A program made the translations under genes and the position numbers. DNA of 64,000 nucleotides. Origin: Crossaster papposus (Eukaryota; Echinodermata; Asteroidea; Velatida; Solasteridae). Positions 1 through 64,000 of this stretch are shown here, piece after piece. Under the pieces are notes generated by a model. The model did not search any database. It was not told the origin of the DNA and saw nothing but the letters and a program-made list of their open reading frames with translations. The stretch's first letter is position 1. Each line of letters opens with the position of its first letter. Where the stretch lies: assembly GCA_037893245.1 (NCBI GenBank), contig JBAIAA010000507.1, forward strand, positions 1,364,001 through 1,428,000, written 5' to 3'.

Positions 1-885
1 GCTTAGGGTTGAAACGGACTGTGGACGTGTAGTCGATGGAAAATACTTAAATACAGTTTTTGTTTGCTGGGCTAAATATCACAATGTTAATATTGTTCAT
101 ATGATTGTCCATAAGGTTTTAATATGATAACTGTGCCATTAAACAACTTGGTGAATTTGAAGCTCACCAATTACTGATTACTTGATGTTATCTGGAGACA
201 GTGTAATGTGCGCACATTTATAGGGTCACAAGTTGTAATTTTTGATAATTACTATGCTCACATAATTATTCAGTCACTTATATGCTTTAGAAAATGTTAT
301 TTAGAAAAATAATAATAATAAAATACCCAAATATAGGAATAAATATATTACGCGGCAGGGATTAACGATTTATGCAAATTATTCATATTTCCGCCACTTG
401 GATTTTTCTTGGAGATTTTTAGTATGTTATTCTAGGGAACTTTTAGAAGTGCAGTGTGGTGAAAAATATTCTATTGCAATTTGTGTGAGGTTAAAACTTA
501 TTTTTCCTGGACTAGTGTGCATGTTCACAATCCGTAACCTCTTCCCGCAAACTGTGGATGTCAATCATTATATTAGGTGTAAGTTAAACCTCACATTCGT
601 GCGAGATTTTACGAGAATATCCTACATCCGGGCACAATTTATTTTATTTATTTCTTATTTACCCTGGGGAAACCTTTCAGTGGATCACTGTTTTTTCAAA
701 GTTGCCTAGCAATTGCAGACATTTGAAAGTTTAAAAGTAGAAATATTAAACAGTATAAAAACATTAATTAAAACAAACATTTAATTACAAAAATAAATAA
801 ACAGTGTTTTCCTTTTTTTTCTCGCCTTTTCCTTTTCTTCTTCCTTTTCCTAAATCTACATGTACCATATAATAATAAGATATCA
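1..885. other. AT-rich DNA with no recognised gene
   Basis: Short open frames show no codon bias or family resemblance. The receptor's signal-peptide exon could lie here or further left, but nothing with a convincing hydrophobic leader and phase-1 donor was found. Confidence 0.4.
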
Positions 886-1131
886 GGAGCCAATTTCATA
901 GAGCTGCTTAAGCATAAAAAATTGCTTAAGCACAAAACATTCTTGCTTAGTAAAACCAGCTTACCAGCCACAATTCAATGTGATGTATATTTTTGTTATT
1001 GATCATTGGCTGTTGTTAGCTTAGCATAACAATCGCATGGAATGTTGGCTCCTTACCTGATTTATTAAGCAAGGGTTTTTGTGCTTAATCAAAACTTTGT
1101 GCTTAAGCAGCTTTATGAAATTGTCCCCTGG
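886..1131. mobile_element. MITE family A, diverged copy
   Basis: Starts GGAGCCAATTTCATAGAGCT and ends with the inverted form TATGAAATTGTCCCC. Inner arms carry GCTTAAGCAC in both orientations. The same element recurs at 17341, 21650, 50117 and 59736, and as a fragment at 32821. Confidence 0.75.
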
Positions 1132-2399
1132 TTCTTATAGTGGTGCTTAAGACTTGCTAGAGTGGGAGGTAAGATGTTTAAGTGCCACAGGGAGATCATT
1201 AAATAAATTAACCCCACGAGAGGCAACTTTGCGTTTACCTGAATTAGATGTTGGATACTGGCGGAGCTAGATTACCTTGTCAGACTGACTGATCTGGTAT
1301 TATGTCGAGTGGGTATCAGAAAGTTGCAGAGTTGAAGAGGCAATCTAGATGTTAAACCTTTATAGACTAAGGTAGTTGGATGAAAAACTCTTCCTTCACT
1401 ATAGAGGTTGCCATCTAAGAGGGGATAAAGGATATATCTGTTGGGGATCTTCGGGGGACGCCCAGGATAATTCTATCAGCGCTGTTTTGAATTTTATCAA
1501 GTTAAGAGTAAGAAGCACTTTAGATGATTTGCCCCTTACAGCATCGCAACAGTCAAAATGTGGAGGTACCAGCGTTTTGTAAAGCAAATTTAAAGTATTC
1601 TAAGGAAGAACACTTTTGACCCTCCGCGCCGGATAATCCCCACCAATGAATAGTATCTACAACGTGTCAAACACCCTATTTATTTTAGGGCAATTCTGTG
1701 GCATAATAATTATGACTGGGCCCCCCGATCAAAGGCAATACATTGATATTTTGAAAGAAAACAAAGCATTCCAATTTACAGCATATTAAAAATACTGCGA
1801 TTTTATGACTATTATAAAATATATACTTGGTTGGCCTCAACTTCCGTTCAACGATCACGCATATCATAACACGGGAGTCTGTGGCTAGACTAGTCAGTGT
1901 TTGGTACCAAGACGCTCACAGAAAAAATGAACTTGAACTGGGGAGACTTACATGGTCAATTGTTTGCAGGTCCACAGTACATTTACGGATAAGAGGATAA
2001 GAAATGTCTGTACATTTCATTCAATCGTTTATGGGTGCAACTGCAATTTCCTCTCCCCAGAGGCAAAACATGAAAACAAACAAACAAACAAATACCACCA
2101 ACAAACAAACAAACAAATGAGAACCACAGAAAAAAGGAAGTCACTAAAACTAACTTGTGTAGCGGTTCCTGTTGTATTTTTCAAGGCACTTATGTATCCG
2201 AACCAGGTTTTCCCTTCAACCTTGTTCTATGGTTAAAATTAACCAATAAGAAAATGCTTCGAAGAAAAAAAGACAAACGTTAACGATAACTGGATTAGAA
2301 CCACAGTCCTTTCGATTCATAGTTCCCCTCTCTACCAACTATGCTATTGGCGAGTTGGTTGAGGAAGCCGTTCTTTATAGTTCCTTATAGTTCTTTATT
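1132..2399. other. Non-coding stretch, no gene recognised
   Basis: Contains a short (AAAC)n run near 2085-2120. No frame here shows protein-like composition. Confidence 0.35.
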
Positions 2400-2643
2400 G
2401 TATAGACCATGTGCCCTCTGTTTACATCTATATTCAAATGTGCCCATCAATATGCACACGCATCGTGTGTTACATAAATTTGGTTAAGAGGCGACATCAG
2501 AGGTCACATAATTCAAAGGTGGTCTGACCTGTGGCGTCACTCCTCAACCAAATGTTATGCAAAACCCGATGTGTGCGCATATCGCCGGGCACATTTGAAT
2601 ACAGATGTAAACACGTGACGTCAGAGGGCACATCGTCTATACG
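2400..2643. mobile_element. MITE family F
   Basis: Inverted ends GACCATGTGCCCTCTGTTTA and its complement near 2610-2640, with inner arms GCACACGCATCG and TGATGTCGCCTC-like segments mirrored. A longer copy is at 40406-41104 and a fragment at 12706-12756. Confidence 0.75.
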
Positions 2644-2736
2644 AGTTGCCATTGCTCTTTCTCATGAATATACATTCACACACCACCCAGCTCCTGAAAA
2701 AAATATCGCGAACCGCTACACCGGTTAGTATTAGTA

Positions 2737-2978
2737 TTAACCAGTTCGCGCCGGATGACGTATATAAACACAAAGTTTTCCCCAAATTTGAAACGGATGA
2801 CGCATAAACACGCCAAGTTCAAGTTCGAAAATCTCTGTCAGCAGCGAGCAAGGCCGGAAATGCGTGGGTGTGCTTCCCGGCACTATCGGCCTGAACACGC
2901 TTCGGGTTGAGTTTCGTTAAAAATAATCCCGCCCCTCGGCTCGGTGATGTTAAAATAATTCTGGCGCGAACTGGTTAA
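2737..2978. mobile_element. MITE family D, copy 1
   Basis: Inverted ends TTAACCAGTTCGCGCCGG and CTGGCGCGAACTGGTTAA, about 240 bp, with TTAA at the outer edges. It lies just upstream of nAChR exon 2. Other copies are at 27012, 42239, 51862, 58611 and 60332. Confidence 0.85.
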
Positions 2979-3045
2979 GTGTCTTCTCAAAAATTAAAGA
3001 AAACGCCCTAATCTCCTTTGGGTATTTTCCCGTTTCTTTCTACAG

Positions 3046-3191
3046 GAGCTCTTGCCTCCGAGGAGCAGCTCCGTCTTATCGACGACATCTTCTACAAGAA
3101 GCGGTACAACAGGGTGGTGCGGCCCGTCATTAACGAGACCACGCCCATTCTGATCTCCACGGAGCTGTACCTAAGCCAGATCAATGACGTG
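3046..3191 (+). CDS. nAChR exon 2: start of the ligand-binding domain
   Basis: Acceptor TTTCTTTCTACAG precedes the exon and donor GTAAGT follows it. The 146-nt length is the classical size for this receptor exon. It encodes residues 1-48, the N-terminal helix and beta1, including RYNRVVRPV and LSQINDV. Asn29 in NET is a possible N-glycosylation site. It enters after one base of a split codon and ends in phase 0. Confidence 0.93.
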
Positions 3192-6100
3192 GTAAGTATA
3201 TGGGCCGTGGGTGTTGCCATGTCTTCTAAAGTCTCGGTTAGTAATTTATGTGCTTTAATATCGGTACTCGATCCAGTAGGCCACGCCCACCACAGCAACT
3301 GCCCAGTAGGGGCACTACCAATTATCTAGCATTGTATTTGTAAAATGTGACCCGCTCCCACAAAACCAGACATAAGTGGGTTTTTTTGTTAAAGTGAGAT
3401 ATAAATATTTCCATTTAGTACACATCTTCAGCTTTCATTTGGAACCAAAACCAGCTTTATACCATAAATACTTCCAATTTGATGATGATTTTAAGACTGC
3501 CCTGTACACGCGATTCTATTGGAATAAATAAATGGAAATAACAATATATCACTTTTCAAAAAAACAAACACTTATGTCTGGTTCTGTGGGAGCAGGTCAC
3601 AAATGTACATGTATGTACACGTACATGAGCAGTTGTCTTGCGTACCTGTCAACGACCTAAATTAGCATAAATGTGTGCTATATGAATATATGAATATTTA
3701 ATGCATTTCGTTCAAAACTTAGCGCACTGCTTGAGCAATGATAATAAAAAAAAATTAAACTGTAGAAAGGTCTGCTAATGAAAACAAGCAAAATGTATTC
3801 GTCAGAGTACATGTTATTCCTTCAAAACTCGTTTGGAAAATAAAACCAAAATTTTGAAAAAAAAGCACGAACACCCAACTTTAACAAAAAAGAAAATGTA
3901 ACCTCCTTCGACAAAACTGCGTTCCGTGAAACTTCCGTGGAACCACGCACCAACAAAAATATCAAGCAATTCGTTCACTTTTAACTTCCCGAATTAAGTC
4001 GCCATTGTTGAATCAAGCCTCCGCCTAATCGATTCTGTAATCTCGTTACGGCGACGCGGAGCACTTTCCTCCGCCGGCCGCACGGACTGACGTTTGTTTT
4101 TCCTCCCAATTACCATTTGTAACGCCCTCCCGTATCCCGGGAAAAAAACTCAAGAAAAAGAACCCAAAGCGGGTCAACAAACCATTGCTGTTAATCCTCC
4201 CCCTAAGTACTTCCTTCCCCGCTGGAAAGATTCTAAAAATGTAAAAAACAAAAAACATCTTCGTCCCAAGAAAATTGTTTATGGTCCCTTATGCTTTTTG
4301 TCCGATGTTCTGTGTATAAGCGCAGTTTACGTATTGATCCTGCGGCCACTTCACGCACGCACACCGTTTTGACTTCGTAAGCGGATGTGCGTTAGCGGTC
4401 GATTGTTGGGTAGGTGCGGGGAGGAGGGGGAGGCGGGGGAGGCGGTGGAGGCGGGGGATTGGGGGGGACGGGGCCGGCATTACGAAGATAACTCTGGATT
4501 TCCTGAACATCAACACTTCAGGGCTTAATTTATACATGTCCAAACTCTACGCTTTGTGCGATATTCCAATATACGGCGCGGATGGGCTGGATCAAAATGC
4601 GTACACGTTATCGGATAGCAACCAATTTCTGCAAGGACAACAGACATATCACTGACATGATGCGTATAATATATGCGCCTTCAGAAAAATAGTTATTAGA
4701 TTTCAAGTTAAATTCTTCTGAGCCATAATAGTAAACATCCTAGCCATATTGATTAATGTTTTCAATTATAAGTAAGAATTGATTAAATACGATTCATAAA
4801 TCCCTGAGACAATTTAGCCATTCCTATTATTCAAGAGCCCGTCATGTGAGTGTTTTTAAACGGCCAATAAGAACAACAATCAGCTTCCAAACACATTGTT
4901 TCAGGTGTCACGTAAAATGTTGACTCCTATGACTATGAGTCTGGCCCGTTTTGCCCTTTAATTGAGTTGAACTCTGACACGGCATGCGCAGTCCTATACC
5001 ATTATGAGTTCGTATTTCGTCTGCTAAAATCAAACTACGCCGGCAATCCGGCAAAGGTGCGTTCTGCGCGACATCACTGTACATCGCGCAGTACGCGCGC
5101 GCTTATATCTTTACAACAAATGAGGGTTGTAGGGGCTGGTTTTTTAAATGCAAATTATCTGACAATTCAAGCAATTACCAATAGTGTATCCTACCTTTAA
5201 CACTTGTGGAATTAACACTAAAATTGGATTCAATATTTCAAATGCTGGATTCAACACTTTCACCAACTGAACTAAAAAAATCCTCATAATAATCATCTCA
5301 AACCACGTGAGCGCTTTACGCACGCGTACTATGGTAAGTAACTAGACTAGGCTTCAGAAAGGGCAGAAAGAAAAAAAAACACCAAAATTGCTGCCGGCCG
5401 CGCTTATGCTGGCTGAACCCGGTACACGGGGTCTGGTGCGCGTGTATGAGAATCGAAGTGCGCCGATAATGTTTAGCCCGGGCCGGGGTTTATAGGAGGA
5501 GTTTAATTGACTTCAATCTCCGGGGCAAATCTTGGCCCGGAATGGTCCGAGGAGATTATCACGGGTATAATTAGACGTGATTATAGTCGAGGAGTTGGAG
5601 AGGTGATATATTATATATTTGGGCACAACGGCTTTCTTATCCGGCTTCAAAATAATTATTGCCCGATAAATTTGGTTGCGAGTGTCCCATTTTTCGGGTA
5701 GAGGGGTGTTACGCGTTAATGGTTTTCTTGAAAGTTTTCGTCAGTGTCTGTCTAGCCCCACTATAGAAGAGCCCTGTCTCAAGGCACGCGGCAAATAGTT
5801 ATGACAGAGTATTAAAGGGTACACAACTTATATCGGGGTAGTTATGACAGGGTATTAAAGGGTGCAACACCTACATCGAAATAGTTATGACAGGGTATTA
5901 AATGATACAAAACCTACATCGAGGTAGTTATGACAGCTAGGGTTTTAAAGGGTACAAAACCTATATCGGGGTAGTTATGACAGTACACAACCTACATCGG
6001 GGTAGTTATGACAGGGTATTAAAGGGTACAAAACCTACATTATATAGGGTAGTTATGACAGGGTCTTCAAGGGTACAACACCTACATCGAGGTAGTTATG

Positions 6101-9100
6101 TCAGGGTATTAAAGGGTACAAAACCTACATTATATAGGGTAGTTATGACAGGGTCTTCAAGGGTACAAAACCTACATCGAGGTAGTTATGACAGTGTATC
6201 AAAGGGTACAGAATCTACATCGTGGTAGTTATGACAGTACACAACCTACATCGGGGTAGTTATGACAGGATATTAAAGGGTACAAAACCTACATTATATA
6301 GGGTAGTTATGGCAGGGTCTTCAAGGGTACAAAACTTACATCGAGGTAGTTATGTCAGGGTATTAAAGGGTACAAAACCTACATCGAGATAGTTATGACA
6401 GGGTATTAAAGGGTACAAAACCTACATCGGGATAGTTATGACAAGGTATTAAAGGGTACAAAACCTACATCGGGGTACTTACGACAGGGTATTAAAGGGT
6501 ACCTACATCGAAATAGTTATGACAGGGTATTAAAGGGTACAAAACCTACATCGAGGTAGTTATGACAGGGTATTGAAGGGTACAAACGCTACATCAGGGG
6601 ATAGTTATGACAAGGTATTAAAGGGTACAAAACCTACATCGGGGTACTTACGACAGGGTATTAAAGGGTACCTACATCGAAATAGTTATGACAGGGTATT
6701 AAAGGGTACGTCCTACATCATGGTAGTTATGACAGGGTATTGAAGGGTACAAACGCTACATCAGGGTATAGTTATGACAGGGTATTAAAGGGTACAAACC
6801 CTACATCAGGGTAGTTATACGACAGGATATTAAAGGGTACAAAACCTACATCGAAATAGTTATGACAGGGTATTAAAGGGTACCGGTACAAAACCTACAT
6901 CGAGGTAGTTATGACAGGGTATTAAAGGGTACAAAACCTACATCGGGATAGTTATGACACGTCCGGCTAGCCCCACATTAGAAGAGCCCTGGCCAGACTC
7001 AAAGTTTGACTTAAGGTGCTATTGGGCAAGTGAAGAAGCAAAAGTAGTTAAAATATAAAAAGGTGCTTGACAACAACCTGATGAAGTTTTTTAGCTCTGT
7101 GAATGCTGCATATACCGCGAAAACAATATTATAATTATCTTCATTCAAAAGTCACAATTTGAAATGCGACCACAATCTGCGTTTAAGGTAGGATACACCA
7201 TTTGCAGATATCGAAACAAAATATACCGAATTATAAAAAAATATCTTATTTATTTGAAAGTAAATATTTTGTGTAGGCATCCAGCAAAATGATTATGCTA
7301 GATATCAATTGTTCCAAAAATTATAATTTTATAAAAAAATATTTACGATCGCCGGAGGGCGATCGCGAAATAACAAGAACAACATAAGAACCACTGCCCG
7401 ACGCCGGTTGAAAACGAAAGCCGTTTTTCTGGTTTTTTTTGTTCAGAATCCATGATTGTAAAACTTCAGACAGGTAAAACGATATTTACTATAACATACA
7501 ACCCCTCCCCCACCCAAATCAACCCATTCGTGACAATTCAAGCAATTACCCATGGCGTATTCTACCTATAGCTGCAAAAAGGTATATTCCACCTTTAATT
7601 AAAGGAGACACACTCAGGAACAATGTGAAAGTGCAATCAGAAAATGTCCAGCAAAATTCAGAATGTGTGAGTTAGTCTTGCATACGCACTGTGGACCTCC
7701 GAACAATATAGGTCCACACGATGCGGGAAGAGGTTACGGTGTGTGGACTTGCTCACGTCCACAATCCGTTTTTCAGTTTCCGAAAAAGAGCGCTAGAGGA
7801 AAAACGGGTTAGGGTTATATATAGAAAAGATAGAAGGGACAGCTGAGAGGCCCATAATCAAAATTTGAGGGTAAATTTGTTTTGGGGAAGCGAGAAAAAT
7901 GAGTATTTAGTCAAAGTTTGTTAACTACACGAAGACAAAGGAATGTCCACAGTGCGTATGTAAGGTAAAGCTACGTGTTTGGGTTAGGGTATAGAGTATA
8001 TTGGGTCAAAATTTCAACCCAGGAAAATAATTGTAGTTAAAATGGGAGCATTTTGAAAAACGTGCTCGACTTTCTAACCATTTTGTACACGAGAACAAAG
8101 CCATGTCTCCACAGTGATACACAAATGCGAATCGGTGTACAGTATGTATAGTATGCATAATGGTAAATACGCCGGGCTTGTGAGGATGTTAACCTCAGTC
8201 GATCGTCTGAGCTATTGAGACGAACACAACAAAATGCACCACAGCGCAGATTTCCAGATGCACCGGTCATTAAAATTCATGATCTTTGTGCTCAGAACAA
8301 ATTCACAGTTGTTTTTATTTTTAGTATTCCGACGAACTGATGAATAAAAAGGGTGCTTTTTTTGAAGAGTCTTTGTCCGTGGCCGAGCTAAATGTTGAGA
8401 TTCAGTGGTGAGTGGCGGGAAGGAAAAATTTCACATAATTTTGTTTCTATAGCGTAAAAGAGACGGGCGCGTACAACGGGAGGTATCGGGGCGAATTCGT
8501 TCGCGCGCTTTCTACTTGGAGCAAGAAATTGTTGGTCTAGCGACGGGCGGTTTTTTAATTGGCCTTTCTCGTTGATTCATAATCTCGCGACATCTCGCAA
8601 ACGGGCATTTGGCGGTCAAACGGGGTTGTATTTTATAGTAAATATCGTTTAACTGACCTGTTCGAAGTTTTACAATTATGGATGCTGAGAAAAGCAAGAA
8701 AAATGGGTTTCGTTTTCAACCGGCGTCGGGCAGTGGTTCTTATGTTTTTATTGGGGGTTTTTCGCGATCGTCGTCCGGCGATCCTATTTTTAGTTAAATA
8801 AAATTTAATTTTTCGGAACAATTATAGGATATCTAGCGCAATCATTTTGCTGGACGCCTACAATCATTATTTACTTTTAAATAAGTAAGATATTTCTTAA
8901 TAATTTGGTAGTGAAATGTTTCGATTTCTGCAAATGGTGTATCCTACCTTTTAGTTTATTTTGTGATGGGAGACAATTGTTTACTCAAAGTAGAAAATAG
9001 GTGTCAACAAAGTCTGCAAAACACTAGTATACACATTCACAAAAGCTCAGATGCAAAATCGTGCGATGACGATATCGGAAAAAAATGCCCCGAACCTTTT

Positions 9101-12100
9101 TTCCAGGGAAAAAAATACTTACGATGTAATTCTGAAGCTGTGATGTTCCCCTTCCGTAGGGGCGCGCAATCTAATTTTGAGTCCGTTATTTTCACGAAAT
9201 AAATACGACTATCGTATCACCGGTAATCGGTACGGCTTTTTGCTTTTGGGAGTCGAACTGAAATGAAAAATAAACACTTCCCAACATATCATGCGCCTAT
9301 CAATTGCTTCCCCCAACCCCATCGCGGCTGCCCCTAGGTTTTATGTCAGGGTTTGATCACATTTTCAAGCCCCAAGGTCACTCTCGAACATTTTTTTATT
9401 TCCGGCGCAGAGAAAATTGTGAGATTGTCCCTAAAATTGTGCCCCCAGTGGAGGGAATTTGCTCAATTAAAAAATAACTATGCTCACATCTTGGGTGAGA
9501 CGGTCCATCGGGGGAGAGCAATTAATAGGCGCATTAATGATGACCGTACCGTGCCTACTGTGACAACACATTAAATTGAAGAATCGTCTTAAAAAAAAAT
9601 GGGAATATAGGATAATATAATAAAAGTAAAATATAAACACAATACTTATTAACAAATTAACGTGTTTCGAACATCAGATAATAATAGCCACAACACGAAG
9701 CTCAGATTATTGTAATGTTGTAAGCCTGATTTATAGTGCACTTAAAGGTAGGATACACCATTATTTGGTAATTGCTTGAATTATCATGAATAGGTGGATT
9801 TTTTTACTTTTTATTTTTATTTATTTATTTTTTTTTTTTTTTTTTTGGGGGGGGTTGTATTTTACAGTGATGTAGTCAAGTCCATCACAAGTCCCTGTAA
9901 GTCCCTGTAAGTCCCTGTAAGTCCCTGTAAGTCCCTGTAAGTCCCTGTAAGTCCCTGTAAGTCCCTGTAAGTCCCTGTAAGTCCCTGTAAGTCCCTGTAA
10001 GTCCCTGTAAGTCCCTGTAAGTCCCTGTAAGTCCCTGTAAGTCCCTGTAAGTCCCTGTAAGTCCCTGTAAGTCCCTGTAAGTCCCTGTAAGTCCCTGTAA
10101 GTCCCTGTAAGTCCCTGTAAGTCCCTGTAAGTCCCTGTAAGTCCCTGCAAGTCCCTGCAAGTCCCTGCAAGTCCATCACAAGTCTCTGTAAGTCCATGCA
10201 AGTTCATCACAAGTCTTCCAGTTTCAATTCAAATCACAAGCTATTCAAATGAGCTTTGACAAAAGCATTCCTTTGTCATTGTTCAACCAGTTACTTGCGA
10301 CTGGCTTTATGACTGGATTTGTGACTGGACTTGTGAAAGGACTTGCAGGGACTCGTATACAACTCTGGTATTTCATATTGTTTAACTGACCTGTCCAAAA
10401 TTGTACAATCATGGATGCCGAAGAAAAAAAAGCAAGACAAACGGCGTTCTTTTTCAACCGGCGTCGGGCAGTTATTCTTGTTTTCCCCCCGTTTTTTCGC
10501 GATTGCGGTCAATATTTTAAAACAATTATAGGATATCCGATATAATGGTTTATCCTACCTTTAAAACGGTTACCCTTCTGCAAACAAATATATTGCACGA
10601 TGTATAACGCAATCATGCAATGGAATATTGGCCAATGAAATGGGTGAAATGATTCAATGCCATGTGACTAAATTCCACCAATCAAATGACAAGAATCTGG
10701 TGAGGTGTTATATACAATCCTTTTATTCTGCAAGTTAAAGGTAGTATACACCATTTGCAGGTATCGAAAATATTTACTACCGAATTATTAAGAAATATTT
10801 TACTCATTTAAAAGTAAATAATGATTCTAGGCATGCAGCAAAATGATTGCGCTAGATATCCTGTGATTATTCTGAAAAATTGAATTTTATAAAGAAAAAT
10901 TCGCGATCGCCGGACAGCGAGCGCGAAAAAACAAAGATAACATAAGAATAACTGCTCGACGCCGGTTGAAAACAAACGCCGTTTTTCGTGCTTTTCTCGG
11001 CATCCATGATTGTAAAACTTTGGACAGGTCAGTTAAACGATATTTACTATAAAATACAACCCCCTAAATCTACCCATTCATGATAATTCAAGCATTTACC
11101 AATGGTGTATCCACCTTTAATAGCAGTTTTAGAATCACCCTAATTTATTCAAACACATTTCTCCAATCCCGTGGAATAAATCAACAAGTAATTGATTCGC
11201 ACAGCTTTAAACCTCCCCTTTAAATCATTACGAGCGATTGTTCTTTATGAGATAACGGAACATATCCAGTCATCACAGACAGATAAGAATCTTATATATT
11301 GGAGCTTATACGCGGGGCTAGCTAGCTACGGGTTCGAATTATGCACGGGTATTATGCGGATGATTGGTGTCGGTAAATTGAACCTTTGATGTGCATGTCA
11401 AATTAAAAAAAGAAAAAAAGATCGCAGATTGTTTTCCGGTCGAAAAAGAATTTCACTTGAAATACACGCTGTTGGGATTAGATTGATGAAGGTCAACAGC
11501 TTTTTTTTCTCCAACTAAGTATAGGTAGAAAACTACCGTGCGAATGTTGACATTACACCCTAAAACAGATTGGTTGAAATAACCAACTGATTGGTAAATA
11601 TGTGTCTAACCAATTATATTGTTCAATTTAAACCAAAATACTGATCGAAATAACCAATGATATTGTTCATTTTAACCAAAATACTGATCGAAATAACCAA
11701 TGATATTGTTCATTTTAACCAAAATACTGATCGAAATAACCAATGATATTGTTCATTTTAACCAAAATACTGATCGAAATAACCAATGATATTGTTCATT
11801 TTAACCAAAATATTGATCGAAATAACCAATGATAATGTTCATTTTAACCACAAAAAATCGAAATAACCACTATTTAGATCAAAAATTACCAATACATTTG
11901 TATATTGGTTGGATACATCTGCCAATCAATTGGTAATTTTTAACCAATTTGTTTTAGGATGTACCCTCAATGTACCTCGCTGTAGTCAGCCGTGGCGCAG
12001 GTTTGACTGTTTTCTCGTGAAATTCTACGAGAGTGTTTTTAGAGTGTATAGGAGTCCCACAGAATAATCCGACCCATTAAGACCCGGAAGCATGTTTGTT

Positions 12101-15100
12101 GGAATCTAGGATGGGTACTTCACCCTTTCAATGATAAAAGTGTACAAAGCCAACATCGGGGTAGTTATGACAGGGTATTAAAGGGAACAAAACCTACATC
12201 GGGGTAGTTATGACAGGGTATTAAAGGGTACCAAACCTACATCGGGGTAGTCATGACAGACATGACAGGGTATTGAAGGGTACAAAACCTACACCGGGGT
12301 AGTTATGACAGGGTATTAAATGGTACAGAACATACATCGGGGTAGTTATGACAGGGTATTAATGGGTACAGAACCTACATCGGGGTAGTTGTGACAGGGT
12401 ATTAATGGGTTCGAATCCTACATCGGGGTAAGTCATGATAGGGTATAAAAGGGTACAAAACCTACATCTGGGTACTTATGATAGAGTATTAAAGGGTACA
12501 AAACCTACATCGGGGTAGTTATGACAGGGTATTAACTTACAAAATCTACATTGGGGTAGTCATGACAGGGTATAGAAAGGGTACAAACCATACACCGGGG
12601 TACTTATGACAGGCTATTAAAGGGTACAAAACCTACATCGGGGTAGTCATGATAGGGTATAAAAGGGTACAAAATCTACATCGGGGTAGTTATGACATGG
12701 CATACTGCAGGGCACATTTTGAATACAGATGTAAACAGAGGGCACATCGTCTATATAATTAAATGTTTCGGAACAATTACAGAATATCTAGCGCAATCAT
12801 TTTGCTGGATGCCTAGAATCATTTACTTTTAATTAGAAAATATATTTCTTAATAGTTCGGAATTAAAAAAGTTGATATCTGCAAATGGTGTATCCTACCT
12901 ATTAAAGTGTTATTATTATGTCTCTTCTTATGCAGAATATGAAATTTCAGACGATCAGCACTATGGTGTGGCTAACACAGGTGAGTGTTAAAGGGTACTA
13001 GAAATACAAAACTTTAATATGGCGAGAAAAACGTTTTAATAATGCTGAATACTTAACAACTGCAAAAACTTCATATTTCTTTCTATTCGTTCACCCTAAC
13101 CCTCCCAAATCCTTCAAAATCAATATGATTTTGCACACACCCTAGGGAGTTAGGGTTAATCGTGACCCTAAAATAAAAACCAATATGCGCCGTGCCCCGC
13201 CCATAAAAGATGACGTCACGGTAAGAATAGAGCGTGGCTGTGCCAGGCTAAGCCTAGTCTTGAATACAAGGCTATGCTGTATCCGCAACGTGGGATCATC
13301 GTTTGCCACAACACTAAACGTGTACATAGCCCGCAGTGCATTATTATACATACTCAGCTGGTTCTCTGTAATAATGCAATGCGGGCTATGTACACGTTTG
13401 GTGTTATGACAAACGATGATCCCACGATGTGGAAACAGTGCAGCCTTGTATTCAAGGCTAGGCTTAGCCTGGTATAGCCACGCTATATTCTTACCGTGAC
13501 GTCATCTTTTGTGGGCGGGGCACGGCGCATATTGGTTTTCATTTTAGGGTCACGATTAATGAGCAAACATAAACAAATATGAAGTTTGTGCAGTTGTTAA
13601 GTATTCAGCGTTATTAAAGGATATATTTCGCCATATTAAAGTTTTGAATTTCAGTTACCCTTTAAATTCATTAGTTGGAACATTACGCGAAGTATTAGAC
13701 CTGGAATCGGATCATAGGGCGCAGTGGTTGCACGCGCTGTATATTACTTCAATCCCAATAAGCCGCTAAGTTCCAGCATCGTCTGTTGTATGGACAAATA
13801 AGTTAGCAATGGGAGAGACTGTGAACACGGACCAATGTTGAATACAAATCATATTTCACTTCAGCTAACTCGTAGGCCTACACACGACTTATATGTCGTA
13901 AGTACGAGTTATATATTTTATAATAATATATATAGTAATACCTCCAAATAGGCAATGCCATAGAGACGTACACAAACTTAAAACAGTCCTAACTTGTTTA
14001 CCCTAACCCCTTTCTCTAAGACTTTTGAGATTTATGGTATTTAGACCAAAATCTGTCGTTCTAGGACAAAAATAGCTCCCAAATATCGTTTTTTATAATA
14101 ATATTTTATTTTATATCTCTTACGTGTAATTTATATCTCGTACGTACGACGTATATACCGTACGTACGACTTGTGTGTCGTACGTACGACTTATATATTT
14201 GAACTTGTACGTACGGCTTGTATCTCGTACTTACGACTTATGAAATGTAATTCGTAAGTCAACTTATATGTCATACGTACGACTTATGAATTCTAAGTCT
14301 ATAGTATTAGTCAAGTCATCCCATTTTAATCACCTTCTAATAAACGGTCGGCAATAGCCATAAACAAAGATGGCGGACAAACTTAATTGTCGTGCACCTG
14401 TTGCCGAATGAGGAGTACTCCCGGTATAAGTCGTACGTACGAGATATACATGTAAGTCGTACGTACACGCGAGTCGCAGCTATTACATGCCCTATTGTGT
14501 AAAAAGTTCCCTGCTTTTAGGAATTAAATGATATTTAATTCCCCTTGTCCCAAAAACCTCTGTGACGTCCATAATAGTCTCTCTCGTTTATCGAGAAAAC
14601 CTGAATGATTACCATCTAAATCGTTCATTGAGTAGCGATTGGTAAATGTTCAACGGCGACACTTATGCCGACGGCAGGGGCCAGGCCTCATTCTTTAGTC
14701 GGGCTTGAAGTCATTACATCAAAAATCATCCAACGACCTTGTGTAAACGTGTACTTGACTTGAGCGCAGAGTGTAGATTAACCTAATGGGAGTGACACCG
14801 TGCATGATGAAGTCATGGTCGAAATCAGGCATGATGCTTACTAATCATACTTAGGCCGTGTCCGAAACGACTGTCTAGAGCTACGGTCTACGTCTACAGC
14901 TACAGCTACTTCTACGTAGGAGCTAAGGCAAATGGAATTCAGACGCGGCTACGGTAGAGCCTACGACTAGTTATTGCGCCCCCAAGCGATGCTTGAATTA
15001 TTGTTTGCAAAATTACAATGTAAGAATTTACAACAACAATCGTCTGCTAGATGTTACGCAATGTTTGTTTACAGCCAGTCGAAATACCTGATGATATTGA

Positions 15101-18100
15101 CATATCTGTCGATCTGTTAGTTTCAATTCAATGCACTATCATTGAAAAATTAACGAAAATTTGCTCCAAAATTAAGGTTAGTGCAGCCGCAATTTTGTTT
15201 TGCCTGAGCTAGACAACTTCTTTTACGGCTAGAATTTTGTGACGTTGTAGCCGTAGCTGTAGCTCTAGACAGCATTTCGGACAGCGCTACAAAATGGCCG
15301 ACGCAGACAATAGCCGTAGCTGTAGCTCAAGACACCCGTTCCGGACGCGATAATTTTTCTGCAGGTAGGTTGGTACATTAGCCAATCAGAACACAGATGA
15401 TGTTGACGTCATCGATGATGTTAGAGTTGTCTGGGACAAATTAACCCTAACCCCTAACCCTAACCATAAAGAAAATTCCTTTCTCTATGCCCTAACCCCT
15501 AACCCTAGTCAGATCCCAGACAACTTCATCGATGACGTCAACACCATCTGTGTTCTGATTGGCTAATAAATGTACACTATGTACCAACCTACCTGCAGAT
15601 AAAATTATCGCGTTCCGGACACGGCCTTAGCTTCGATTAGACATTCTGTGACCCGACCCAACCCAACAAAATGAGTCACGCGTCACGAGAGCTACTTTTG
15701 AGTAATAGGCCTTTTTCACAGTATTCTACACAATATAAATCAATGGAAACAATCAATGTTTTAACTGAAAAAACATTTGTATATTATGTAGATGTCAATC
15801 TGAGTGATATACCAAAAACGAAGAGCCAACGATGTACTTTCTACTGCACATGTTAAAGGGATCGTATACGTTTGGTAATTACTCCAAAAATTATTGGCAA
15901 TAAAAACTAACTTGGTAAGAAGTACAGCAGCATTGGACAGTATAATGCATTTTTTGAAACTTTTCACTGCTGCGGTTATGGGAAAAGATATCACTTTTTA
16001 TCCCCAAAAGTCTGAATCTGAGAAGCGTTACTGCAGTGACGTTTCTCAGACTGTGTATTCCAATGCAGAATATTTTTTCCTGCGTGGACATAACCGCTCC
16101 AGATTTTCGGCAATATCTTAAAATCGCTACCACCTTTTGAAATGAAATTTTTACAGGTTAGTTTTATGGTATATATCTATAACTACATAGGATTGAAACA
16201 AACAATGGGTTCCAATTACCAAACGTGTACGATCCTTTTAACCTAATAACTGCGACCTTGTCATTAAGACTTCTGTCGAGGGATTCAGTCACATGTTTAC
16301 CTAAGTCGTTCTTTTTGGGGTGACCACACACAAATCCTTCCGATACTATAAAAAAAATCGTAATGATTGAAGAATGAAGAGTATATGATTACACAGTATT
16401 CTGCATAACAAGATATTCCCCAATTCGTCTATCGATGGCCTCTTAAAAAAAACAGATCGCTCAAACAAAAAATCTATTTGTGTAATTCAGTTAACGCCAT
16501 ATGTGTATGGCAAACTTGTTTAGAAGAATTATCCTTTCATATTTCTAATTCTCGACGAACATTCAGAATTATCATCGTATTTGAAGGTAGTATATACATC
16601 ATTTTCAAAAATATTTAAAAAAAAAATACTGAATTAATATTAAATATATTACTTGACTGTAAGTGAATAACAGTCTGAACTTCCCTATGAAATCACAGCA
16701 TCTGGTGTGCTAGGGTTTTTAAGAAAAGTAAAATCTTGTATGAATTGAAAATACCTGACTTTTGTTGTTAACACTGCCCCTAAGTTATTCAATGTAGTTA
16801 TAGTCCACGTTTTATTTGCAATACTGGTGCACATCCGTGAATGGGTGCAAGCCAACTTGTCTGGTTTCCTAATCTGATAATTGCTGTTTTGTCTGAAGGA
16901 AGTCAAGAAACCAGACAACAAAAACAGCACTTTTTTTCTTGTTTTTTCTATTATTTATGAATACAAAACTTTAAACAGATCAGCGTCACAATATTTAGTA
17001 TAAATCTCCTAACCCATCCATTTAAAAAACAATCTTAAACAAAAAACTACCTTTAAATTACGCTTCCTCTCGGAATTCCACTCTACTTTCGCTGTTTGTA
17101 TAGAGAACCTTTTTCTTTTAATTCGCGATAAATGTATACAGTACCACTTATGCAACGAATTCCCCTTTTATCGATTGCCATTTTCGTTCCTGCCCCCGCG
17201 TGATGAAGCGCTGGACGGATGAATACCTACAGTGGGACCCGGAGGATTACAACGGCCTAATGACATTGCGGCTGCCGTCCAGTATGGTCTGGTTACCCGA
17301 CACGGTGCTCTACAACACGTGAGTTACTAATGACAAGCCTGGGGCCAGTTTTATAGAGCTGCTAAGCACAAAAAAATTGCTTAGCACAAAAAAGTCTTGC
17401 TCATTAAAAACAGGTTATCAGTCAACATTTTACGGGCTTTTCACGCTAATCCCCAAACCAGCTGAATATCAATCGAAAACAATAAATTTCACGTAAAAAT
17501 TTAGTCTATAACCTTGTTTTTAGCAAGGACACATTTTCATGCTAAGCAAATATTTGTGCTTAGCAGCTCTATGAAATTGGCCCCTGTAGTGGCCTCGCTT
17601 ACTGACAGACTATGGGCCTTTTCTAATCCCTGGCTTCGTTTCGTCTGTGGCTTAAGGCGTTTTTAGATTCCCAACTGCAAGATCCCCTGTCACATTTTGA
17701 TGCCTGCTGTGCTTCAGAAACATTTAATCGGTTGATATGGACCCAAAAGCTAGACTATTTCCATTTGCTTTAATTTATATTTGCTTAACAGTAATTCGGA
17801 ATTCGTAGGCGAAGCCGAAGCCGAAGACGAAGCAAAGGATTTCAAAAAGGCCCTTAGTGACTAACTGAATGTCAATAAGCCAGTTCGGCATTCCAACTGC
17901 ACATGTGCAGACCAAGATTTGTTTTCTCTCGTGGTAACCAAGTCTGCATTCAACATTTCGAAAAATTGCACAGAATGATTCTGTGCAATTTTTCGTGCAA
18001 TCGAAAAGACGACCGGAAACGTTTGTTCGAACAAAAGTTTGAACACACAAGACATAATAAAAACACTTCGCTGTACAAACTTGTTTAATTGTGACTCCAA

Positions 18101-21100
18101 AACACGACGATCTCTTAAAATTTGTTTATACCCGGGGTTGGAGATGACAACCTTCACGCGGTCCACCCTGTTTCCACTAATGCCACCAAACCGATGTATA
18201 TGTAGTAACATGTTAAGCTGCTCATCATCATACAAAAGAAGAAGATACACCGACAGATAAATCGTCAAATCGTGATATGCACATGGGCAGTTGCAACGAA
18301 ACTGGCTTATTGTGACTCGGGATGTGTAGACTTGTGATAAATTGCTAACACCTAGAGGGGGCAAGAGGGGGGGGGGGGGGGGGGGGGGGGTGGGGGGTCG
18401 CACAAGTAGCGGCGTATTGGGGTTGAACGTCTATAGATGGTACCAGGGATACACTGATTTTGTATTAAGGGGGAGGCCTGGGGGGGAAATAGTGTGCAAT
18501 TCGAGATTTTAAGGGAGGGTCTGGTATGATCTCTGATGAGGGCACGGACATCCTATCTAATCCAATCTACTACCACCCAATCCCATCCCAAACCACCCCA
18601 TTCCATTCCATTCCATTATATGCCATCCAATGCTATCCCATCCCAACCAACCCAACCCAACTAACTCCAATCCACTCCCATGCACCCCAATCCACTCCCA
18701 TTCCACTCCCAAACCAAACCAAACCAAACCAAACTAAACAAAATCAAACCACCCCATCACATCCCATCCCATCAAACCCCATTTCATCCTATCCCTTCCA
18801 ATTCACTGCCACCCCAACCCACCCCATCCCATTACAACCAACCCCATTCTCTACCGACCCCAACCCTATCCCATCCACTACCATCCTACCCCTCCCCATC
18901 AACTACTACCCCATCTAATCCACTTCCATACCATCTCATCCTACCCCACCTCATCCCGGCCATCCCATCGGTCGCGATCTTCTCTACGCAGTCGCCAGAC
19001 GTCCAACGCGCAGCTGATGTCCATCCACACCACGATGATCATCAACCACGACGGCAGCATCGACTGGAGCGCTCCTATCACCTTGATCAGCCAGTGCAGT
19101 GTCAACGTCAACTTCTACCCGTTCGACGCCCAGAGGTGTATGCTGAAATTCGGCTCGTGGCAGCACGACGCACATTATATCGACTATCCGGGAGCGATTG
19201 CCGACGCAACCATGTATCAGCACAACGGAGAATGGGACACATTTGGTAGGTGATAATATATGTTATCACTGTTGAAGTAACAAGTGGATTCCACAAGTAT
19301 TTGCTTCGGTTGTGTTAATTGGTGGTAAATTCACAGTAAACAAAAAGGAACGTTCACACTCGTACTCAGGTACGTTGGAAGGCCTTCGCACATTTTGACC
19401 ACCAAATGTGCTCGACATTATGAAACCAGAGACCTACTGTAATTAATAACGTCAAATTATGAACCTCTCCATAACAGGATGAGGGGCAATCCGGTTTAAT
19501 CCGGATGTAAGTTAGAAACTTGGAAGGTTAAAAATTAAGAACACTCTTGGCGACGGCAATGTTATCACTTAGTTCTTATAAATGGCATGGGCGCAAGCTT
19601 AGAATCAAAGTCTGCTGCCAACAAGCGTCCTAATAAAAGTCCTAGTTGTATCCGTCATTGGCCGTTTTCCAAACTCCAGTCTAAGCTCCGTCTTCAGCTC
19701 CATCACGATTGCTAAACTGCATGAACGAAACCACAGACGGAGACAAAGCTGGGCTTGGGAAAACGGCCTTAAGGTTGCACACCAGTAAACACAAACACTT
19801 CCTTATAACACATCTCATGCTGTTTTGTTATCCTGGCTGGCTGAAACACGGCCTCCATAACAAAATACGCCTACTTTTATTATTATTATTAATTCTTTCT
19901 GGTAATGAAACCAAGGATCCCTCAAAAGCGCTCTAGGTACTACGGCTGTAGCTGCATGTACCACAGCTACAGCTCGTAAGCCTGAAAAAACCTACAGAGA
20001 GAAGAAGGTACAGTTTTAGAGGTGGGAGGAAAGCCCCAGGATAATATCCTGGAGAAGACCCACAGAATCAGGCAGGGACTGAAAACCAAATCCACATTTT
20101 TGGCCCAGGTGGGGTTCGAACCCGGTTCTAAGCGGTGGAAGGCGAGGAAAGAACCGCTACGCCAACCTGACTCCCCTCGAGTTTCAAAACTTCAGGTTCT
20201 GTTCAATTTTGAAGGAGTAACCAATGACCTTTGTCGATAAATTTTCATTCAAAGATGACCACCCCGAAAAGAGGTCCGGAGGCCTATCGCCAACCTGAAA
20301 ATGATGCCTCCGCTCCATTGCAAAACGGATTACCTTTATGGCTCAATTTCATCTGAATGTTACAGTTACATCAGCTGACAGTTCTGTGCACGGCTTCACT
20401 GAGCCGTGCATGGCCTACAGAATGCTCAGATAGCAAAGTAATATAGAAGGCATGTAAACATATGACACCCTTTATACAAGACGCTGTTTTCCCCTTTCTT
20501 CATCTCAATGAAGGTCATTCAGTGCAACAAATGTTAAAAAGACAAATCTGGGACCGAGAACATTTCCAATTTTGTTACGGAATACTCGACTCTCCATATA
20601 TTTTGCACACAACCGCTGAGGTAGCGTTAGGGTTTCTACATTCGTGTTGATGTCCTCCATGTTTTCTTTCCCCGACCGAACACATTATGCAGAGATGACA
20701 GTCAAGCGCAACGTCAAGATATACGCCTGCTGCCCGGACAGGCAGTACCCAGACGTGACCTTTACACTGATCCTGCGCCGCAAGCCGCTCTTCTACGTCA
20801 TCAACCTGATCATCCCCTGCGCGCTCATCTCGGCCATGTCAATGGTAGAGTTCATCCTGCCTTGCAACTCCGGAGAGAAGGTATCCCTGGGCATCACCGT
20901 GCTCCTGTCCCTAACGGTGTTCATGTTGGTGGTGGCGGAGAACATGCCGGCCAACAGTGACGATATACCCATCATCGGTAAGGAATCTCTTCTTGCTATA
21001 GATATCAGATGAGATTTTAAAGGTTTGCACGGTGAAAAGGCAATAAGATAAGTTGACTATCCATGGAGAAACGCATCCAGTTCATAACTCTTCTATATGT

Positions 21101-24100
21101 TTTTTAAATGTTTGAAGGACATTGCTCCACCTTATCTCTCTGATATGTTTCATCTTCACCAAAGCAATCGTCAAGGACTCCGTTCTTCCTCCGATAGAGC
21201 TCGGCTTAACACTCTCAACTCAAGTTTATCTTAAAGCAAACACGCCTTCTCACACTCTGCTGCTGAACTTTGGAACAGTCTCACCATTAGTGTCCGTGAT
21301 TCTACATGTACTTGTGTTGTTGCATTTAAGAGTAAACTTAAAACTTATCTTTTTTCTAAATAGTAGATTTAAGTTTTGTTCTAGTTTGTTTTAATTTATC
21401 CTTTCTTTTGTTATGCGCTTTGATCATGTTTTGGAAAAGCGCAGTACAAATGCCTGTTGTTATTATTATTATTATATAAAGTCTCCTGGCGACGAGCAGA
21501 GTATACTGTGCGAAACGCTGGGTTCCCCTCGTAATCGGGTTCTTTTCAGAACCACACAACACACAAAAGAGAATTGCCACATGGTGCTACCGCAAACAAC
21601 TTAATAATATTGCTAGATATTGACAATGATATTGAAACCCGTGACCTCTGGGGCCAATTTCATAGAGCTGCTAAGCACACAAATTTGCTTAGCACAAACA
21701 AGTCTTGCTCATTAAAAACAGGTTACCAGCGATAATTCTACGGGGTTTTTCATGCTAAGCCACAAACCAGCTGATTATCAATCGAATACAATACAGATCA
21801 CGTAGAAATTTGGTCTGTAACCTTGTTTTTGCCAAAGACAAATATTTTCATGCTAAGCAAATTTGTGTGCTTAGCAGCTATATGAAATTGGCCTAAGCTA
21901 TCCAGCTTGATGTTGGTCATAATAAGTTAGTCAATATGTTTGTTCAGAATGGGCACTGATAAGAAATCTCTTCTGTTGGTTCTTGAGAAACAAGACAGCT
22001 CAGATTGTGTATCTAAAGCTAAAGGTCAAGGGGTCCTAGCGAAACATATAGTGACTAGGTACCAAAACTCTCCAAAACACATCAAAGCACACACAACAGC
22101 TTTGGTGTATTCAGTACACAATTGAGTTCTGATGGTAAAGTTCGTTCCCAGATTTACCACATGGTTGCTTCTGGTTTTTGTTTTTGACAGCACGGTACTA
22201 CATCGTGACGATCTTTCTCGTCTCCTGTTCAACCTTTATGACGGTGATGGTGCTCAACCTCCATCATCGCAAGTACCGGGTGCCGAACTGGGTACACAGT
22301 GTATTCATAGGCGGTATGGCTCCCGTCTTCTGCCTCAAGGTAATCACAGATTAATATCGACTGTCCTTAGGAGTTAATCTTCTACAAGAGGGATGTACTT
22401 TACCGCAAGAAGAAGACCAAGAATGGGAGAGACGCATCAACCACATCACCTTCGATCCACATCACCCAAACATAACCATTCGACCTAGCCTTGGCCAAGG
22501 CTATCATTAAAGCTTGTTCCCTGAACGAGCGAGCTCAAGCCGCTGCTACAATACTACAGCTGATTTGTCTAATCCGCCTCCGTACGGCACACAGCGCCCA
22601 GCACGCTTGCATCAGGTGCCATTTTTGTTGTGATCGTAAAAAGGCCAGAGCATATAGATTCAGATTCAAGATCAATCTGACTCAGAAGATTTAACAGTGC
22701 GCTAAACCATCCTCACCCAGCCTCACCCAACTCGGCCAAATGTAAATTGCCAACCTAACCCAAAACATCTCAACCAAAACTCAACCAACATAACGGAACC
22801 AAAAACCAACCCCATATCCTACCCTACCCCATTCTAATTCACCAACTCAACTAAATCAAACCAAGCAATACCGTATGTTGCAGCCAAAAGAAGCCCTTTT
22901 TTCTTCCTATTCCTCCACGATTTGACCAACCACTTCTTCATACAAATTTCAACATATATGATGAGGGTTTATCTCAGTGACCCCACTATGGTATGGGTGA
23001 AATACCCAATTTGCCATTCTCTCGACCTTACAACAAGGCTTCCCTCTTCCACGACAGGTAAACAGTCGCCGTACCAAGAACATCTACAACAGCCGGAAGC
23101 CCCACTTCCAGCTGGTTCCCACAGCAAGCACGGCAACCACGTACCTGGACCAGGACTCCTACATGTCCAAAGAGGAAAGCCACAGCATGAACAACACGCC
23201 TAGTCATCACGGGCAGACCGAGACAGCGTACACCACTAACACTCATCAGAACCAACCTCGGAAGCCATGGGACTGGAAGGTAAGCTTTGAGTGCGATTAT
23301 GGTGGGCTTTGCCATTTGTTCAATGCAAGTTCGCCAGGTAAAAGCCTATCGATGTATGGAGCTATACAAAGGAGAACAGGTCATTGAAGCAAAAGTATAG
23401 AATCTAGGATTCATCTTTAAGCACGAGAGGCCACACGATGAGGCAAAACATGCATCAGGCCAAGAATTCCACAGAGCTACACAATGAGGGAAACAAGTTA
23501 TTGGCATATCTGTTCGTTCTACCTCTGGGTACAGCTAGAGTGTAATTGCGTTAATAGGCAGAGAGCCGAATTTAACGCTTAAACACCCTAACTGCTGGGA
23601 GGAATCAAGCCGAACAAGCTGATGGAACATTTGAACAAAATGGATATAAATGTTTTCTGAAATGCTGCCTCTGAAAAACAATCGGCGACGATGGGTGTAA
23701 CTTGTTAGTGACTGTGTGGTAATTACATAAGCTACAACGCTATCTAAAACACCTGCCGTTTCTGTTTTTGATGGATCCAAACCGAAATCTTTTAAGTTTC
23801 CTTTAAACAGCCTCATCACCAAACCCCAACCAAATTGAGAACTCAATCAACCCTTAGCAAAGCAGTCTGTATATACCGTGCGCGATTTGAAAAAAAATTC
23901 TTTACCTAGTCAAACCATCGGATTCTAAGTATGCGACGCTGATACTGCAGATGGAAAGCTTAAATGCGTTCCTGGTTTTTGTTTTGCGTATTCACGGTTA
24001 TACATTTTCTTCTTATACGATACAGGAGCAAGCCCTGATGGACACTCTCACCAACGTCCGGTTCCTGGCCCAGCGGTTCGCCGAGCGAGACCGCGAGGAG

Positions 24101-24259
24101 GAGATGGCCAACGAGTGGCAGAACGTGGCCAAGGTCATGGATCGATTCTTCCTGTGCGCCTACATCATCTGCGTGGTGGTCATGGACGTGGTGATCGGCA
24201 TGCAGATCTTCCAGGATCACGGCATCACATCCGGCGAGGCCTTGAAATCGGCCGAATAA
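3046..24259 (+). CDS. Nicotinic acetylcholine receptor alpha subunit, alpha7-like (8 exons, 5' end missing)
   Basis: This is a subunit of a pentameric acetylcholine-gated cation channel (Cys-loop receptor) in the plasma membrane. Eight exons join in phase to 480 residues plus a stop, numbering Ala1 at 3048. Binding-site residues are visible: WLPD and Tyr98 (loop A), the Cys135-Cys149 Cys-loop with FYPFD, Trp156 in GSW (loop B), and Tyr195, vicinal Cys197-Cys198 and Tyr203 (loop C), which make it an alpha-type subunit. M1 is about 217-240, M2 248-267, M3 282-302 and M4 444-464. Glu246 at -1', Thr6', Leu256 at 9', Val13' and Glu20' match the cation-selective alpha7 pattern. The M3-M4 loop is short, about 140 residues. 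Oddities are Glu237 inside M1, Cys242 before M2, and an unusual [10 protein letters not shown] post-M3 segment. The signal-peptide exon, expected to end in phase 1, was not found and may lie left of the window. The exact subunit class needs a phylogeny. Confidence 0.95.
3347..3600. mobile_element. MITE family H, copy 1
   Basis: Inverted ends GTGACCCGCTCCCACAAAAC and GGGAGCAGGTCAC, with CAGACATAAGTG inside both. A second copy is at 54475-54711. It sits in the first long receptor intron. Confidence 0.8.
3601..5740. other. nAChR intron sequence with repeat scraps
   Basis: Includes a copy of a dispersed block around 4795-4885 (GAGACAATTTAGCCATTCCT) shared with 32965-33060 and 43440-43580. Also present are a GGC/GGA-rich run at 4415-4475 and a lone terminus of MITE C at 5159-5203. 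No gene was recognised. Confidence 0.4.
5794..6960. repeat. 43-bp minisatellite, array 1
   Basis: About 27 variant copies of a 43-bp unit beginning GTAGTTATGACAGGGTATTA and ending AACCTACATCGGG. Some units carry insertions or shortened spacers, and higher-order pairs repeat. The array is flanked by two copies of CTAGCCCCAC..TAGAAGAGCCC (5751 and 6968), as if it arose inside or between duplicated ends. A related array is at 12140-12700. Confidence 0.92.
7182..7569. mobile_element. MITE family C, copy 1
   Basis: Starts TTAAGGTAGGATACACCATT and ends with the inverted GGCGTATTCTACC. It contains the palindrome GATCGCCGGAGGGCGATC and the conserved block GACGCCGGTTGAAAACGAAA. It is the most abundant family here, with copies at 8622, 9742, 10735, 12759, 28179, 28884, 38792 and 47130 and terminal arrays at 53040. 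Confidence 0.85.
7677..7965. mobile_element. Inverted-repeat element family G, copy 1
   Basis: Ends CTTGCATACGCACTGTGGAC and its complement GTCCACAGTGCGTATGTAAG, about 290 bp. Nearly identical copies are at 24871-25158 and 55552-55840, all in the same orientation. It holds GGGTTAGGGTTATATATAG internally. Confidence 0.85.
7985..8270. repeat. Dispersed repeat shared with 57030-57345
   Basis: The block with AACCCAGGAAAATAATTGTA and GAGCATTTTGAAAAACGTGC recurs near 57235-57345. The second copy is interrupted by a 152-bp palindrome. Function unknown. Confidence 0.7.
8622..8953. mobile_element. MITE family C, copy 2 (one end missing)
   Basis: Reads from GGGGTTGTATTTTATAGTAA to GCAAATGGTGTATCCTACC, in reverse orientation to copy 1. 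The opposite terminus is absent. Confidence 0.8.
8955..9741. other. nAChR intron sequence, nothing recognised
   Basis: Mostly unique AT-rich DNA. The open frames here show no protein-like features. Confidence 0.3.
9742..10563. mobile_element. MITE family C, copy 3, split by a minisatellite element
   Basis: The left part (TTAAAGGTAGGATACACCAT) and right part (TGGTTTATCCTACCTTTAA) of the MITE are separated by a 500-bp insertion (9872-10370) that carries a 10-bp repeat array. A G-run and T-run at 9826-9856 sit just left of the insertion. Confidence 0.8.
9872..10370. repeat. (GTCCCTGTAA)n minisatellite element
   Basis: Ends resemble GTAGTCAAGTCC and GGACTCGTATACAAC. Between 9888 and 10170 there are about 28 near-perfect copies of the 10-bp unit. 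The right part (10200-10365) has unique-looking sequence followed by GTGACTGG units. Related elements are at 60828-61098 and 63838-64000, the last inverted. The long open frames seen here are by-products of a repeat without stops. Confidence 0.9.
10735..11120. mobile_element. MITE family C, copy 4
   Basis: A complete copy from TTAAAGGTAGTATACACCAT to AATGGTGTATCCACCTTTAA, with GCGATCGCCGGACAGCGAGC in the middle. Confidence 0.85.
11553..11966. mobile_element. Inverted-repeat element with internal 43-bp tandem repeats
   Basis: Ends CCCTAAAACAGATTGGTTGA and its complement near 11940-11966. Inside are about five copies of a 43-bp unit beginning AACCAAAATACTGATCGAAA. It lies in the large receptor intron. 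Confidence 0.8.
12140..12700. repeat. 43-bp minisatellite, array 2
   Basis: About 13 variant copies of the same unit as at 5794-6960 (GTAGTTATGACAGGGTATTA). It ends about 240 bp before the 45-nt receptor exon. Two arrays of one unit in one intron suggest local spread. Confidence 0.9.
12706..12904. mobile_element. Fragments of MITE F and MITE C
   Basis: A one-sided MITE F end (CAGAGGGCACATCGTCTATA) is joined directly to the right half of a MITE C (12759-12904, ending GCAAATGGTGTATCCTACCT). It sits only about 30 nt before nAChR exon 3. Confidence 0.7.
12936..12980 (+). CDS. nAChR exon 3: conserved 45-nt microexon
   Basis: Acceptor CTTCTTATGCAG and donor GTGAGT bound exactly 45 nt, the conserved length of this exon across nicotinic receptors. 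In phase 0 it reads [15 protein letters not shown], equivalent to the family's DEKNQ...NVWLKQ segment. Trp60 is the complementary-face (loop D) tryptophan. It is too short to be seen as an open frame by itself. A palindromic MITE starts 7 nt after its 3' end. Confidence 0.92.
12988..13665. mobile_element. Long palindromic MITE abutting a splice donor
   Basis: Arms of about 300 bp mirror each other around 13360. Ends are TTAAAGGGTACTAGAAATAC and its near complement, with ACGTCATCTTTTGTGGGCGG in both arms. It starts 7 nt after the 5' end of the intron following nAChR exon 3. The donor GTGAGT itself is intact. Confidence 0.9.
13666..14850. other. Intron DNA rich in GTCGTACGTACGAC palindromes
   Basis: Between 13880 and 14470 many copies of the self-complementary AAGTCGTACGTACGACTTAT occur. 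A block at 13944-14095 (CCATAGAGACGTACAC) recurs at 51045-51220. No gene was recognised. Confidence 0.6.
14854..15626. mobile_element. Harbinger-type non-autonomous element hosting another MITE
   Basis: Ends GGCCGTGTCCGAAACG and CGTTCCGGACACGGCC, flanked by TTA on both sides. The 3-bp TTA duplication and inverted ends fit PIF/Harbinger. The inside repeats GTAGCTGTAGCTC-like units. A 9-bp-TSD MITE is inserted near its right end. Confidence 0.8.
15347..15611. mobile_element. Mutator-type MITE (family E), copy 1
   Basis: Inverted ends GCGATAATTTTTCTGCAGGT and its complement are flanked by the 9-bp duplication GTTCCGGAC (15338-15346 and 15612-15620). The centre contains CCCTAA-type telomere-like repeats on both sides of a short spacer. 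A second copy is at 58761. Confidence 0.85.
15852..16242. mobile_element. MITE family B, copy 1
   Basis: Ends TTAAAGGGATCGTATACGTT and its near complement, about 390 bp. The middle has CAGATTGTGTATTCCAATGC-like sequence. Other copies are at 30197, 41337, 44131 and 55964. Confidence 0.85.
16584..17057. mobile_element. Degraded MITE C-like element
   Basis: The left end GAAGGTAGTATATACATCAT and right end ACTACCTTTAA match the MITE C layout with many differences, suggesting an old copy. It ends about 150 bp before nAChR exon 4. Confidence 0.5.
17209..17318 (+). CDS. nAChR exon 4: loop A region
   Basis: It is 110 nt, again the classical family length. The acceptor is ...GTGATGAAG and the donor is GTGAGT. 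It encodes residues 64-99, [16 protein letters not shown] followed by the LRLPSS and [10 protein letters not shown] segments. The WLPD motif and Tyr98 form loop A of the agonist site. It ends in phase 2, and the next exon supplies one base to complete Thr100. Confidence 0.94.
17341..17585. mobile_element. MITE family A, copy 2
   Basis: Ends GGGGCCAGTTTTATAGAGCT and AGCTCTATGAAATTGGCCCC, 245 bp. It begins about 20 nt beyond the donor of nAChR exon 4. Confidence 0.88.
18364..18397. repeat. Poly-G tract
   Basis: About 30 guanines, interrupted once by T, in a receptor intron. It could form G-quadruplexes and is prone to length error in assembly. Confidence 0.9.
18540..18960. repeat. Degenerate CCATC/CCCAT pentanucleotide array
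   Basis: A C-rich strand with loose 5-bp periodicity (CCATCCCATCC and similar) runs almost to the acceptor of nAChR exon 5. It may serve as an exceptionally long pyrimidine-rich region for that splice site. The long frames inside are low-complexity artefacts. Confidence 0.85.
18992..19245 (+). CDS. nAChR exon 5: Cys-loop and loop B
   Basis: Acceptor TTCTCTACGCAG and donor GTAGGT bound 254 nt encoding residues 101-184. It holds the Cys-loop, Cys135 and Cys149 with 13 residues between them including FYPFD, then GSW with Trp156 (loop B), and ends at GEWDTF. Vertebrate genes usually split this region into two exons of about 80 and 170 nt, so this looks like one fused exon. A pentanucleotide repeat array ends about 30 nt upstream. 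Confidence 0.95.
19246..19865. other. nAChR intron, nothing recognised
   Basis: AT-rich unique sequence without protein-like frames. Confidence 0.3.
19866..20190 (-). mobile_element. tRNA-derived SINE, copy 1
   Basis: On the - strand GTTGGCGTAGCGGTTCTTTC resembles an A box and GGGTTCGAACCCCACC a B box. These are followed by a body shared with 52460-52755 and a tail of TAATAATAATA type. In the body, CTCCAGGATATTATCCTGG forms a hairpin. Confidence 0.8.
20693..20977 (+). CDS. nAChR exon 6: loop C, M1 and M2 pore
   Basis: Acceptor CACATTATGCAG and donor GTAAGG bound 285 nt encoding residues 186-279. Loop C reads [16 protein letters not shown] with the vicinal cysteines that mark alpha subunits. 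M1 contains IIPCALIS. M2 starts at [18 protein letters not shown], nearly identical to alpha7. Glu237 in M1 and Cys242 in the M1-M2 linker are unusual, since most members have hydrophobic or small residues there. Confidence 0.96.
21110..21477 (+). mobile_element. L2/CR1-like LINE, 3' end fragment
   Basis: The frame reads [20 protein letters not shown], later [16 protein letters not shown], then [11 protein letters not shown]. This is the recognisable C-terminus of a non-LTR reverse transcriptase (APPYLSDL...LWNSLP..IR...FKxxLKTxLF). One in-frame stop interrupts it. A short 3' UTR with GCGCTTTGATCATG and a TTATTATTATTAT tail follows, typical of L2-like elements. It is 5'-truncated. Confidence 0.85.
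21650..21893. mobile_element. MITE family A, copy 3
   Basis: Ends GGGGCCAATTTCATAGAGCT and AGCTATATGAAATTGGCC. It lies directly after the LINE fragment in the same receptor intron. Confidence 0.88.
22191..22339 (+). CDS. nAChR exon 7: M3
   Basis: Acceptor TTTTTGTTTTTGACAG and donor GTAATC bound 149 nt encoding residues 281-329. M3 reads [20 protein letters not shown], followed by the family landmark LNLHHR and then VPNWVHSVF. The family usually continues as a LP-rich amphipathic stretch, but here it is [10 protein letters not shown]. The exon starts in phase 1 and ends in phase 0. Confidence 0.93.
22340..23057. other. nAChR intron, nothing recognised
   Basis: Contains C-rich CCTCACCCAACTC-type sequence at 22710-22860 without a clear unit. 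No gene was seen. Confidence 0.3.
23058..23279 (+). CDS. nAChR exon 8: M3-M4 cytoplasmic loop
   Basis: Acceptor TTCCACGACAG and donor GTAAGC bound 222 nt in phase 0 at both ends (74 codons, residues 330-403). The sequence is polar, rich in Ser, Thr, Asn and His, and shows little family conservation, as expected for the variable intracellular loop. It is assigned by position, phase and an uninterrupted frame between two certain exons. Confidence 0.88.
23280..24025. other. Last nAChR intron, nothing recognised
   Basis: A minus-strand frame at 23535-23846 has no family resemblance and no splice context and is treated as chance. Confidence 0.3.
24026..24259 (+). CDS. nAChR exon 9: end of loop, M4 and stop
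   Basis: Acceptor TTATACGATACAG opens 77 codons and a TAA at 24257-24259. The amphipathic MA helix runs through [20 protein letters not shown], followed by VMDRFF and M4 (residues 444-464, [17 protein letters not shown]). The tail after M4 is 16 residues, longer than in many alpha7 proteins. High GC and an uninterrupted frame contrast with the surrounding AT-rich DNA. Confidence 0.95.
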   Translation, partial: EQALMDTLTNVRFLAQRFAERDREEEMANEWQNVAKVMDRFFLCAYIICVVVMDVVIGMQIFQDHGITSGEALKSAE

Positions 24260-24370
24260 TTTCTGTAACGTTTTTCGTCTACGGACGATAGCGGTGTACG
24301 GTTTGCAATGGCGGTTCGACTGAAACGGGTAGATTATGGAGGAAAGACTTGTAACGATCATCGCTGACTC

Positions 24371-24815
24371 AAGTGATAGACTTTGTTGGATTATACTAAC
24401 TATGACTACGGTTTGTCATGGTTTAGTGATTGGAAGCATCAACTGGTTCTACTTCAAGAGTACTTCGCGACTGGTTAATGGCAATAATGGAAAATAAGGA
24501 GGTACCGCAATGATTCAAGTAAGTGACTTTGTTGGATTATACTAACTATGACTACGGTTTGTGATGGTTTAGTGATTGGAAGCATCAACTGGTTCTACTT
24601 CAAGAGTACTTCCTGACTGGTTAATGGCAATAATGGAAAATAAGGAGGTACAGCAATTATTCAAGTAAGTGACTTTGTTGGATTATACTAACTATGACTA
24701 CGGTTTGTGATGGTTTAGTGATTGGCAGCATCAACTGGTTCTACTTCAAGAGTACTTCGTGACTGGTTAATGGCTATAATGGGAAAATAGGGAGGTACAG
24801 CAATGATTGAAGTAA
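24371..24815. repeat. Three tandem copies of a 146-bp unit in the nAChR 3' region
   Basis: Each unit contains GACTTTGTTGGATTATACTA, GGAAGCATCAACTGGTTCTA and ATAAGGAGGTACAGCAATGA. Copies differ at only a few bases, so the triplication is recent. It starts about 110 nt after the stop codon. Confidence 0.9.
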
Positions 24816-24870
24816 GTGACTTTACAGGGTTGTGCTAAACTAAGGTTGTGGTAAACTAAGATGAGTTAGT

Positions 24871-25158
24871 CTTGCATACGCACTGTGGATCTCCGAACAA
24901 TATAGGTCCACACGATGCGGGAAAAGGTTACGGTTTGTGGACTTGCCCAGGTCCACAATCCGTTTTTCAGTTTCCGAAAAAGAGCGCTAGAGGAAAAACG
25001 GGTTAGGGTTATATATAGAAAAGATAGAAGGAACAGCTGAGAGGCCCAGAATCAACATTTGAGGGTAAATTTGTTTTGGGGAAGCGAGAAAAATGAGTAT
25101 TTAGTCAACGTTTTTTAACTACACGAAGACAAAGGAATGTCCACAGTACGTATGTAAG
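24871..25158. mobile_element. Inverted-repeat element family G, copy 2
   Basis: Ends CTTGCATACGCACTGTGGAT and GTCCACAGTACGTATGTAAG. It lies directly after the triplicate. Confidence 0.85.
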
Positions 25159-25699
25159 GTAAAGTTGAATGGCCAAGCCGTGTTTCACCGTCAGAATTGG
25201 CTCTGTGATATCTTCTTCGGTGAATATTAGCTGAATAAAAAAAAAAAAAAAAAAAAAGAGAAACAGCAATGGTTCAAGTGGGCCTAATCGGGTCCAGCAC
25301 GTGGTGATTATGGGTAACTATAATGGCCCGAACTGTGATTATGGAGCGTTGTTTTGATGAAGAATTTGGAGATTATGCAATAACTTATCGTGAACTCAAC
25401 AATTTTGTAAATTGGGTTGAAGCTCAGATTTGGCAATGCCGGGGTTAGATTCTAGGTTGGAGAAGTTTGTTCGTGAAAAAAACAAAGTGAAACCGAACAC
25501 GCAGAGTTTACCAGAGGGCAATTGGGCAATCGGTTATTTTGGATACCGATGCACGCCGCGTATAAAGTGTACAAAAGCCATTTTGGTGCTTACTAAAACG
25601 GTACCGCCAACGCGATGGCGGTTTTGAATTACACTTACTGAAACGCGGTTTTTAGGTCATCGGAATAAATGGTTGTTAAAACAGCTTTGCGCAAACGTC

Positions 25700-26215
25700 C
25701 GTAGAACAAACGAATGGCTGTTTGCAAAAAAAAAAAAAAATTTAGAAATTGTTTAAATTATATACACACAATATTTGAACTTGTAAATAGAGTCATGTTG
25801 TACTTTTTTGAGACCTATATTCACTAATTGTGAACATTGGTTGGCAGTTTTACCCGAAAAAAATCAGTAAAGGGACGGGACATTACGATGGTTGGTTTAA
25901 CTTTGCAGTCATTTTGGATTCGCTTTGAATCAAAATTGACGCTGGTGCCGTCACGACCATTTTATTTCTGTTGAATGTGATTACACACCTTACTGAATAC
26001 ATGTATACATGTACTGCTTATTTGAACTGTCTCATAAAATAACCAAATATCTTCCGTATTAGTTCGAACAAATTGATGTTTAGAACAACAACAAAATATG
26101 CATATGAACGTGCTCCAATTAATGTGTCCTTTGTTATAAATATTTAAGTGTAAACTGCTGGCACAGTGTATATATTATACGTGAGGAACTGACTTACTCG
26201 AAGACATTTTGTTTA
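25700..26215. other. Intergenic AT-rich DNA
   Basis: Between the receptor gene and the converging VWA gene. No gene or repeat was recognised. Confidence 0.35.
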
Positions 26216-26219
26216 ACCC

Positions 26220-26830
26220 TCCTATGGTTTCACCTTTCAAAACCTTTCAAAATCTGCTTACAGGGCAAAATGGATATAAAAAAGTATGAACCTTTCAAAA
26301 CGCTCCAGAATTTGTTCCTACTGCACTACCACACCTTTCAATACCTTTTGAAAGGAATTGAAAGGTAGAAAAACTGGGCTATGGTATACCCTATGATAAA
26401 GGTATGGGAAGTCTATCAGAAAACGGCCAGACCTTCCAAAACCTTGCGAAAGAAAATGAAAGGTGGAGCTATTGCTCAACCAAATATCAGTACGGTTGCT
26501 ATGCATACATGGTTTGACCTTTCAAAACCTTTTGAAATGTTTTGAAAGGTAGAATTACTCCCCAGCACATTATATAGAATATCTCTCACAGAAAACAGCT
26601 AAACATTTCAAAACATTTCAACTTTTATTTGGTATGGTATGCCCCTATGATAAAGGTATGGGAAGTCTATCAGAAAACGGCCAGACTTTCCAAAACCTCA
26701 CACCAGTTTGTTCAGAGAGTTGTTTTACCTTTCAAAATCTTTCATAGGTTTCTTTTGTCGGACAGCTTTCTCACCTTTCAAAACCCTTTAGTCCAGGAAA
26801 CTTGAAAGGTTTTGAAAGGTCTGACAGCTC
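26220..26830. repeat. Repeats of ACCTTTCAAAACCTTT and its complement
   Basis: More than ten short blocks such as CCTTTCAAAACC and TTGAAAGGT alternate in both orientations. A 45-bp unit (GATAAAGGTATGGGAAGTCT) is duplicated at 26396 and 26649. The whole region can fold back on itself. Confidence 0.75.
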
Positions 26831-27011
26831 TATGGTAACTGCACGGTATATAAGAGGGTTAACAAATGCGCGTGTATTATGCATGTTTTATAAATGTTTC
26901 ACCCATAGAGAATGTGTTAAGCTGGAAGTTTGTACATATAACGGTTTTTTGTCCAAGTGAGAAAGCCTTAAGTGGAATGATGTTTTGTATGAACGCATTT
27001 TACAAAAAAAA

Positions 27012-27252
27012 TTACCAGTTCGCGCCGGGATTATTTTAACATCATCGAGCCGACGCGCGGGATTATTTTTAACGAAACTCGATCCCGCGGGTTCAGGCCG
27101 ATTAGTACCGGGAAGCACTCCCACGCATTACCGGCCTTGCTCGCTGTGGACAGGCATTTCCGGTCTTGCTAATGGCGTGTTTATGCGTCATCCGTTTTCA
27201 ATCTGGGGGAAAATTTTACGTTTGTATACGTCATCCGGCGCGAACTGGCTAA
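27012..27252. mobile_element. MITE family D, copy 2
   Basis: Ends TTACCAGTTCGCGCCGGGAT and CATCCGGCGCGAACTGGCTA, about 240 bp, reversed relative to copy 1. Confidence 0.85.
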
Positions 27253-27859
27253 AAGTTAGTCTAATAGTTAACGTCTTTGCATGTGCACAATAAGTATACC
27301 GCATTTTTGTTCTTCTGAAGTGTAAACTAATGAAGAAATTATAGGTTGAATATATGTAGTTTATTGTAATGTTCTAAATAACTCCTTGTTGGGGCAATTT
27401 TTTAGCATTTTGGTTTTTGAATGTTTTCAAGCTCGATATCTTCTCTTACAGACTGACATGTGTTATTAATTTGGAGCACATCTAATGAAAACAAACTGCT
27501 TGGCATTTAACATCATGATCGTTGACTGAACGCAAATGTTTTAATATCATTTCATTAAACATTTGTCCACCAATCTACCTGGCTATAAAAGACACGAGAT
27601 GCACGTACATGGCCTCGTTAGCCCTCTGCTACGTGTCGTGCTTGATATAGCAATACACATGTATCTTACATGTAAGTCAACATGTAAATCTACCATATAG
27701 TTCAACATTTAAAGTAACACTGATATTATATTTGAGCTCAAATGAGCATTTCTGCAGTTTGCATACACTCTCAAAACATGTATTAAGATTTATAGTTGGT
27801 TCCAAAAGTTGGTTAAAATGTGTATCAACAATGTGTATAATTTTTCAATTTGACCAATG

Positions 27860-28165
27860 TTGGGTATTTTTTACCAATGCTGGGTGCATTTTACCCAACG
27901 TTGGGCAAACGTTATAACAATTTGTTTTACCAACAATTTAGTGGTTCACCTGGTAACCAACGGTTGGTACACATTTGTCATTTTACCAATTGTGACTAAA
28001 TTTAACCAAATTTGACCAACGTTGAGGTAAATTTACTCATTTTAATCAACCGTTTGTTACCAGGCCAACAACACAACACTGTCTTGGTTAAAAAAAATTG
28101 TAAAAACAATTTACCCAACGTTAGGTAAAATTTACCCAACATTGGTCAAATTGAAACACAAATTA
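27860..28165. repeat. Mirror blocks of ACCCAACGTTGGG type
   Basis: Imperfect inverted repeats (TTTTACCCAACGTTGGGCAA, ATTTACCCAACATTGG) cluster here, giving a possible hairpin. They probably belong to a degraded palindromic MITE. The outer ends are not clear. Confidence 0.5.
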
Positions 28166-28178
28166 CACATTGTTGGTC

Positions 28179-28514
28179 AAAAGTAAGATACACCAATTGC
28201 ACATATCGAAAATCGTTAATACCGAATTATTAAGAAATATCTTACAATTTTTTTTTATAAATATAATGATTCTAAGCATCCAGCAAAAACAGCTGACGGG
28301 CGCCGGTTGAAAACAGACGCCGTTTGTCTTGCTTTTATTTTTTACTCGGCATCCATGTTTTTAAAACTTCGGACAGGTCAGTTAAATTGTATAAAATACA
28401 ACCCCACAGTCCAACCATACCTGATAATTCAAGCAATTACCAATGGTGTATCCTACTTTTACACCCACCCATTTCTTACATTTCAAGCAATTACCCATGA
28501 TGTATCCTACCTTA
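28179..28514. mobile_element. MITE family C, copy 6, with duplicated right terminus
   Basis: Starts AAAGTAAGATACACCAATTG. The right terminus ACCAATGGTGTATCCTAC is followed by a second one (28461-28514, ending GATGTATCCTACC). An internal deletion removes the palindromic centre. Confidence 0.78.
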
Positions 28515-28883
28515 AAAATGTTAACCAACAATGTTAAGCAACTAAATGTTAATACATGTGTCATACGATACGAGTGTGTTAATACGAGTGTAACCTCGGC
28601 AAAGATAGACTACAATTACAGAAAGACATATTTGTCTAGTACCTTATTTTAGTACATTAGTTTATTAGTATTCACCGTATCATAAAGTCCGTATATAATA
28701 ATAATATAATGGCTGTTTGGAGAAAATAATTCCAGGGCAATAAACAAAGAACTGTTTCTTATTGAAAGGCTGGTGGAACCCATTTTGAAAACATTTGCTA
28801 CCAACGCGAACATCTTTGGGTGTCTACTGAACGTTCATTACAATTGAAATACATTTTCGAGCGATTTTGTCGGTAGCATGCAC

Positions 28884-29210
28884 TTAAAGGTAGGATACAC
28901 CATTGGTAATTGCTTTAATTATCATGAATGGGTGGATTTTTTTTGGGGGGGGTGTATTTTATAGTGAATATCGTTAACTCAGCTGTCCAAAGTTTTACAA
29001 TCATGGATGCCCAGAAAAGCACGAAAAACAGCGGGTTTTTTCATTATACATTCAATTTTTCGGAATAATTACAGGATAGCTATCTAGCGCAATCATTTTT
29101 TCTGGATGCCTAGAATCAACATTTACTTTCAAATGAGTAAGATATTTCTTAATAATTCGGTAGTAAATATTTTTGATATCTACAAATGGTGTAGGCCTAT
29201 CCTACCTTTA
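28884..29210. mobile_element. MITE family C, copy 7
   Basis: TTAAAGGTAGGATACACCAT to CCTATCCTACCTTTAA. A poly-G stretch (28943-28951) lies inside, at the same place as the G-run in the copy at 9742. Confidence 0.82.
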
Positions 29211-29369
29211 ATCAGGATGCATAACATTGGTCAAAAAAAATTCGTTTTCAACATCGTTTTAAACAAATATTTCGATCTCAACAAGATCTTCTTTAGAGAC
29301 CAATTGACTGTGTACATAAAACTAACATACACAAACACATGTACGTAATAAGTATAGTGTATATGGTTG

Positions 29370-29400
29370 GGGAGGGGGGGAGGGGGGAGGGGGGGTGCGG
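29370..29400. repeat. G-rich GGGGAGGG tract
   Basis: A short purine run, GGGGAGGGGGGGAGGGGGGA, with G-quadruplex potential in intergenic DNA. Confidence 0.8.
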
Positions 29401-29554
29401 GACACACAAAGATTAGTATTTATAATCTTAAACACAAACTAGGCCTAATATCTATGACTTAACATGATAATGGTTATTCTGACTTGTGAACTGTGTACAT
29501 TTGAAGAGAATTACCCTAAATACTGTAAATAAACCAACATTTTTTTGTTTATAG

Positions 29555-29646
29555 AGTTATACAAATCTAAACGGACATGCGACGACATGAAATTAAACGG
29601 CCGTGGAAATTGTACATTCGGCGTTGTGTACTGTGGGGATGTCTAA
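29555..29646 (+). CDS. Weak candidate cysteine-rich terminal exon
   Basis: A pyrimidine-rich acceptor (TTTTTTTGTTTATAG) is followed by an open phase reading LYKSKRTCDDMKLNGRGNC, then TFGVVYCGDV and a stop. Three cysteines with Gly/Asn spacing look like an extracellular fragment. No partner exon, poly(A) signal or homologous family was recognised, and a frame this short can arise by chance. Confidence 0.2.
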
Positions 29647-30196
29647 ACAAATTCGGCATCCTCTGCGCAGTCACTGTTAACGTACACATATCCCCAGGGG
29701 GACTTGATTAACGTTTGCATGAACACAGTTTCATAAAAGCCAGCCACGTCAAACGTGTTCTCGCATTGATATAAACTGAAGCCCGGTGTATTATTATATA
29801 CGTGCAACGTATTGATTGCGCGCGCTGCGCTGGCGACGAATGAAATTCATTTAATTTTTATTTCGCGTTGCATTATGGGGTGGAGCATGCACGCACTCGG
29901 GCAGGACAATATTTTTGTCGCGTGTGTACGAGTGCCGTCGGCAGCTTATTTAGCGCGGAAAGCCAAACATTTTAACTAGGGTATTCGGTAATAAGGCGTA
30001 GGAAGTGTCGTAATGTATTGATTTACTTGCGGGGAATTTAACACGCGGAATGCCAACGTTGAGTACTTTGATTGAACAGTGGATAAACCGTTATTTCAAT
30101 TAACATACTGTACGTTGTTATTATAAAGCTATTTGAATAAGAACATTATACCTTTATTAGATTGAACTCCAAAAGAGCCACTGCAGTTGAAATGGG

Positions 30197-30584
30197 TTAA
30201 AGGAATCGTATACGTTTGGTAATTGGAACCCACTGTTTGTTTCAATCCTATATAGTTATAGATATATACCATAAAACTAAATTTAATTTCAAAAGGTGTT
30301 AGCAATTTCATGAGATATTGCCGAGAGTCTGGAGCGGTTATGTCCACGCAGGAAGAATAATCTGCATTGGAATACACAATCTGAGAAACGTCACTGCAGT
30401 AACGCTTCTCAGATTCAAATTTTGGGGGATAAAAAGTGATATCTTTTTCCATAACCGCAGTACTTCGAAGTGAAAAGTTTCTAAAAATGCATTATACTAT
30501 TCAAAGCTGTTGTACTTCTTACCAAGTAAGTTTTAATTGTCATTAATTTTTGGAGTAATTACCAAACGTATACGATCCCTTTAA
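30197..30584. mobile_element. MITE family B, copy 2
   Basis: TTAAAGGAATCGTATACGTT to AACGTATACGATCCCTTTAA, reversed relative to copy 1. Confidence 0.88.
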
Positions 30585-31029
30585 GTCTGTCTGAAGTTCT
30601 CGAATGGGAATCTTTTTTTCACATAAGCAAACATTTAGAAGCCCAAACAAATTCGATTTGTAGCGGCGCTTAGTCTAGTCTGGTGAACATGTAATTGATT
30701 GCTCAGTTAATTTCAAACAAAATTATTTCTTAAGATTTTGTGCACCCAGCGCCGAGGATATATTTGACGATATTAAGGTTTTTACATCAATTGGTTTTTC
30801 TTAATTAGGGGGGGGGGGGACATATCGCATACCGCCAATTGCTCTTTTATGATTAGCACTTCTTTGTTGTTACTGTGTGTTATGCTAATAGCCTAAGTCT
30901 TGTTTACATTATGTAAGGAAAAGTTGTAATTTCTAGCTGAAAGCAATGATTTATGTGTGGATCGAGAGAGTGCATATTGAACTGTTTGATAATAAATTTG
31001 AAAAATATTGAATTTTGATTAAGAGTGAA

Positions 31030-31140
31030 ATGTTTTGCGCATGCGTATTAAAAATGTGCGCATGCGCAATAAAAAAGTGCGCATGCGTAATACAATTGTG
31101 CGCCTGTGCAATACAAATGTGCGCATGAGCAATACAATTT
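31030..31140. repeat. Short array of TGCGCATGCG units
   Basis: About six spaced copies of GTGCGCATGCGCAATA and variants, each largely self-complementary. It lies some 250 nt beyond the VWA stop codon, possibly in the 3' UTR. Confidence 0.75.
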
Positions 31141-31383
31141 GTAGTCGAATTAATTAGATGTTGAAAAGTAGCAAGATGTTTAAAATCAAAATCAATTGAT
31201 GTTTGTTCTTGCATTTCTTGACAGGAATATAATACGTCTAGTTTGAAATGAATCATGTACCATTTCAAATTAGTAGTTGAAAACGGTGACCATTATTGCA
31301 AATAATCGAATTTGTACCCAAGATACATGTATAAGGCATGGACATAAACCAATTAGGTGAGATTTTACAAATGGAACTGCGCA

Positions 31384-31685
31384 TTAAATAACAAAAGCAA
31401 TCAAAACAATGTTAGCTATTACACCCATCAGCACGGACGCCGATGGAGCGGGCGGGGCGCGGGAGCCAATCTGCGGGGCAGGCTGCACCCCGGCGTCCGG
31501 GTTCACAGGCGCGACGCTAGCGCCCGGGGCGTCGGGGCTGTAGCCGCGATCGGCGGTGTCGCCCGTCGAGGATTCCACGTACAGCTCCGTGCCGTTACTG
31601 CGGGCGTAGATGGATGCGTAGAGCGTCACGGGGGCGGACGGGGGCGAGGCGCCGTCTACCGCACGCTTGGTACGACCGGCGGAGC
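31384..31685 (-). CDS. VWA gene exon 10: RTKR site, linker, GPI signal and stop
   Basis: Acceptor CCCTCTTTTCCAG opens 99 codons and a TAA. It begins SAGRTKRAVDG (possible furin site at 459-462) and continues with VTLYASIYARSNGTELYV, where NGT is a possible glycan site. A Pro/Ala/Asp-rich linker follows, then SASVLMGVIANIVLIAFVI at the very end. With no charged tail after the hydrophobic stretch, GPI anchoring is preferred over a transmembrane helix. Gly528 or Ser529 are plausible attachment residues. Confidence 0.92.
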
Positions 31686-34600
31686 CTGGAAAAGAGGGCA
31701 GGGGTTGATGCCTTCAAGTCATTAGAAGTCAATCAGATGTCACGAACACGGAAATCACTAGTCACTCGATCACAATCAATCGCAATTCACTCACAAGCAA
31801 GTCGAAAGTCAGTCGCAAGTCACTTGCAATTCAATCATAAGCAAGTCACCAGCAATTAGTCACAAGTCACTCGCAAGTCATAGGCACGATTTATTCACAA
31901 GGAGGAAGTCACAAGTCACTCCCAAGTCATTCACAATTCATTCACAAGCAAGTCACTCGCAAGTCACAAGTCACTCGCAAGACACAAGTCACTCGCAAGC
32001 CAAACACAACTCATTCACAAGCAAGTCACAAGTCAATCGCAAGTCAATTACAATTCATTCACAAGCAAGTCACAAGTCACAAGTCACTCGCAAGTCAATC
32101 ACAATTCATTCACAAGCCACTAGCAAGGAAATCACATGAAATCACAACGAAATCACAAGCAAATCACAAGCAAATCACAAGCAAATCACAAGTCATCAGA
32201 TCCCACAGGCATAATTTTAATGCACCCAGTTCCCGTTGTATGTTTTCCTATTTATAAAACCAAGGAAAACACCAAATGCTCTTACACTGTTCACTGTAAC
32301 AAAAAGCTCCATTGAGTCTGTATAAAGCTCTATATAAGGCCTATCGTATTTACTGTACATTTAGCATTGCACCATACTGCGTGCACTACTGAAATTATGA
32401 ACCTCTAGCAACATACCTCATTATGCAAAGGCAATCTTAAAGGGCACCTTTTTAAATTGTATTCAGTAACAATAGATTAGTTCATGCATGTGTACCATCC
32501 CTAGCAAGGAATTGCTTTCAAGATGGCTACAATAGACGGCCACTATAGACATAATGTATGTGATGACTCGCCACGACTTTATGGCATAGTGTTGTTCTTG
32601 CTTTCTAAATGCGCGGTTTTTTTTAAAGGCTGCGTCCGAATTGTACTCGGCTATGGATATGATTAGCATATGGGCTATGGCGAGTGGATGTAGCCGCTCC
32701 CATAGCCGTGTGGATAATTGGGACACGTCCATAGAGCTATATTAAATTAATATAGCTCTATGGACACGTCCTAACATAAAAACATAGGGTGTAGATAATG
32801 CAAACAGTCTCTTGGACCAGAGGCCAATTTCATAAAACATGTACGCACAAAAATGTGCTTAGCACAACAAGTCTTGCTTAGTAAAAACAGGTTATCTGCT
32901 AAACTCCACATGCTTTTCATTCAAAGCAAAAAAAAAAAAAAACACAAAACAAAACAGCTGAATAAAAATCCCCGAGACAGTTCAGCCATTCCTATTGGTC
33001 GAGAGCCCGACGCGTGGGCATGTTTAAACAGCCGATTAAACATGGCCCAGCCGGTCGCGTTTTTGGTGTCGCTTTAAATTTGGACTGAATTCTGGTCCAT
33101 GACCCCTTCATTGACGGGTCCGTATATTATAGCCCCAGTGTCATGTCACATGTCACGTCTATCTCCATAAGGGCACGTGCGAGAGGCACATACCATTCAA
33201 ATAGCTCGAGGGGTGTTCCTCAAAACACGAGGTAAAATTGTTAAACAAAATCTTTTAGAAATTGTACAATTTTGACCGAAAGTTTTGTTGACCCCACATT
33301 GTTAATGCCCTTGCCTTCGGCTAGGGCAATAACGCGTCAAGGCCCACGATCCGGTTTTAAACATACTTGGTTTCAAAACCGGCCGACCAATTTGTATTCC
33401 ATTAAATAAAATGTCATTTGACGTGTACTGATTCGGTCTTGTCAGCAGACCTCTAAAATAAAATGTACCAAGAAAAATATAAACAAAATCTACCTATTAG
33501 TGCGGGATCTATGAAGAGATCCACCCGTCCGTCCGTCTCCACTTTGTAGTCGTGCACGGCCTCGTTGGGGTTGGGTACCTCCGAAGATAGGTAGGCCGTC
33601 ACCAGTCCGGAAGCCGTCATGAATTTGAGCGTAGCGCCCTCAGTTGAATCAATCTTCGAAACCATAAAGATAATTGACCAATTAAAAATAATATCTGGTA
33701 CACTGACTTGTTCATGTAGCTTGGCACAGTTTGACTTTAAATTATCCAGACCAAATATACACTGTTGATATATTAGTTGGGTCATCTGGAACAATTCCGT
33801 GACCGTGGAGAGCAAAGGTTCGTTTCTAAGTGGATTTGTCTTCTATGAAGGTTATATAACAAATCTAGCGGGGGTGTCCCTCGCGAAAGTGTGGGCGGAA
33901 TCCGTGAGAGTCAAAAATCCAAAATGGCCGCTGTCGGCCATTTTGAAAAATATTATTTTGATCGGTTTAGCCTATTTTGCTGTTCAATATATGGTTTATA
34001 CGGTTTTGGGGGCCAAGGAACTCATATCTGATGATGATTTAATGATTTGACCTATTTTTGACCTTCATATTCAAGATGGCGGCAAAAAATGGCCGCCAAA
34101 ACTGGTGAAATCATACAAAATCAAAACTAATATCTAAAAAATATGATCAATTAGTAAAATAGCAATTGGGATTTTATTCCCTGGATGGTAGTAGCTAATT
34201 TTCAGTAGTTCAGTTATGTTTTCATATTAAAAACATCCCAAATGGCCGTCTAAAATGGCCTCGAAAATTAATAAAATAACAAAAAAACGCATATACCACC
34301 TCAAAAATGTGTCATATCGTTTTAAAAAATAACTTTGGATTTGACTCAATGGTTATTAGTAACTAATTTCTGGCAATTAGGTTTTATTACCATTAAAACA
34401 ATCCAAGATGGTGTCCAAAATGGCCACCAAATAGGTAAAATGAATATAACATATCAACAATTTGAACATTGGGTAAAATAATCTTTGGGATTTGGTTCCT
34501 TGGCCATCAGTAACTATAGAACTACAAAGATGGTGGCCAAAATGGCTGCAAAAATGGGTAAATAAAAACCTCAACAATTAGAATTTAGGTTACATCTTAC

Positions 34601-37600
34601 AAAGTGGCCAAGGAATTAAAGTTGATGGTTCATGGTTATCTTCTCTATGGAAGTACAATACATTTACCCCAGACAGAGTTGCACTTAGCAATGTTTGACT
34701 GAAGTAATAACAATCGCGATTAGAATTTGAAGAAAAGTTTCCGAATGAGAAGAAACAGGTGAAATCCTTTAATATTATCTTTTTGCTCATTCCGTTCTAT
34801 TTGTATTGCTCTATTCCAACACTATTAGGTAACTTATACACTTAGAAACACTTTAACAGAACCTTAATATTAGTATGGGGATGGTCAGACAAGAAACCGA
34901 AGCTTGTACTATATACTAGGTCTGCCCCCAATCACAAAAATACATTTAATTATACAATTCATGATTATCCTTGGATGATTTCGGTTTTTACACCTAATGT
35001 ACTTCTACTTTCTTCAAGAAACAGTGCATTTTCCCGTTTTATGGCGTACAAGTGGCGATCGAGTATGGTACTCATCTCTATTTGAAAAGTCCTAATAAGT
35101 GAACGAGCAAACTGTGTGACACCCCAAGATATAAATACAAAAATGACCAGCCAAACCGATTTCCAATTACGTCTATTAGAGCGTGTACAAAATATTAAAA
35201 AGAAAATTGTTGTTGTCAATGTAAATTGTGATTAAGAGCAAATTATTATTATATTGTGGAATTAAGTTATTATTAACACATTAAAAGTTAAGGATGTGAT
35301 TTATTAATATTTATTAGGTCATGAATTCATTAAATTAATGTATTCATATGTATTGTTTTGTTATTATTATCTACCTGGTTAATCATGAATTGTATAATTA
35401 AATGTATTTTTGTGATTGGGGGCAGACCTAGTATATAGTACAAGCTTCGGTTTCTTGTCTGACCATCCCCATACTAATATTAAGGTTCTGTTAAAGTGTT
35501 TCTAAGTGTATAAGTTACCTAATAGTGTTGGAATAGAGCAATACAAATATAACGGAATGAGCAAAAAGATAATATTAAAGGATTTCACCTGTTTCTTCTC
35601 ATTCGGAAATTGTTCTTCAAATTCTAATCGCGATTGTTATTACTTCAGTCAAACATTGCTAATTGCAACTCTGTCTGGGGTAAATGTATTGTACTTCCAT
35701 AGAGAAGATAACCATGAGCCATCAACTTTAATTCCTTGGCCACTTTGTAAGATGTACATGTAACCTAAATTATAATTGTTGAGGTTTTTATTTACCCATT
35801 TTTGCAGCCATTTTGGCCACCATCTTTGTAGTTCTATAGTTATACCCCAGTCACAATTAAAGCGGAGCCCGGGCGGCGTGTGCGATTTCTAGGCATCGGC
35901 CGGCGTGTAGAGGTCGGCGAAAGATCGTGCGATATGGCGGTCACAGTCACAATTAAAAGTGCCCCGTACGCTGCCATGACGGGGCCCGGGGGGTCGCCAA
36001 CCGGCGATCGGCCGACTTTCTTGGAAATGGGGTCGAATTATTGGCCCGTTTATCGGCCGGTGTCCGGCAGGCACTCGTCCGGTGCCCTGCTTATGTCCTT
36101 GCGATACCCCTGCGGTATCCGGCAGGGTGCCAACCAATTCGTACAAGTCGTACGGCGGCCGGACGGGCATCTGTAGTGTGCCTGTCGAGTGGCCAGCGAT
36201 CAACGGCCGGCGGCAGAAGCTCTCATCTGACCTTCTTAATGGCCCTGTCACACTAGAACGTTTCAGGCCAACGCGTGAGTAGCGCGTTAAAAAAATGCTG
36301 GCAAACGCTGAACTTCCACAGAAAAAGTCAAGTGGAACCGTGATTTCAGCGTGTCCATAACGCGTTAATAACGGGTTCATAGCGTTCGCCAGCGCGTGAA
36401 TAACGCGTTAGTAACGCGCTCGACGACTGATGAACGACTGCCCAGCGCGTGAGTAGCGCGGTCCAACGCGCGCCAGCGTACGGCAACGAACACATGATTA
36501 GTTGTACAAAAAGATGACGCGCTACTACAGTAATGGCCCTGTCACACCAGAACGTTTTAGGCCAACGTGTTGAAATTTCGGCAACACGCGGGTAAACGCT
36601 GACCAACGCTGAAATCACGGTTCCACTTGACTTTTTCTGTGAAAGTTCAGCAATTGCCAGCGTATCAACTATTTTTAACGCGCTACTCATGCATTGGCCT
36701 AAAACGTCCTGGTGTGGCAGGGCCATAACCAGCGTGTCGCAAGCGTACGCCGGCGTACGCCAGCGTGTGAATAGCGGGTTGATAACGATCGTCTAGCGTG
36801 TTCGACGCGTGAGTAACGAATCTAAAACGCGCCGCCAGCGTGTGCAGTCACACGCTGGCAAACGCTGGAAATTGTAGCTATTTTGAAAAAAAAATTTCCT
36901 CAGCGTATGACAGCGTGTCCCAGCGTGTGAGTAACGCGCTCATCGTGTTGCTAACGCTGGCCTAGCGTTGGTTAGCGTTTTCCAGCGTGTTGCCAAAATT
37001 ACAACACGCTACTCACGCGTTGGCCTAAAATGTTCTGGTGTGACAGGGCCATTAAATAAGAAAATGCCGTTGATACCTCCACAACGCTTGCGGGCACCTG
37101 CACAGCGCGTGTAGGTCGCCCGGTTGAGGGAGAGGTTGGCGTTTGCACGCTATACCGCTACAACCTGGTTCTTGTTGCATTGGTGGCTAAAGAAGAGATG
37201 TAGTACTTGCACTATGAAACTTGTGTGATAAACTGTGTGTAGATGTAGATGAGCCGCTTTTTTTACCCTGCGAGCCCCGGCCGATGCATGACCGATTTCA
37301 GGCTGGGCGCCGGCAGGGCGCCGTCTGGCCCCCGGCCGATTTCCGGCCAGGCACCGCCAAGTCGGCCGGACGCCTGGCGGGACCCGGCCGGCGTGTGGGC
37401 GGCGCCTGGCCGATATATTGATTGTCTGGGTTGTCCAAAATTTGGCTCGGCGCCCGCCCGACGTGTGCGATGCCCTGCCGGACATCGGCTAGGCATCGAC
37501 CGATTTATTGGCGATCAGTTTGCGATGCGAAACGCCGCACCAGGTTTTAAGTCCGAGTTAAAAGTAACTCGATGCCCGCCCGATGCCAAAAAATTACCCG

Positions 37601-40600
37601 CAGCCGCAAGGAGTCCCGTGGGGCCCCGGCCGAAAATGCCTAGAAATCCGCCGCAAACTAATCGCAAACCCATCGCAAGCCAATTGTGACTGGGGTATTA
37701 CTGATGGCCAAAGAACCAAATCCCAAAGATTATTTTACCCAATGTTCAAATTGTTGATACGTTATATTCATTTTACCTATTTGGTGGCCATTTTGGACAC
37801 CATCTTGGATTGTTTTAATGGTAATAAAACCTAATTGCCAGAAATTAGTTACTAATAACCATTGAGTCAAATCCAAAGGTATTTTTTAAAACGGTATGAC
37901 ACATTTTTGAGGTGGTATATGCGGTTTTTTGTTATTTTATTAATTTTCGAGGCCATTTTAGACGGCCATGCGGTTTTCTGTTATTTTATTAATTTTGGAG
38001 GCCATTTTAGACGGCCATTTGGGATGTTTTTAATATGAAAACATAACTGAACTACTGAAAATTAGCTACTACCATCCAGGGAATGAAATCCCAATTGCTA
38101 TTTTACTAATTGATCATATTTTTTAGATATTAGTTTTGATTTTGTATGATTTCACCATTTTTGGCGGCCATTTTTTGCCGCCATCTTGAATATGAAGGTC
38201 AAAAATAGGTCAAATCATTAAATCATCATCAGATATGAGTTCCTTGACCCCAAAAACCTTATAAACCATATATTGAACAGCAAAATAGGCTAAACCGATC
38301 AAAATAATATTTTTCAAAATGGTCGACAGCGGCCATTTTGGATTTTTGACTCTCACGGATTCCGCCCACACTTTCGCGAGGGACACCCCCGCTAGATTTG
38401 TTATATAACCTTCATAGAAGACAAATCCACTTAGAAACGAACCTTTGCTCTCCACGGTCACGGAATTGTTCCAGATGACCCAACTATATCACGTGATTCG
38501 GGGCAAGCTCTTGCATAGTTACGTTAGAGACGCTCAGCACCAATACATTGTTCATAATGGTTGAGAATGGTACAAGGACACCAGGCCATTCCAGAGCCGG
38601 GGGTTGCTAGCGTAAGGCTTGCCCCGAATCACGTGATATAGCAACAGTGCCTTTGGTCTGGAGAATTTAAATGTAAACTGTGCCAAGCTGAGTGAACAAG
38701 TCAGTGTACCACTCAGATATTATTCAAATTCCACACGCAAATGGTCAATTGAGTTACCCAATTATATCGAAGTGGCGTTTTTAAGCATGGTGTTAATGAT
38801 AGGATACACCATTTGCAGACATCGACAAATTTTTACTACCGAATCATTAAGAAATATCTTACTGATTTGAAAGGTAATAATGATTCTAGGCATCCTGCAA
38901 AATGATTGCCCTTTGTATCCTGTCATTGTTCTGAAACTATATATAAAGATGAATATAAGATTATAAAATGTTTGCCGGACGGAGATCGCGAAAAAATAAC
39001 ATAAATACAAAAACGAACGCCATTTATCTTGTTATTTGTCCTCTTATTTTCGGTATCCATGATTGTACAACTTCGGACAGGTCAGTTAAACGATATTTAC
39101 TATAAAATGCAACTTCCCAAATTCACCCATTCCTGATAATTCAAGCAAATAGACCAACCAATGGTGTATAATTATTATCTTTAAGGTGAAGTGTGTTCAT
39201 TGCAAACTGGTTTTCTTTTGGTCAGTCACATGACAGTCACGGGATGATCAGTCACGTGATGGTCTGACGCACGATGACAAAACGGCAGCCGTCCATTTAG
39301 ATAATAATGTGACTTAGTTCGTGAATCTGATTAGTAATTAGCATAAACATTTAGTCCTGTGAAATGGTGAAAATCTGAGCGATGCCCGCAATAATAATAA
39401 TAATAACCGGCATATCTGAATGAGGTCTACACTATGAGATTTCAGACTTTATTTCCCTTTAAAAAAAATCGGTAAAACAATTTTTAAAAAGAGAAAAAAA
39501 GAAACGAATTCGAAGCTAAAGACATTTCAAACTTTATTTCCCCTTAAAATAAATTCACCAAAGCCGCAAATTAGAAAGACAAAAAAATCGGTAAACAAAA
39601 ACAGGAACTTCGAGGATTCGTCCCCACAACCTCCATTCTCTATACGCACATGATATGTATCGACTGACGCGACTGAGTTATCAGAATGATAACGAGAATT
39701 TTAGACGAGAATTTTAGACGAGAATTCATTGCACGTACCAATAATATAAGTCGTACGTACGACATACAAGTCGTACGTACGACATATAAGTCGTATACGT
39801 ACGGAATATAAGCCGTAGGTATATACGGCATAATAAGTCGTACGAACGAGCTAAAGTAAGAGATACTATAATTATTTTCACCATGTCCCCAATACAGCTT
39901 TGTACTCTTGCCTTTCGGTGACATCGGATCCAGTAAAACAGAAATAAATCCGGTCGCCCGTTCTAAGGTCAGATCGGTGCCATTTTGGAAAGGCACAGCA
40001 CTTCTTCGATCTATATATCCGATGGCCTGATGACCCGGTAAAACCTGAAAGGTGGGCGGCGGGCCTTAGACCCCAACGCGCGCTTCGATAAACCATTTTA
40101 CGGAATCCTATATCCCAAGGGTCGTGTTTTGCATTTCAAAACCCTTCAAAAACCGTTTGAGTGGTAAAATCATCAGGGCAAGAAGTTGAACACCCTGTCA
40201 CGTTCCTCTACAAACGGCACGCGTAATTGTTTATGAGCAGTATCATAACTGGGCATATAATATGCAGACCACACTAAGTGAAAGACAATCGGTTCTCGAA
40301 GCCTTGGATTTCAAAATTTAACTCGCCCCGACAATAAACTTGGAAACCAAATTAGTCAATGAAAAGTTAGCATGGCAGAATTCGCAGCGCAGATCTTAAG
40401 GTCTAAGGACGATGTGCCCTCTGTTTATATTTGTATTCAAATGTGCCCGGCGGTATGCGCACGCATCGTGATTTTGCATAACATTTGGTTAAGGATGACA
40501 CTCGCAGGTCAGGCGATCTGACCTGCATGCGACGTCACTCCTTAACCACATGTTATGCTAAGCATAATGCGTGCGTATATACCTAGTCTTTCTTTGCCAA

Positions 40601-43600
40601 AGAACAATGCATTCGACCCTGACACGAACAGCTCCCTCGATCACCGCGTGGTCTTCGCAAATTGCTTAATTAAAAGGGGCGGGACCTTTTCATGCAAATT
40701 CGACTGTTCGAATTTAGGCATAGCATCTTCACGCAGTCAACTACCATTCAACGGTCGCGCTGGCCTGCGTTGCATATCTAATTAGCGCTGCTTCACAGGG
40801 GAATGTCGTGCGTGCGCGTAGTACGTGTTGATGATCGCAGTTCTACGATCGCTGATCGGCTCCCTATAGGAAAGCCTGCGGAGAAATAATGCAACAGTTA
40901 AACCACTAGAAGCAATTTGCAAAGACTTACGTATGCGTGAGCGAGGGAGCTGGTCTGTAATCGTGTCATTAGCCGGCGCACTGTGTGAAAAGTATACGCG
41001 ACGTACAATGATCGATCTATCACAATAGTCTCTGATAAAGACTAGCGCATACCGCGCACAGAGCACAGTTAAATACGCATGTAAACAGAGGCCCATCGTC
41101 TAAAACTAAGCTGCCGTAAAAAGGTCGACAGAAGCCGTTTTGTTTGAAATACTTGCTCAGTCCAACAAGAATCTACATTATTTACAATGAACTGAAGATG
41201 AAAGGTTGGAGTTTTGACCCATGTATTTAAGAACAACAGAATGAGATTCTTTCTAGTGGATGTGGTGTCTCCGAATAGACACAGACGGGTTCATTTTAAA
41301 ACAGAGCTCAATAAAAAATAACGCCATACTGATTGGCATCGTATACGTTTAGTAAGTGGAACCCACTGTTTGTTTCATCCTATAGATATATACCATAAAA
41401 CTAACCCGTAAATATTTCTTTTCAAAAGGTGGTAGCGATTCTGAGATATTGCCGAAAATCTGGAGCGGTTTTGTCCACCCAGGAAGAATAATCTGCATTG
41501 GAATACACAATCTGAGAAACGTCACTGCAGTAACGCTTCTCAGATTCAAATTTTTGGGGGATAACAAGTTTCTTTTAAACGATATTTTAAAAAGTTATCT
41601 TTTTCCATAACCGCAGTACTTCGAAGTGAAAAGTTTCTAAAAATGCATTATACTATCTAAAGCTGCTTTACTTCTTACCAAGTAAGTTGTTATTGCCATT
41701 TATTTTTGGAGTAATTACCAAACGTATACGACCCCTTTAATAAATATAATAATATATTGTACCTCATAGGAGACGAAGCGGGCTTCCCCTTCCTCTAAGT
41801 CCGCCACAATCGGTTGACCAACGGCAACAGGGGTCGTTTCTGTTATTCATCACCGAAACAACATTGACAAATCAGTTTAAAAGAAGCGCAACTTTGCTCT
41901 ATCAAGCATGATTGCTACTCATATTTTACTCGACGCAAATATATTTGTGATGTGAAAATCAGACTCGAGAGGAAATCGGACCCCTTTTTCCCCTACACCC
42001 TTTTAAAGCGGTGGTCACATCTTACGGTCATGAACGTAGTTGAACGTAGTATGGTGTGACCGTAGTTGACCGTAATAGACCCCAGTAGTCGTAGTTAAAC
42101 GTAGTTAAACGTAGTGGACCGTGGTTCTGAACGTACTTTGACCTTCGGAAAGCCATGATTGGGCCTTGTTAGCCCAACAGTTTTCAACATGTTGAAAATA
42201 TTTCTACGGTCACTTTCTCTAGTAACTTGGGACCTTCATTAACCAGTTCGCGCTGGAGGACACGCACATGTTTTTCTGAGATTCAAAACGGATGACGCAT
42301 AAACACGTCACGAGCAATGTCCGGAAATGTCTGTCAACAGCAAGCAAGACCGGAAATGCGTGGGTGTGCTTCCCGATACCATCGGCCTGAACCCGCCTCG
42401 GACCGAGTTTCGTTAACAAATATATAATCCCGCGCCTGGGCTCGGTGAATAGGCCTATTACAATAATCCCGGCGCGAACTGGTTAACACATACACCGAAA
42501 ATGCTGCTCTCACACTGTGGCGAATATTCTTGTGATTATGAATATTTGAATTTCGCGGTGAATTCGCCCAAAAATTGCGATTTGATAGTGAATATTTTCA
42601 TCTCGGTCACCCGTCGGTCGTCCTTGGTCGTCCCTCGACCTCTCCTTAAATATCTCTCGAATATATTACGAATGCTTACCAACGCTTGCCAATGCTTTCC
42701 AATGCCTTAGGGGGAGTTTTCGCGATGCGAAATCGCAAAAGTTGAACACATTTCAACTTGGGCGAATGTTCGCAGCAAATGTTTTGTGACGTCAAATTCG
42801 TATCGCATTCGCTTTCGCGTTAAGTATATGAACCGGCCTTTACGAATAGTTGCCAATGCTTACGCATGCTTTACCAACGTTACCAATGGCTTACCAATGC
42901 TTACGGAAATAGACGGCGAATGACCATCTTCACAACATTTGCTGAAATGTAGGAAGCGCTTCCTAAATTGACCGATCTTCGTATGGAGGTGGAGAATGAC
43001 TTGTGAACGTTCCGAATTTGTTACCAACGCTTACGAAGACACGCCGAATGTTGCGAAGTTCGAGCGAATGTCAAATATTTCCATTCGTAAGCACATTCGC
43101 TAGCATATTCGCCACAGTGTGAGAGCAGCATTACTGAGTCTTTTTTTGTTTGCCACCCACCTTTACATGCCCTGGTCCCGATGATGTTCCTGAGGTAGCC
43201 GATGGACGCATAGTTAAGCACGTGCAGGACGTGTGAGGCTACGGGTCGGGTAGCAATTACAGAGAGCTCGCTCTCGTCTGAATCGCCCACGCCGATACAG
43301 TACATGATGATGCCTTCACGTTGGGCCAACTGCAGCACAACAATCGGGCCAAAATGTACGGGAATACGTAAATATAATACTTAAAATAGAACTTCACTTT
43401 TCCAGGCAAATAATTTGTACACATATTACAGGCTTAAAACTAAATTCATAAATACCTGGGACAGTTTAGGCATTCCTATTGGTCGAGAGCCCGTCACGTG
43501 GCCGGTATTAAACGGACGATAAAGACATGGCTGGAAGTGTTTAAAACCAGCTGGCAATAAAACACTGTCAAGCGATGTCGCATTATACCCGTCCCCAGGG

Positions 43601-46600
43601 CTCACTTTATTTCCAACCGTACATCGTCTCCAATACTAAGAGCGGTTAGTGTTGGGCGCGTACAGCTCGACACCCTGGGAACAAGGTTGCCAATGGCAGT
43701 AATAGTCTGGTTCATAGTACGCTTTGTTGCATGTATTGTGTAGAGCAAGAGAAGCGGAAACATGTCATTTGACTATACCCAGCAAGATATGTGGCAGAGG
43801 GGTACCTCCCTCTTATCCCTATACTTTATACGCACTCGACACTATTGTAACCTAACCCATCCCCCCTTGAAACCTAAAAGGAATTCCTGAGATTCCGGGA
43901 ACACAATGGTCAACACAAAAGAGGGGGGATTTTCTCTGCCACATATCGTGCTTCATATGGAGTCTGGGTGCTGGGTCGGGTAATTATCAGCACCCAGACT
44001 CCAAGCGGCATTAAACAGAGTGATTACAACATCTCGAACACACATTTATTCCCTTAGTGTTGAATCGGCATTATAAGTGTACGGTCAGTGACTATACACT
44101 GTATTCCTTAACAGTTGGAATTTCAAGCACTAAAGGGATCGTATACGTTTGGTAATTGGAACCCATTGTTTGTTTCAATCGTATATAGTTATAGATATAT
44201 ACCATAAAACTAACCTGTAACAAATTTCATTTCAAAAGGTCGTAGCGATTTTGAGAAATTGCCAAAGATCTGTAGCGGTTATGTCCACGCAGGAAGAATA
44301 ATCTGCATTTGAATACACAATCTGAGAAACGTCACTGCATGCAGTAACGCTTCTCAGATTCAATTTTGTTGGGATAAAAAGTGATATCTTTTTCCATAAC
44401 CGCAGTATACTTCGAAGTGAAAAGTTTCTAAAAATGCACTATACTATCCAAAGCTGCTGTACTTCTTACCAAGTAAGTTTGTATTGCCATTAATTTTTGG
44501 AGTAATTACCAAACGTATACCATCCCTTTAAACTGATGAATTCAACACATTGAGTGTATACAACTCACGTATAATGTTCCGGGCGGGGAATTGAACCCGG
44601 GCTACATTGGCGAGAGGCGAGCGCTTCACTCACAAGCCACTCACAAGCCACTCACAGGCCACTCACAGGCCACTCACAGGCCACTCACAGGCCACTCACA
44701 GGCCACTCACAGGCCACTCACAGGCCACTCACAGGCCACTCACAGGCCACTCACAGGCCACTCACAGGCCACTCACAGGCCACTCACAGGCCACTCACAG
44801 GCCACTCACAGGCCACTCACAGGCCACTCACAGGCCACTCACAGGCCACTCACAGGCCACTCACAGGCCACTCACAGGCCACTCACAGGCCACTCACAGG
44901 CCACTCACAGGCCACTCACAGGCCACTCACAGGCCACTCACAGGCCACTCACAGGCCACTCACAGGCCACTCACAGGCCACTCACAGGCCACTCACAGGC
45001 CACTCACAGGCCACTCACAGGCCACTCACAGGCCACTCACAGGCCACTCACAGGCCACTCACAGGCCACTCACAGGCCACTCACAGGCCACTCACAGGCC
45101 ACTCACAGGCCACTCACAGGCCACTCACAGGCCACTCACAGGCCACTCACAGGCCACTCACAGGCCACTCACAGGCCACTCACAGGCCACTCACAGGCCA
45201 CTCACGCAAACGCACAGGCCACTCACAGGCCACTCACAGGCCACTCACAGGCCACTCACAGGCCACTCACAGGCCACTCACAGGCCACTCACAGGCCACT
45301 CACAGGCCACTCACAGGCCACTCACAGGCCACTCACAGGCCACTCACAGGCCACTCACAAGCCACTCACAGGCCACTCACAAGCCACTCACAAGCCACTC
45401 ACAAACCACTCACGAGCCACTCACAAGCCACCCCAGTTCAATGCAGTAGTTTTAAGACGTTATATAAACGACTTTCTCACCGCCGAGGGAAAGAGCACAG
45501 GGAACTCCTTGTTCGTCTTCCCATCGGTGAGAATGACAGCGATACGCGGAACCGCGTAGTCTACGGGTCTGGCCCCGTGATCCACGCTGAAGCTGTTCTG
45601 CCGTATGAAGTCTATGGCCGCTCCCACAGCAGTACCTTTAAAGCAAATTACCCCATTTATAAAGGGACAATGTTTACTTTTTGTAACTATCAAAAAAGCA
45701 GCAAACCAAATTATCCCCGTTTTCAAGAAGAGACACATGTGGATTATGAAGAAAAATAGTTATCAAAATAATCGCGAGAGTTTTCTCGTTTTATTTGGAA
45801 AACAAATTGAAACAACTCAGTACAGTAAGGAAAATGTGGATTATGAAGAAAACTCGTCTTCGAGATAATCGCGAGAAGTTTCTATTTCCAAAAAAAAAAA
45901 AATGAAATTGTGACCCACCACCCCAAAATCAGGCTAAAGTCGAAATTTTCATATGAGAAATTTTTATACCATTGGATTGCTAGCGTTTTAAGCTTTAAAA
46001 TGATACATCACATGCACCAGTACCGCTATGGAATGAAAAGTAACGACGCTTCAAAAAGTGACATTTTGTTGCCGTTCGCGGCAACAAGTTTGCTCAATTT
46101 GAGTAATAGCAACGACAACAAAAATCAGGAGAAGGCCGATATTATCACTTTCGGGGATTTTTAAAAAGGTTTAAACATGAACAGCCTATAAATTAGAGTT
46201 TTAACCAACGATTTATGAACAAATAAAAAATCGACCGGCAACACATTTTTTGTGTGTACAATGCCATATCTCGAAATGGCATTTGCCGACTTCCGCCTGG
46301 TTTTGGCCTGGTGGGTCACAATTATTCCTCCTGGCATGTTGTCATTTTGAAGAGAACAAAAAAACCAAGAAGTCAAAAAATGCGTCTCAGAGACGTACTT
46401 TTGGAAATGTCCATTACATGTGTAGTAGTTGGTTCAAAATCGAAATCTTATAGTGTTATTTTCTCGGATTAAATACCTTTTTCATTTTTTTTTTTTTTTT
46501 TGGGGGGGGGTTAGTTATTGTTATCATACCTCCTCCATTGTATTCAATCTCATCTACGGCCCTCTGGATGTCATCTTTGTTGTCATAGTCACCGAGGTCA

Positions 46601-49600
46601 AAGGCCGCAGTGACCTCGTGTGAGAACTGGAGACAGCTCACCCGCGTCTGGTCGTCCCGTGGCCCGATATTAAACGCATCCACAACCTTGGTATAACCCA
46701 ATTGCGAATCCACGGTCAATATCCCCATTACGAAACCAAGCAATAATCAGATTAAACATCGAATCAAGAACACACGTTGTTACAACCAACCTTTGATTTC
46801 TGAAAGCTTTTACGCTCAATTCCAAAATCAAGACAGGTCCGCATTCGTCTTTTCACTAGCGCGTTTAGGGTTTCAATTTTTCCCAATTTTTTTTATTTTT
46901 TTTTAATTTCATTTTTTTCTCAAACGGCCAAGGCCTATTGATTAATTATCCTTTGTTCTACGACCTTTTAGAATAATCCCAGGAATAACATTTTCTGTGC
47001 GTCACTGACGCTAAAATATGATCTATCAATGTTTTTATCAACCTTATTTCTCCAACTTGTTTCACCTTTGTTTGTTTTCAAACCTCTTTCTTAAGAAGAA
47101 AAACAATTTCCACTAGGGCCATAATTTACTTAAAGGTAGAGATAGGCCTACACCATTTGCAGATATCGAAAATATTTACTACCGAATTATTAAGAAATAT
47201 CTTACTCATTTGAAAGTAAATAATGATTCTAGGCATTCAGCAAAATGATTGCACTAGATATCCTGTAATTATTCCGAAAAGTAGAATTTTATTAAGAAAA
47301 ATTCGGGATCGCCGGACGGCGATCGCGAAAAAACCCAAAGATAACATTAGAATAACTGCCCAACGCTGGTTGAAAACAAACGCTGTTTTTCGTGCTTTTC
47401 TCGGCATCCATGATTGTTAAACTTCGGACAGGTCAGTTAAACGATATTTACTATAAAATACAGCCCCTCAATTTTCTACCTATAATTCAAGCAATCACCA
47501 ATGGTGTATCCTACCTTTAGGTCTCCAATAAAACTGGTTCATTATTTTGGGGTAAACTTTTGAGTAAATATAGGCGCATTAAGGCCGATTCGTACTTCAC
47601 GTGAATGACTTTGCGAAGTGATTTCGTCACGGCAGCAGGGAACGTCACAAAGAAACTTAAATTGTTTACGCCATGAAATTCGCTTCGCATTCGCTTTCGC
47701 GTGAAGTATTAACCGGTTTTTATAGTTACACTTAAACTGTTGCAGGTCATCCTGCCAAACAACCTAAACATTTTGTCCCCGAGTCGTCCAAGTTGGAATA
47801 ATAACAAATGAAATGGTATTAACATAAATTAAACTCGCCTTTTTGACGAAGTCTTTGCTTCGGAGAAAGCCTTCTTTACCCACGGACAGCGAAGCGTCGA
47901 GTGCAAAAACAACATCGATACCAACTTTGCAAACTTAGCAAGAACAGAAATGAAAAGCCACGATTATTATTATCATCACGCGGTTTGCAACACCACAACT
48001 ATACGTGATATTTTGGTTGGCCCGTTGTACCTAAGCAAGTCACTTTACTGCAATTGCCTCTCTCTACCCAGGAGTATAAATGGTACCTGTGAAGGTAGAG
48101 ACCAAACTGCGCTGATCTTGAGCTGCTGCAGAAATGGTCTCGTTCCGGATGAACAAGGATAATAATTGTAAGCACAATTCAAACAATTTCTGCACTGTGA
48201 AAACCTTTCGTAAAATAACAGGGTTTTTTACATGAACATTTTGTCTATATCGCCGTATTTTAGTTAAAAGGATTTTGAACGTAAAATTGCGGCACTGCGA
48301 CCTAGAAAATATCACGCATCCGTAGTTTTCATGTTTAAACGTTAATTTATACACTCTAAAAAATGTGTTTAGCGAGGAAACGTGTTTCGGTTTGTAAACA
48401 TGTTTAGATGCTAAATACACGTATTCGATTCCTAAATATCAACGTTCAATGGTTAAACACTACCCATCCTCGTGCTAAACATGGTTACAAACTGATAGCA
48501 AGAAACTGTTTAGAAAAGGTGTTTACTCGCTAAACAGAGTTTGCAGTGTACAGAGGATATATTTACAAGATCACTAGGCTTTGTCAAAATACAACATTGT
48601 GTGTAAATCAACCCAGTCTCCTTCTTAAATTGTGTACATATCACAATTGACCAATTGTGTGTATATCACAATTTAAGAAACTATACATGCGCAGTAATGC
48701 TGGCAAAATGGAGGTTGGTTCCTAAAGAGTGAATAAACAAGTGTAAAATGTTCTTAATTACTTGAATTAGTTGAAAGAAGAAAAAAAAGTCGGGTTAGGG
48801 TACAGAAAAAATAAAAACAAATCATATTACCGCATTAACAGCAATTCTTATTAACTAATTCAAGTATTTAAGAACATTATACACTTGTTTGTTCACTATT
48901 CGAGAACCAACCTCCGTTTTGCCAGCATTACTGCGCATGTACAGTTTCTTAAATTGTTATATACACACAATAGGTCAATTGTGATATGTACACAATTTAA
49001 GAAGTGTATGGGCCGGTGTAAATATACACCAACACCAACAGAGTGTTGTTTATTTACAGAGAATCTACTGTTATCTTACAATAATCTCATTACGCATCAA
49101 CAGACTAATTAGAACTGAGAACATTTGTAGTTCATAAAAGTATGTTGAAATTCTGGTTGTTGTTTTTTTACCCAAAATGCACTTTCCTAACCATAATTTG
49201 TTATTATTAAAAAAATTATAGGATAGAATTGAGATTTTTGGCAAAGATAGGTTCATAATTATGCCTTTCGCATTAACATATTTTCAAAGACCGGTTAATA
49301 AAGTTTTTTACAATTTTTTTACAAGTTTTTTACAAGTTTTTTTACAAGGTGCTGCGGCGCACTTTGCAGTCACTGCCAGGAACACCGAGGCAAACCCCTC
49401 CTCTTAAGCCGTGTTCGCACTGGACTTTTTTTTGGGGGGGAAGGTTTTACTGAGACGATAGTAAAATGAAAAATGGTAAAAGTACCCATCGTCTCGGTAA
49501 GTTTTATCAAAAAAGGTCCAGTGCGAACAGGGCTTTAGTAATATGTGCATTACACAACACACGGGACCTACGGCTGGCTTTACGTCCCATCCGAAGGACG

Positions 49601-52600
49601 AAGTAATAGTGGTTAAGTGCCTTGCCCAAGGACACACGAGTCGAGACCGGGACTCAAACCCCCACTACTGATCAGAAACAACAGAGCTTGAGTAAAAGTG
49701 CTCTTAACCGCTTAGCCATAACACGCCACAAAGATATGCCGTTTAGGCTATACTTGTACATGTACATGTTTTGTTTGTTATGGCGCCTATCAAAAATAGA
49801 TTTTCAAATTGAATAGATAATTTGCTATAGCAACACACTAGAGAATGAGCTATAATGAAAACATTTTGCTCATGCGTCGATGATAAGTAATCTATTAACC
49901 AATTTCAACTTTTAAATTAAGGCGCGTCCCCCCTCCTCGTTCAAATATTTAGTCAGATGTGATCTCGATCGTGTGCGCGCGCGTGCACTGTACTTTCGGA
50001 GTGCAAATTTTGAGCACTTTTGCCTCTTCAAACAAAAACAAAATGACCCGGAAAAGGTATACATTTTATCGAGAAAACAAATGAAAATAGATTTGCACAC
50101 ATGGTTGGAACGTCCAGGGGCCAATTTCATAGAGCTGCTAAGCACACAAGTTTGCTTAGCAAGAAAAAAATTCTTGGCAAAAACAAGGTTAGGGACAAAT
50201 TTTCACCTGATCTTTATTGTTTTCGATTGATAATCAGCTGGGTTTTTTTGGACTTAGCATGAAAAACCCGTAGAATTTTGGCTGGTAACCTGTTTTTTAA
50301 TGAGCAAGACTTTGTTTGTGCTAAGCAACTTGTTGTGCTTAGCAGCTCTATGAAATTGGCCCCAGGATATAAGCTTTCATTTTGGTACATGCTCAATAAA
50401 TAGCCCCTCCCCGTTTCGAACATTTGACGTTTTTTTATATTAATAGCTTTCATGGAATTCAAATTACACAACTGAGAAAAAAGAACTAAAGCCGCGTTCG
50501 CATTGGACTTTTTTTGGTAAAACCTACGGAGACTGTTGTCAACTTTAACCAAATTAAATCCAATGCGGACAGAGGGTAACATTGTCAAATCGTTCATTTT
50601 ACCCTTCGCAACAGTAAGATCTACAGGCCCAAGCTTATAGCGGAGGATTTAACACCGTTAACTTTGACAATCACGTACGGTAACTTTTGACAATATTAAG
50701 TCCAATTCGAACGCGGCTTCGGTGCAATACACCATTATGATATTTTAGTTTTTCAATTATTTTTGTATCGAAATCATTTTTGTTGTTAATTAAACTTGAA
50801 ACTTTAGATATAGCAAACTGAATGGGATTGATCAGAGAAAATGCAGACAAAATAAACATTTATTAAAAATATCTAATGGATAATAAATTCATAGTTTCAT
50901 TGTAACGTTCACGGTCGAAAATGGATGGGAGTATACTGGCATGACAATCGGCAAATTGGGCAGCCAACAAGATTGTAGGTCGGTTATGAAGGGAAGTTGA
51001 TGATTTACCAAGGGAATATTTACTGCTGGAAATAATAATAATAATAATAACCTCCAAATAGGCACTTGAGAAGACAATCCCATAGAGACGTACACCAACT
51101 TAAAACAGTCCTAACTTGTTTACCCTAACCCTTTTTTCTACGATCTTCGAGATTTATGCTATTTAGACCCCAATCTGTCGTTCTAGAGCAAAAAAATTAC
51201 TCCAAAATATCTTTTTTTAGGGTAGCTAGACACTTAGGGAGACACTGAAATGTTTTCCTAAGTGCCACTGTCTCCTTATTACCTAAAAACGTACGCTAAT
51301 TTGTCTCCCCAAGTGCTCATTTAGTTCTTATATAGTACACATAACTACCAAGACTGGTACTCACGGCGCTCTAATGTTCTTACCCCGGTCATTGGGCCCA
51401 TGAAACATTCCAAATACCATCTCAGCTCTCAGGGGAGTATACAGCTCGATGCTGCTATTTCGGCGCAATTAGCAACCAAATCAATCACAATAACCATCTC
51501 TGCCCTCACAGGTACCTATTTACTCCTGGGTATACGGGTGGAGAGAAGCAATGAGTGACAAAGTGCCTTGCCCAAGGGCACACGTACCATAGTCCCAGGC
51601 CGGACTCAAACCCACAACATGCAGCTTCACCTACAGATATACAAATTCAATGCTCCAGACCACGAAGCCACGGCACTCCATAAATACGTTTGTATATGAA
51701 CCAACATCAAGCGCCGAGTAAACAATTGGGCTTTTTCTTCTCTTCCCGGGAACAGTAAGCAATTACTTGTAGGTTTACTTCCTTTCAATCAGACCTTTTA
51801 AAGGAGGTGAGTGAAAAATCCAAATCATTGAATTTTCGGGGATTTCAGGACGGTGTACCCCTTTAACAAATGTGCGCCGGGATTATTTTGACATTTGGCA
51901 CAGGCTAGGCAAGGAATTGTTGTTGTTTTCCACGAATCTTGATCCGCGACAGGTTCGGGACGGCATCTGTGGGTAGCACACCCTGATTTTGAAAGGCCCC
52001 GTCGCTCGCGAGTGACATATATATCTGGTTTTGCTCGTGATGTGTTTATCCGTCGGCCGTTTTGAATACCGGAAGAAAAAAAATGCGTGTATACACGTAA
52101 TCCGAAGCGAACTGGATAACACTAACAATATACCGAATTCATCAATCTCACACTCTACGACTTACCCTCTTGCTGTTCCAACTCCGTCACCTTGACGATA
52201 AACTCGAACTCTTCCCCCTCGGGGTCATAATACCGCATCCACCACGCGGCCTGCTCCCGAACCTCGTAAGCCACCTTGTCTACCGACGGTGACGTCATCA
52301 TGACGTATATCCGGGCCGCCAGGGCCGATAGAAGGGGTGTCCGGAGGTCTGAGTATGTGACGTTACGCCAGTCGATCCCGAAGGTACCGTCCCGGAGTCG
52401 CGAGTAGTAACTACAAAGGAAATGGTAAATCGTCGGTTAGCTCGCGAAAACATTAGGAGAGTCAGGTGGGAGTCAGGTTGGCGTAGCAGTTCCTTCCTCG
52501 CCTTCCACCGCAGGCTGTGACCCGGTTTGAACCCCGCCAGAGCCAATATTATGTGGATTGGGTTTTCAGTCCCTGTCTGATTCCGTGGGTTTTCCCCCAG

Positions 52601-54208
52601 GATAATCTTCCGAGTTTGTTTTTTTCTCCCACCTCTAAAACTGTACCTTCTTCTTATTGTCTTCTCTCTACAGGTTTCTTTAGGCTTGCGAGCTACAGTG
52701 CCTAGAGCGCCTTTGAGGGATCCTTGGTTTCATTTATTTATTGTCTATTATTTCACTAAAAGCACAGTGCCGGGCCGTGTCAAATGATTCCACCAACCTT
52801 TCCCATGCCACGTCGGTCAGCGTTTTGGTCATCGAGAACGCCTCCTCACTGACCCTCCAGATTCCCCCGGCCAGACCGCCGGCAAAGGCGGCCGTGTCGG
52901 TACCGTCGGAGGTCTCCACCAGGGCCAGGCGGCGCACCAGGAAAAAATCATCCGAGAAGATGTCGGACAGGAGGATTCGCTGGACGGTTGCCTCCACAAC
53001 CTTTGAATGGGAACCAGATTAAGCCGAATTAAAACTTGTCGGTTGGTAGCTTGAAGAACGCGTAATTGCTTGAATTATTAGGAATGGTGGATGTAAAGGT
53101 AGGATACACCATTGGCATAATTGCGTGAATTGTCAGGAATGGGTGGATGTAAAGGTAGGACACACCATTGTTGATTGCTTGAATTATTAGGAATTGGTGG
53201 ATGTAAAGGTGGGATACACCATTGGTATAATTGCGTGAATTGTCAGGAATTGGTGGATGTAAAGGTAGGATACACCATTGGTAATTGCTTGAATTGTCAA
53301 AAATGGGTGAATGTAAAGGTATATAGGATACACTATTGGTAATTGCTTGAAATATTAGGAATGGGTAGATATAAAGGTAGGATACACCATTGGTATAATT
53401 GCGTGAATTGTCAGGAATGGGTGGATGTAAAGGTAGAATACCCCATTTGTAATTGCTTGAATTGTCAGGAATGGTATTTAAAGGTAGGATACACCATTGG
53501 TATAATTGCGTGAATTGTCAGGAATGGGTAGATGTAAAGGTAGGATACACCATTTGTAATTGCTTGACTTTTTAGGATAGGTGTAAAGGTAAGATACACC
53601 ATTGGTATAATTGCGTGAATTGTCAGGAATGGGTGGATGTAAAGGTACAGATACACCATTGGTAATTGCTTGAATTGTCAGGAATGGGTAGATGTAAAGG
53701 TAGGATACACCATTGGTAATTGCTTGAATTGTCAGAAATGGGTGGATGTAAAGGTATGATACACCATTGGTAATTGCTTGAATTATTAGGATTGATGTAA
53801 AGGTAGTATACACCATTGGTATAATTGCGTGAATTGTCAATAATGGGTGGTTAAGGTATGATACACCATTTGTAATTGCTTGAATTATCAGAAATGGGTG
53901 GATGTAAAGGTTTTAAAGGACTGTGGATGGTTCCTTTAGAAAAAAAAAGAGCTAGGGGGTTAGGGTTAATTGAACATTATTTTGGGATGGATTACGAGCG
54001 AGGACGTGGTTATCATGCGAGCTCTCGACAACCTTGCGAGGTCTATATACCTGTTCTAAATTCATGTTGTCAATCGGCATGTTCACCTCGTACGTACCTC
54101 GGGGCCGATGGCCCCTGGTGTTATGGTCAAGTCGACCGAGCCAGCACGCGTGACGCTCGGGAGAAGAAATGCCGCGGCCACCGCCAACCAAAGTGCCATA
54201 CTTAGCAT
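31384..54208 (-). CDS. GPI-anchored VWA protein with N-terminal lysozyme/transglycosylase-like segment (10 exons, complete)
   Basis: Ten exons join without a phase conflict to 555 codons (554 residues). Residues 1-22 form a signal peptide. Residues 38-165 resemble a lysozyme/SLT-fold segment, with ALVETSDGTD (Glu66), GGIWRV (82-87), FGIDW (115-119) and SALAARIYV (133-141). A VWA domain covers 189-374 with a full MIDAS: Asp196-x-Ser198-x-Ser200, Thr269 and Asp305. A beta-rich module follows (377-455) with PNPNEAVHDY. RTKR (459-462) is a possible furin site. A Pro/Ala linker leads to a hydrophobic tail (539-554) with nothing after it, typical of a GPI signal. From recollection, similar SLT-like plus VWA proteins occur in lancelets, echinoderms and other invertebrates, and their function is not established. 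A surface adhesion or defence role is inference. MIDAS implies a metal-dependent ligand. Confidence 0.9.
31765..32195. repeat. Degenerate CAAGTCACTCG minisatellite
   Basis: Loose repeats of CAAGTCACTCGCAAGTCA and ACAATTCATTCACAAGCA in the last VWA intron, ending in AAGCAAATCAC units. The composition recalls the 10-bp arrays at 9888 and 44630, but the unit differs. Confidence 0.85.
32630..32785. mobile_element. Fragment related to the Harbinger-type element at 14854
   Basis: GGCTGCGTCCGAATTGTACT and GGACACGTCC-like ends, with CATAGAGCTATATTAAATTA forming a hairpin. Boundaries are uncertain. Confidence 0.45.
32821..33070. mobile_element. Truncated MITE A joined to a dispersed block
   Basis: GAGGCCAATTTCATAAAACA begins a MITE A-like end, which breaks off near an A-run (32927-32941). 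From about 32965 the CCATTCCTATTGGTCGAGAG block shared with 4800 and 43450 follows. Confidence 0.65.
33494..33653 (-). CDS. VWA gene exon 9: beta-rich module
   Basis: Acceptor TTTATGGTTTCGAAG and donor ATAG|GTAGAT bound 160 nt encoding residues 402-454. GATLKFMTASGLVTAYLSSE is followed by VPNPNEAVHDYKVETDGR and DLFIDPALI. The PNPNEA...DY motif is characteristic of this module. An inverted-repeat arm begins about 18 nt upstream of the acceptor, so the likely branch point lies in repeat DNA. Confidence 0.9.
36240..37051. mobile_element. Nested element with TGGCCCTGTCACAC ends
   Basis: Ends TGGCCCTGTCACACTAGAAC and its complement TTCTGGTGTGACAGGGCCA, flanked by TTAA on both sides. It is filled with AACGCGTGAGTAGCGCG-like units. 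It lies inside the Harbinger-type element and itself hosts a smaller relative. Confidence 0.85.
36534..36725. mobile_element. 192-bp relative nested within the element above
   Basis: Ends TGGCCCTGTCACACCAGAAC and TCCTGGTGTGGCAGGGCCA, flanked by TAA. It is the same family as its host, so this is self-insertion. Confidence 0.85.
38485..38640. mobile_element. Short MITE with TATATCACGTGATTCGGGGC ends
   Basis: A 24-bp perfect inverted end pair. Comparison with the left foldback arm shows a clean insertion with a TA-type duplication, suggesting a Tc1/mariner-like mobiliser. About 155 bp. Confidence 0.88.
38792..39184. mobile_element. MITE family C, copy 8
   Basis: From GTTAATGATAGGATACACCA to CCAATGGTGTATAATTATTA. 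The core is slightly shortened. It adjoins the right end of the foldback. Confidence 0.8.
39735..39855. repeat. GTCGTACGTACGAC palindrome cluster
   Basis: Five spaced copies of AAGTCGTACGTACGACATAT variants, the same motif as at 13880-14470. Confidence 0.8.
39890..40052 (-). other. Segment with acceptor and two overlapping open phases
   Basis: Acceptor-like CCGCCCACCTTTCAG is followed by two long open phases. One reads VLPGHQAIGYIDRRSAVPFQ onward, the other GFTGSSGHRIYRSKKCCAFP onward. It lies in intron 8 of the VWA gene, but neither phase is needed, because exons 8 and 9 already join in phase. It may be an alternative exon, a repeat fragment or chance. Confidence 0.2.
40406..41104. mobile_element. 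MITE family F, long copy
   Basis: Ends GACGATGTGCCCTCTGTTTA and CATGTAAACAGAGGCCCATC. The middle (40560-41040) is not present in the short copy at 2400 and may be another insertion. Confidence 0.7.
41337..41740. mobile_element. MITE family B, copy 3
   Basis: GATTGGCATCGTATACGTTT to AACGTATACGACCCCTTTAA. It ends about 20 nt from the donor of VWA exon 8. Confidence 0.85.
41763..41839 (-). CDS. VWA gene exon 8: short linker to the beta-rich module
   Basis: A 77-nt exon found because phase required it: entry in phase 1 and exit in phase 0. The acceptor is GATGAATAACAG and the donor is GAG|GTACAA. It reads TTPVAVGQPIVADLEEGEAR followed by FVSYE, residues 377-401. The GxPIxxxxEEGEARFxxY pattern fits the start of the beta module that usually follows the VWA domain in this family. 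The pyrimidine tract is modest. Confidence 0.82.
42010..42125. repeat. Short GAACGTAGTTGAACGTAGT tandem units
   Basis: Repeats of GAACGTAGT and CCGTAGTTGA within TCACATCTTACGGTCATGAA, probably part of another MITE. Confidence 0.6.
42239..42486. mobile_element. MITE family D, copy 3
   Basis: TTAACCAGTTCGCGCTGGAG to CCGGCGCGAACTGGTTAA, 248 bp. Confidence 0.88.
42499..43132. mobile_element. Inverted-repeat element next to VWA exon 7
   Basis: Ends AATGCTGCTCTCACACTGTG and its exact complement, 634 bp. Interior GCTTACCAACGC-type units repeat, and a TTCGCATTCGCTTTCGCG block recurs at 47685. No transposase frame. It ends 28 nt from the exon 7 donor. Confidence 0.88.
43161..43329 (-). CDS. VWA gene exon 7: end of the VWA domain
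   Basis: Acceptor TTGTGCTGCAG and donor GTGGGT bound 169 nt encoding residues 320-375. LAQREGIIMYCIGVGDSDES is the final core strand of the VWA fold. It is followed by ELSVIATRP, VLHVLNYASI and IGTRACK, whose cysteine typically closes the domain. It ends in phase 1. A 630-bp DNA element ends about 28 nt beyond the donor. Confidence 0.93.
43430..43580. repeat. Dispersed block copy
   Basis: CATTCCTATTGGTCGAGAGC shared with 4800-4885 and 32965-33060. The nature of the block is unknown. Confidence 0.6.
44131..44531. mobile_element. MITE family B, copy 4
   Basis: TAAAGGGATCGTATACGTTT to AAACGTATACCATCCCTTTA, 400 bp. Confidence 0.88.
44628..45432. repeat. (CCACTCACAG)n minisatellite in VWA intron 6
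   Basis: About 80 copies of a 10-bp unit, nearly perfect in the middle and varied (CACAAGC) at both ends. One interruption (CACGCAAACG) lies near 45205. A 322-codon frame across it is a consequence of a stop-free unit and lacks real protein features. The array ends about 49 nt from the donor of exon 6. Confidence 0.95.
45481..45635 (-). CDS. VWA gene exon 6: VWA core with MIDAS Thr and Asp
   Basis: Acceptor TTTGCTTTAAAG and donor GCG|GTGAGA bound 155 nt encoding residues 269-319. TAVGAAIDFIRQN gives the MIDAS Thr269, and IAVILTDGKTN gives Asp305. The codon interrupted by the preceding intron completes the GGGT motif. The donor lies about 50 nt from a 0.8-kb minisatellite in the intron. Confidence 0.93.
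45907..46322. mobile_element. Inverted-repeat element with GTGACCCACCA ends
   Basis: Ends ATTGTGACCCACCACCCCAA and GGCCTGGTGGGTCACAAT, about 415 bp, in VWA intron 5. The GTGACCC ends resemble those at 3347 and 57069. Confidence 0.75.
46530..46686 (-). CDS. VWA gene exon 5: VWA core
   Basis: Its 157 nt encode residues 216-267 in phase 0 at the start. VVDAFNIGPRDDQTRVSC is followed by LQFSHEVTAAFDLGDYDNK and AVDEIEYNGG, standard VWA blocks. The acceptor is TTATACCAAG, with a weak pyrimidine tract, and the donor is GGAGG|GTATGA. It ends in phase 1. The stretch just 3' on this strand is a C-rich then A-rich run. Confidence 0.93.
47130..47520. mobile_element. MITE family C, copy 9
   Basis: TTAAAGGTAGAGATAGGCCT to AATGGTGTATCCTACCTTTA, with a complete GATCGCCGGACGGCGATCGC centre. 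It lies in VWA intron 4. Confidence 0.88.
47839..47924 (-). CDS. VWA gene exon 4: MIDAS strand, with a GC donor
   Basis: Its 86 nt encode residues 188-215. IDVVFALDASLSVGKEGF carries the MIDAS motif Asp196-x-Ser198-x-Ser200, and SKDFVKK is the following helix. The acceptor is TTTGCAAAG. The best 3' boundary is AAAAAG|GCGAGT, a GC-AG intron with otherwise ideal donor context. It joins KK to VVDAF exactly as VWA domains align. The nearest GT downstream would add five residues and has a poor context. Confidence 0.85.
48340..48550. repeat. Mirror repeats of GTTTAGCG/TGTTTAG type
   Basis: Blocks such as GTGTTTAGCGAGGAAACGTG and their complements form a loose palindrome in VWA intron 3. No clear termini. 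Confidence 0.5.
48622..49005. mobile_element. Long palindromic element
   Basis: CTTCTTAAATTGTGTACATA and its complement bound about 385 bp whose halves mirror each other, including TGCCAGCATTACTGCGCATG in the right arm. Confidence 0.82.
49406..49535. mobile_element. 130-bp palindromic MITE
   Basis: Ends AAGCCGTGTTCGCACTGGAC and GTCCAGTGCGAACAGGGCTT. Relatives with the same ends are at 50488 and 62414. Confidence 0.82.
49555..49727. mobile_element. SINE/LINE-tail fragment
   Basis: TTAAGTGCCTTGCCCAAGGA followed by GAGACCGGGACTCAAACCCC and GCTCTTAACCGCTTAGCCA. This is a widely seen invertebrate short interspersed sequence with tRNA-like B-box remains. A relative is at 51335. Confidence 0.6.
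50117..50363. mobile_element. MITE family A, copy 5
   Basis: GGGGCCAATTTCATAGAGCT to AGCTCTATGAAATTGGCCCC, 247 bp with near-perfect ends. Confidence 0.9.
50488..50719. mobile_element. MITE with AAGCCGCGTTCGCATTGGAC ends
   Basis: The inverted partner is AAGTCCAATTCGAACGCGGCT. It is longer than its relative at 49406 because of an internal segment. Confidence 0.78.
51045..51220. repeat. Dispersed repeat shared with 13944-14095
   Basis: AATAACCTCCAAATAGGCA, CAGTCCTAACTTGTTTACCC and ATCTGTCGTTCTAG are common to both. No termini identified. Confidence 0.7.
51335..51685. mobile_element. SINE/LINE-tail fragment
   Basis: GGTACCTATTTACTCCTGGG and AAAGTGCCTTGCCCAAGGGC, followed by GGCCGGACTCAAACCCACAA, resemble the common invertebrate SINE/L2 tail. 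Confidence 0.6.
51862..52120. mobile_element. MITE family D, diverged copy 4
   Basis: TTAACAAATGTGCGCCGGGA to CCGAAGCGAACTGGATAA. More diverged than the other copies and therefore probably older. It ends about 45 nt from the donor of VWA exon 3. Confidence 0.7.
52166..52410 (-). CDS. VWA gene exon 3: lysozyme/SLT-like segment, second half
   Basis: The acceptor is CCTTTGTAG and the donor is GTAAGT. Its 245 nt encode residues 106-186. FGIDWRNVTYSDLRTPLLSA and LAARIYVMM are followed by EQAAWWMRYYDPEGEEFEF, matching the usual end of this domain family. Asn121-Val-Thr is a possible glycosylation site. It ends with one base of Val187. Confidence 0.92.
52462..52755 (+). mobile_element. tRNA-derived SINE, copy 2
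   Basis: GTTGGCGTAGCAGTTCCTTC (A-box-like) and GACCCGGTTTGAACCCCGCC (B-box-like) are followed by the body shared with 19866-20190 and an AT-rich TTTATTTATTGTC tail. It lies between VWA exons 3 and 2. Confidence 0.8.
52798..53000 (-). CDS. VWA gene exon 2: lysozyme/SLT-like segment, first half
   Basis: The acceptor is CCATTCAAAG and the donor is GAAAG|GTTGGT. Its 203 nt encode residues 38-104. It contains VQRILLSDIFSDDFFLVRRL, the acidic ALVETSDGTD stretch and GGIWRVSEEAF, the most conserved block of this family as I recall it. A SINE tail lies about 40 nt beyond the donor. It ends in phase 2, and the next exon completes Ser105. Confidence 0.9.
53040..53910. repeat. Tandem array built from one terminus of MITE C
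   Basis: Sixteen or more copies of a 48-58-bp unit containing AAAGGTAGGATACACCATTG, AATTGCTTGAATTGTCAGGA and ATGGGTGGATGT. This is exactly the outermost end of MITE C without its interior. Two unit variants (GGTATAATTGCGTG and GGTAATTGCTTG) alternate. It lies in VWA intron 1. Confidence 0.92.
54098..54208 (-). CDS. VWA gene exon 1: start codon and signal peptide
   Basis: It encodes 37 residues. MLSMALWLAVAAAFLLPS is followed by VTRA, a textbook signal peptide with cleavage likely after Ala22. The donor is GAG|GTACGT, phase 0. A second in-frame ATG lies three codons in (54199) and could be used instead. The first is chosen because it lengthens the hydrophobic region and follows an AAGAA context. 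Confidence 0.85.
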
Positions 54209-54300
54209 TTCTTGTTAGGGAAAACCAATCTTCGTAAACTACTGATGTTCAAACTCCTAGGAATTTAACAAAAAGTATATACAGCGTACAAGCTACTCTT

Positions 54301-54318
54301 GTATATATTATTATATAC
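54301..54318 (-). promoter_or_regulatory. TATA-like run upstream of the VWA gene
   Basis: About 95-110 nt upstream of the start codon the - strand reads GGTATATAATAATATATAC. It could be a TATA box, but AT-rich runs are common here and no transcription start is known. Confidence 0.25.
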
Positions 54319-54474
54319 CTAGTCCATTTTAAAAACAACTTAATATAGCCTCAAAATAAACAACGTTATACCGGCTAATACGTACACAATATTTATGTTA
54401 ATATAGTTTTGTAAACACAAATTAATTACAGCCATTTTGTACAACTCACAACACAATAAACACATGAACATTTG

Positions 54475-54711
54475 CACGAAACCAGACATAAGTCCTTTTT
54501 TGTTAAAGTGAGATATTGTTATTTCCATTTCGTACACATCTTCAGCTTTCATTTGGTACCCAAACCACCTTTATACCATACATACTTCCAATTTTATGAT
54601 GATTTTAAGACTGCCTGTACACGCTATTCTATGGGAATAAAAAAAATGGAAATAACAATATCTCACTTTTTAACAAAAACACTTATGTCTGGTTTTGTGG
54701 GAGCAGGTCAC
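54475..54711. mobile_element. MITE family H, copy 2
   Basis: Its left end is slightly shortened (CACGAAACCAGACATAAGTC). The right end is TTTTGTGGGAGCAGGTCACG. It lies some 270 bp upstream of the VWA start codon. Confidence 0.78.
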
Positions 54712-55550
54712 GTTCTAATGTTAAATCACTCACAATTTTTAAGGTTATTTCCCATTGGAATTAAAACTGTAATAATAAACTATATAATGCATTATTGGTA
54801 AAACTAAGTTAATAATAATAATAATAATAGTAAAACCGGATAATTTTCAATATTCTGGGGTCTACATGTAGAGTGAAATTCACACCGTTATAAAAACATA
54901 AAAAGTAATAATCAATGTTAATTACTTTAAAATATACCTACATTCTCGTCAGATTAGCAATAAAAACTTACTCTATAATCTCCTCGTGAGTTGGCGCATC
55001 GGCGCATCGACGACCAACGATGGAATTCAGGCAAATGCGGGTTTTGGGTTTTTGATTTTTTTTTTAAAAACGGCTTTCCGGATCAGACAGAGAACAACAA
55101 ACACCGATTCTGTCGCTCTCGATATATTGGAATCGATTAGGTGGCGCAATCTGATCCCTCCTTTTGGCAGACAGCCAGGTGTCGATGATGTGGATTATGT
55201 CAACATTGTGATCGACTACCGGATGTAAATATTCAAAATATCAGTCATTCGATGCTATAGCTCTTTGCACGCACATCGCCATGCATGTTGGAACCAAAAA
55301 CGTGGCTTTCACAGCAACACAGACAATGCTCTCTAAAAAAAAAAAAAACTGTGTCACAAAATCGGCACAGTCCTTCTCCGGGTCGAGTATAAAACTGTTG
55401 AGGGACAAGATTACCTGGAAACAAGCCAATTTGACCCGGAAAAAGTGTCATTTTCGACCCGGAAAGGGACTGTGAAAATTTAGATGCAGATTTTGGGTCA
55501 ATCTGCCCCAGAAGTTTTTGGAGTGTGTTTTACATGACAACCTGAGTTAG
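54712..55550. other. Upstream flank of the VWA gene, nothing recognised
   Basis: AT-rich, with an (AAT)n run near 54815. Short frames here lack protein-like features. Confidence 0.3.
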
Positions 55551-55551
55551 T

Positions 55552-55840
55552 CTTGCATACGCACTGTGGACCTCCGAACAATAAGGTCCACACGATGCGG
55601 GAAGAGGTTAAGGTTTGTGGACTTGCCCAGGTCCACAATCTGTTTTTCAGTTTCCGAAAAAGAGCGCTAGAGGAAAAACGGGTTAGAGTTATATATAGAA
55701 AAGATAGAAGGAACATGCTGAGAGGCCCAGAATCAAAATTTGAGGGTAAATTTGTTTTTGGGAAGCGAGAAAAATGAGTATTTTAGTCAACGTTTTTTAA
55801 CTACACGAAGACAAAGGAATGTCCACAGTACGTATGTAAG
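55552..55840. mobile_element. Inverted-repeat element family G, copy 3
   Basis: CTTGCATACGCACTGTGGAC to GTCCACAGTACGTATGTAAG. Confidence 0.86.
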
Positions 55841-55963
55841 GTAAAGCTATATGTTCAAGTGGCGCGAGTGTATAGCCGGCCTCATCAACAGTTAAAGGGG
55901 GTAATATACATTTCGAGGCTGTGTGGAAAAAACAACCAACAAAAACACCGTTGAAAGGCTTAC

Positions 55964-56357
55964 TTAAAGGGATCGTACACGTTTGGTAATTGGAACCCAC
56001 TGTTTGTTTCAATCCTATATATAGTTATAGATATATACCATAAAACTAACCTGTAAAAATTTCATTTCAAAAGGTTGTAGTGATTTTGAGATATTGCCGA
56101 AAATCTGGAGCGGTTATGTCCACGCAGGAAGTATAATCTGCATTGGAATACACAATCTGAGAAACGTCACTGCAGTAACGCTTCTCAGATTCAAATTTGT
56201 TGGGATAAAAAGTGATATCTTTTTCTATAACCGCAGTACTTTGAAGTGAAAAGTTTCTAAAAATACATACTATCCAAAGCTGCTGTACTTCTTACCAAGT
56301 AAGTGTTTATTGCCATTATTGTTTTGGAGTAATTACCAAACGTATACGATCCCTTAA
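55964..56357. mobile_element. MITE family B, copy 5
   Basis: TTAAAGGGATCGTACACGTT to AACGTATACGATCCCTTAA. Confidence 0.88.
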
Positions 56358-57068
56358 ATTGTAAAGATAATGTTGATTCTAAACTATTATTGCGTCTGAC
56401 ATTCTGTCATTATTTAAAAAAATAACAAAGGAATGCTATTTCCAAATATGCGTCTCAGAGACGCCCTTTTGGACATTTCCGCAAAAATTGCGCGCAAGTG
56501 TTGGCGCTAATAGTAGAGCTATTATATTTGATACACATACGGGATACGTATGCGGTTTTTTAAAAGTCGCTAGTATTAAATCGCCATTTTGTATGAAAAT
56601 TTCATCAGTTTTACATTATACATTTCAACATAAACACAATTGTCGATAGTAAACCAGATGAAATACCTACGCAAAATGGTAATTTAAGGGGTTAAACAGC
56701 TTTACGTCAACAATTTAGAAACACTGTGCCAATAAGACAAATCATTTTACTAGAAGGTTGGCATCACGTGACCACAACATGTGCGCATACAACAGAATAT
56801 CACTTGGTCTATCGACCATTGTTCGGCTGAGAAAGGTTTCCGTTTGAAACAAAAATGAGAAGTCATGGTGAGAAATACGGTACCCTCTGGAGACTTGAAC
56901 ACAATGGGGACAATGGGAGTAAAAAGGTCTCCAAAGGGTAATTTCTATAGATGAATAGGTCTCCATTAGGAATTTAACGAATTAGATTTTTGGATTGTAC
57001 TTAAATTACTCAAAAACTAGGGTAAGAATGTGGGTTAGGGTTAGTGTTTGGGTATAATATAGGATTAT

Positions 57069-57220
57069 GTGACCCAGCACGAGTAAATGAGACACTTTGA
57101 GGCATTGAAAATTGAGATTTTGATTTCATCATTTAAAGCTAAACAAGCTTTAAATGATGAAATCAAAATCTCAATTTACATTTTTGCCTCAAAGTGTCTC
57201 ATTTACTCGTGCTGGGTCAC
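57069..57220. mobile_element. 152-bp near-perfect palindrome
   Basis: GTGACCCAGCACGAGTAAAT and its exact complement at the other end. The two halves match almost completely around AGCTAAACAAGCTT. It interrupts the repeat shared with 7985-8270. Near-perfect arms imply a recent insertion. Confidence 0.92.
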
Positions 57221-57345
57221 ATATTGGTTCGAAATTTTAACCCAGGAAAATAATTGTGGTTAAAATGGGAGCATTTTGAAAAACGTGCTCGACTTATTAA
57301 CCATTTTGTACACGAGAACAAAGCCATGTCTCAGTGATACAAAAA

Positions 57346-58610
57346 CGCGAATACATGTTTCTCAATGTGTTATGGCATGTACAAGAGAAGTAAAGTACAC
57401 GTGTATCATATCGGCGGTAATCCCGGTAAATTGTGGAGAAATTGCCCCCAATTATTTATTTGCAGGATTTTGATGTTCTGTACTTCGGGTGCAGGAAATG
57501 GGTGGTCTAGACATTTTTTTCTCCTCGACTTTCCTCCGTCAATTCTACGCTCAAATAAACAGATCGCTTTGCCCGGAAAGAATATATTTTGAAGCAAACA
57601 AAATCCAGTAAGGGAATACAAGCACATTTTAGTGCAAATAAAATCCAGCTACAGCCAGCATGGATATCGACCGGCTATACCCTACAATACGCGTCCTTCA
57701 TCACGCACGCTAACTCTTCATGCACACTACGAGTAGTACAGCAGCAGCAGCACGCGCACCAGGCCACAGTCGAGCCATCTGGGGGCCCAGGCGAGCGTTG
57801 GCCCCCTTGACTCCTCGCGTCACGGCCCGCCAACAACCAACAACCAACCACTTCACAGTGCGCCGGGATTTTTTTTATCTTTTTTTAAACATACGGGCCC
57901 GTTGATGGCACTTAAAACTGTTTGCCTTTCCGTGAAGTAGACGGAACAACTCGAGAGGTACGAACACAGAATGTTTTTTTATTTTTTCCAATTCCACATC
58001 GGAATCAAAGAGGAATAGATTCTGAACACATGTTGGTTCTTGTACGGTTTTGTTTTTTTGGCCTTTTAGGCGGGGAGTGAAGGAGACATGCGAGATGTAA
58101 TTTTAAAACAATTTCATTAGGGGGGGGGGGGGGGTTGGGGGGGGTGTTGCTCTGTTGAAATTCAGACGGGAGGGAATTATTTAGGGGCAACAGACGGGGA
58201 AATGTTTGTACGGGTTCATGTTACCGAGTTCATCCAGAAAGGACTCTGTCTATTTTGTTTAATGTTTAGACTGACGTCAATGCACGATCAGGACTGGAGA
58301 AGGCTTAATGGAAAAAAAACCGATGAGATTTGGTGAAAATGCACGTGCATCACCGGTCTTCACACCACAGGGCATCGACCAAATCTGAGTCAAAGCTTTC
58401 ACGAGAAAGCGCAAATGTGTGCGTGTTATAGGACGTCTGTTTTCTTGCATTGGACTGGATTCGAACCATCCAGCAAAATAGCGTAGTGCCCGGACACTCC
58501 GTCATTTAAAAATTGATGTAACAGTTTCGTTTTTACTACAAATTTGATGGTAAGGGTCGAAATAACAATTTTGGTTAGAGTGAAAATCTTGAATTTTATT
58601 TTTTGTTTTA
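57346..58610. other. Intergenic DNA, nothing recognised
   Basis: Includes a G-tract at 58121-58146 (possible quadruplex). No frame with protein-like character was found. Confidence 0.35.
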
Positions 58611-59147
58611 ATTACCAGTTTGCACCGGAGAACGTATATACACGCAAAGATTTTCCCGGATTAAAAACGGATGACGCATAAACACGTCACAGGCAAGGCC
58701 AAAAATGTCTGTCAGCAGCAAGCAATTAAGGCCGGAAATGCGTGGGTGTGCTTCCCGGGAACGAACAATTTTTCTGCAGGTAGGTTGGTACATTAGCCAA
58801 TCAGAACACAGATGATGTTGACGTCATCGATGATGTTAGAGTTGTCTGGGACAAATTAACCTCAACCCCTAACCCTAACCCTAACCATAGAGACAATTCC
58901 TTTCTCTATGCCCTAACCCCTAACCCTTAACCAGATCCCAGACAACTCTAACATCATCGATGACGTCAACACCATCTGTGTTCTGATTGGCTAATAAATG
59001 TACACTATGTATCAACCTACCTGCAGATAAAATTATCGCTTCCCGGGACCATCGGCTTGAACCCGCCTCGGATCAAGTTTTGTTAAAAATTTATCCCGCG
59101 CCTCGGCTCGGTGATGTTAACATAATCCCGGCGCGAACTGGATAATT
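58611..59147. mobile_element. MITE family D, copy 5, split by MITE E
   Basis: TTACCAGTTTGCACCGGAGA to CCGGCGCGAACTGGATAA. It is interrupted at 58761-59039. Confidence 0.85.
58761..59039. mobile_element. Mutator-type MITE (family E), copy 2
   Basis: Same body as 15347-15611, with telomere-like CCCTAA repeats in the centre. Flanked by the 9-bp duplication TTCCCGGGA (58752-58760 and 59040-59048), which occurs once in the unfilled MITE D copies. Confidence 0.88.
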
Positions 59148-59735
59148 ATTAATGACCAGAATACTAACTTTCATACCTAATAAAAATACTAAAACGGCTT
59201 TTACGCCAGAGTAAAAATGTATAGCGCACTACTAATACTATGGTTGTGAAGTTTAATCTGCTCCTTTAATCTGCCAACAGTATAATAAGAGCTCGGTTAG
59301 GACGAGATTCCGTTTAATACGAGCTTTTCGTCAGTCCCGACCAAAGTGTACACATTTATATGTGGGGGGGGACATAAATGACCCACAACATATTATCCGA
59401 GAACTTGACAATAGAACCGATATTGTTCTAACCTTGCCTTCAAATGGGTACCAAAAACCGGAACTTGTACATGAACTTAGAATGAAAAGAAATAATTACT
59501 CATGCATGATGGCACCCGACTAAAATGGATTCCAATTGATAGGTCTACTAATATCAGCTAAGAAAAAGTGCATGTGGATTCGAACTCAAATATCGTGAAC
59601 GTGCACACTTTATTCAGACAAAACATATCAAACCAAAACAAGGTTGATTGAATAACCATTTTATTATCAAACACATTATTGAACTCGTACTTCACCGAGA
59701 AAGATATTCAAAATAGCAATTAACCAAACTTCAGT

Positions 59736-59972
59736 GGCCAATTTCATAACATGTAAGCAAAACAATTTGCTTAGCATGAAAATTCTTCCTTAGCAAAAAC
59801 AGGGTTACAGATCAAATTTCCAGGTGATGTTTGTTTGTGAATGGTATTCAGCTGTGTTTTTGCTTAGCATGAAAAGCAGATGAAGTTTTGGCTGATAACC
59901 TGTTTTTAGTGAGCAAAACTTTGTTTGTGCTAAGCAAATTTTTGTGCTTACATGTTTTATAAAGTTGGCCCC
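59736..59972. mobile_element. MITE family A, copy 6
   Basis: GGCCAATTTCATAACATGTA to TACATGTTTTATAAAGTTGG, a subfamily with CATGT in place of GAGCTG. Confidence 0.82.
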
Positions 59973-60331
59973 AGTTTCAACACTTTCTGCAAACAAAACC
60001 TGTGATATGAATATCGAAATCCTCGTCCGAAGCGCGAACATTTTTAGAAAAGAACATGAAGAAAAAAGTCACTGGTGACTTTTTTTTTATTTACAATTCT
60101 TTGGCAAGTATACATAACAAACTCGCACAGGCTTTGCTGGCTACACACATTAAAATACAAATTTCTAAAAATGCTTTAAATTGTATTAACAGTGACAAGG
60201 AACAACCCTGAACGTAGGTAACCAATACGTGCATCTGAAAACATTCTTAAAAAACAAACACCTTGAAATGTCCTTCAAAGAGTTTTCATTTCAGACGATT
60301 GCCTATAATTCCACAAAATCCTACTTTGGTA

Positions 60332-60575
60332 TTTACCAGTTCGCGCCGGAGGACGTATATACACGCAAGGTTTTCCCCAGATTCAAAACAGATGACACAT
60401 AAACACGTCACAAGCAAGGCAGGAAATGTCTGTCAGCAGCGAGCAAGGCCGGAAAATGCGTGGGTGTGCTTCTCGGTACCATCGGCCTGAATCCGCCTTG
60501 GATCAAGTTTCGATAAAAATAATCCCGCGCCTCAGCTCGGTGATGTAAAAATAATCTCAGCGCCAACTGGTTAAA
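60332..60575. mobile_element. MITE family D, copy 6
   Basis: TTTACCAGTTCGCGCCGGAG to CTCAGCGCCAACTGGTTAA. Confidence 0.86.
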
Positions 60576-60827
60576 CCAACATAAGGACATTATACGAGAA
60601 GGGATTTTTAAGTTCGTAGCCTAAAAAAGGGTATGGGATGAGTTTTAGAAAATCCCTTCCCTACATTAACACATTTAGTCCAGCGGTCAGCGAGCATATT
60701 CGGATTCCCCCTCCAGGATGTGGTCCAAAGCATCAATGATGTCATCTGTAGGCAAAATGGCAACCACCGAGCTCCGTCTTTAACTTCGTTAAGAGGTAGT
60801 AGCCAGAGGGTGCCAAATAAGGACAGG

Positions 60828-61098
60828 GATGTAGTCAAGTCCATCACAAGTCCCTGTAAGTCCCTGTAAGTCCCTGCAAGTCCCTGCAAGTCCCTGCAAG
60901 TCCCTGCAAGTCCGTCACAAATCCTTCACAAGTCCTTCAGTTCCAATTTAAATCACTAGCTATTCAAATCAGCTTTGACAAAAGCATTCCTTTGTCATTG
61001 TTCATCCAGTTACTTGTGACTGCCTTTATGAAGGGACTTGTGACTGGCTTCACGAAAGGACGTGTGAACGGACTTGCATGGACTCGACTACAACCCTG
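60828..61098. repeat. Short copy of the 10-bp minisatellite element
   Basis: Starts GATGTAGTCAAGTCCATCAC with only about six GTCCCTGTAA/GTCCCTGCAA units, and ends ATGGACTCGACTACAACCCT. It has the same architecture as 9872-10370 but few units, so unit number varies between copies. Confidence 0.85.
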
Positions 61099-61179
61099 AA
61101 TAAGGAGAACAGAGCGGGTGTTTGAACCAGTTTGAATCTATATTTCTGGATGGCAGCCATGGCCACTGGGGACCTTTCG

Positions 61180-61990
61180 GGCCGGGGAATTGTCCTGGTC
61201 GAAAAGAGCACCCTTCCTTGTCAGCCTTCCACGCCAAATCTCTGCTGATTTACTCTCATAGCTGTTTCAGGAGATCAGCGTAGAAAGCCGTTGTGAGCGC
61301 GACCCTTTTCAAACTTTTTGTGTAATCATTCAACAAGTTGAGGTAGGTAGGTAGGTAGGTACAACAAGGGAGTCTATCCCCTTATCGTTAGTGCATTGTC
61401 CTGGTGGAAGAGCACCCTTCCTTGTCAGCCTAATTCCACGCCAAATCTTTTCTGATTTTCTCTCGTAGCTGTTTCAGGAGATCAGCGTAGAAAGCCCCGT
61501 TGATAGCGAGACCCTTTTCAAACTTTCTGTGTAACCATTCAACAAGTTGAGGTAGGTAGGTAGGTAGAACAAGGGAGTCTATCCCCTTATCGTTAGTGCA
61601 TTGTCCTGGTCGAAAAGAACCCTTTCTTGTCAGCCTTCCACGCCAAATCATTTCTGATTTTCTCTCATAGCTGTTTCAGGAGATCAGCGTAGAAAGCCCC
61701 GTTGATAGCGCGACACTTTTCAAACTTTCTTGTGTAACCATTCAACAAGTTGAGGTAGGTAGGTAGGTAGGTAGGTAGGTAGGTACAACAAGGGAGTCTA
61801 TCCCCTTATCGTTAGTGCATTGTCCTGGTCGAAGAGCACCCTTTCTTGTCAGCCTTCCACGCCAAATCTGTTCTGATTTTCTCTCGTAGCTGTTTCAGGA
61901 GATCAGTGTAAAAAGCCCTGTTGATAGCGCGCCCCTTTTCAAACTTTCTTGTGTAACCTTTTAACAAGTTGAGGTAGGTAGGTAGGTAGG
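61180..61990 (-). mobile_element. Four tandem copies of a mariner transposase fragment
   Basis: Each unit of about 205-220 bp carries, on the - strand, frames reading VLFDQDNALT (the mariner catalytic-Asp block) and FEKG..INGAFYADLLKQLREK, with (AGGT)n/(ACCT)n runs of varying length. The frames do not connect, so this is a decayed Tc1/mariner piece amplified in tandem. Confidence 0.75.
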
Positions 61991-61999
61991 TAAGGTAGG

Positions 62000-62237
62000 T
62001 CGAGGATGCCTATTGTCAGTATCAGCCATACAACGAGAGAGCCTATCTCCTTTTTGTTAGCGCTAGACCAGGGAGATCAACTGTTAAGACGGACCGCCAC
62101 ACCTGTCTTCCAACTCCCAGTTTACTTATAACCGCACCGGAGGGCTACCCATACGTCAGGTGAGCGGAGGCAGATTTAAACCGCGAACCTGGCAATCCTT
62201 AATCCGATGCTCTACCGACTGAGCTAAACCAGCCGCT
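62000..62237 (-). mobile_element. tRNA-derived SINE (another family)
   Basis: The - strand begins GGTTTAGCTCAGTCGGTAGA (A box) with GGTTCGCGGTTTAAATC as a degenerate B box, then a body and an ACCT-type tail that merges with the (AGGT)n of the mariner array. The degenerate acceptor and T arms argue against a functional tRNA gene. Confidence 0.7.
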
Positions 62238-62413
62238 TGAGTTGAACAAGTTGAACTGCACCAAAATTTATTGATAACTGTATAGCTCATCTACTTCTAC
62301 GCAAGGCCACAAAATTTTAATATCAGACAATTTTTCTTCATTTACACACATGAATAGAGCATGTGCACTATAGTTTCCCGTTTTTTGAGGGGAAACATTT
62401 TAGCAAGTTCCAA

Positions 62414-62851
62414 AAGCCGTGTTCCCATTAGACTTTTTTCTTCCGCGGCCTCACGGAAACTTACCGCGACATTCCTTTGTGTAATTCTGCCGTGCGTTCC
62501 CACTTGGACTTTTATACCGCGACGTAACGTTTCATTCTTTGTGCAAGACTGGCCGAATGTCGCACATTGTGGGCACTGCGTAGTCACACTTGACCTCGAG
62601 ACAAAGCAGTTTACACATGATCGCGGTACTTCTACTGGGCGAGGCTGTTCCCATTGGACTTTTCAGCATCTTTGATAACTTTATACTGCGGCTGAGCTGA
62701 ACCTTTCTGCGACCACTTTCGGCCTGGTAGTTTTACATCACCGCCACGGTCATTGACAGGAACGTTAGTCTACTATGTGTTCGGATTTAATTGTCATTCT
62801 ACAGAAAAGTTGCGGTATACGTTAACCAAAAAGTCCAATGGAAATACGGCT
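62414..62851. mobile_element. MITE with AGCCGTGTTCCCATTAGACT ends
   Basis: The inverted partner is AAGTCCAATGGAAATACGGCT. It is related to 49406 and 50488. The interior repeats CCCATTGGACTTTT in both orientations. Confidence 0.78.
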
Positions 62852-62969
62852 AGAGATATTTCTGGCGACTCATTGGTGATAATTGTGATAATGCCCTCTC
62901 GCAGCTGCGGGGCATCACGTATCTAACGTAACAACGTCTTGCCCAAAGACTACCATTTTCAGGGCATTT

Positions 62970-63450
62970 AGGAGCAAGTTCGGGCGCGAACTATAGTTAA
63001 CCATAGTTCGACTAACGTCGCTCGAACGCAGAATGGTTGGACTATCTAGTCGACTATTTGGAACCAGACCCCAAAGCACGGTTGCCGCTGGTTGACAGTA
63101 GCCTCTTTTCATAGGAAAACATGGAGAGAACCAGTGACGTAGAAAAAGGTGATGTCAGTAGTCGGACGGAGGGAAAGGCAGTAACGTTAAGTGAAAATCT
63201 GGCGGGCCTAATGTAATTTTTGTCTTGTTTTTGGACCAACATGACTAACGTTATGGCTTATCCTACTTATATGCGTGGAAGAATAGTGGCAACACCCATT
63301 TCATTCATGTCGCAAATGTAAACAAAGCGGTTGCCATCTTTTCAACAATAGTTTGACTAGAGCCGTTCGAGCGAACTGCATTTGAGCATGCGCATTGGTA
63401 AAGCAGAGACTGACTAATGGTTAACTATAGTTCGCGCCCGAACTTGCTCT
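62970..63450. mobile_element. Inverted-repeat element with AGCAAGTTCGGGCGCGAACT ends
   Basis: The inverted partner AGTTCGCGCCCGAACTTGCT lies at 63430-63450, about 480 bp apart, with subterminal ATAGTTAACCATAGTTCG repeats. Confidence 0.85.
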
Positions 63451-63561
63451 AAGATGACATTTCTAGTATTATTACATCACCCTATCTCTTACCAGTTACC
63501 TCTTACCTAGCCAACTCATCATGCACAATCATTTCACCTGGGTCGAGGTTCCCCGATCGCG

Positions 63562-63765
63562 TTACAAAGACGTAGTAGACATCTCTCGTGTCCCATCTCC
63601 TTCGTTCTCCTTCCCCAAGTCTTCTCGATCCTTCTCGCCAGGCCAGAGCTTCTGGCCGACGTAGGCAGCCACCAGGGCGGCCAGACCCAGGCCGCAGGTC
63701 CCCAGCATGATACGGAGAGGGGCCAGGGTGGACGTGGGTAGGACCCCGTACACCTGTACGGCAAA
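63562..63765 (-). CDS. Candidate last exon of an unidentified membrane protein
   Basis: After AACTTCGCGGGCAG the - strand reads FAVQVYGVLPTSTLAPLR, then a hydrophobic helix (IMLGTCGLGLAALVAAYVG), then a charged tail (QKLWPGEKDREDLGKENEGD...) to a TAA. GC content and codon choice resemble the certain exons nearby. It looks like the C-terminus of a single-pass membrane protein whose other exons lie right of the window. The family is not recognised. A CD36-like tail was considered without support. The acceptor could also be the next AG, 12 nt further. Confidence 0.45.
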   Translation of the reverse strand, partial: FAVQVYGVLPTSTLAPLRIMLGTCGLGLAALVAAYVGQKLWPGEKDREDLGKENEGDGTREMSTTSL

Positions 63766-63837
63766 CTGCCCGCGAAGTTGGCAAAAACTGGGGACCACAA
63801 ATAAAATACAATGCTTCTCATGACCATTTAATCATTT

Positions 63838-64000
63838 AATCGAGTTCCTGCAAGTCCTTTCACAAGTCCTTTCACAAGTCCTTTCACAAGTCCTTTCACA
63901 AGTCCAGTCACAAGTCCTTTCACAAAGCCAGTCGCAAGTATAACTGGTTGAACAATGACAAGGGAATGCTTTTGTTAACAGTTCATCTGAATAGCTAGTG
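63838..64000. repeat. 10-bp minisatellite element, inverted and cut by the window edge
   Basis: CAAGTCCTTTCACAAGTCC units followed by AGTATAACTGGTTGAACAAT and CATTCCC-like sequence, the complement of the right halves at 10200-10365 and 60930-61090. Confidence 0.8.

Follow-up and report, generated by a model that had tools for sequence, protein, structure and literature searches.

A phage-related, lysozyme-like domain preceding a VWA domain in predicted GPI-anchored surface proteins of the echinoderm Crossaster papposus

The protein encoded on the minus strand of a 64,000-nucleotide stretch of the Crossaster papposus genome (hereafter the window) carries an N-terminal domain that very probably shares ancestry with a lysozyme-type family of phage proteins, phrog_3108. 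Through this kinship a family of echinoderm surface proteins is linked to phage proteins that PHROGs lists with no function, and an unannotated animal ectodomain can be assigned to a family, with a probable fold and a candidate residue for mutagenesis. In the open-licence PMC literature we found no paper on a layout combining VWA and lysozyme domains (among the matches listed, judged by titles and the starts of abstracts), no paper in which phrog_3108 appears and no description of a phrog_3108-type domain in eukaryotes.

Gene structure and domain organization

The gene model, derived from the sequence, runs from 54208 to 31384 on the minus strand, and its ten exons join in frame to give a product of 557 amino acids (557 codons and a stop) when counted from the first ATG, or of 554 when counted from Met4. 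The latter is the length reported in the initial annotation, whose ten-exon model could be rebuilt in frame. All nine introns end in AG acceptors and eight of them begin with GT donors, while intron 4 begins with a GC donor (AAG followed by GCGAGT, 47833-47838); in C498, one of the two paralogues described below, the donor that follows the residues IPQ likewise appears to be GC. The splice sites were placed by eye and the gene structure is known from the genomic sequence alone, at which level the ten-exon gene is confirmed. The joins at introns 1 and 2 are supported because the paralogues C498 and C1044 cross both positions in one open stretch, their N-terminal domain being continuous as far as IPQ, a region that two introns interrupt in the window gene.

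The product comprises, in order, a signal peptide, an N-terminal domain of about 165 residues (24-187), a VWA domain (193-367), a beta module, a stalk rich in Pro, Ser and Thr, and a GPI-type C-terminus. Exon 1 (54208-54098) encodes the signal peptide, judged by eye to cover approximately residues 1-22 (MLSMALWLAVAAAFLLPSVTRA; 54143..54208), and the start of the lysozyme-like domain (GSVDLTITPGAIGPE; 54098..54142), which can be aligned to both paralogues over the exon 1/exon 2 join. The first half of this domain, which could be aligned with the paralogues and with phage proteins, lies in exon 2 (52798..53000) and includes the Glu66 codon of the VETSDG motif (52914..52916) and the GGIW block (residues 82-85; 52857..52868). 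The second half, FGIDW ... SALAAR ... QAAWWMRYY ... EFIVKV, is encoded by exon 3 (52166..52410). The Glu of VETSDGTD and the GGIW block are both present as the initial annotation had claimed, but its residue number 66 belongs to the 557-residue numbering and is offset by three from the 554-residue length that it gave.

The VWA domain is spread over exon 4 (47839..47933, which ends at the GC donor), exon 5 (46530..46686), exon 6 (45481..45635) and exon 7 (43161..43329), and matches the Pfam VWA family (PF00092) with an E-value of 1.6e-41 and a score of 142.9 bits (cut-off 23.8). Its MIDAS (DxSxS...T...D), described earlier as full, is indeed complete, with DASLS starting at residue 199 (47884-47898, exon 4) and with the Thr of GGGT, at the exon join, and the Asp of LTDG both in exon 6. 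Exon 8 (41763..41839) supplies the first strands of the beta module, which continues in exon 9 (33494..33653), where it matches both paralogues, and ends in exon 10 (31384..31685) together with the Pro/Ser/Thr stalk, the GPI-type hydrophobic C-terminus of about 17 residues and the stop codon. By eye, the window model has a signal peptide and a hydrophobic C-terminal tail with no cytosolic part.

Two further loci encoding the N-terminal domain, C498 and C1044, were found in the 1.02-Gb genome. Read exon by exon, not joined end to end, both run on into a VWA domain (DGSGS or DSSGS) and a beta module. The N-terminal domain of the window protein is 37% identical to that of either paralogue, and those of C498 and C1044 are 53% identical to each other; Glu66 and GGIWRV are the same in all three copies. 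The beta part of the window protein matches its counterparts at 36% and 40%, and candidate last exons, picked by eye, end in GPI-type tails in both paralogues. Within the lysozyme-like domain the window gene and the paralogues (L012, L014) have introns at different positions, and the VWA domain, split over four exons in the window gene, matches without interruption in both paralogues; we read these differences as intron gain or loss. The three loci are thus paralogous and share the same domains, and we lean, by a modest degree, towards regarding them as genes for a GPI-anchored surface protein composed of a lysozyme-superfamily domain, a VWA domain, a beta module and a stalk.

Relationship of the N-terminal domain to phage proteins

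The animal N-terminal domain matched no Pfam or NCBIfam family, nor any PDB chain at E <= 10. The phrog_3108 profile, by comparison, matches two of the three animal copies, namely those of the window (3.4e-5) and C1044 (0.0027); C498 gave no match in this profile search, yet the same copy reaches a jumbo-phage member of the family at 1e-6. In tblastn searches of 50,697 phage records, the first match of all three copies is to the same protein, from the 636-kb uncultured phage LR756504, with E-values of 1e-6 (C498), 4e-6 (C1044) and 9e-5 (window). The best single-sequence phage matches are 26-28% identical. The LR756504 protein has 203 amino acids, its gene is unannotated in the record, and it matches phrog_3108 at 1.4e-13. 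It reads TET...GRGVWQIDE...GIDWDDVEWDDC...IAARL...WKKYYNT, which is the animal pattern with Gln replacing Arg. The LR756504.1 record has three matching places in our searches, of which this is the main one. A query combining the animal and jumbo-phage sequences again returned the jumbo phage as its sole match, and Gp54 of phiKO2 is among those phage proteins to which the jumbo-phage member of phrog_3108 led.

For profile-profile comparison, 34 of 41 retrieved phage loci were placed in the main phage alignment (A3), leaving aside L026, L028, L050 and L054 (duplicates), L033 (cut start), L034 (doubtful start) and L057 (not extracted); a smaller alignment (A4) consists of 14 of the 34. The profile of the three animal copies aligns with the 34 phage proteins with a probability of 96.4, an E-value of 1.3e-9 and a score of 62.4 over 141 columns that include the C-terminal W..YY...F helix. 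When the jumbo phage is removed from the phage set, the probability is 90 and the score 44.8 over 50 columns. As controls, 100 column shuffles reached a maximum score of 22.5, and the reversed alignment scored 13.1. Single animal copies score 30-41 against all 34 phage proteins, and the window copy alone scores 15.1 against the set lacking the jumbo phage, which is inside the shuffle range.

In the joint alignment, the column of Glu66 is occupied by Glu in 34/34 phage proteins and 3/3 animal copies, in keeping with the earlier expectation that this residue is conserved among homologues. The second Gly of GGIW falls on an invariant Gly and the Arg of ALAAR on an invariant Arg (37/37 each). The position following the Trp of GGIW is Gln in all 34 phage proteins and Arg in the three animal copies; other invertebrate homologues are suggested to carry GGIWQV, with the Gln kept. 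A Glu ahead of a Gly-rich turn is therefore common to all 37 sequences, its role as a general acid being putative, and the alignment indicates that this putative general acid was kept while one conserved partner changed alike in the three animal copies. The animal domain is homologous to the phage proteins over most of its length and retains their invariant Glu, Gly and Arg. However, the phage proteins are 129-203 amino acids long and have a GxxQ motif, whereas the animal copies have Arg for this Gln and are fused to a VWA domain, a beta module and a GPI tail. Given the profile matches on one side and, on the other, the departure of all three copies from the Glu, GxxQ and Arg motif, the animal domain is best classed as a divergent relative of phrog_3108 and, by motif, not as a full member.

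Several lines of comparison bear on the lysozyme-type character of the domain. The Pfam family Phage_lysozyme2 is matched at E <= 1 by 11 of the 34 phage proteins, the best E-value being 2.4e-5, and the best alignments of the model predicted for the nearest phage relative are to lytic transglycosylases and goose-type lysozymes, at modest Z-scores. In goose-type lysozymes and SLT transglycosylases a Glu stands at the end of a helix ahead of a Gly-rich turn, an arrangement that the phage relative and the animal copies resemble. A direct model of the window domain, in which intron 2 was read through, was poor (pLDDT 55.6) and gave no useful structural match. From these comparisons the phage family looks lysozyme-like, and a lysozyme ancestry of the animal N-terminal domain appears well supported. 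The initial annotation had called the domain lysozyme- or transglycosylase-like; the homology with phrog_3108 and the jumbo-phage protein and the lysozyme-type alignment of the phage model uphold this description, but the nearest kin found belong to this phage family and are not the goose-type lysozymes or SLT transglycosylases (GH23) it had in view. Despite the resemblance of the phage model to the latter, the animal domain has no Pfam SLT match (PF01464) over the cut-off, and when the animal profile was compared directly with SLT sequences (three, of which two are identical), hhalign gave a probability of 0.26. The SLT stretch was found in three of the four loci given, of five listed, and the two identical sequences represent one gene in overlapping loci. 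The bivalve-type GH24 family (PF00959) matches neither the domain nor, at E <= 10, any other part of the genome, and PF18013 likewise has no match in this genome.

A search of the same genome with the phrog_3108 profile found matches only on a contig that looks bacterial (G000:C8; at least 5.2 Mb; loci L015-L020, L064, L066 and L067). This contig has long uninterrupted frames, SLT is matched five times above the cut-off and COX1 lies in frames of up to 682 amino acids; its phrog_3108 gene is prophage-like and broken by an in-frame stop. The mitochondrial contig of the assembly, C1841 (16.3 kb), has 10 AAA codons in COX1, several of which fall where animals carry Asn (GFGNW, NNMSF, INFIT, DRN), a sign of the echinoderm code. 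Putative ND4L and COX2 come after COX1, and frames read as ND1 and ND2 are on the other strand; code and gene order together indicate an echinoderm, probably a sea star. Peptide patterns drawn from the animal domain, which can miss distant kin, found no relatives in viral contigs or in the genomes of 84,980 prokaryote species.

Origin and possible function of the domain

The phage similarity might be put down to chance, or to convergence on a short Glu ... Gly-aromatic motif, in which case the domain would be an unrelated, animal-specific helical domain. The failure to match Pfam, NCBIfam or PDB sequences, the poor direct model and the low identity of the best single-sequence phage matches agree with this, but we judge it highly improbable, as the profile match extends over 141 columns and takes in the C-terminal helix, its score of 62 compares with at most 22.5 in 100 shuffles, and the three animal copies separately reach the same phage protein first. 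As to the direction of transfer, that from phage to animal is preferred because the phage family is broad (a single query recovers 40 loci) and keeps the full motif. Under the reverse scenario the jumbo phage would have acquired a eukaryotic domain, and the relationship to phrog_3108 would go further back. This could draw on the tree, where the jumbo-phage protein and the three animal copies form a group (100/99) that excludes the remaining 33 phage proteins, and on the jumbo-phage protein being the only close phage relative found. The branches of this tree are very long, though, and the tool itself warns that long branches may meet and that the join is not to be trusted. Moreover, the jumbo-phage protein retains the phage Gln, and its phrog_3108 score (1.4e-13) is far better than that of any animal copy, so that capture from a eukaryote seems improbable to us.

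The bivalve co-opted phage lysozymes (BCPL; Ren et al. 2017, PMC5303276) offer a precedent, by analogy, for transfer from phage to animal. These are likewise phage-related lysozymes in an invertebrate genome, and they are described as having introns, duplications and some fusions (PGRP, MALRD2-like, HSPG-like); they differ in being GH24 proteins, and the Results of that paper name no fusion to VWA. If the transfer proposed here is true, the echinoderm genes would represent another phage-type lysozyme lineage in an animal genome, distinct from bivalve GH24 and located inside an adhesion receptor.

The VWA part of the window protein is closest to collagen VI, a mussel thread matrix protein, von Willebrand factor and integrins among the best 60 of 99 PDB matches. 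A VWA domain with a MIDAS is common to it and to VWA adhesion proteins such as collagen VI, the mussel proximal thread matrix protein and integrin alpha I domains, but the solved VWA adhesion proteins show no sequence sign of a lysozyme-like domain, the domain alone having matched no PDB chain. We propose that the signal peptide would deliver the lysozyme-like domain outside the cell, where its cleft would hold bacterial cell-wall or another GlcNAc-containing glycan, with Glu66 retained as a possible general acid. The VWA MIDAS would use a metal ion to bind a protein or matrix ligand, and the GPI anchor would keep both domains at the cell surface, the protein perhaps catching bacteria or wall fragments. 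Such a GPI-anchored, glycan-holding VWA receptor is, by a small measure, our favoured explanation of the whole, and a glycan-directed role for the domain seems slightly better than an even prospect. Cleavage by Glu66 is possible, with a lower likelihood than the glycan-directed role itself; binding, or slow or altered cleavage, is about as likely as full lytic activity because the Gln has been lost.

The same loss in all three animal copies would also suit a pseudoenzyme of the lysozyme superfamily that kept the fold and took a non-microbial partner (a self glycan, matrix or protein), acting as an adhesion or matrix molecule with no immune role. The proteins nearest to the VWA part and the overall layout, which is that of an adhesion molecule, are consistent with this reading, and we give it appreciable weight while holding it less probable than the glycan-holding receptor, since Glu66 and both invariant partners, Gly and Arg, have been retained although the window copy is only 37% identical to its paralogues, an outcome that drift at a dead site would not favour. 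A bolder version of the receptor proposal is that animals took up a phage lysis-type lysozyme domain and converted it into the outer part of GPI-anchored VWA receptors in which Glu66 and the Arg still cut peptidoglycan, so that prey would be tested by digestion; we regard this as a rather unlikely, speculative extension.

Repeats in and around the gene

Intron 8 contains a large inverted repeat (33774-38486) whose arms, 33774-34292/37968-38486 and 34242-34513/37698-37969, are 98% complementary and enclose a nested pair (34591-34970/35377-35756); it resembles a DNA transposon or a foldback element. An 11-bp tandem repeat in intron 6 (44627-45431), present in 73 copies, opens several long false reading frames, and most of intron 1 is taken up by a 54-bp tandem array of about 16 copies (53062-53911). 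Elsewhere in the window, two arrays (5796-6959 and 12137-12704) are built from a similar 43-bp repeat unit.
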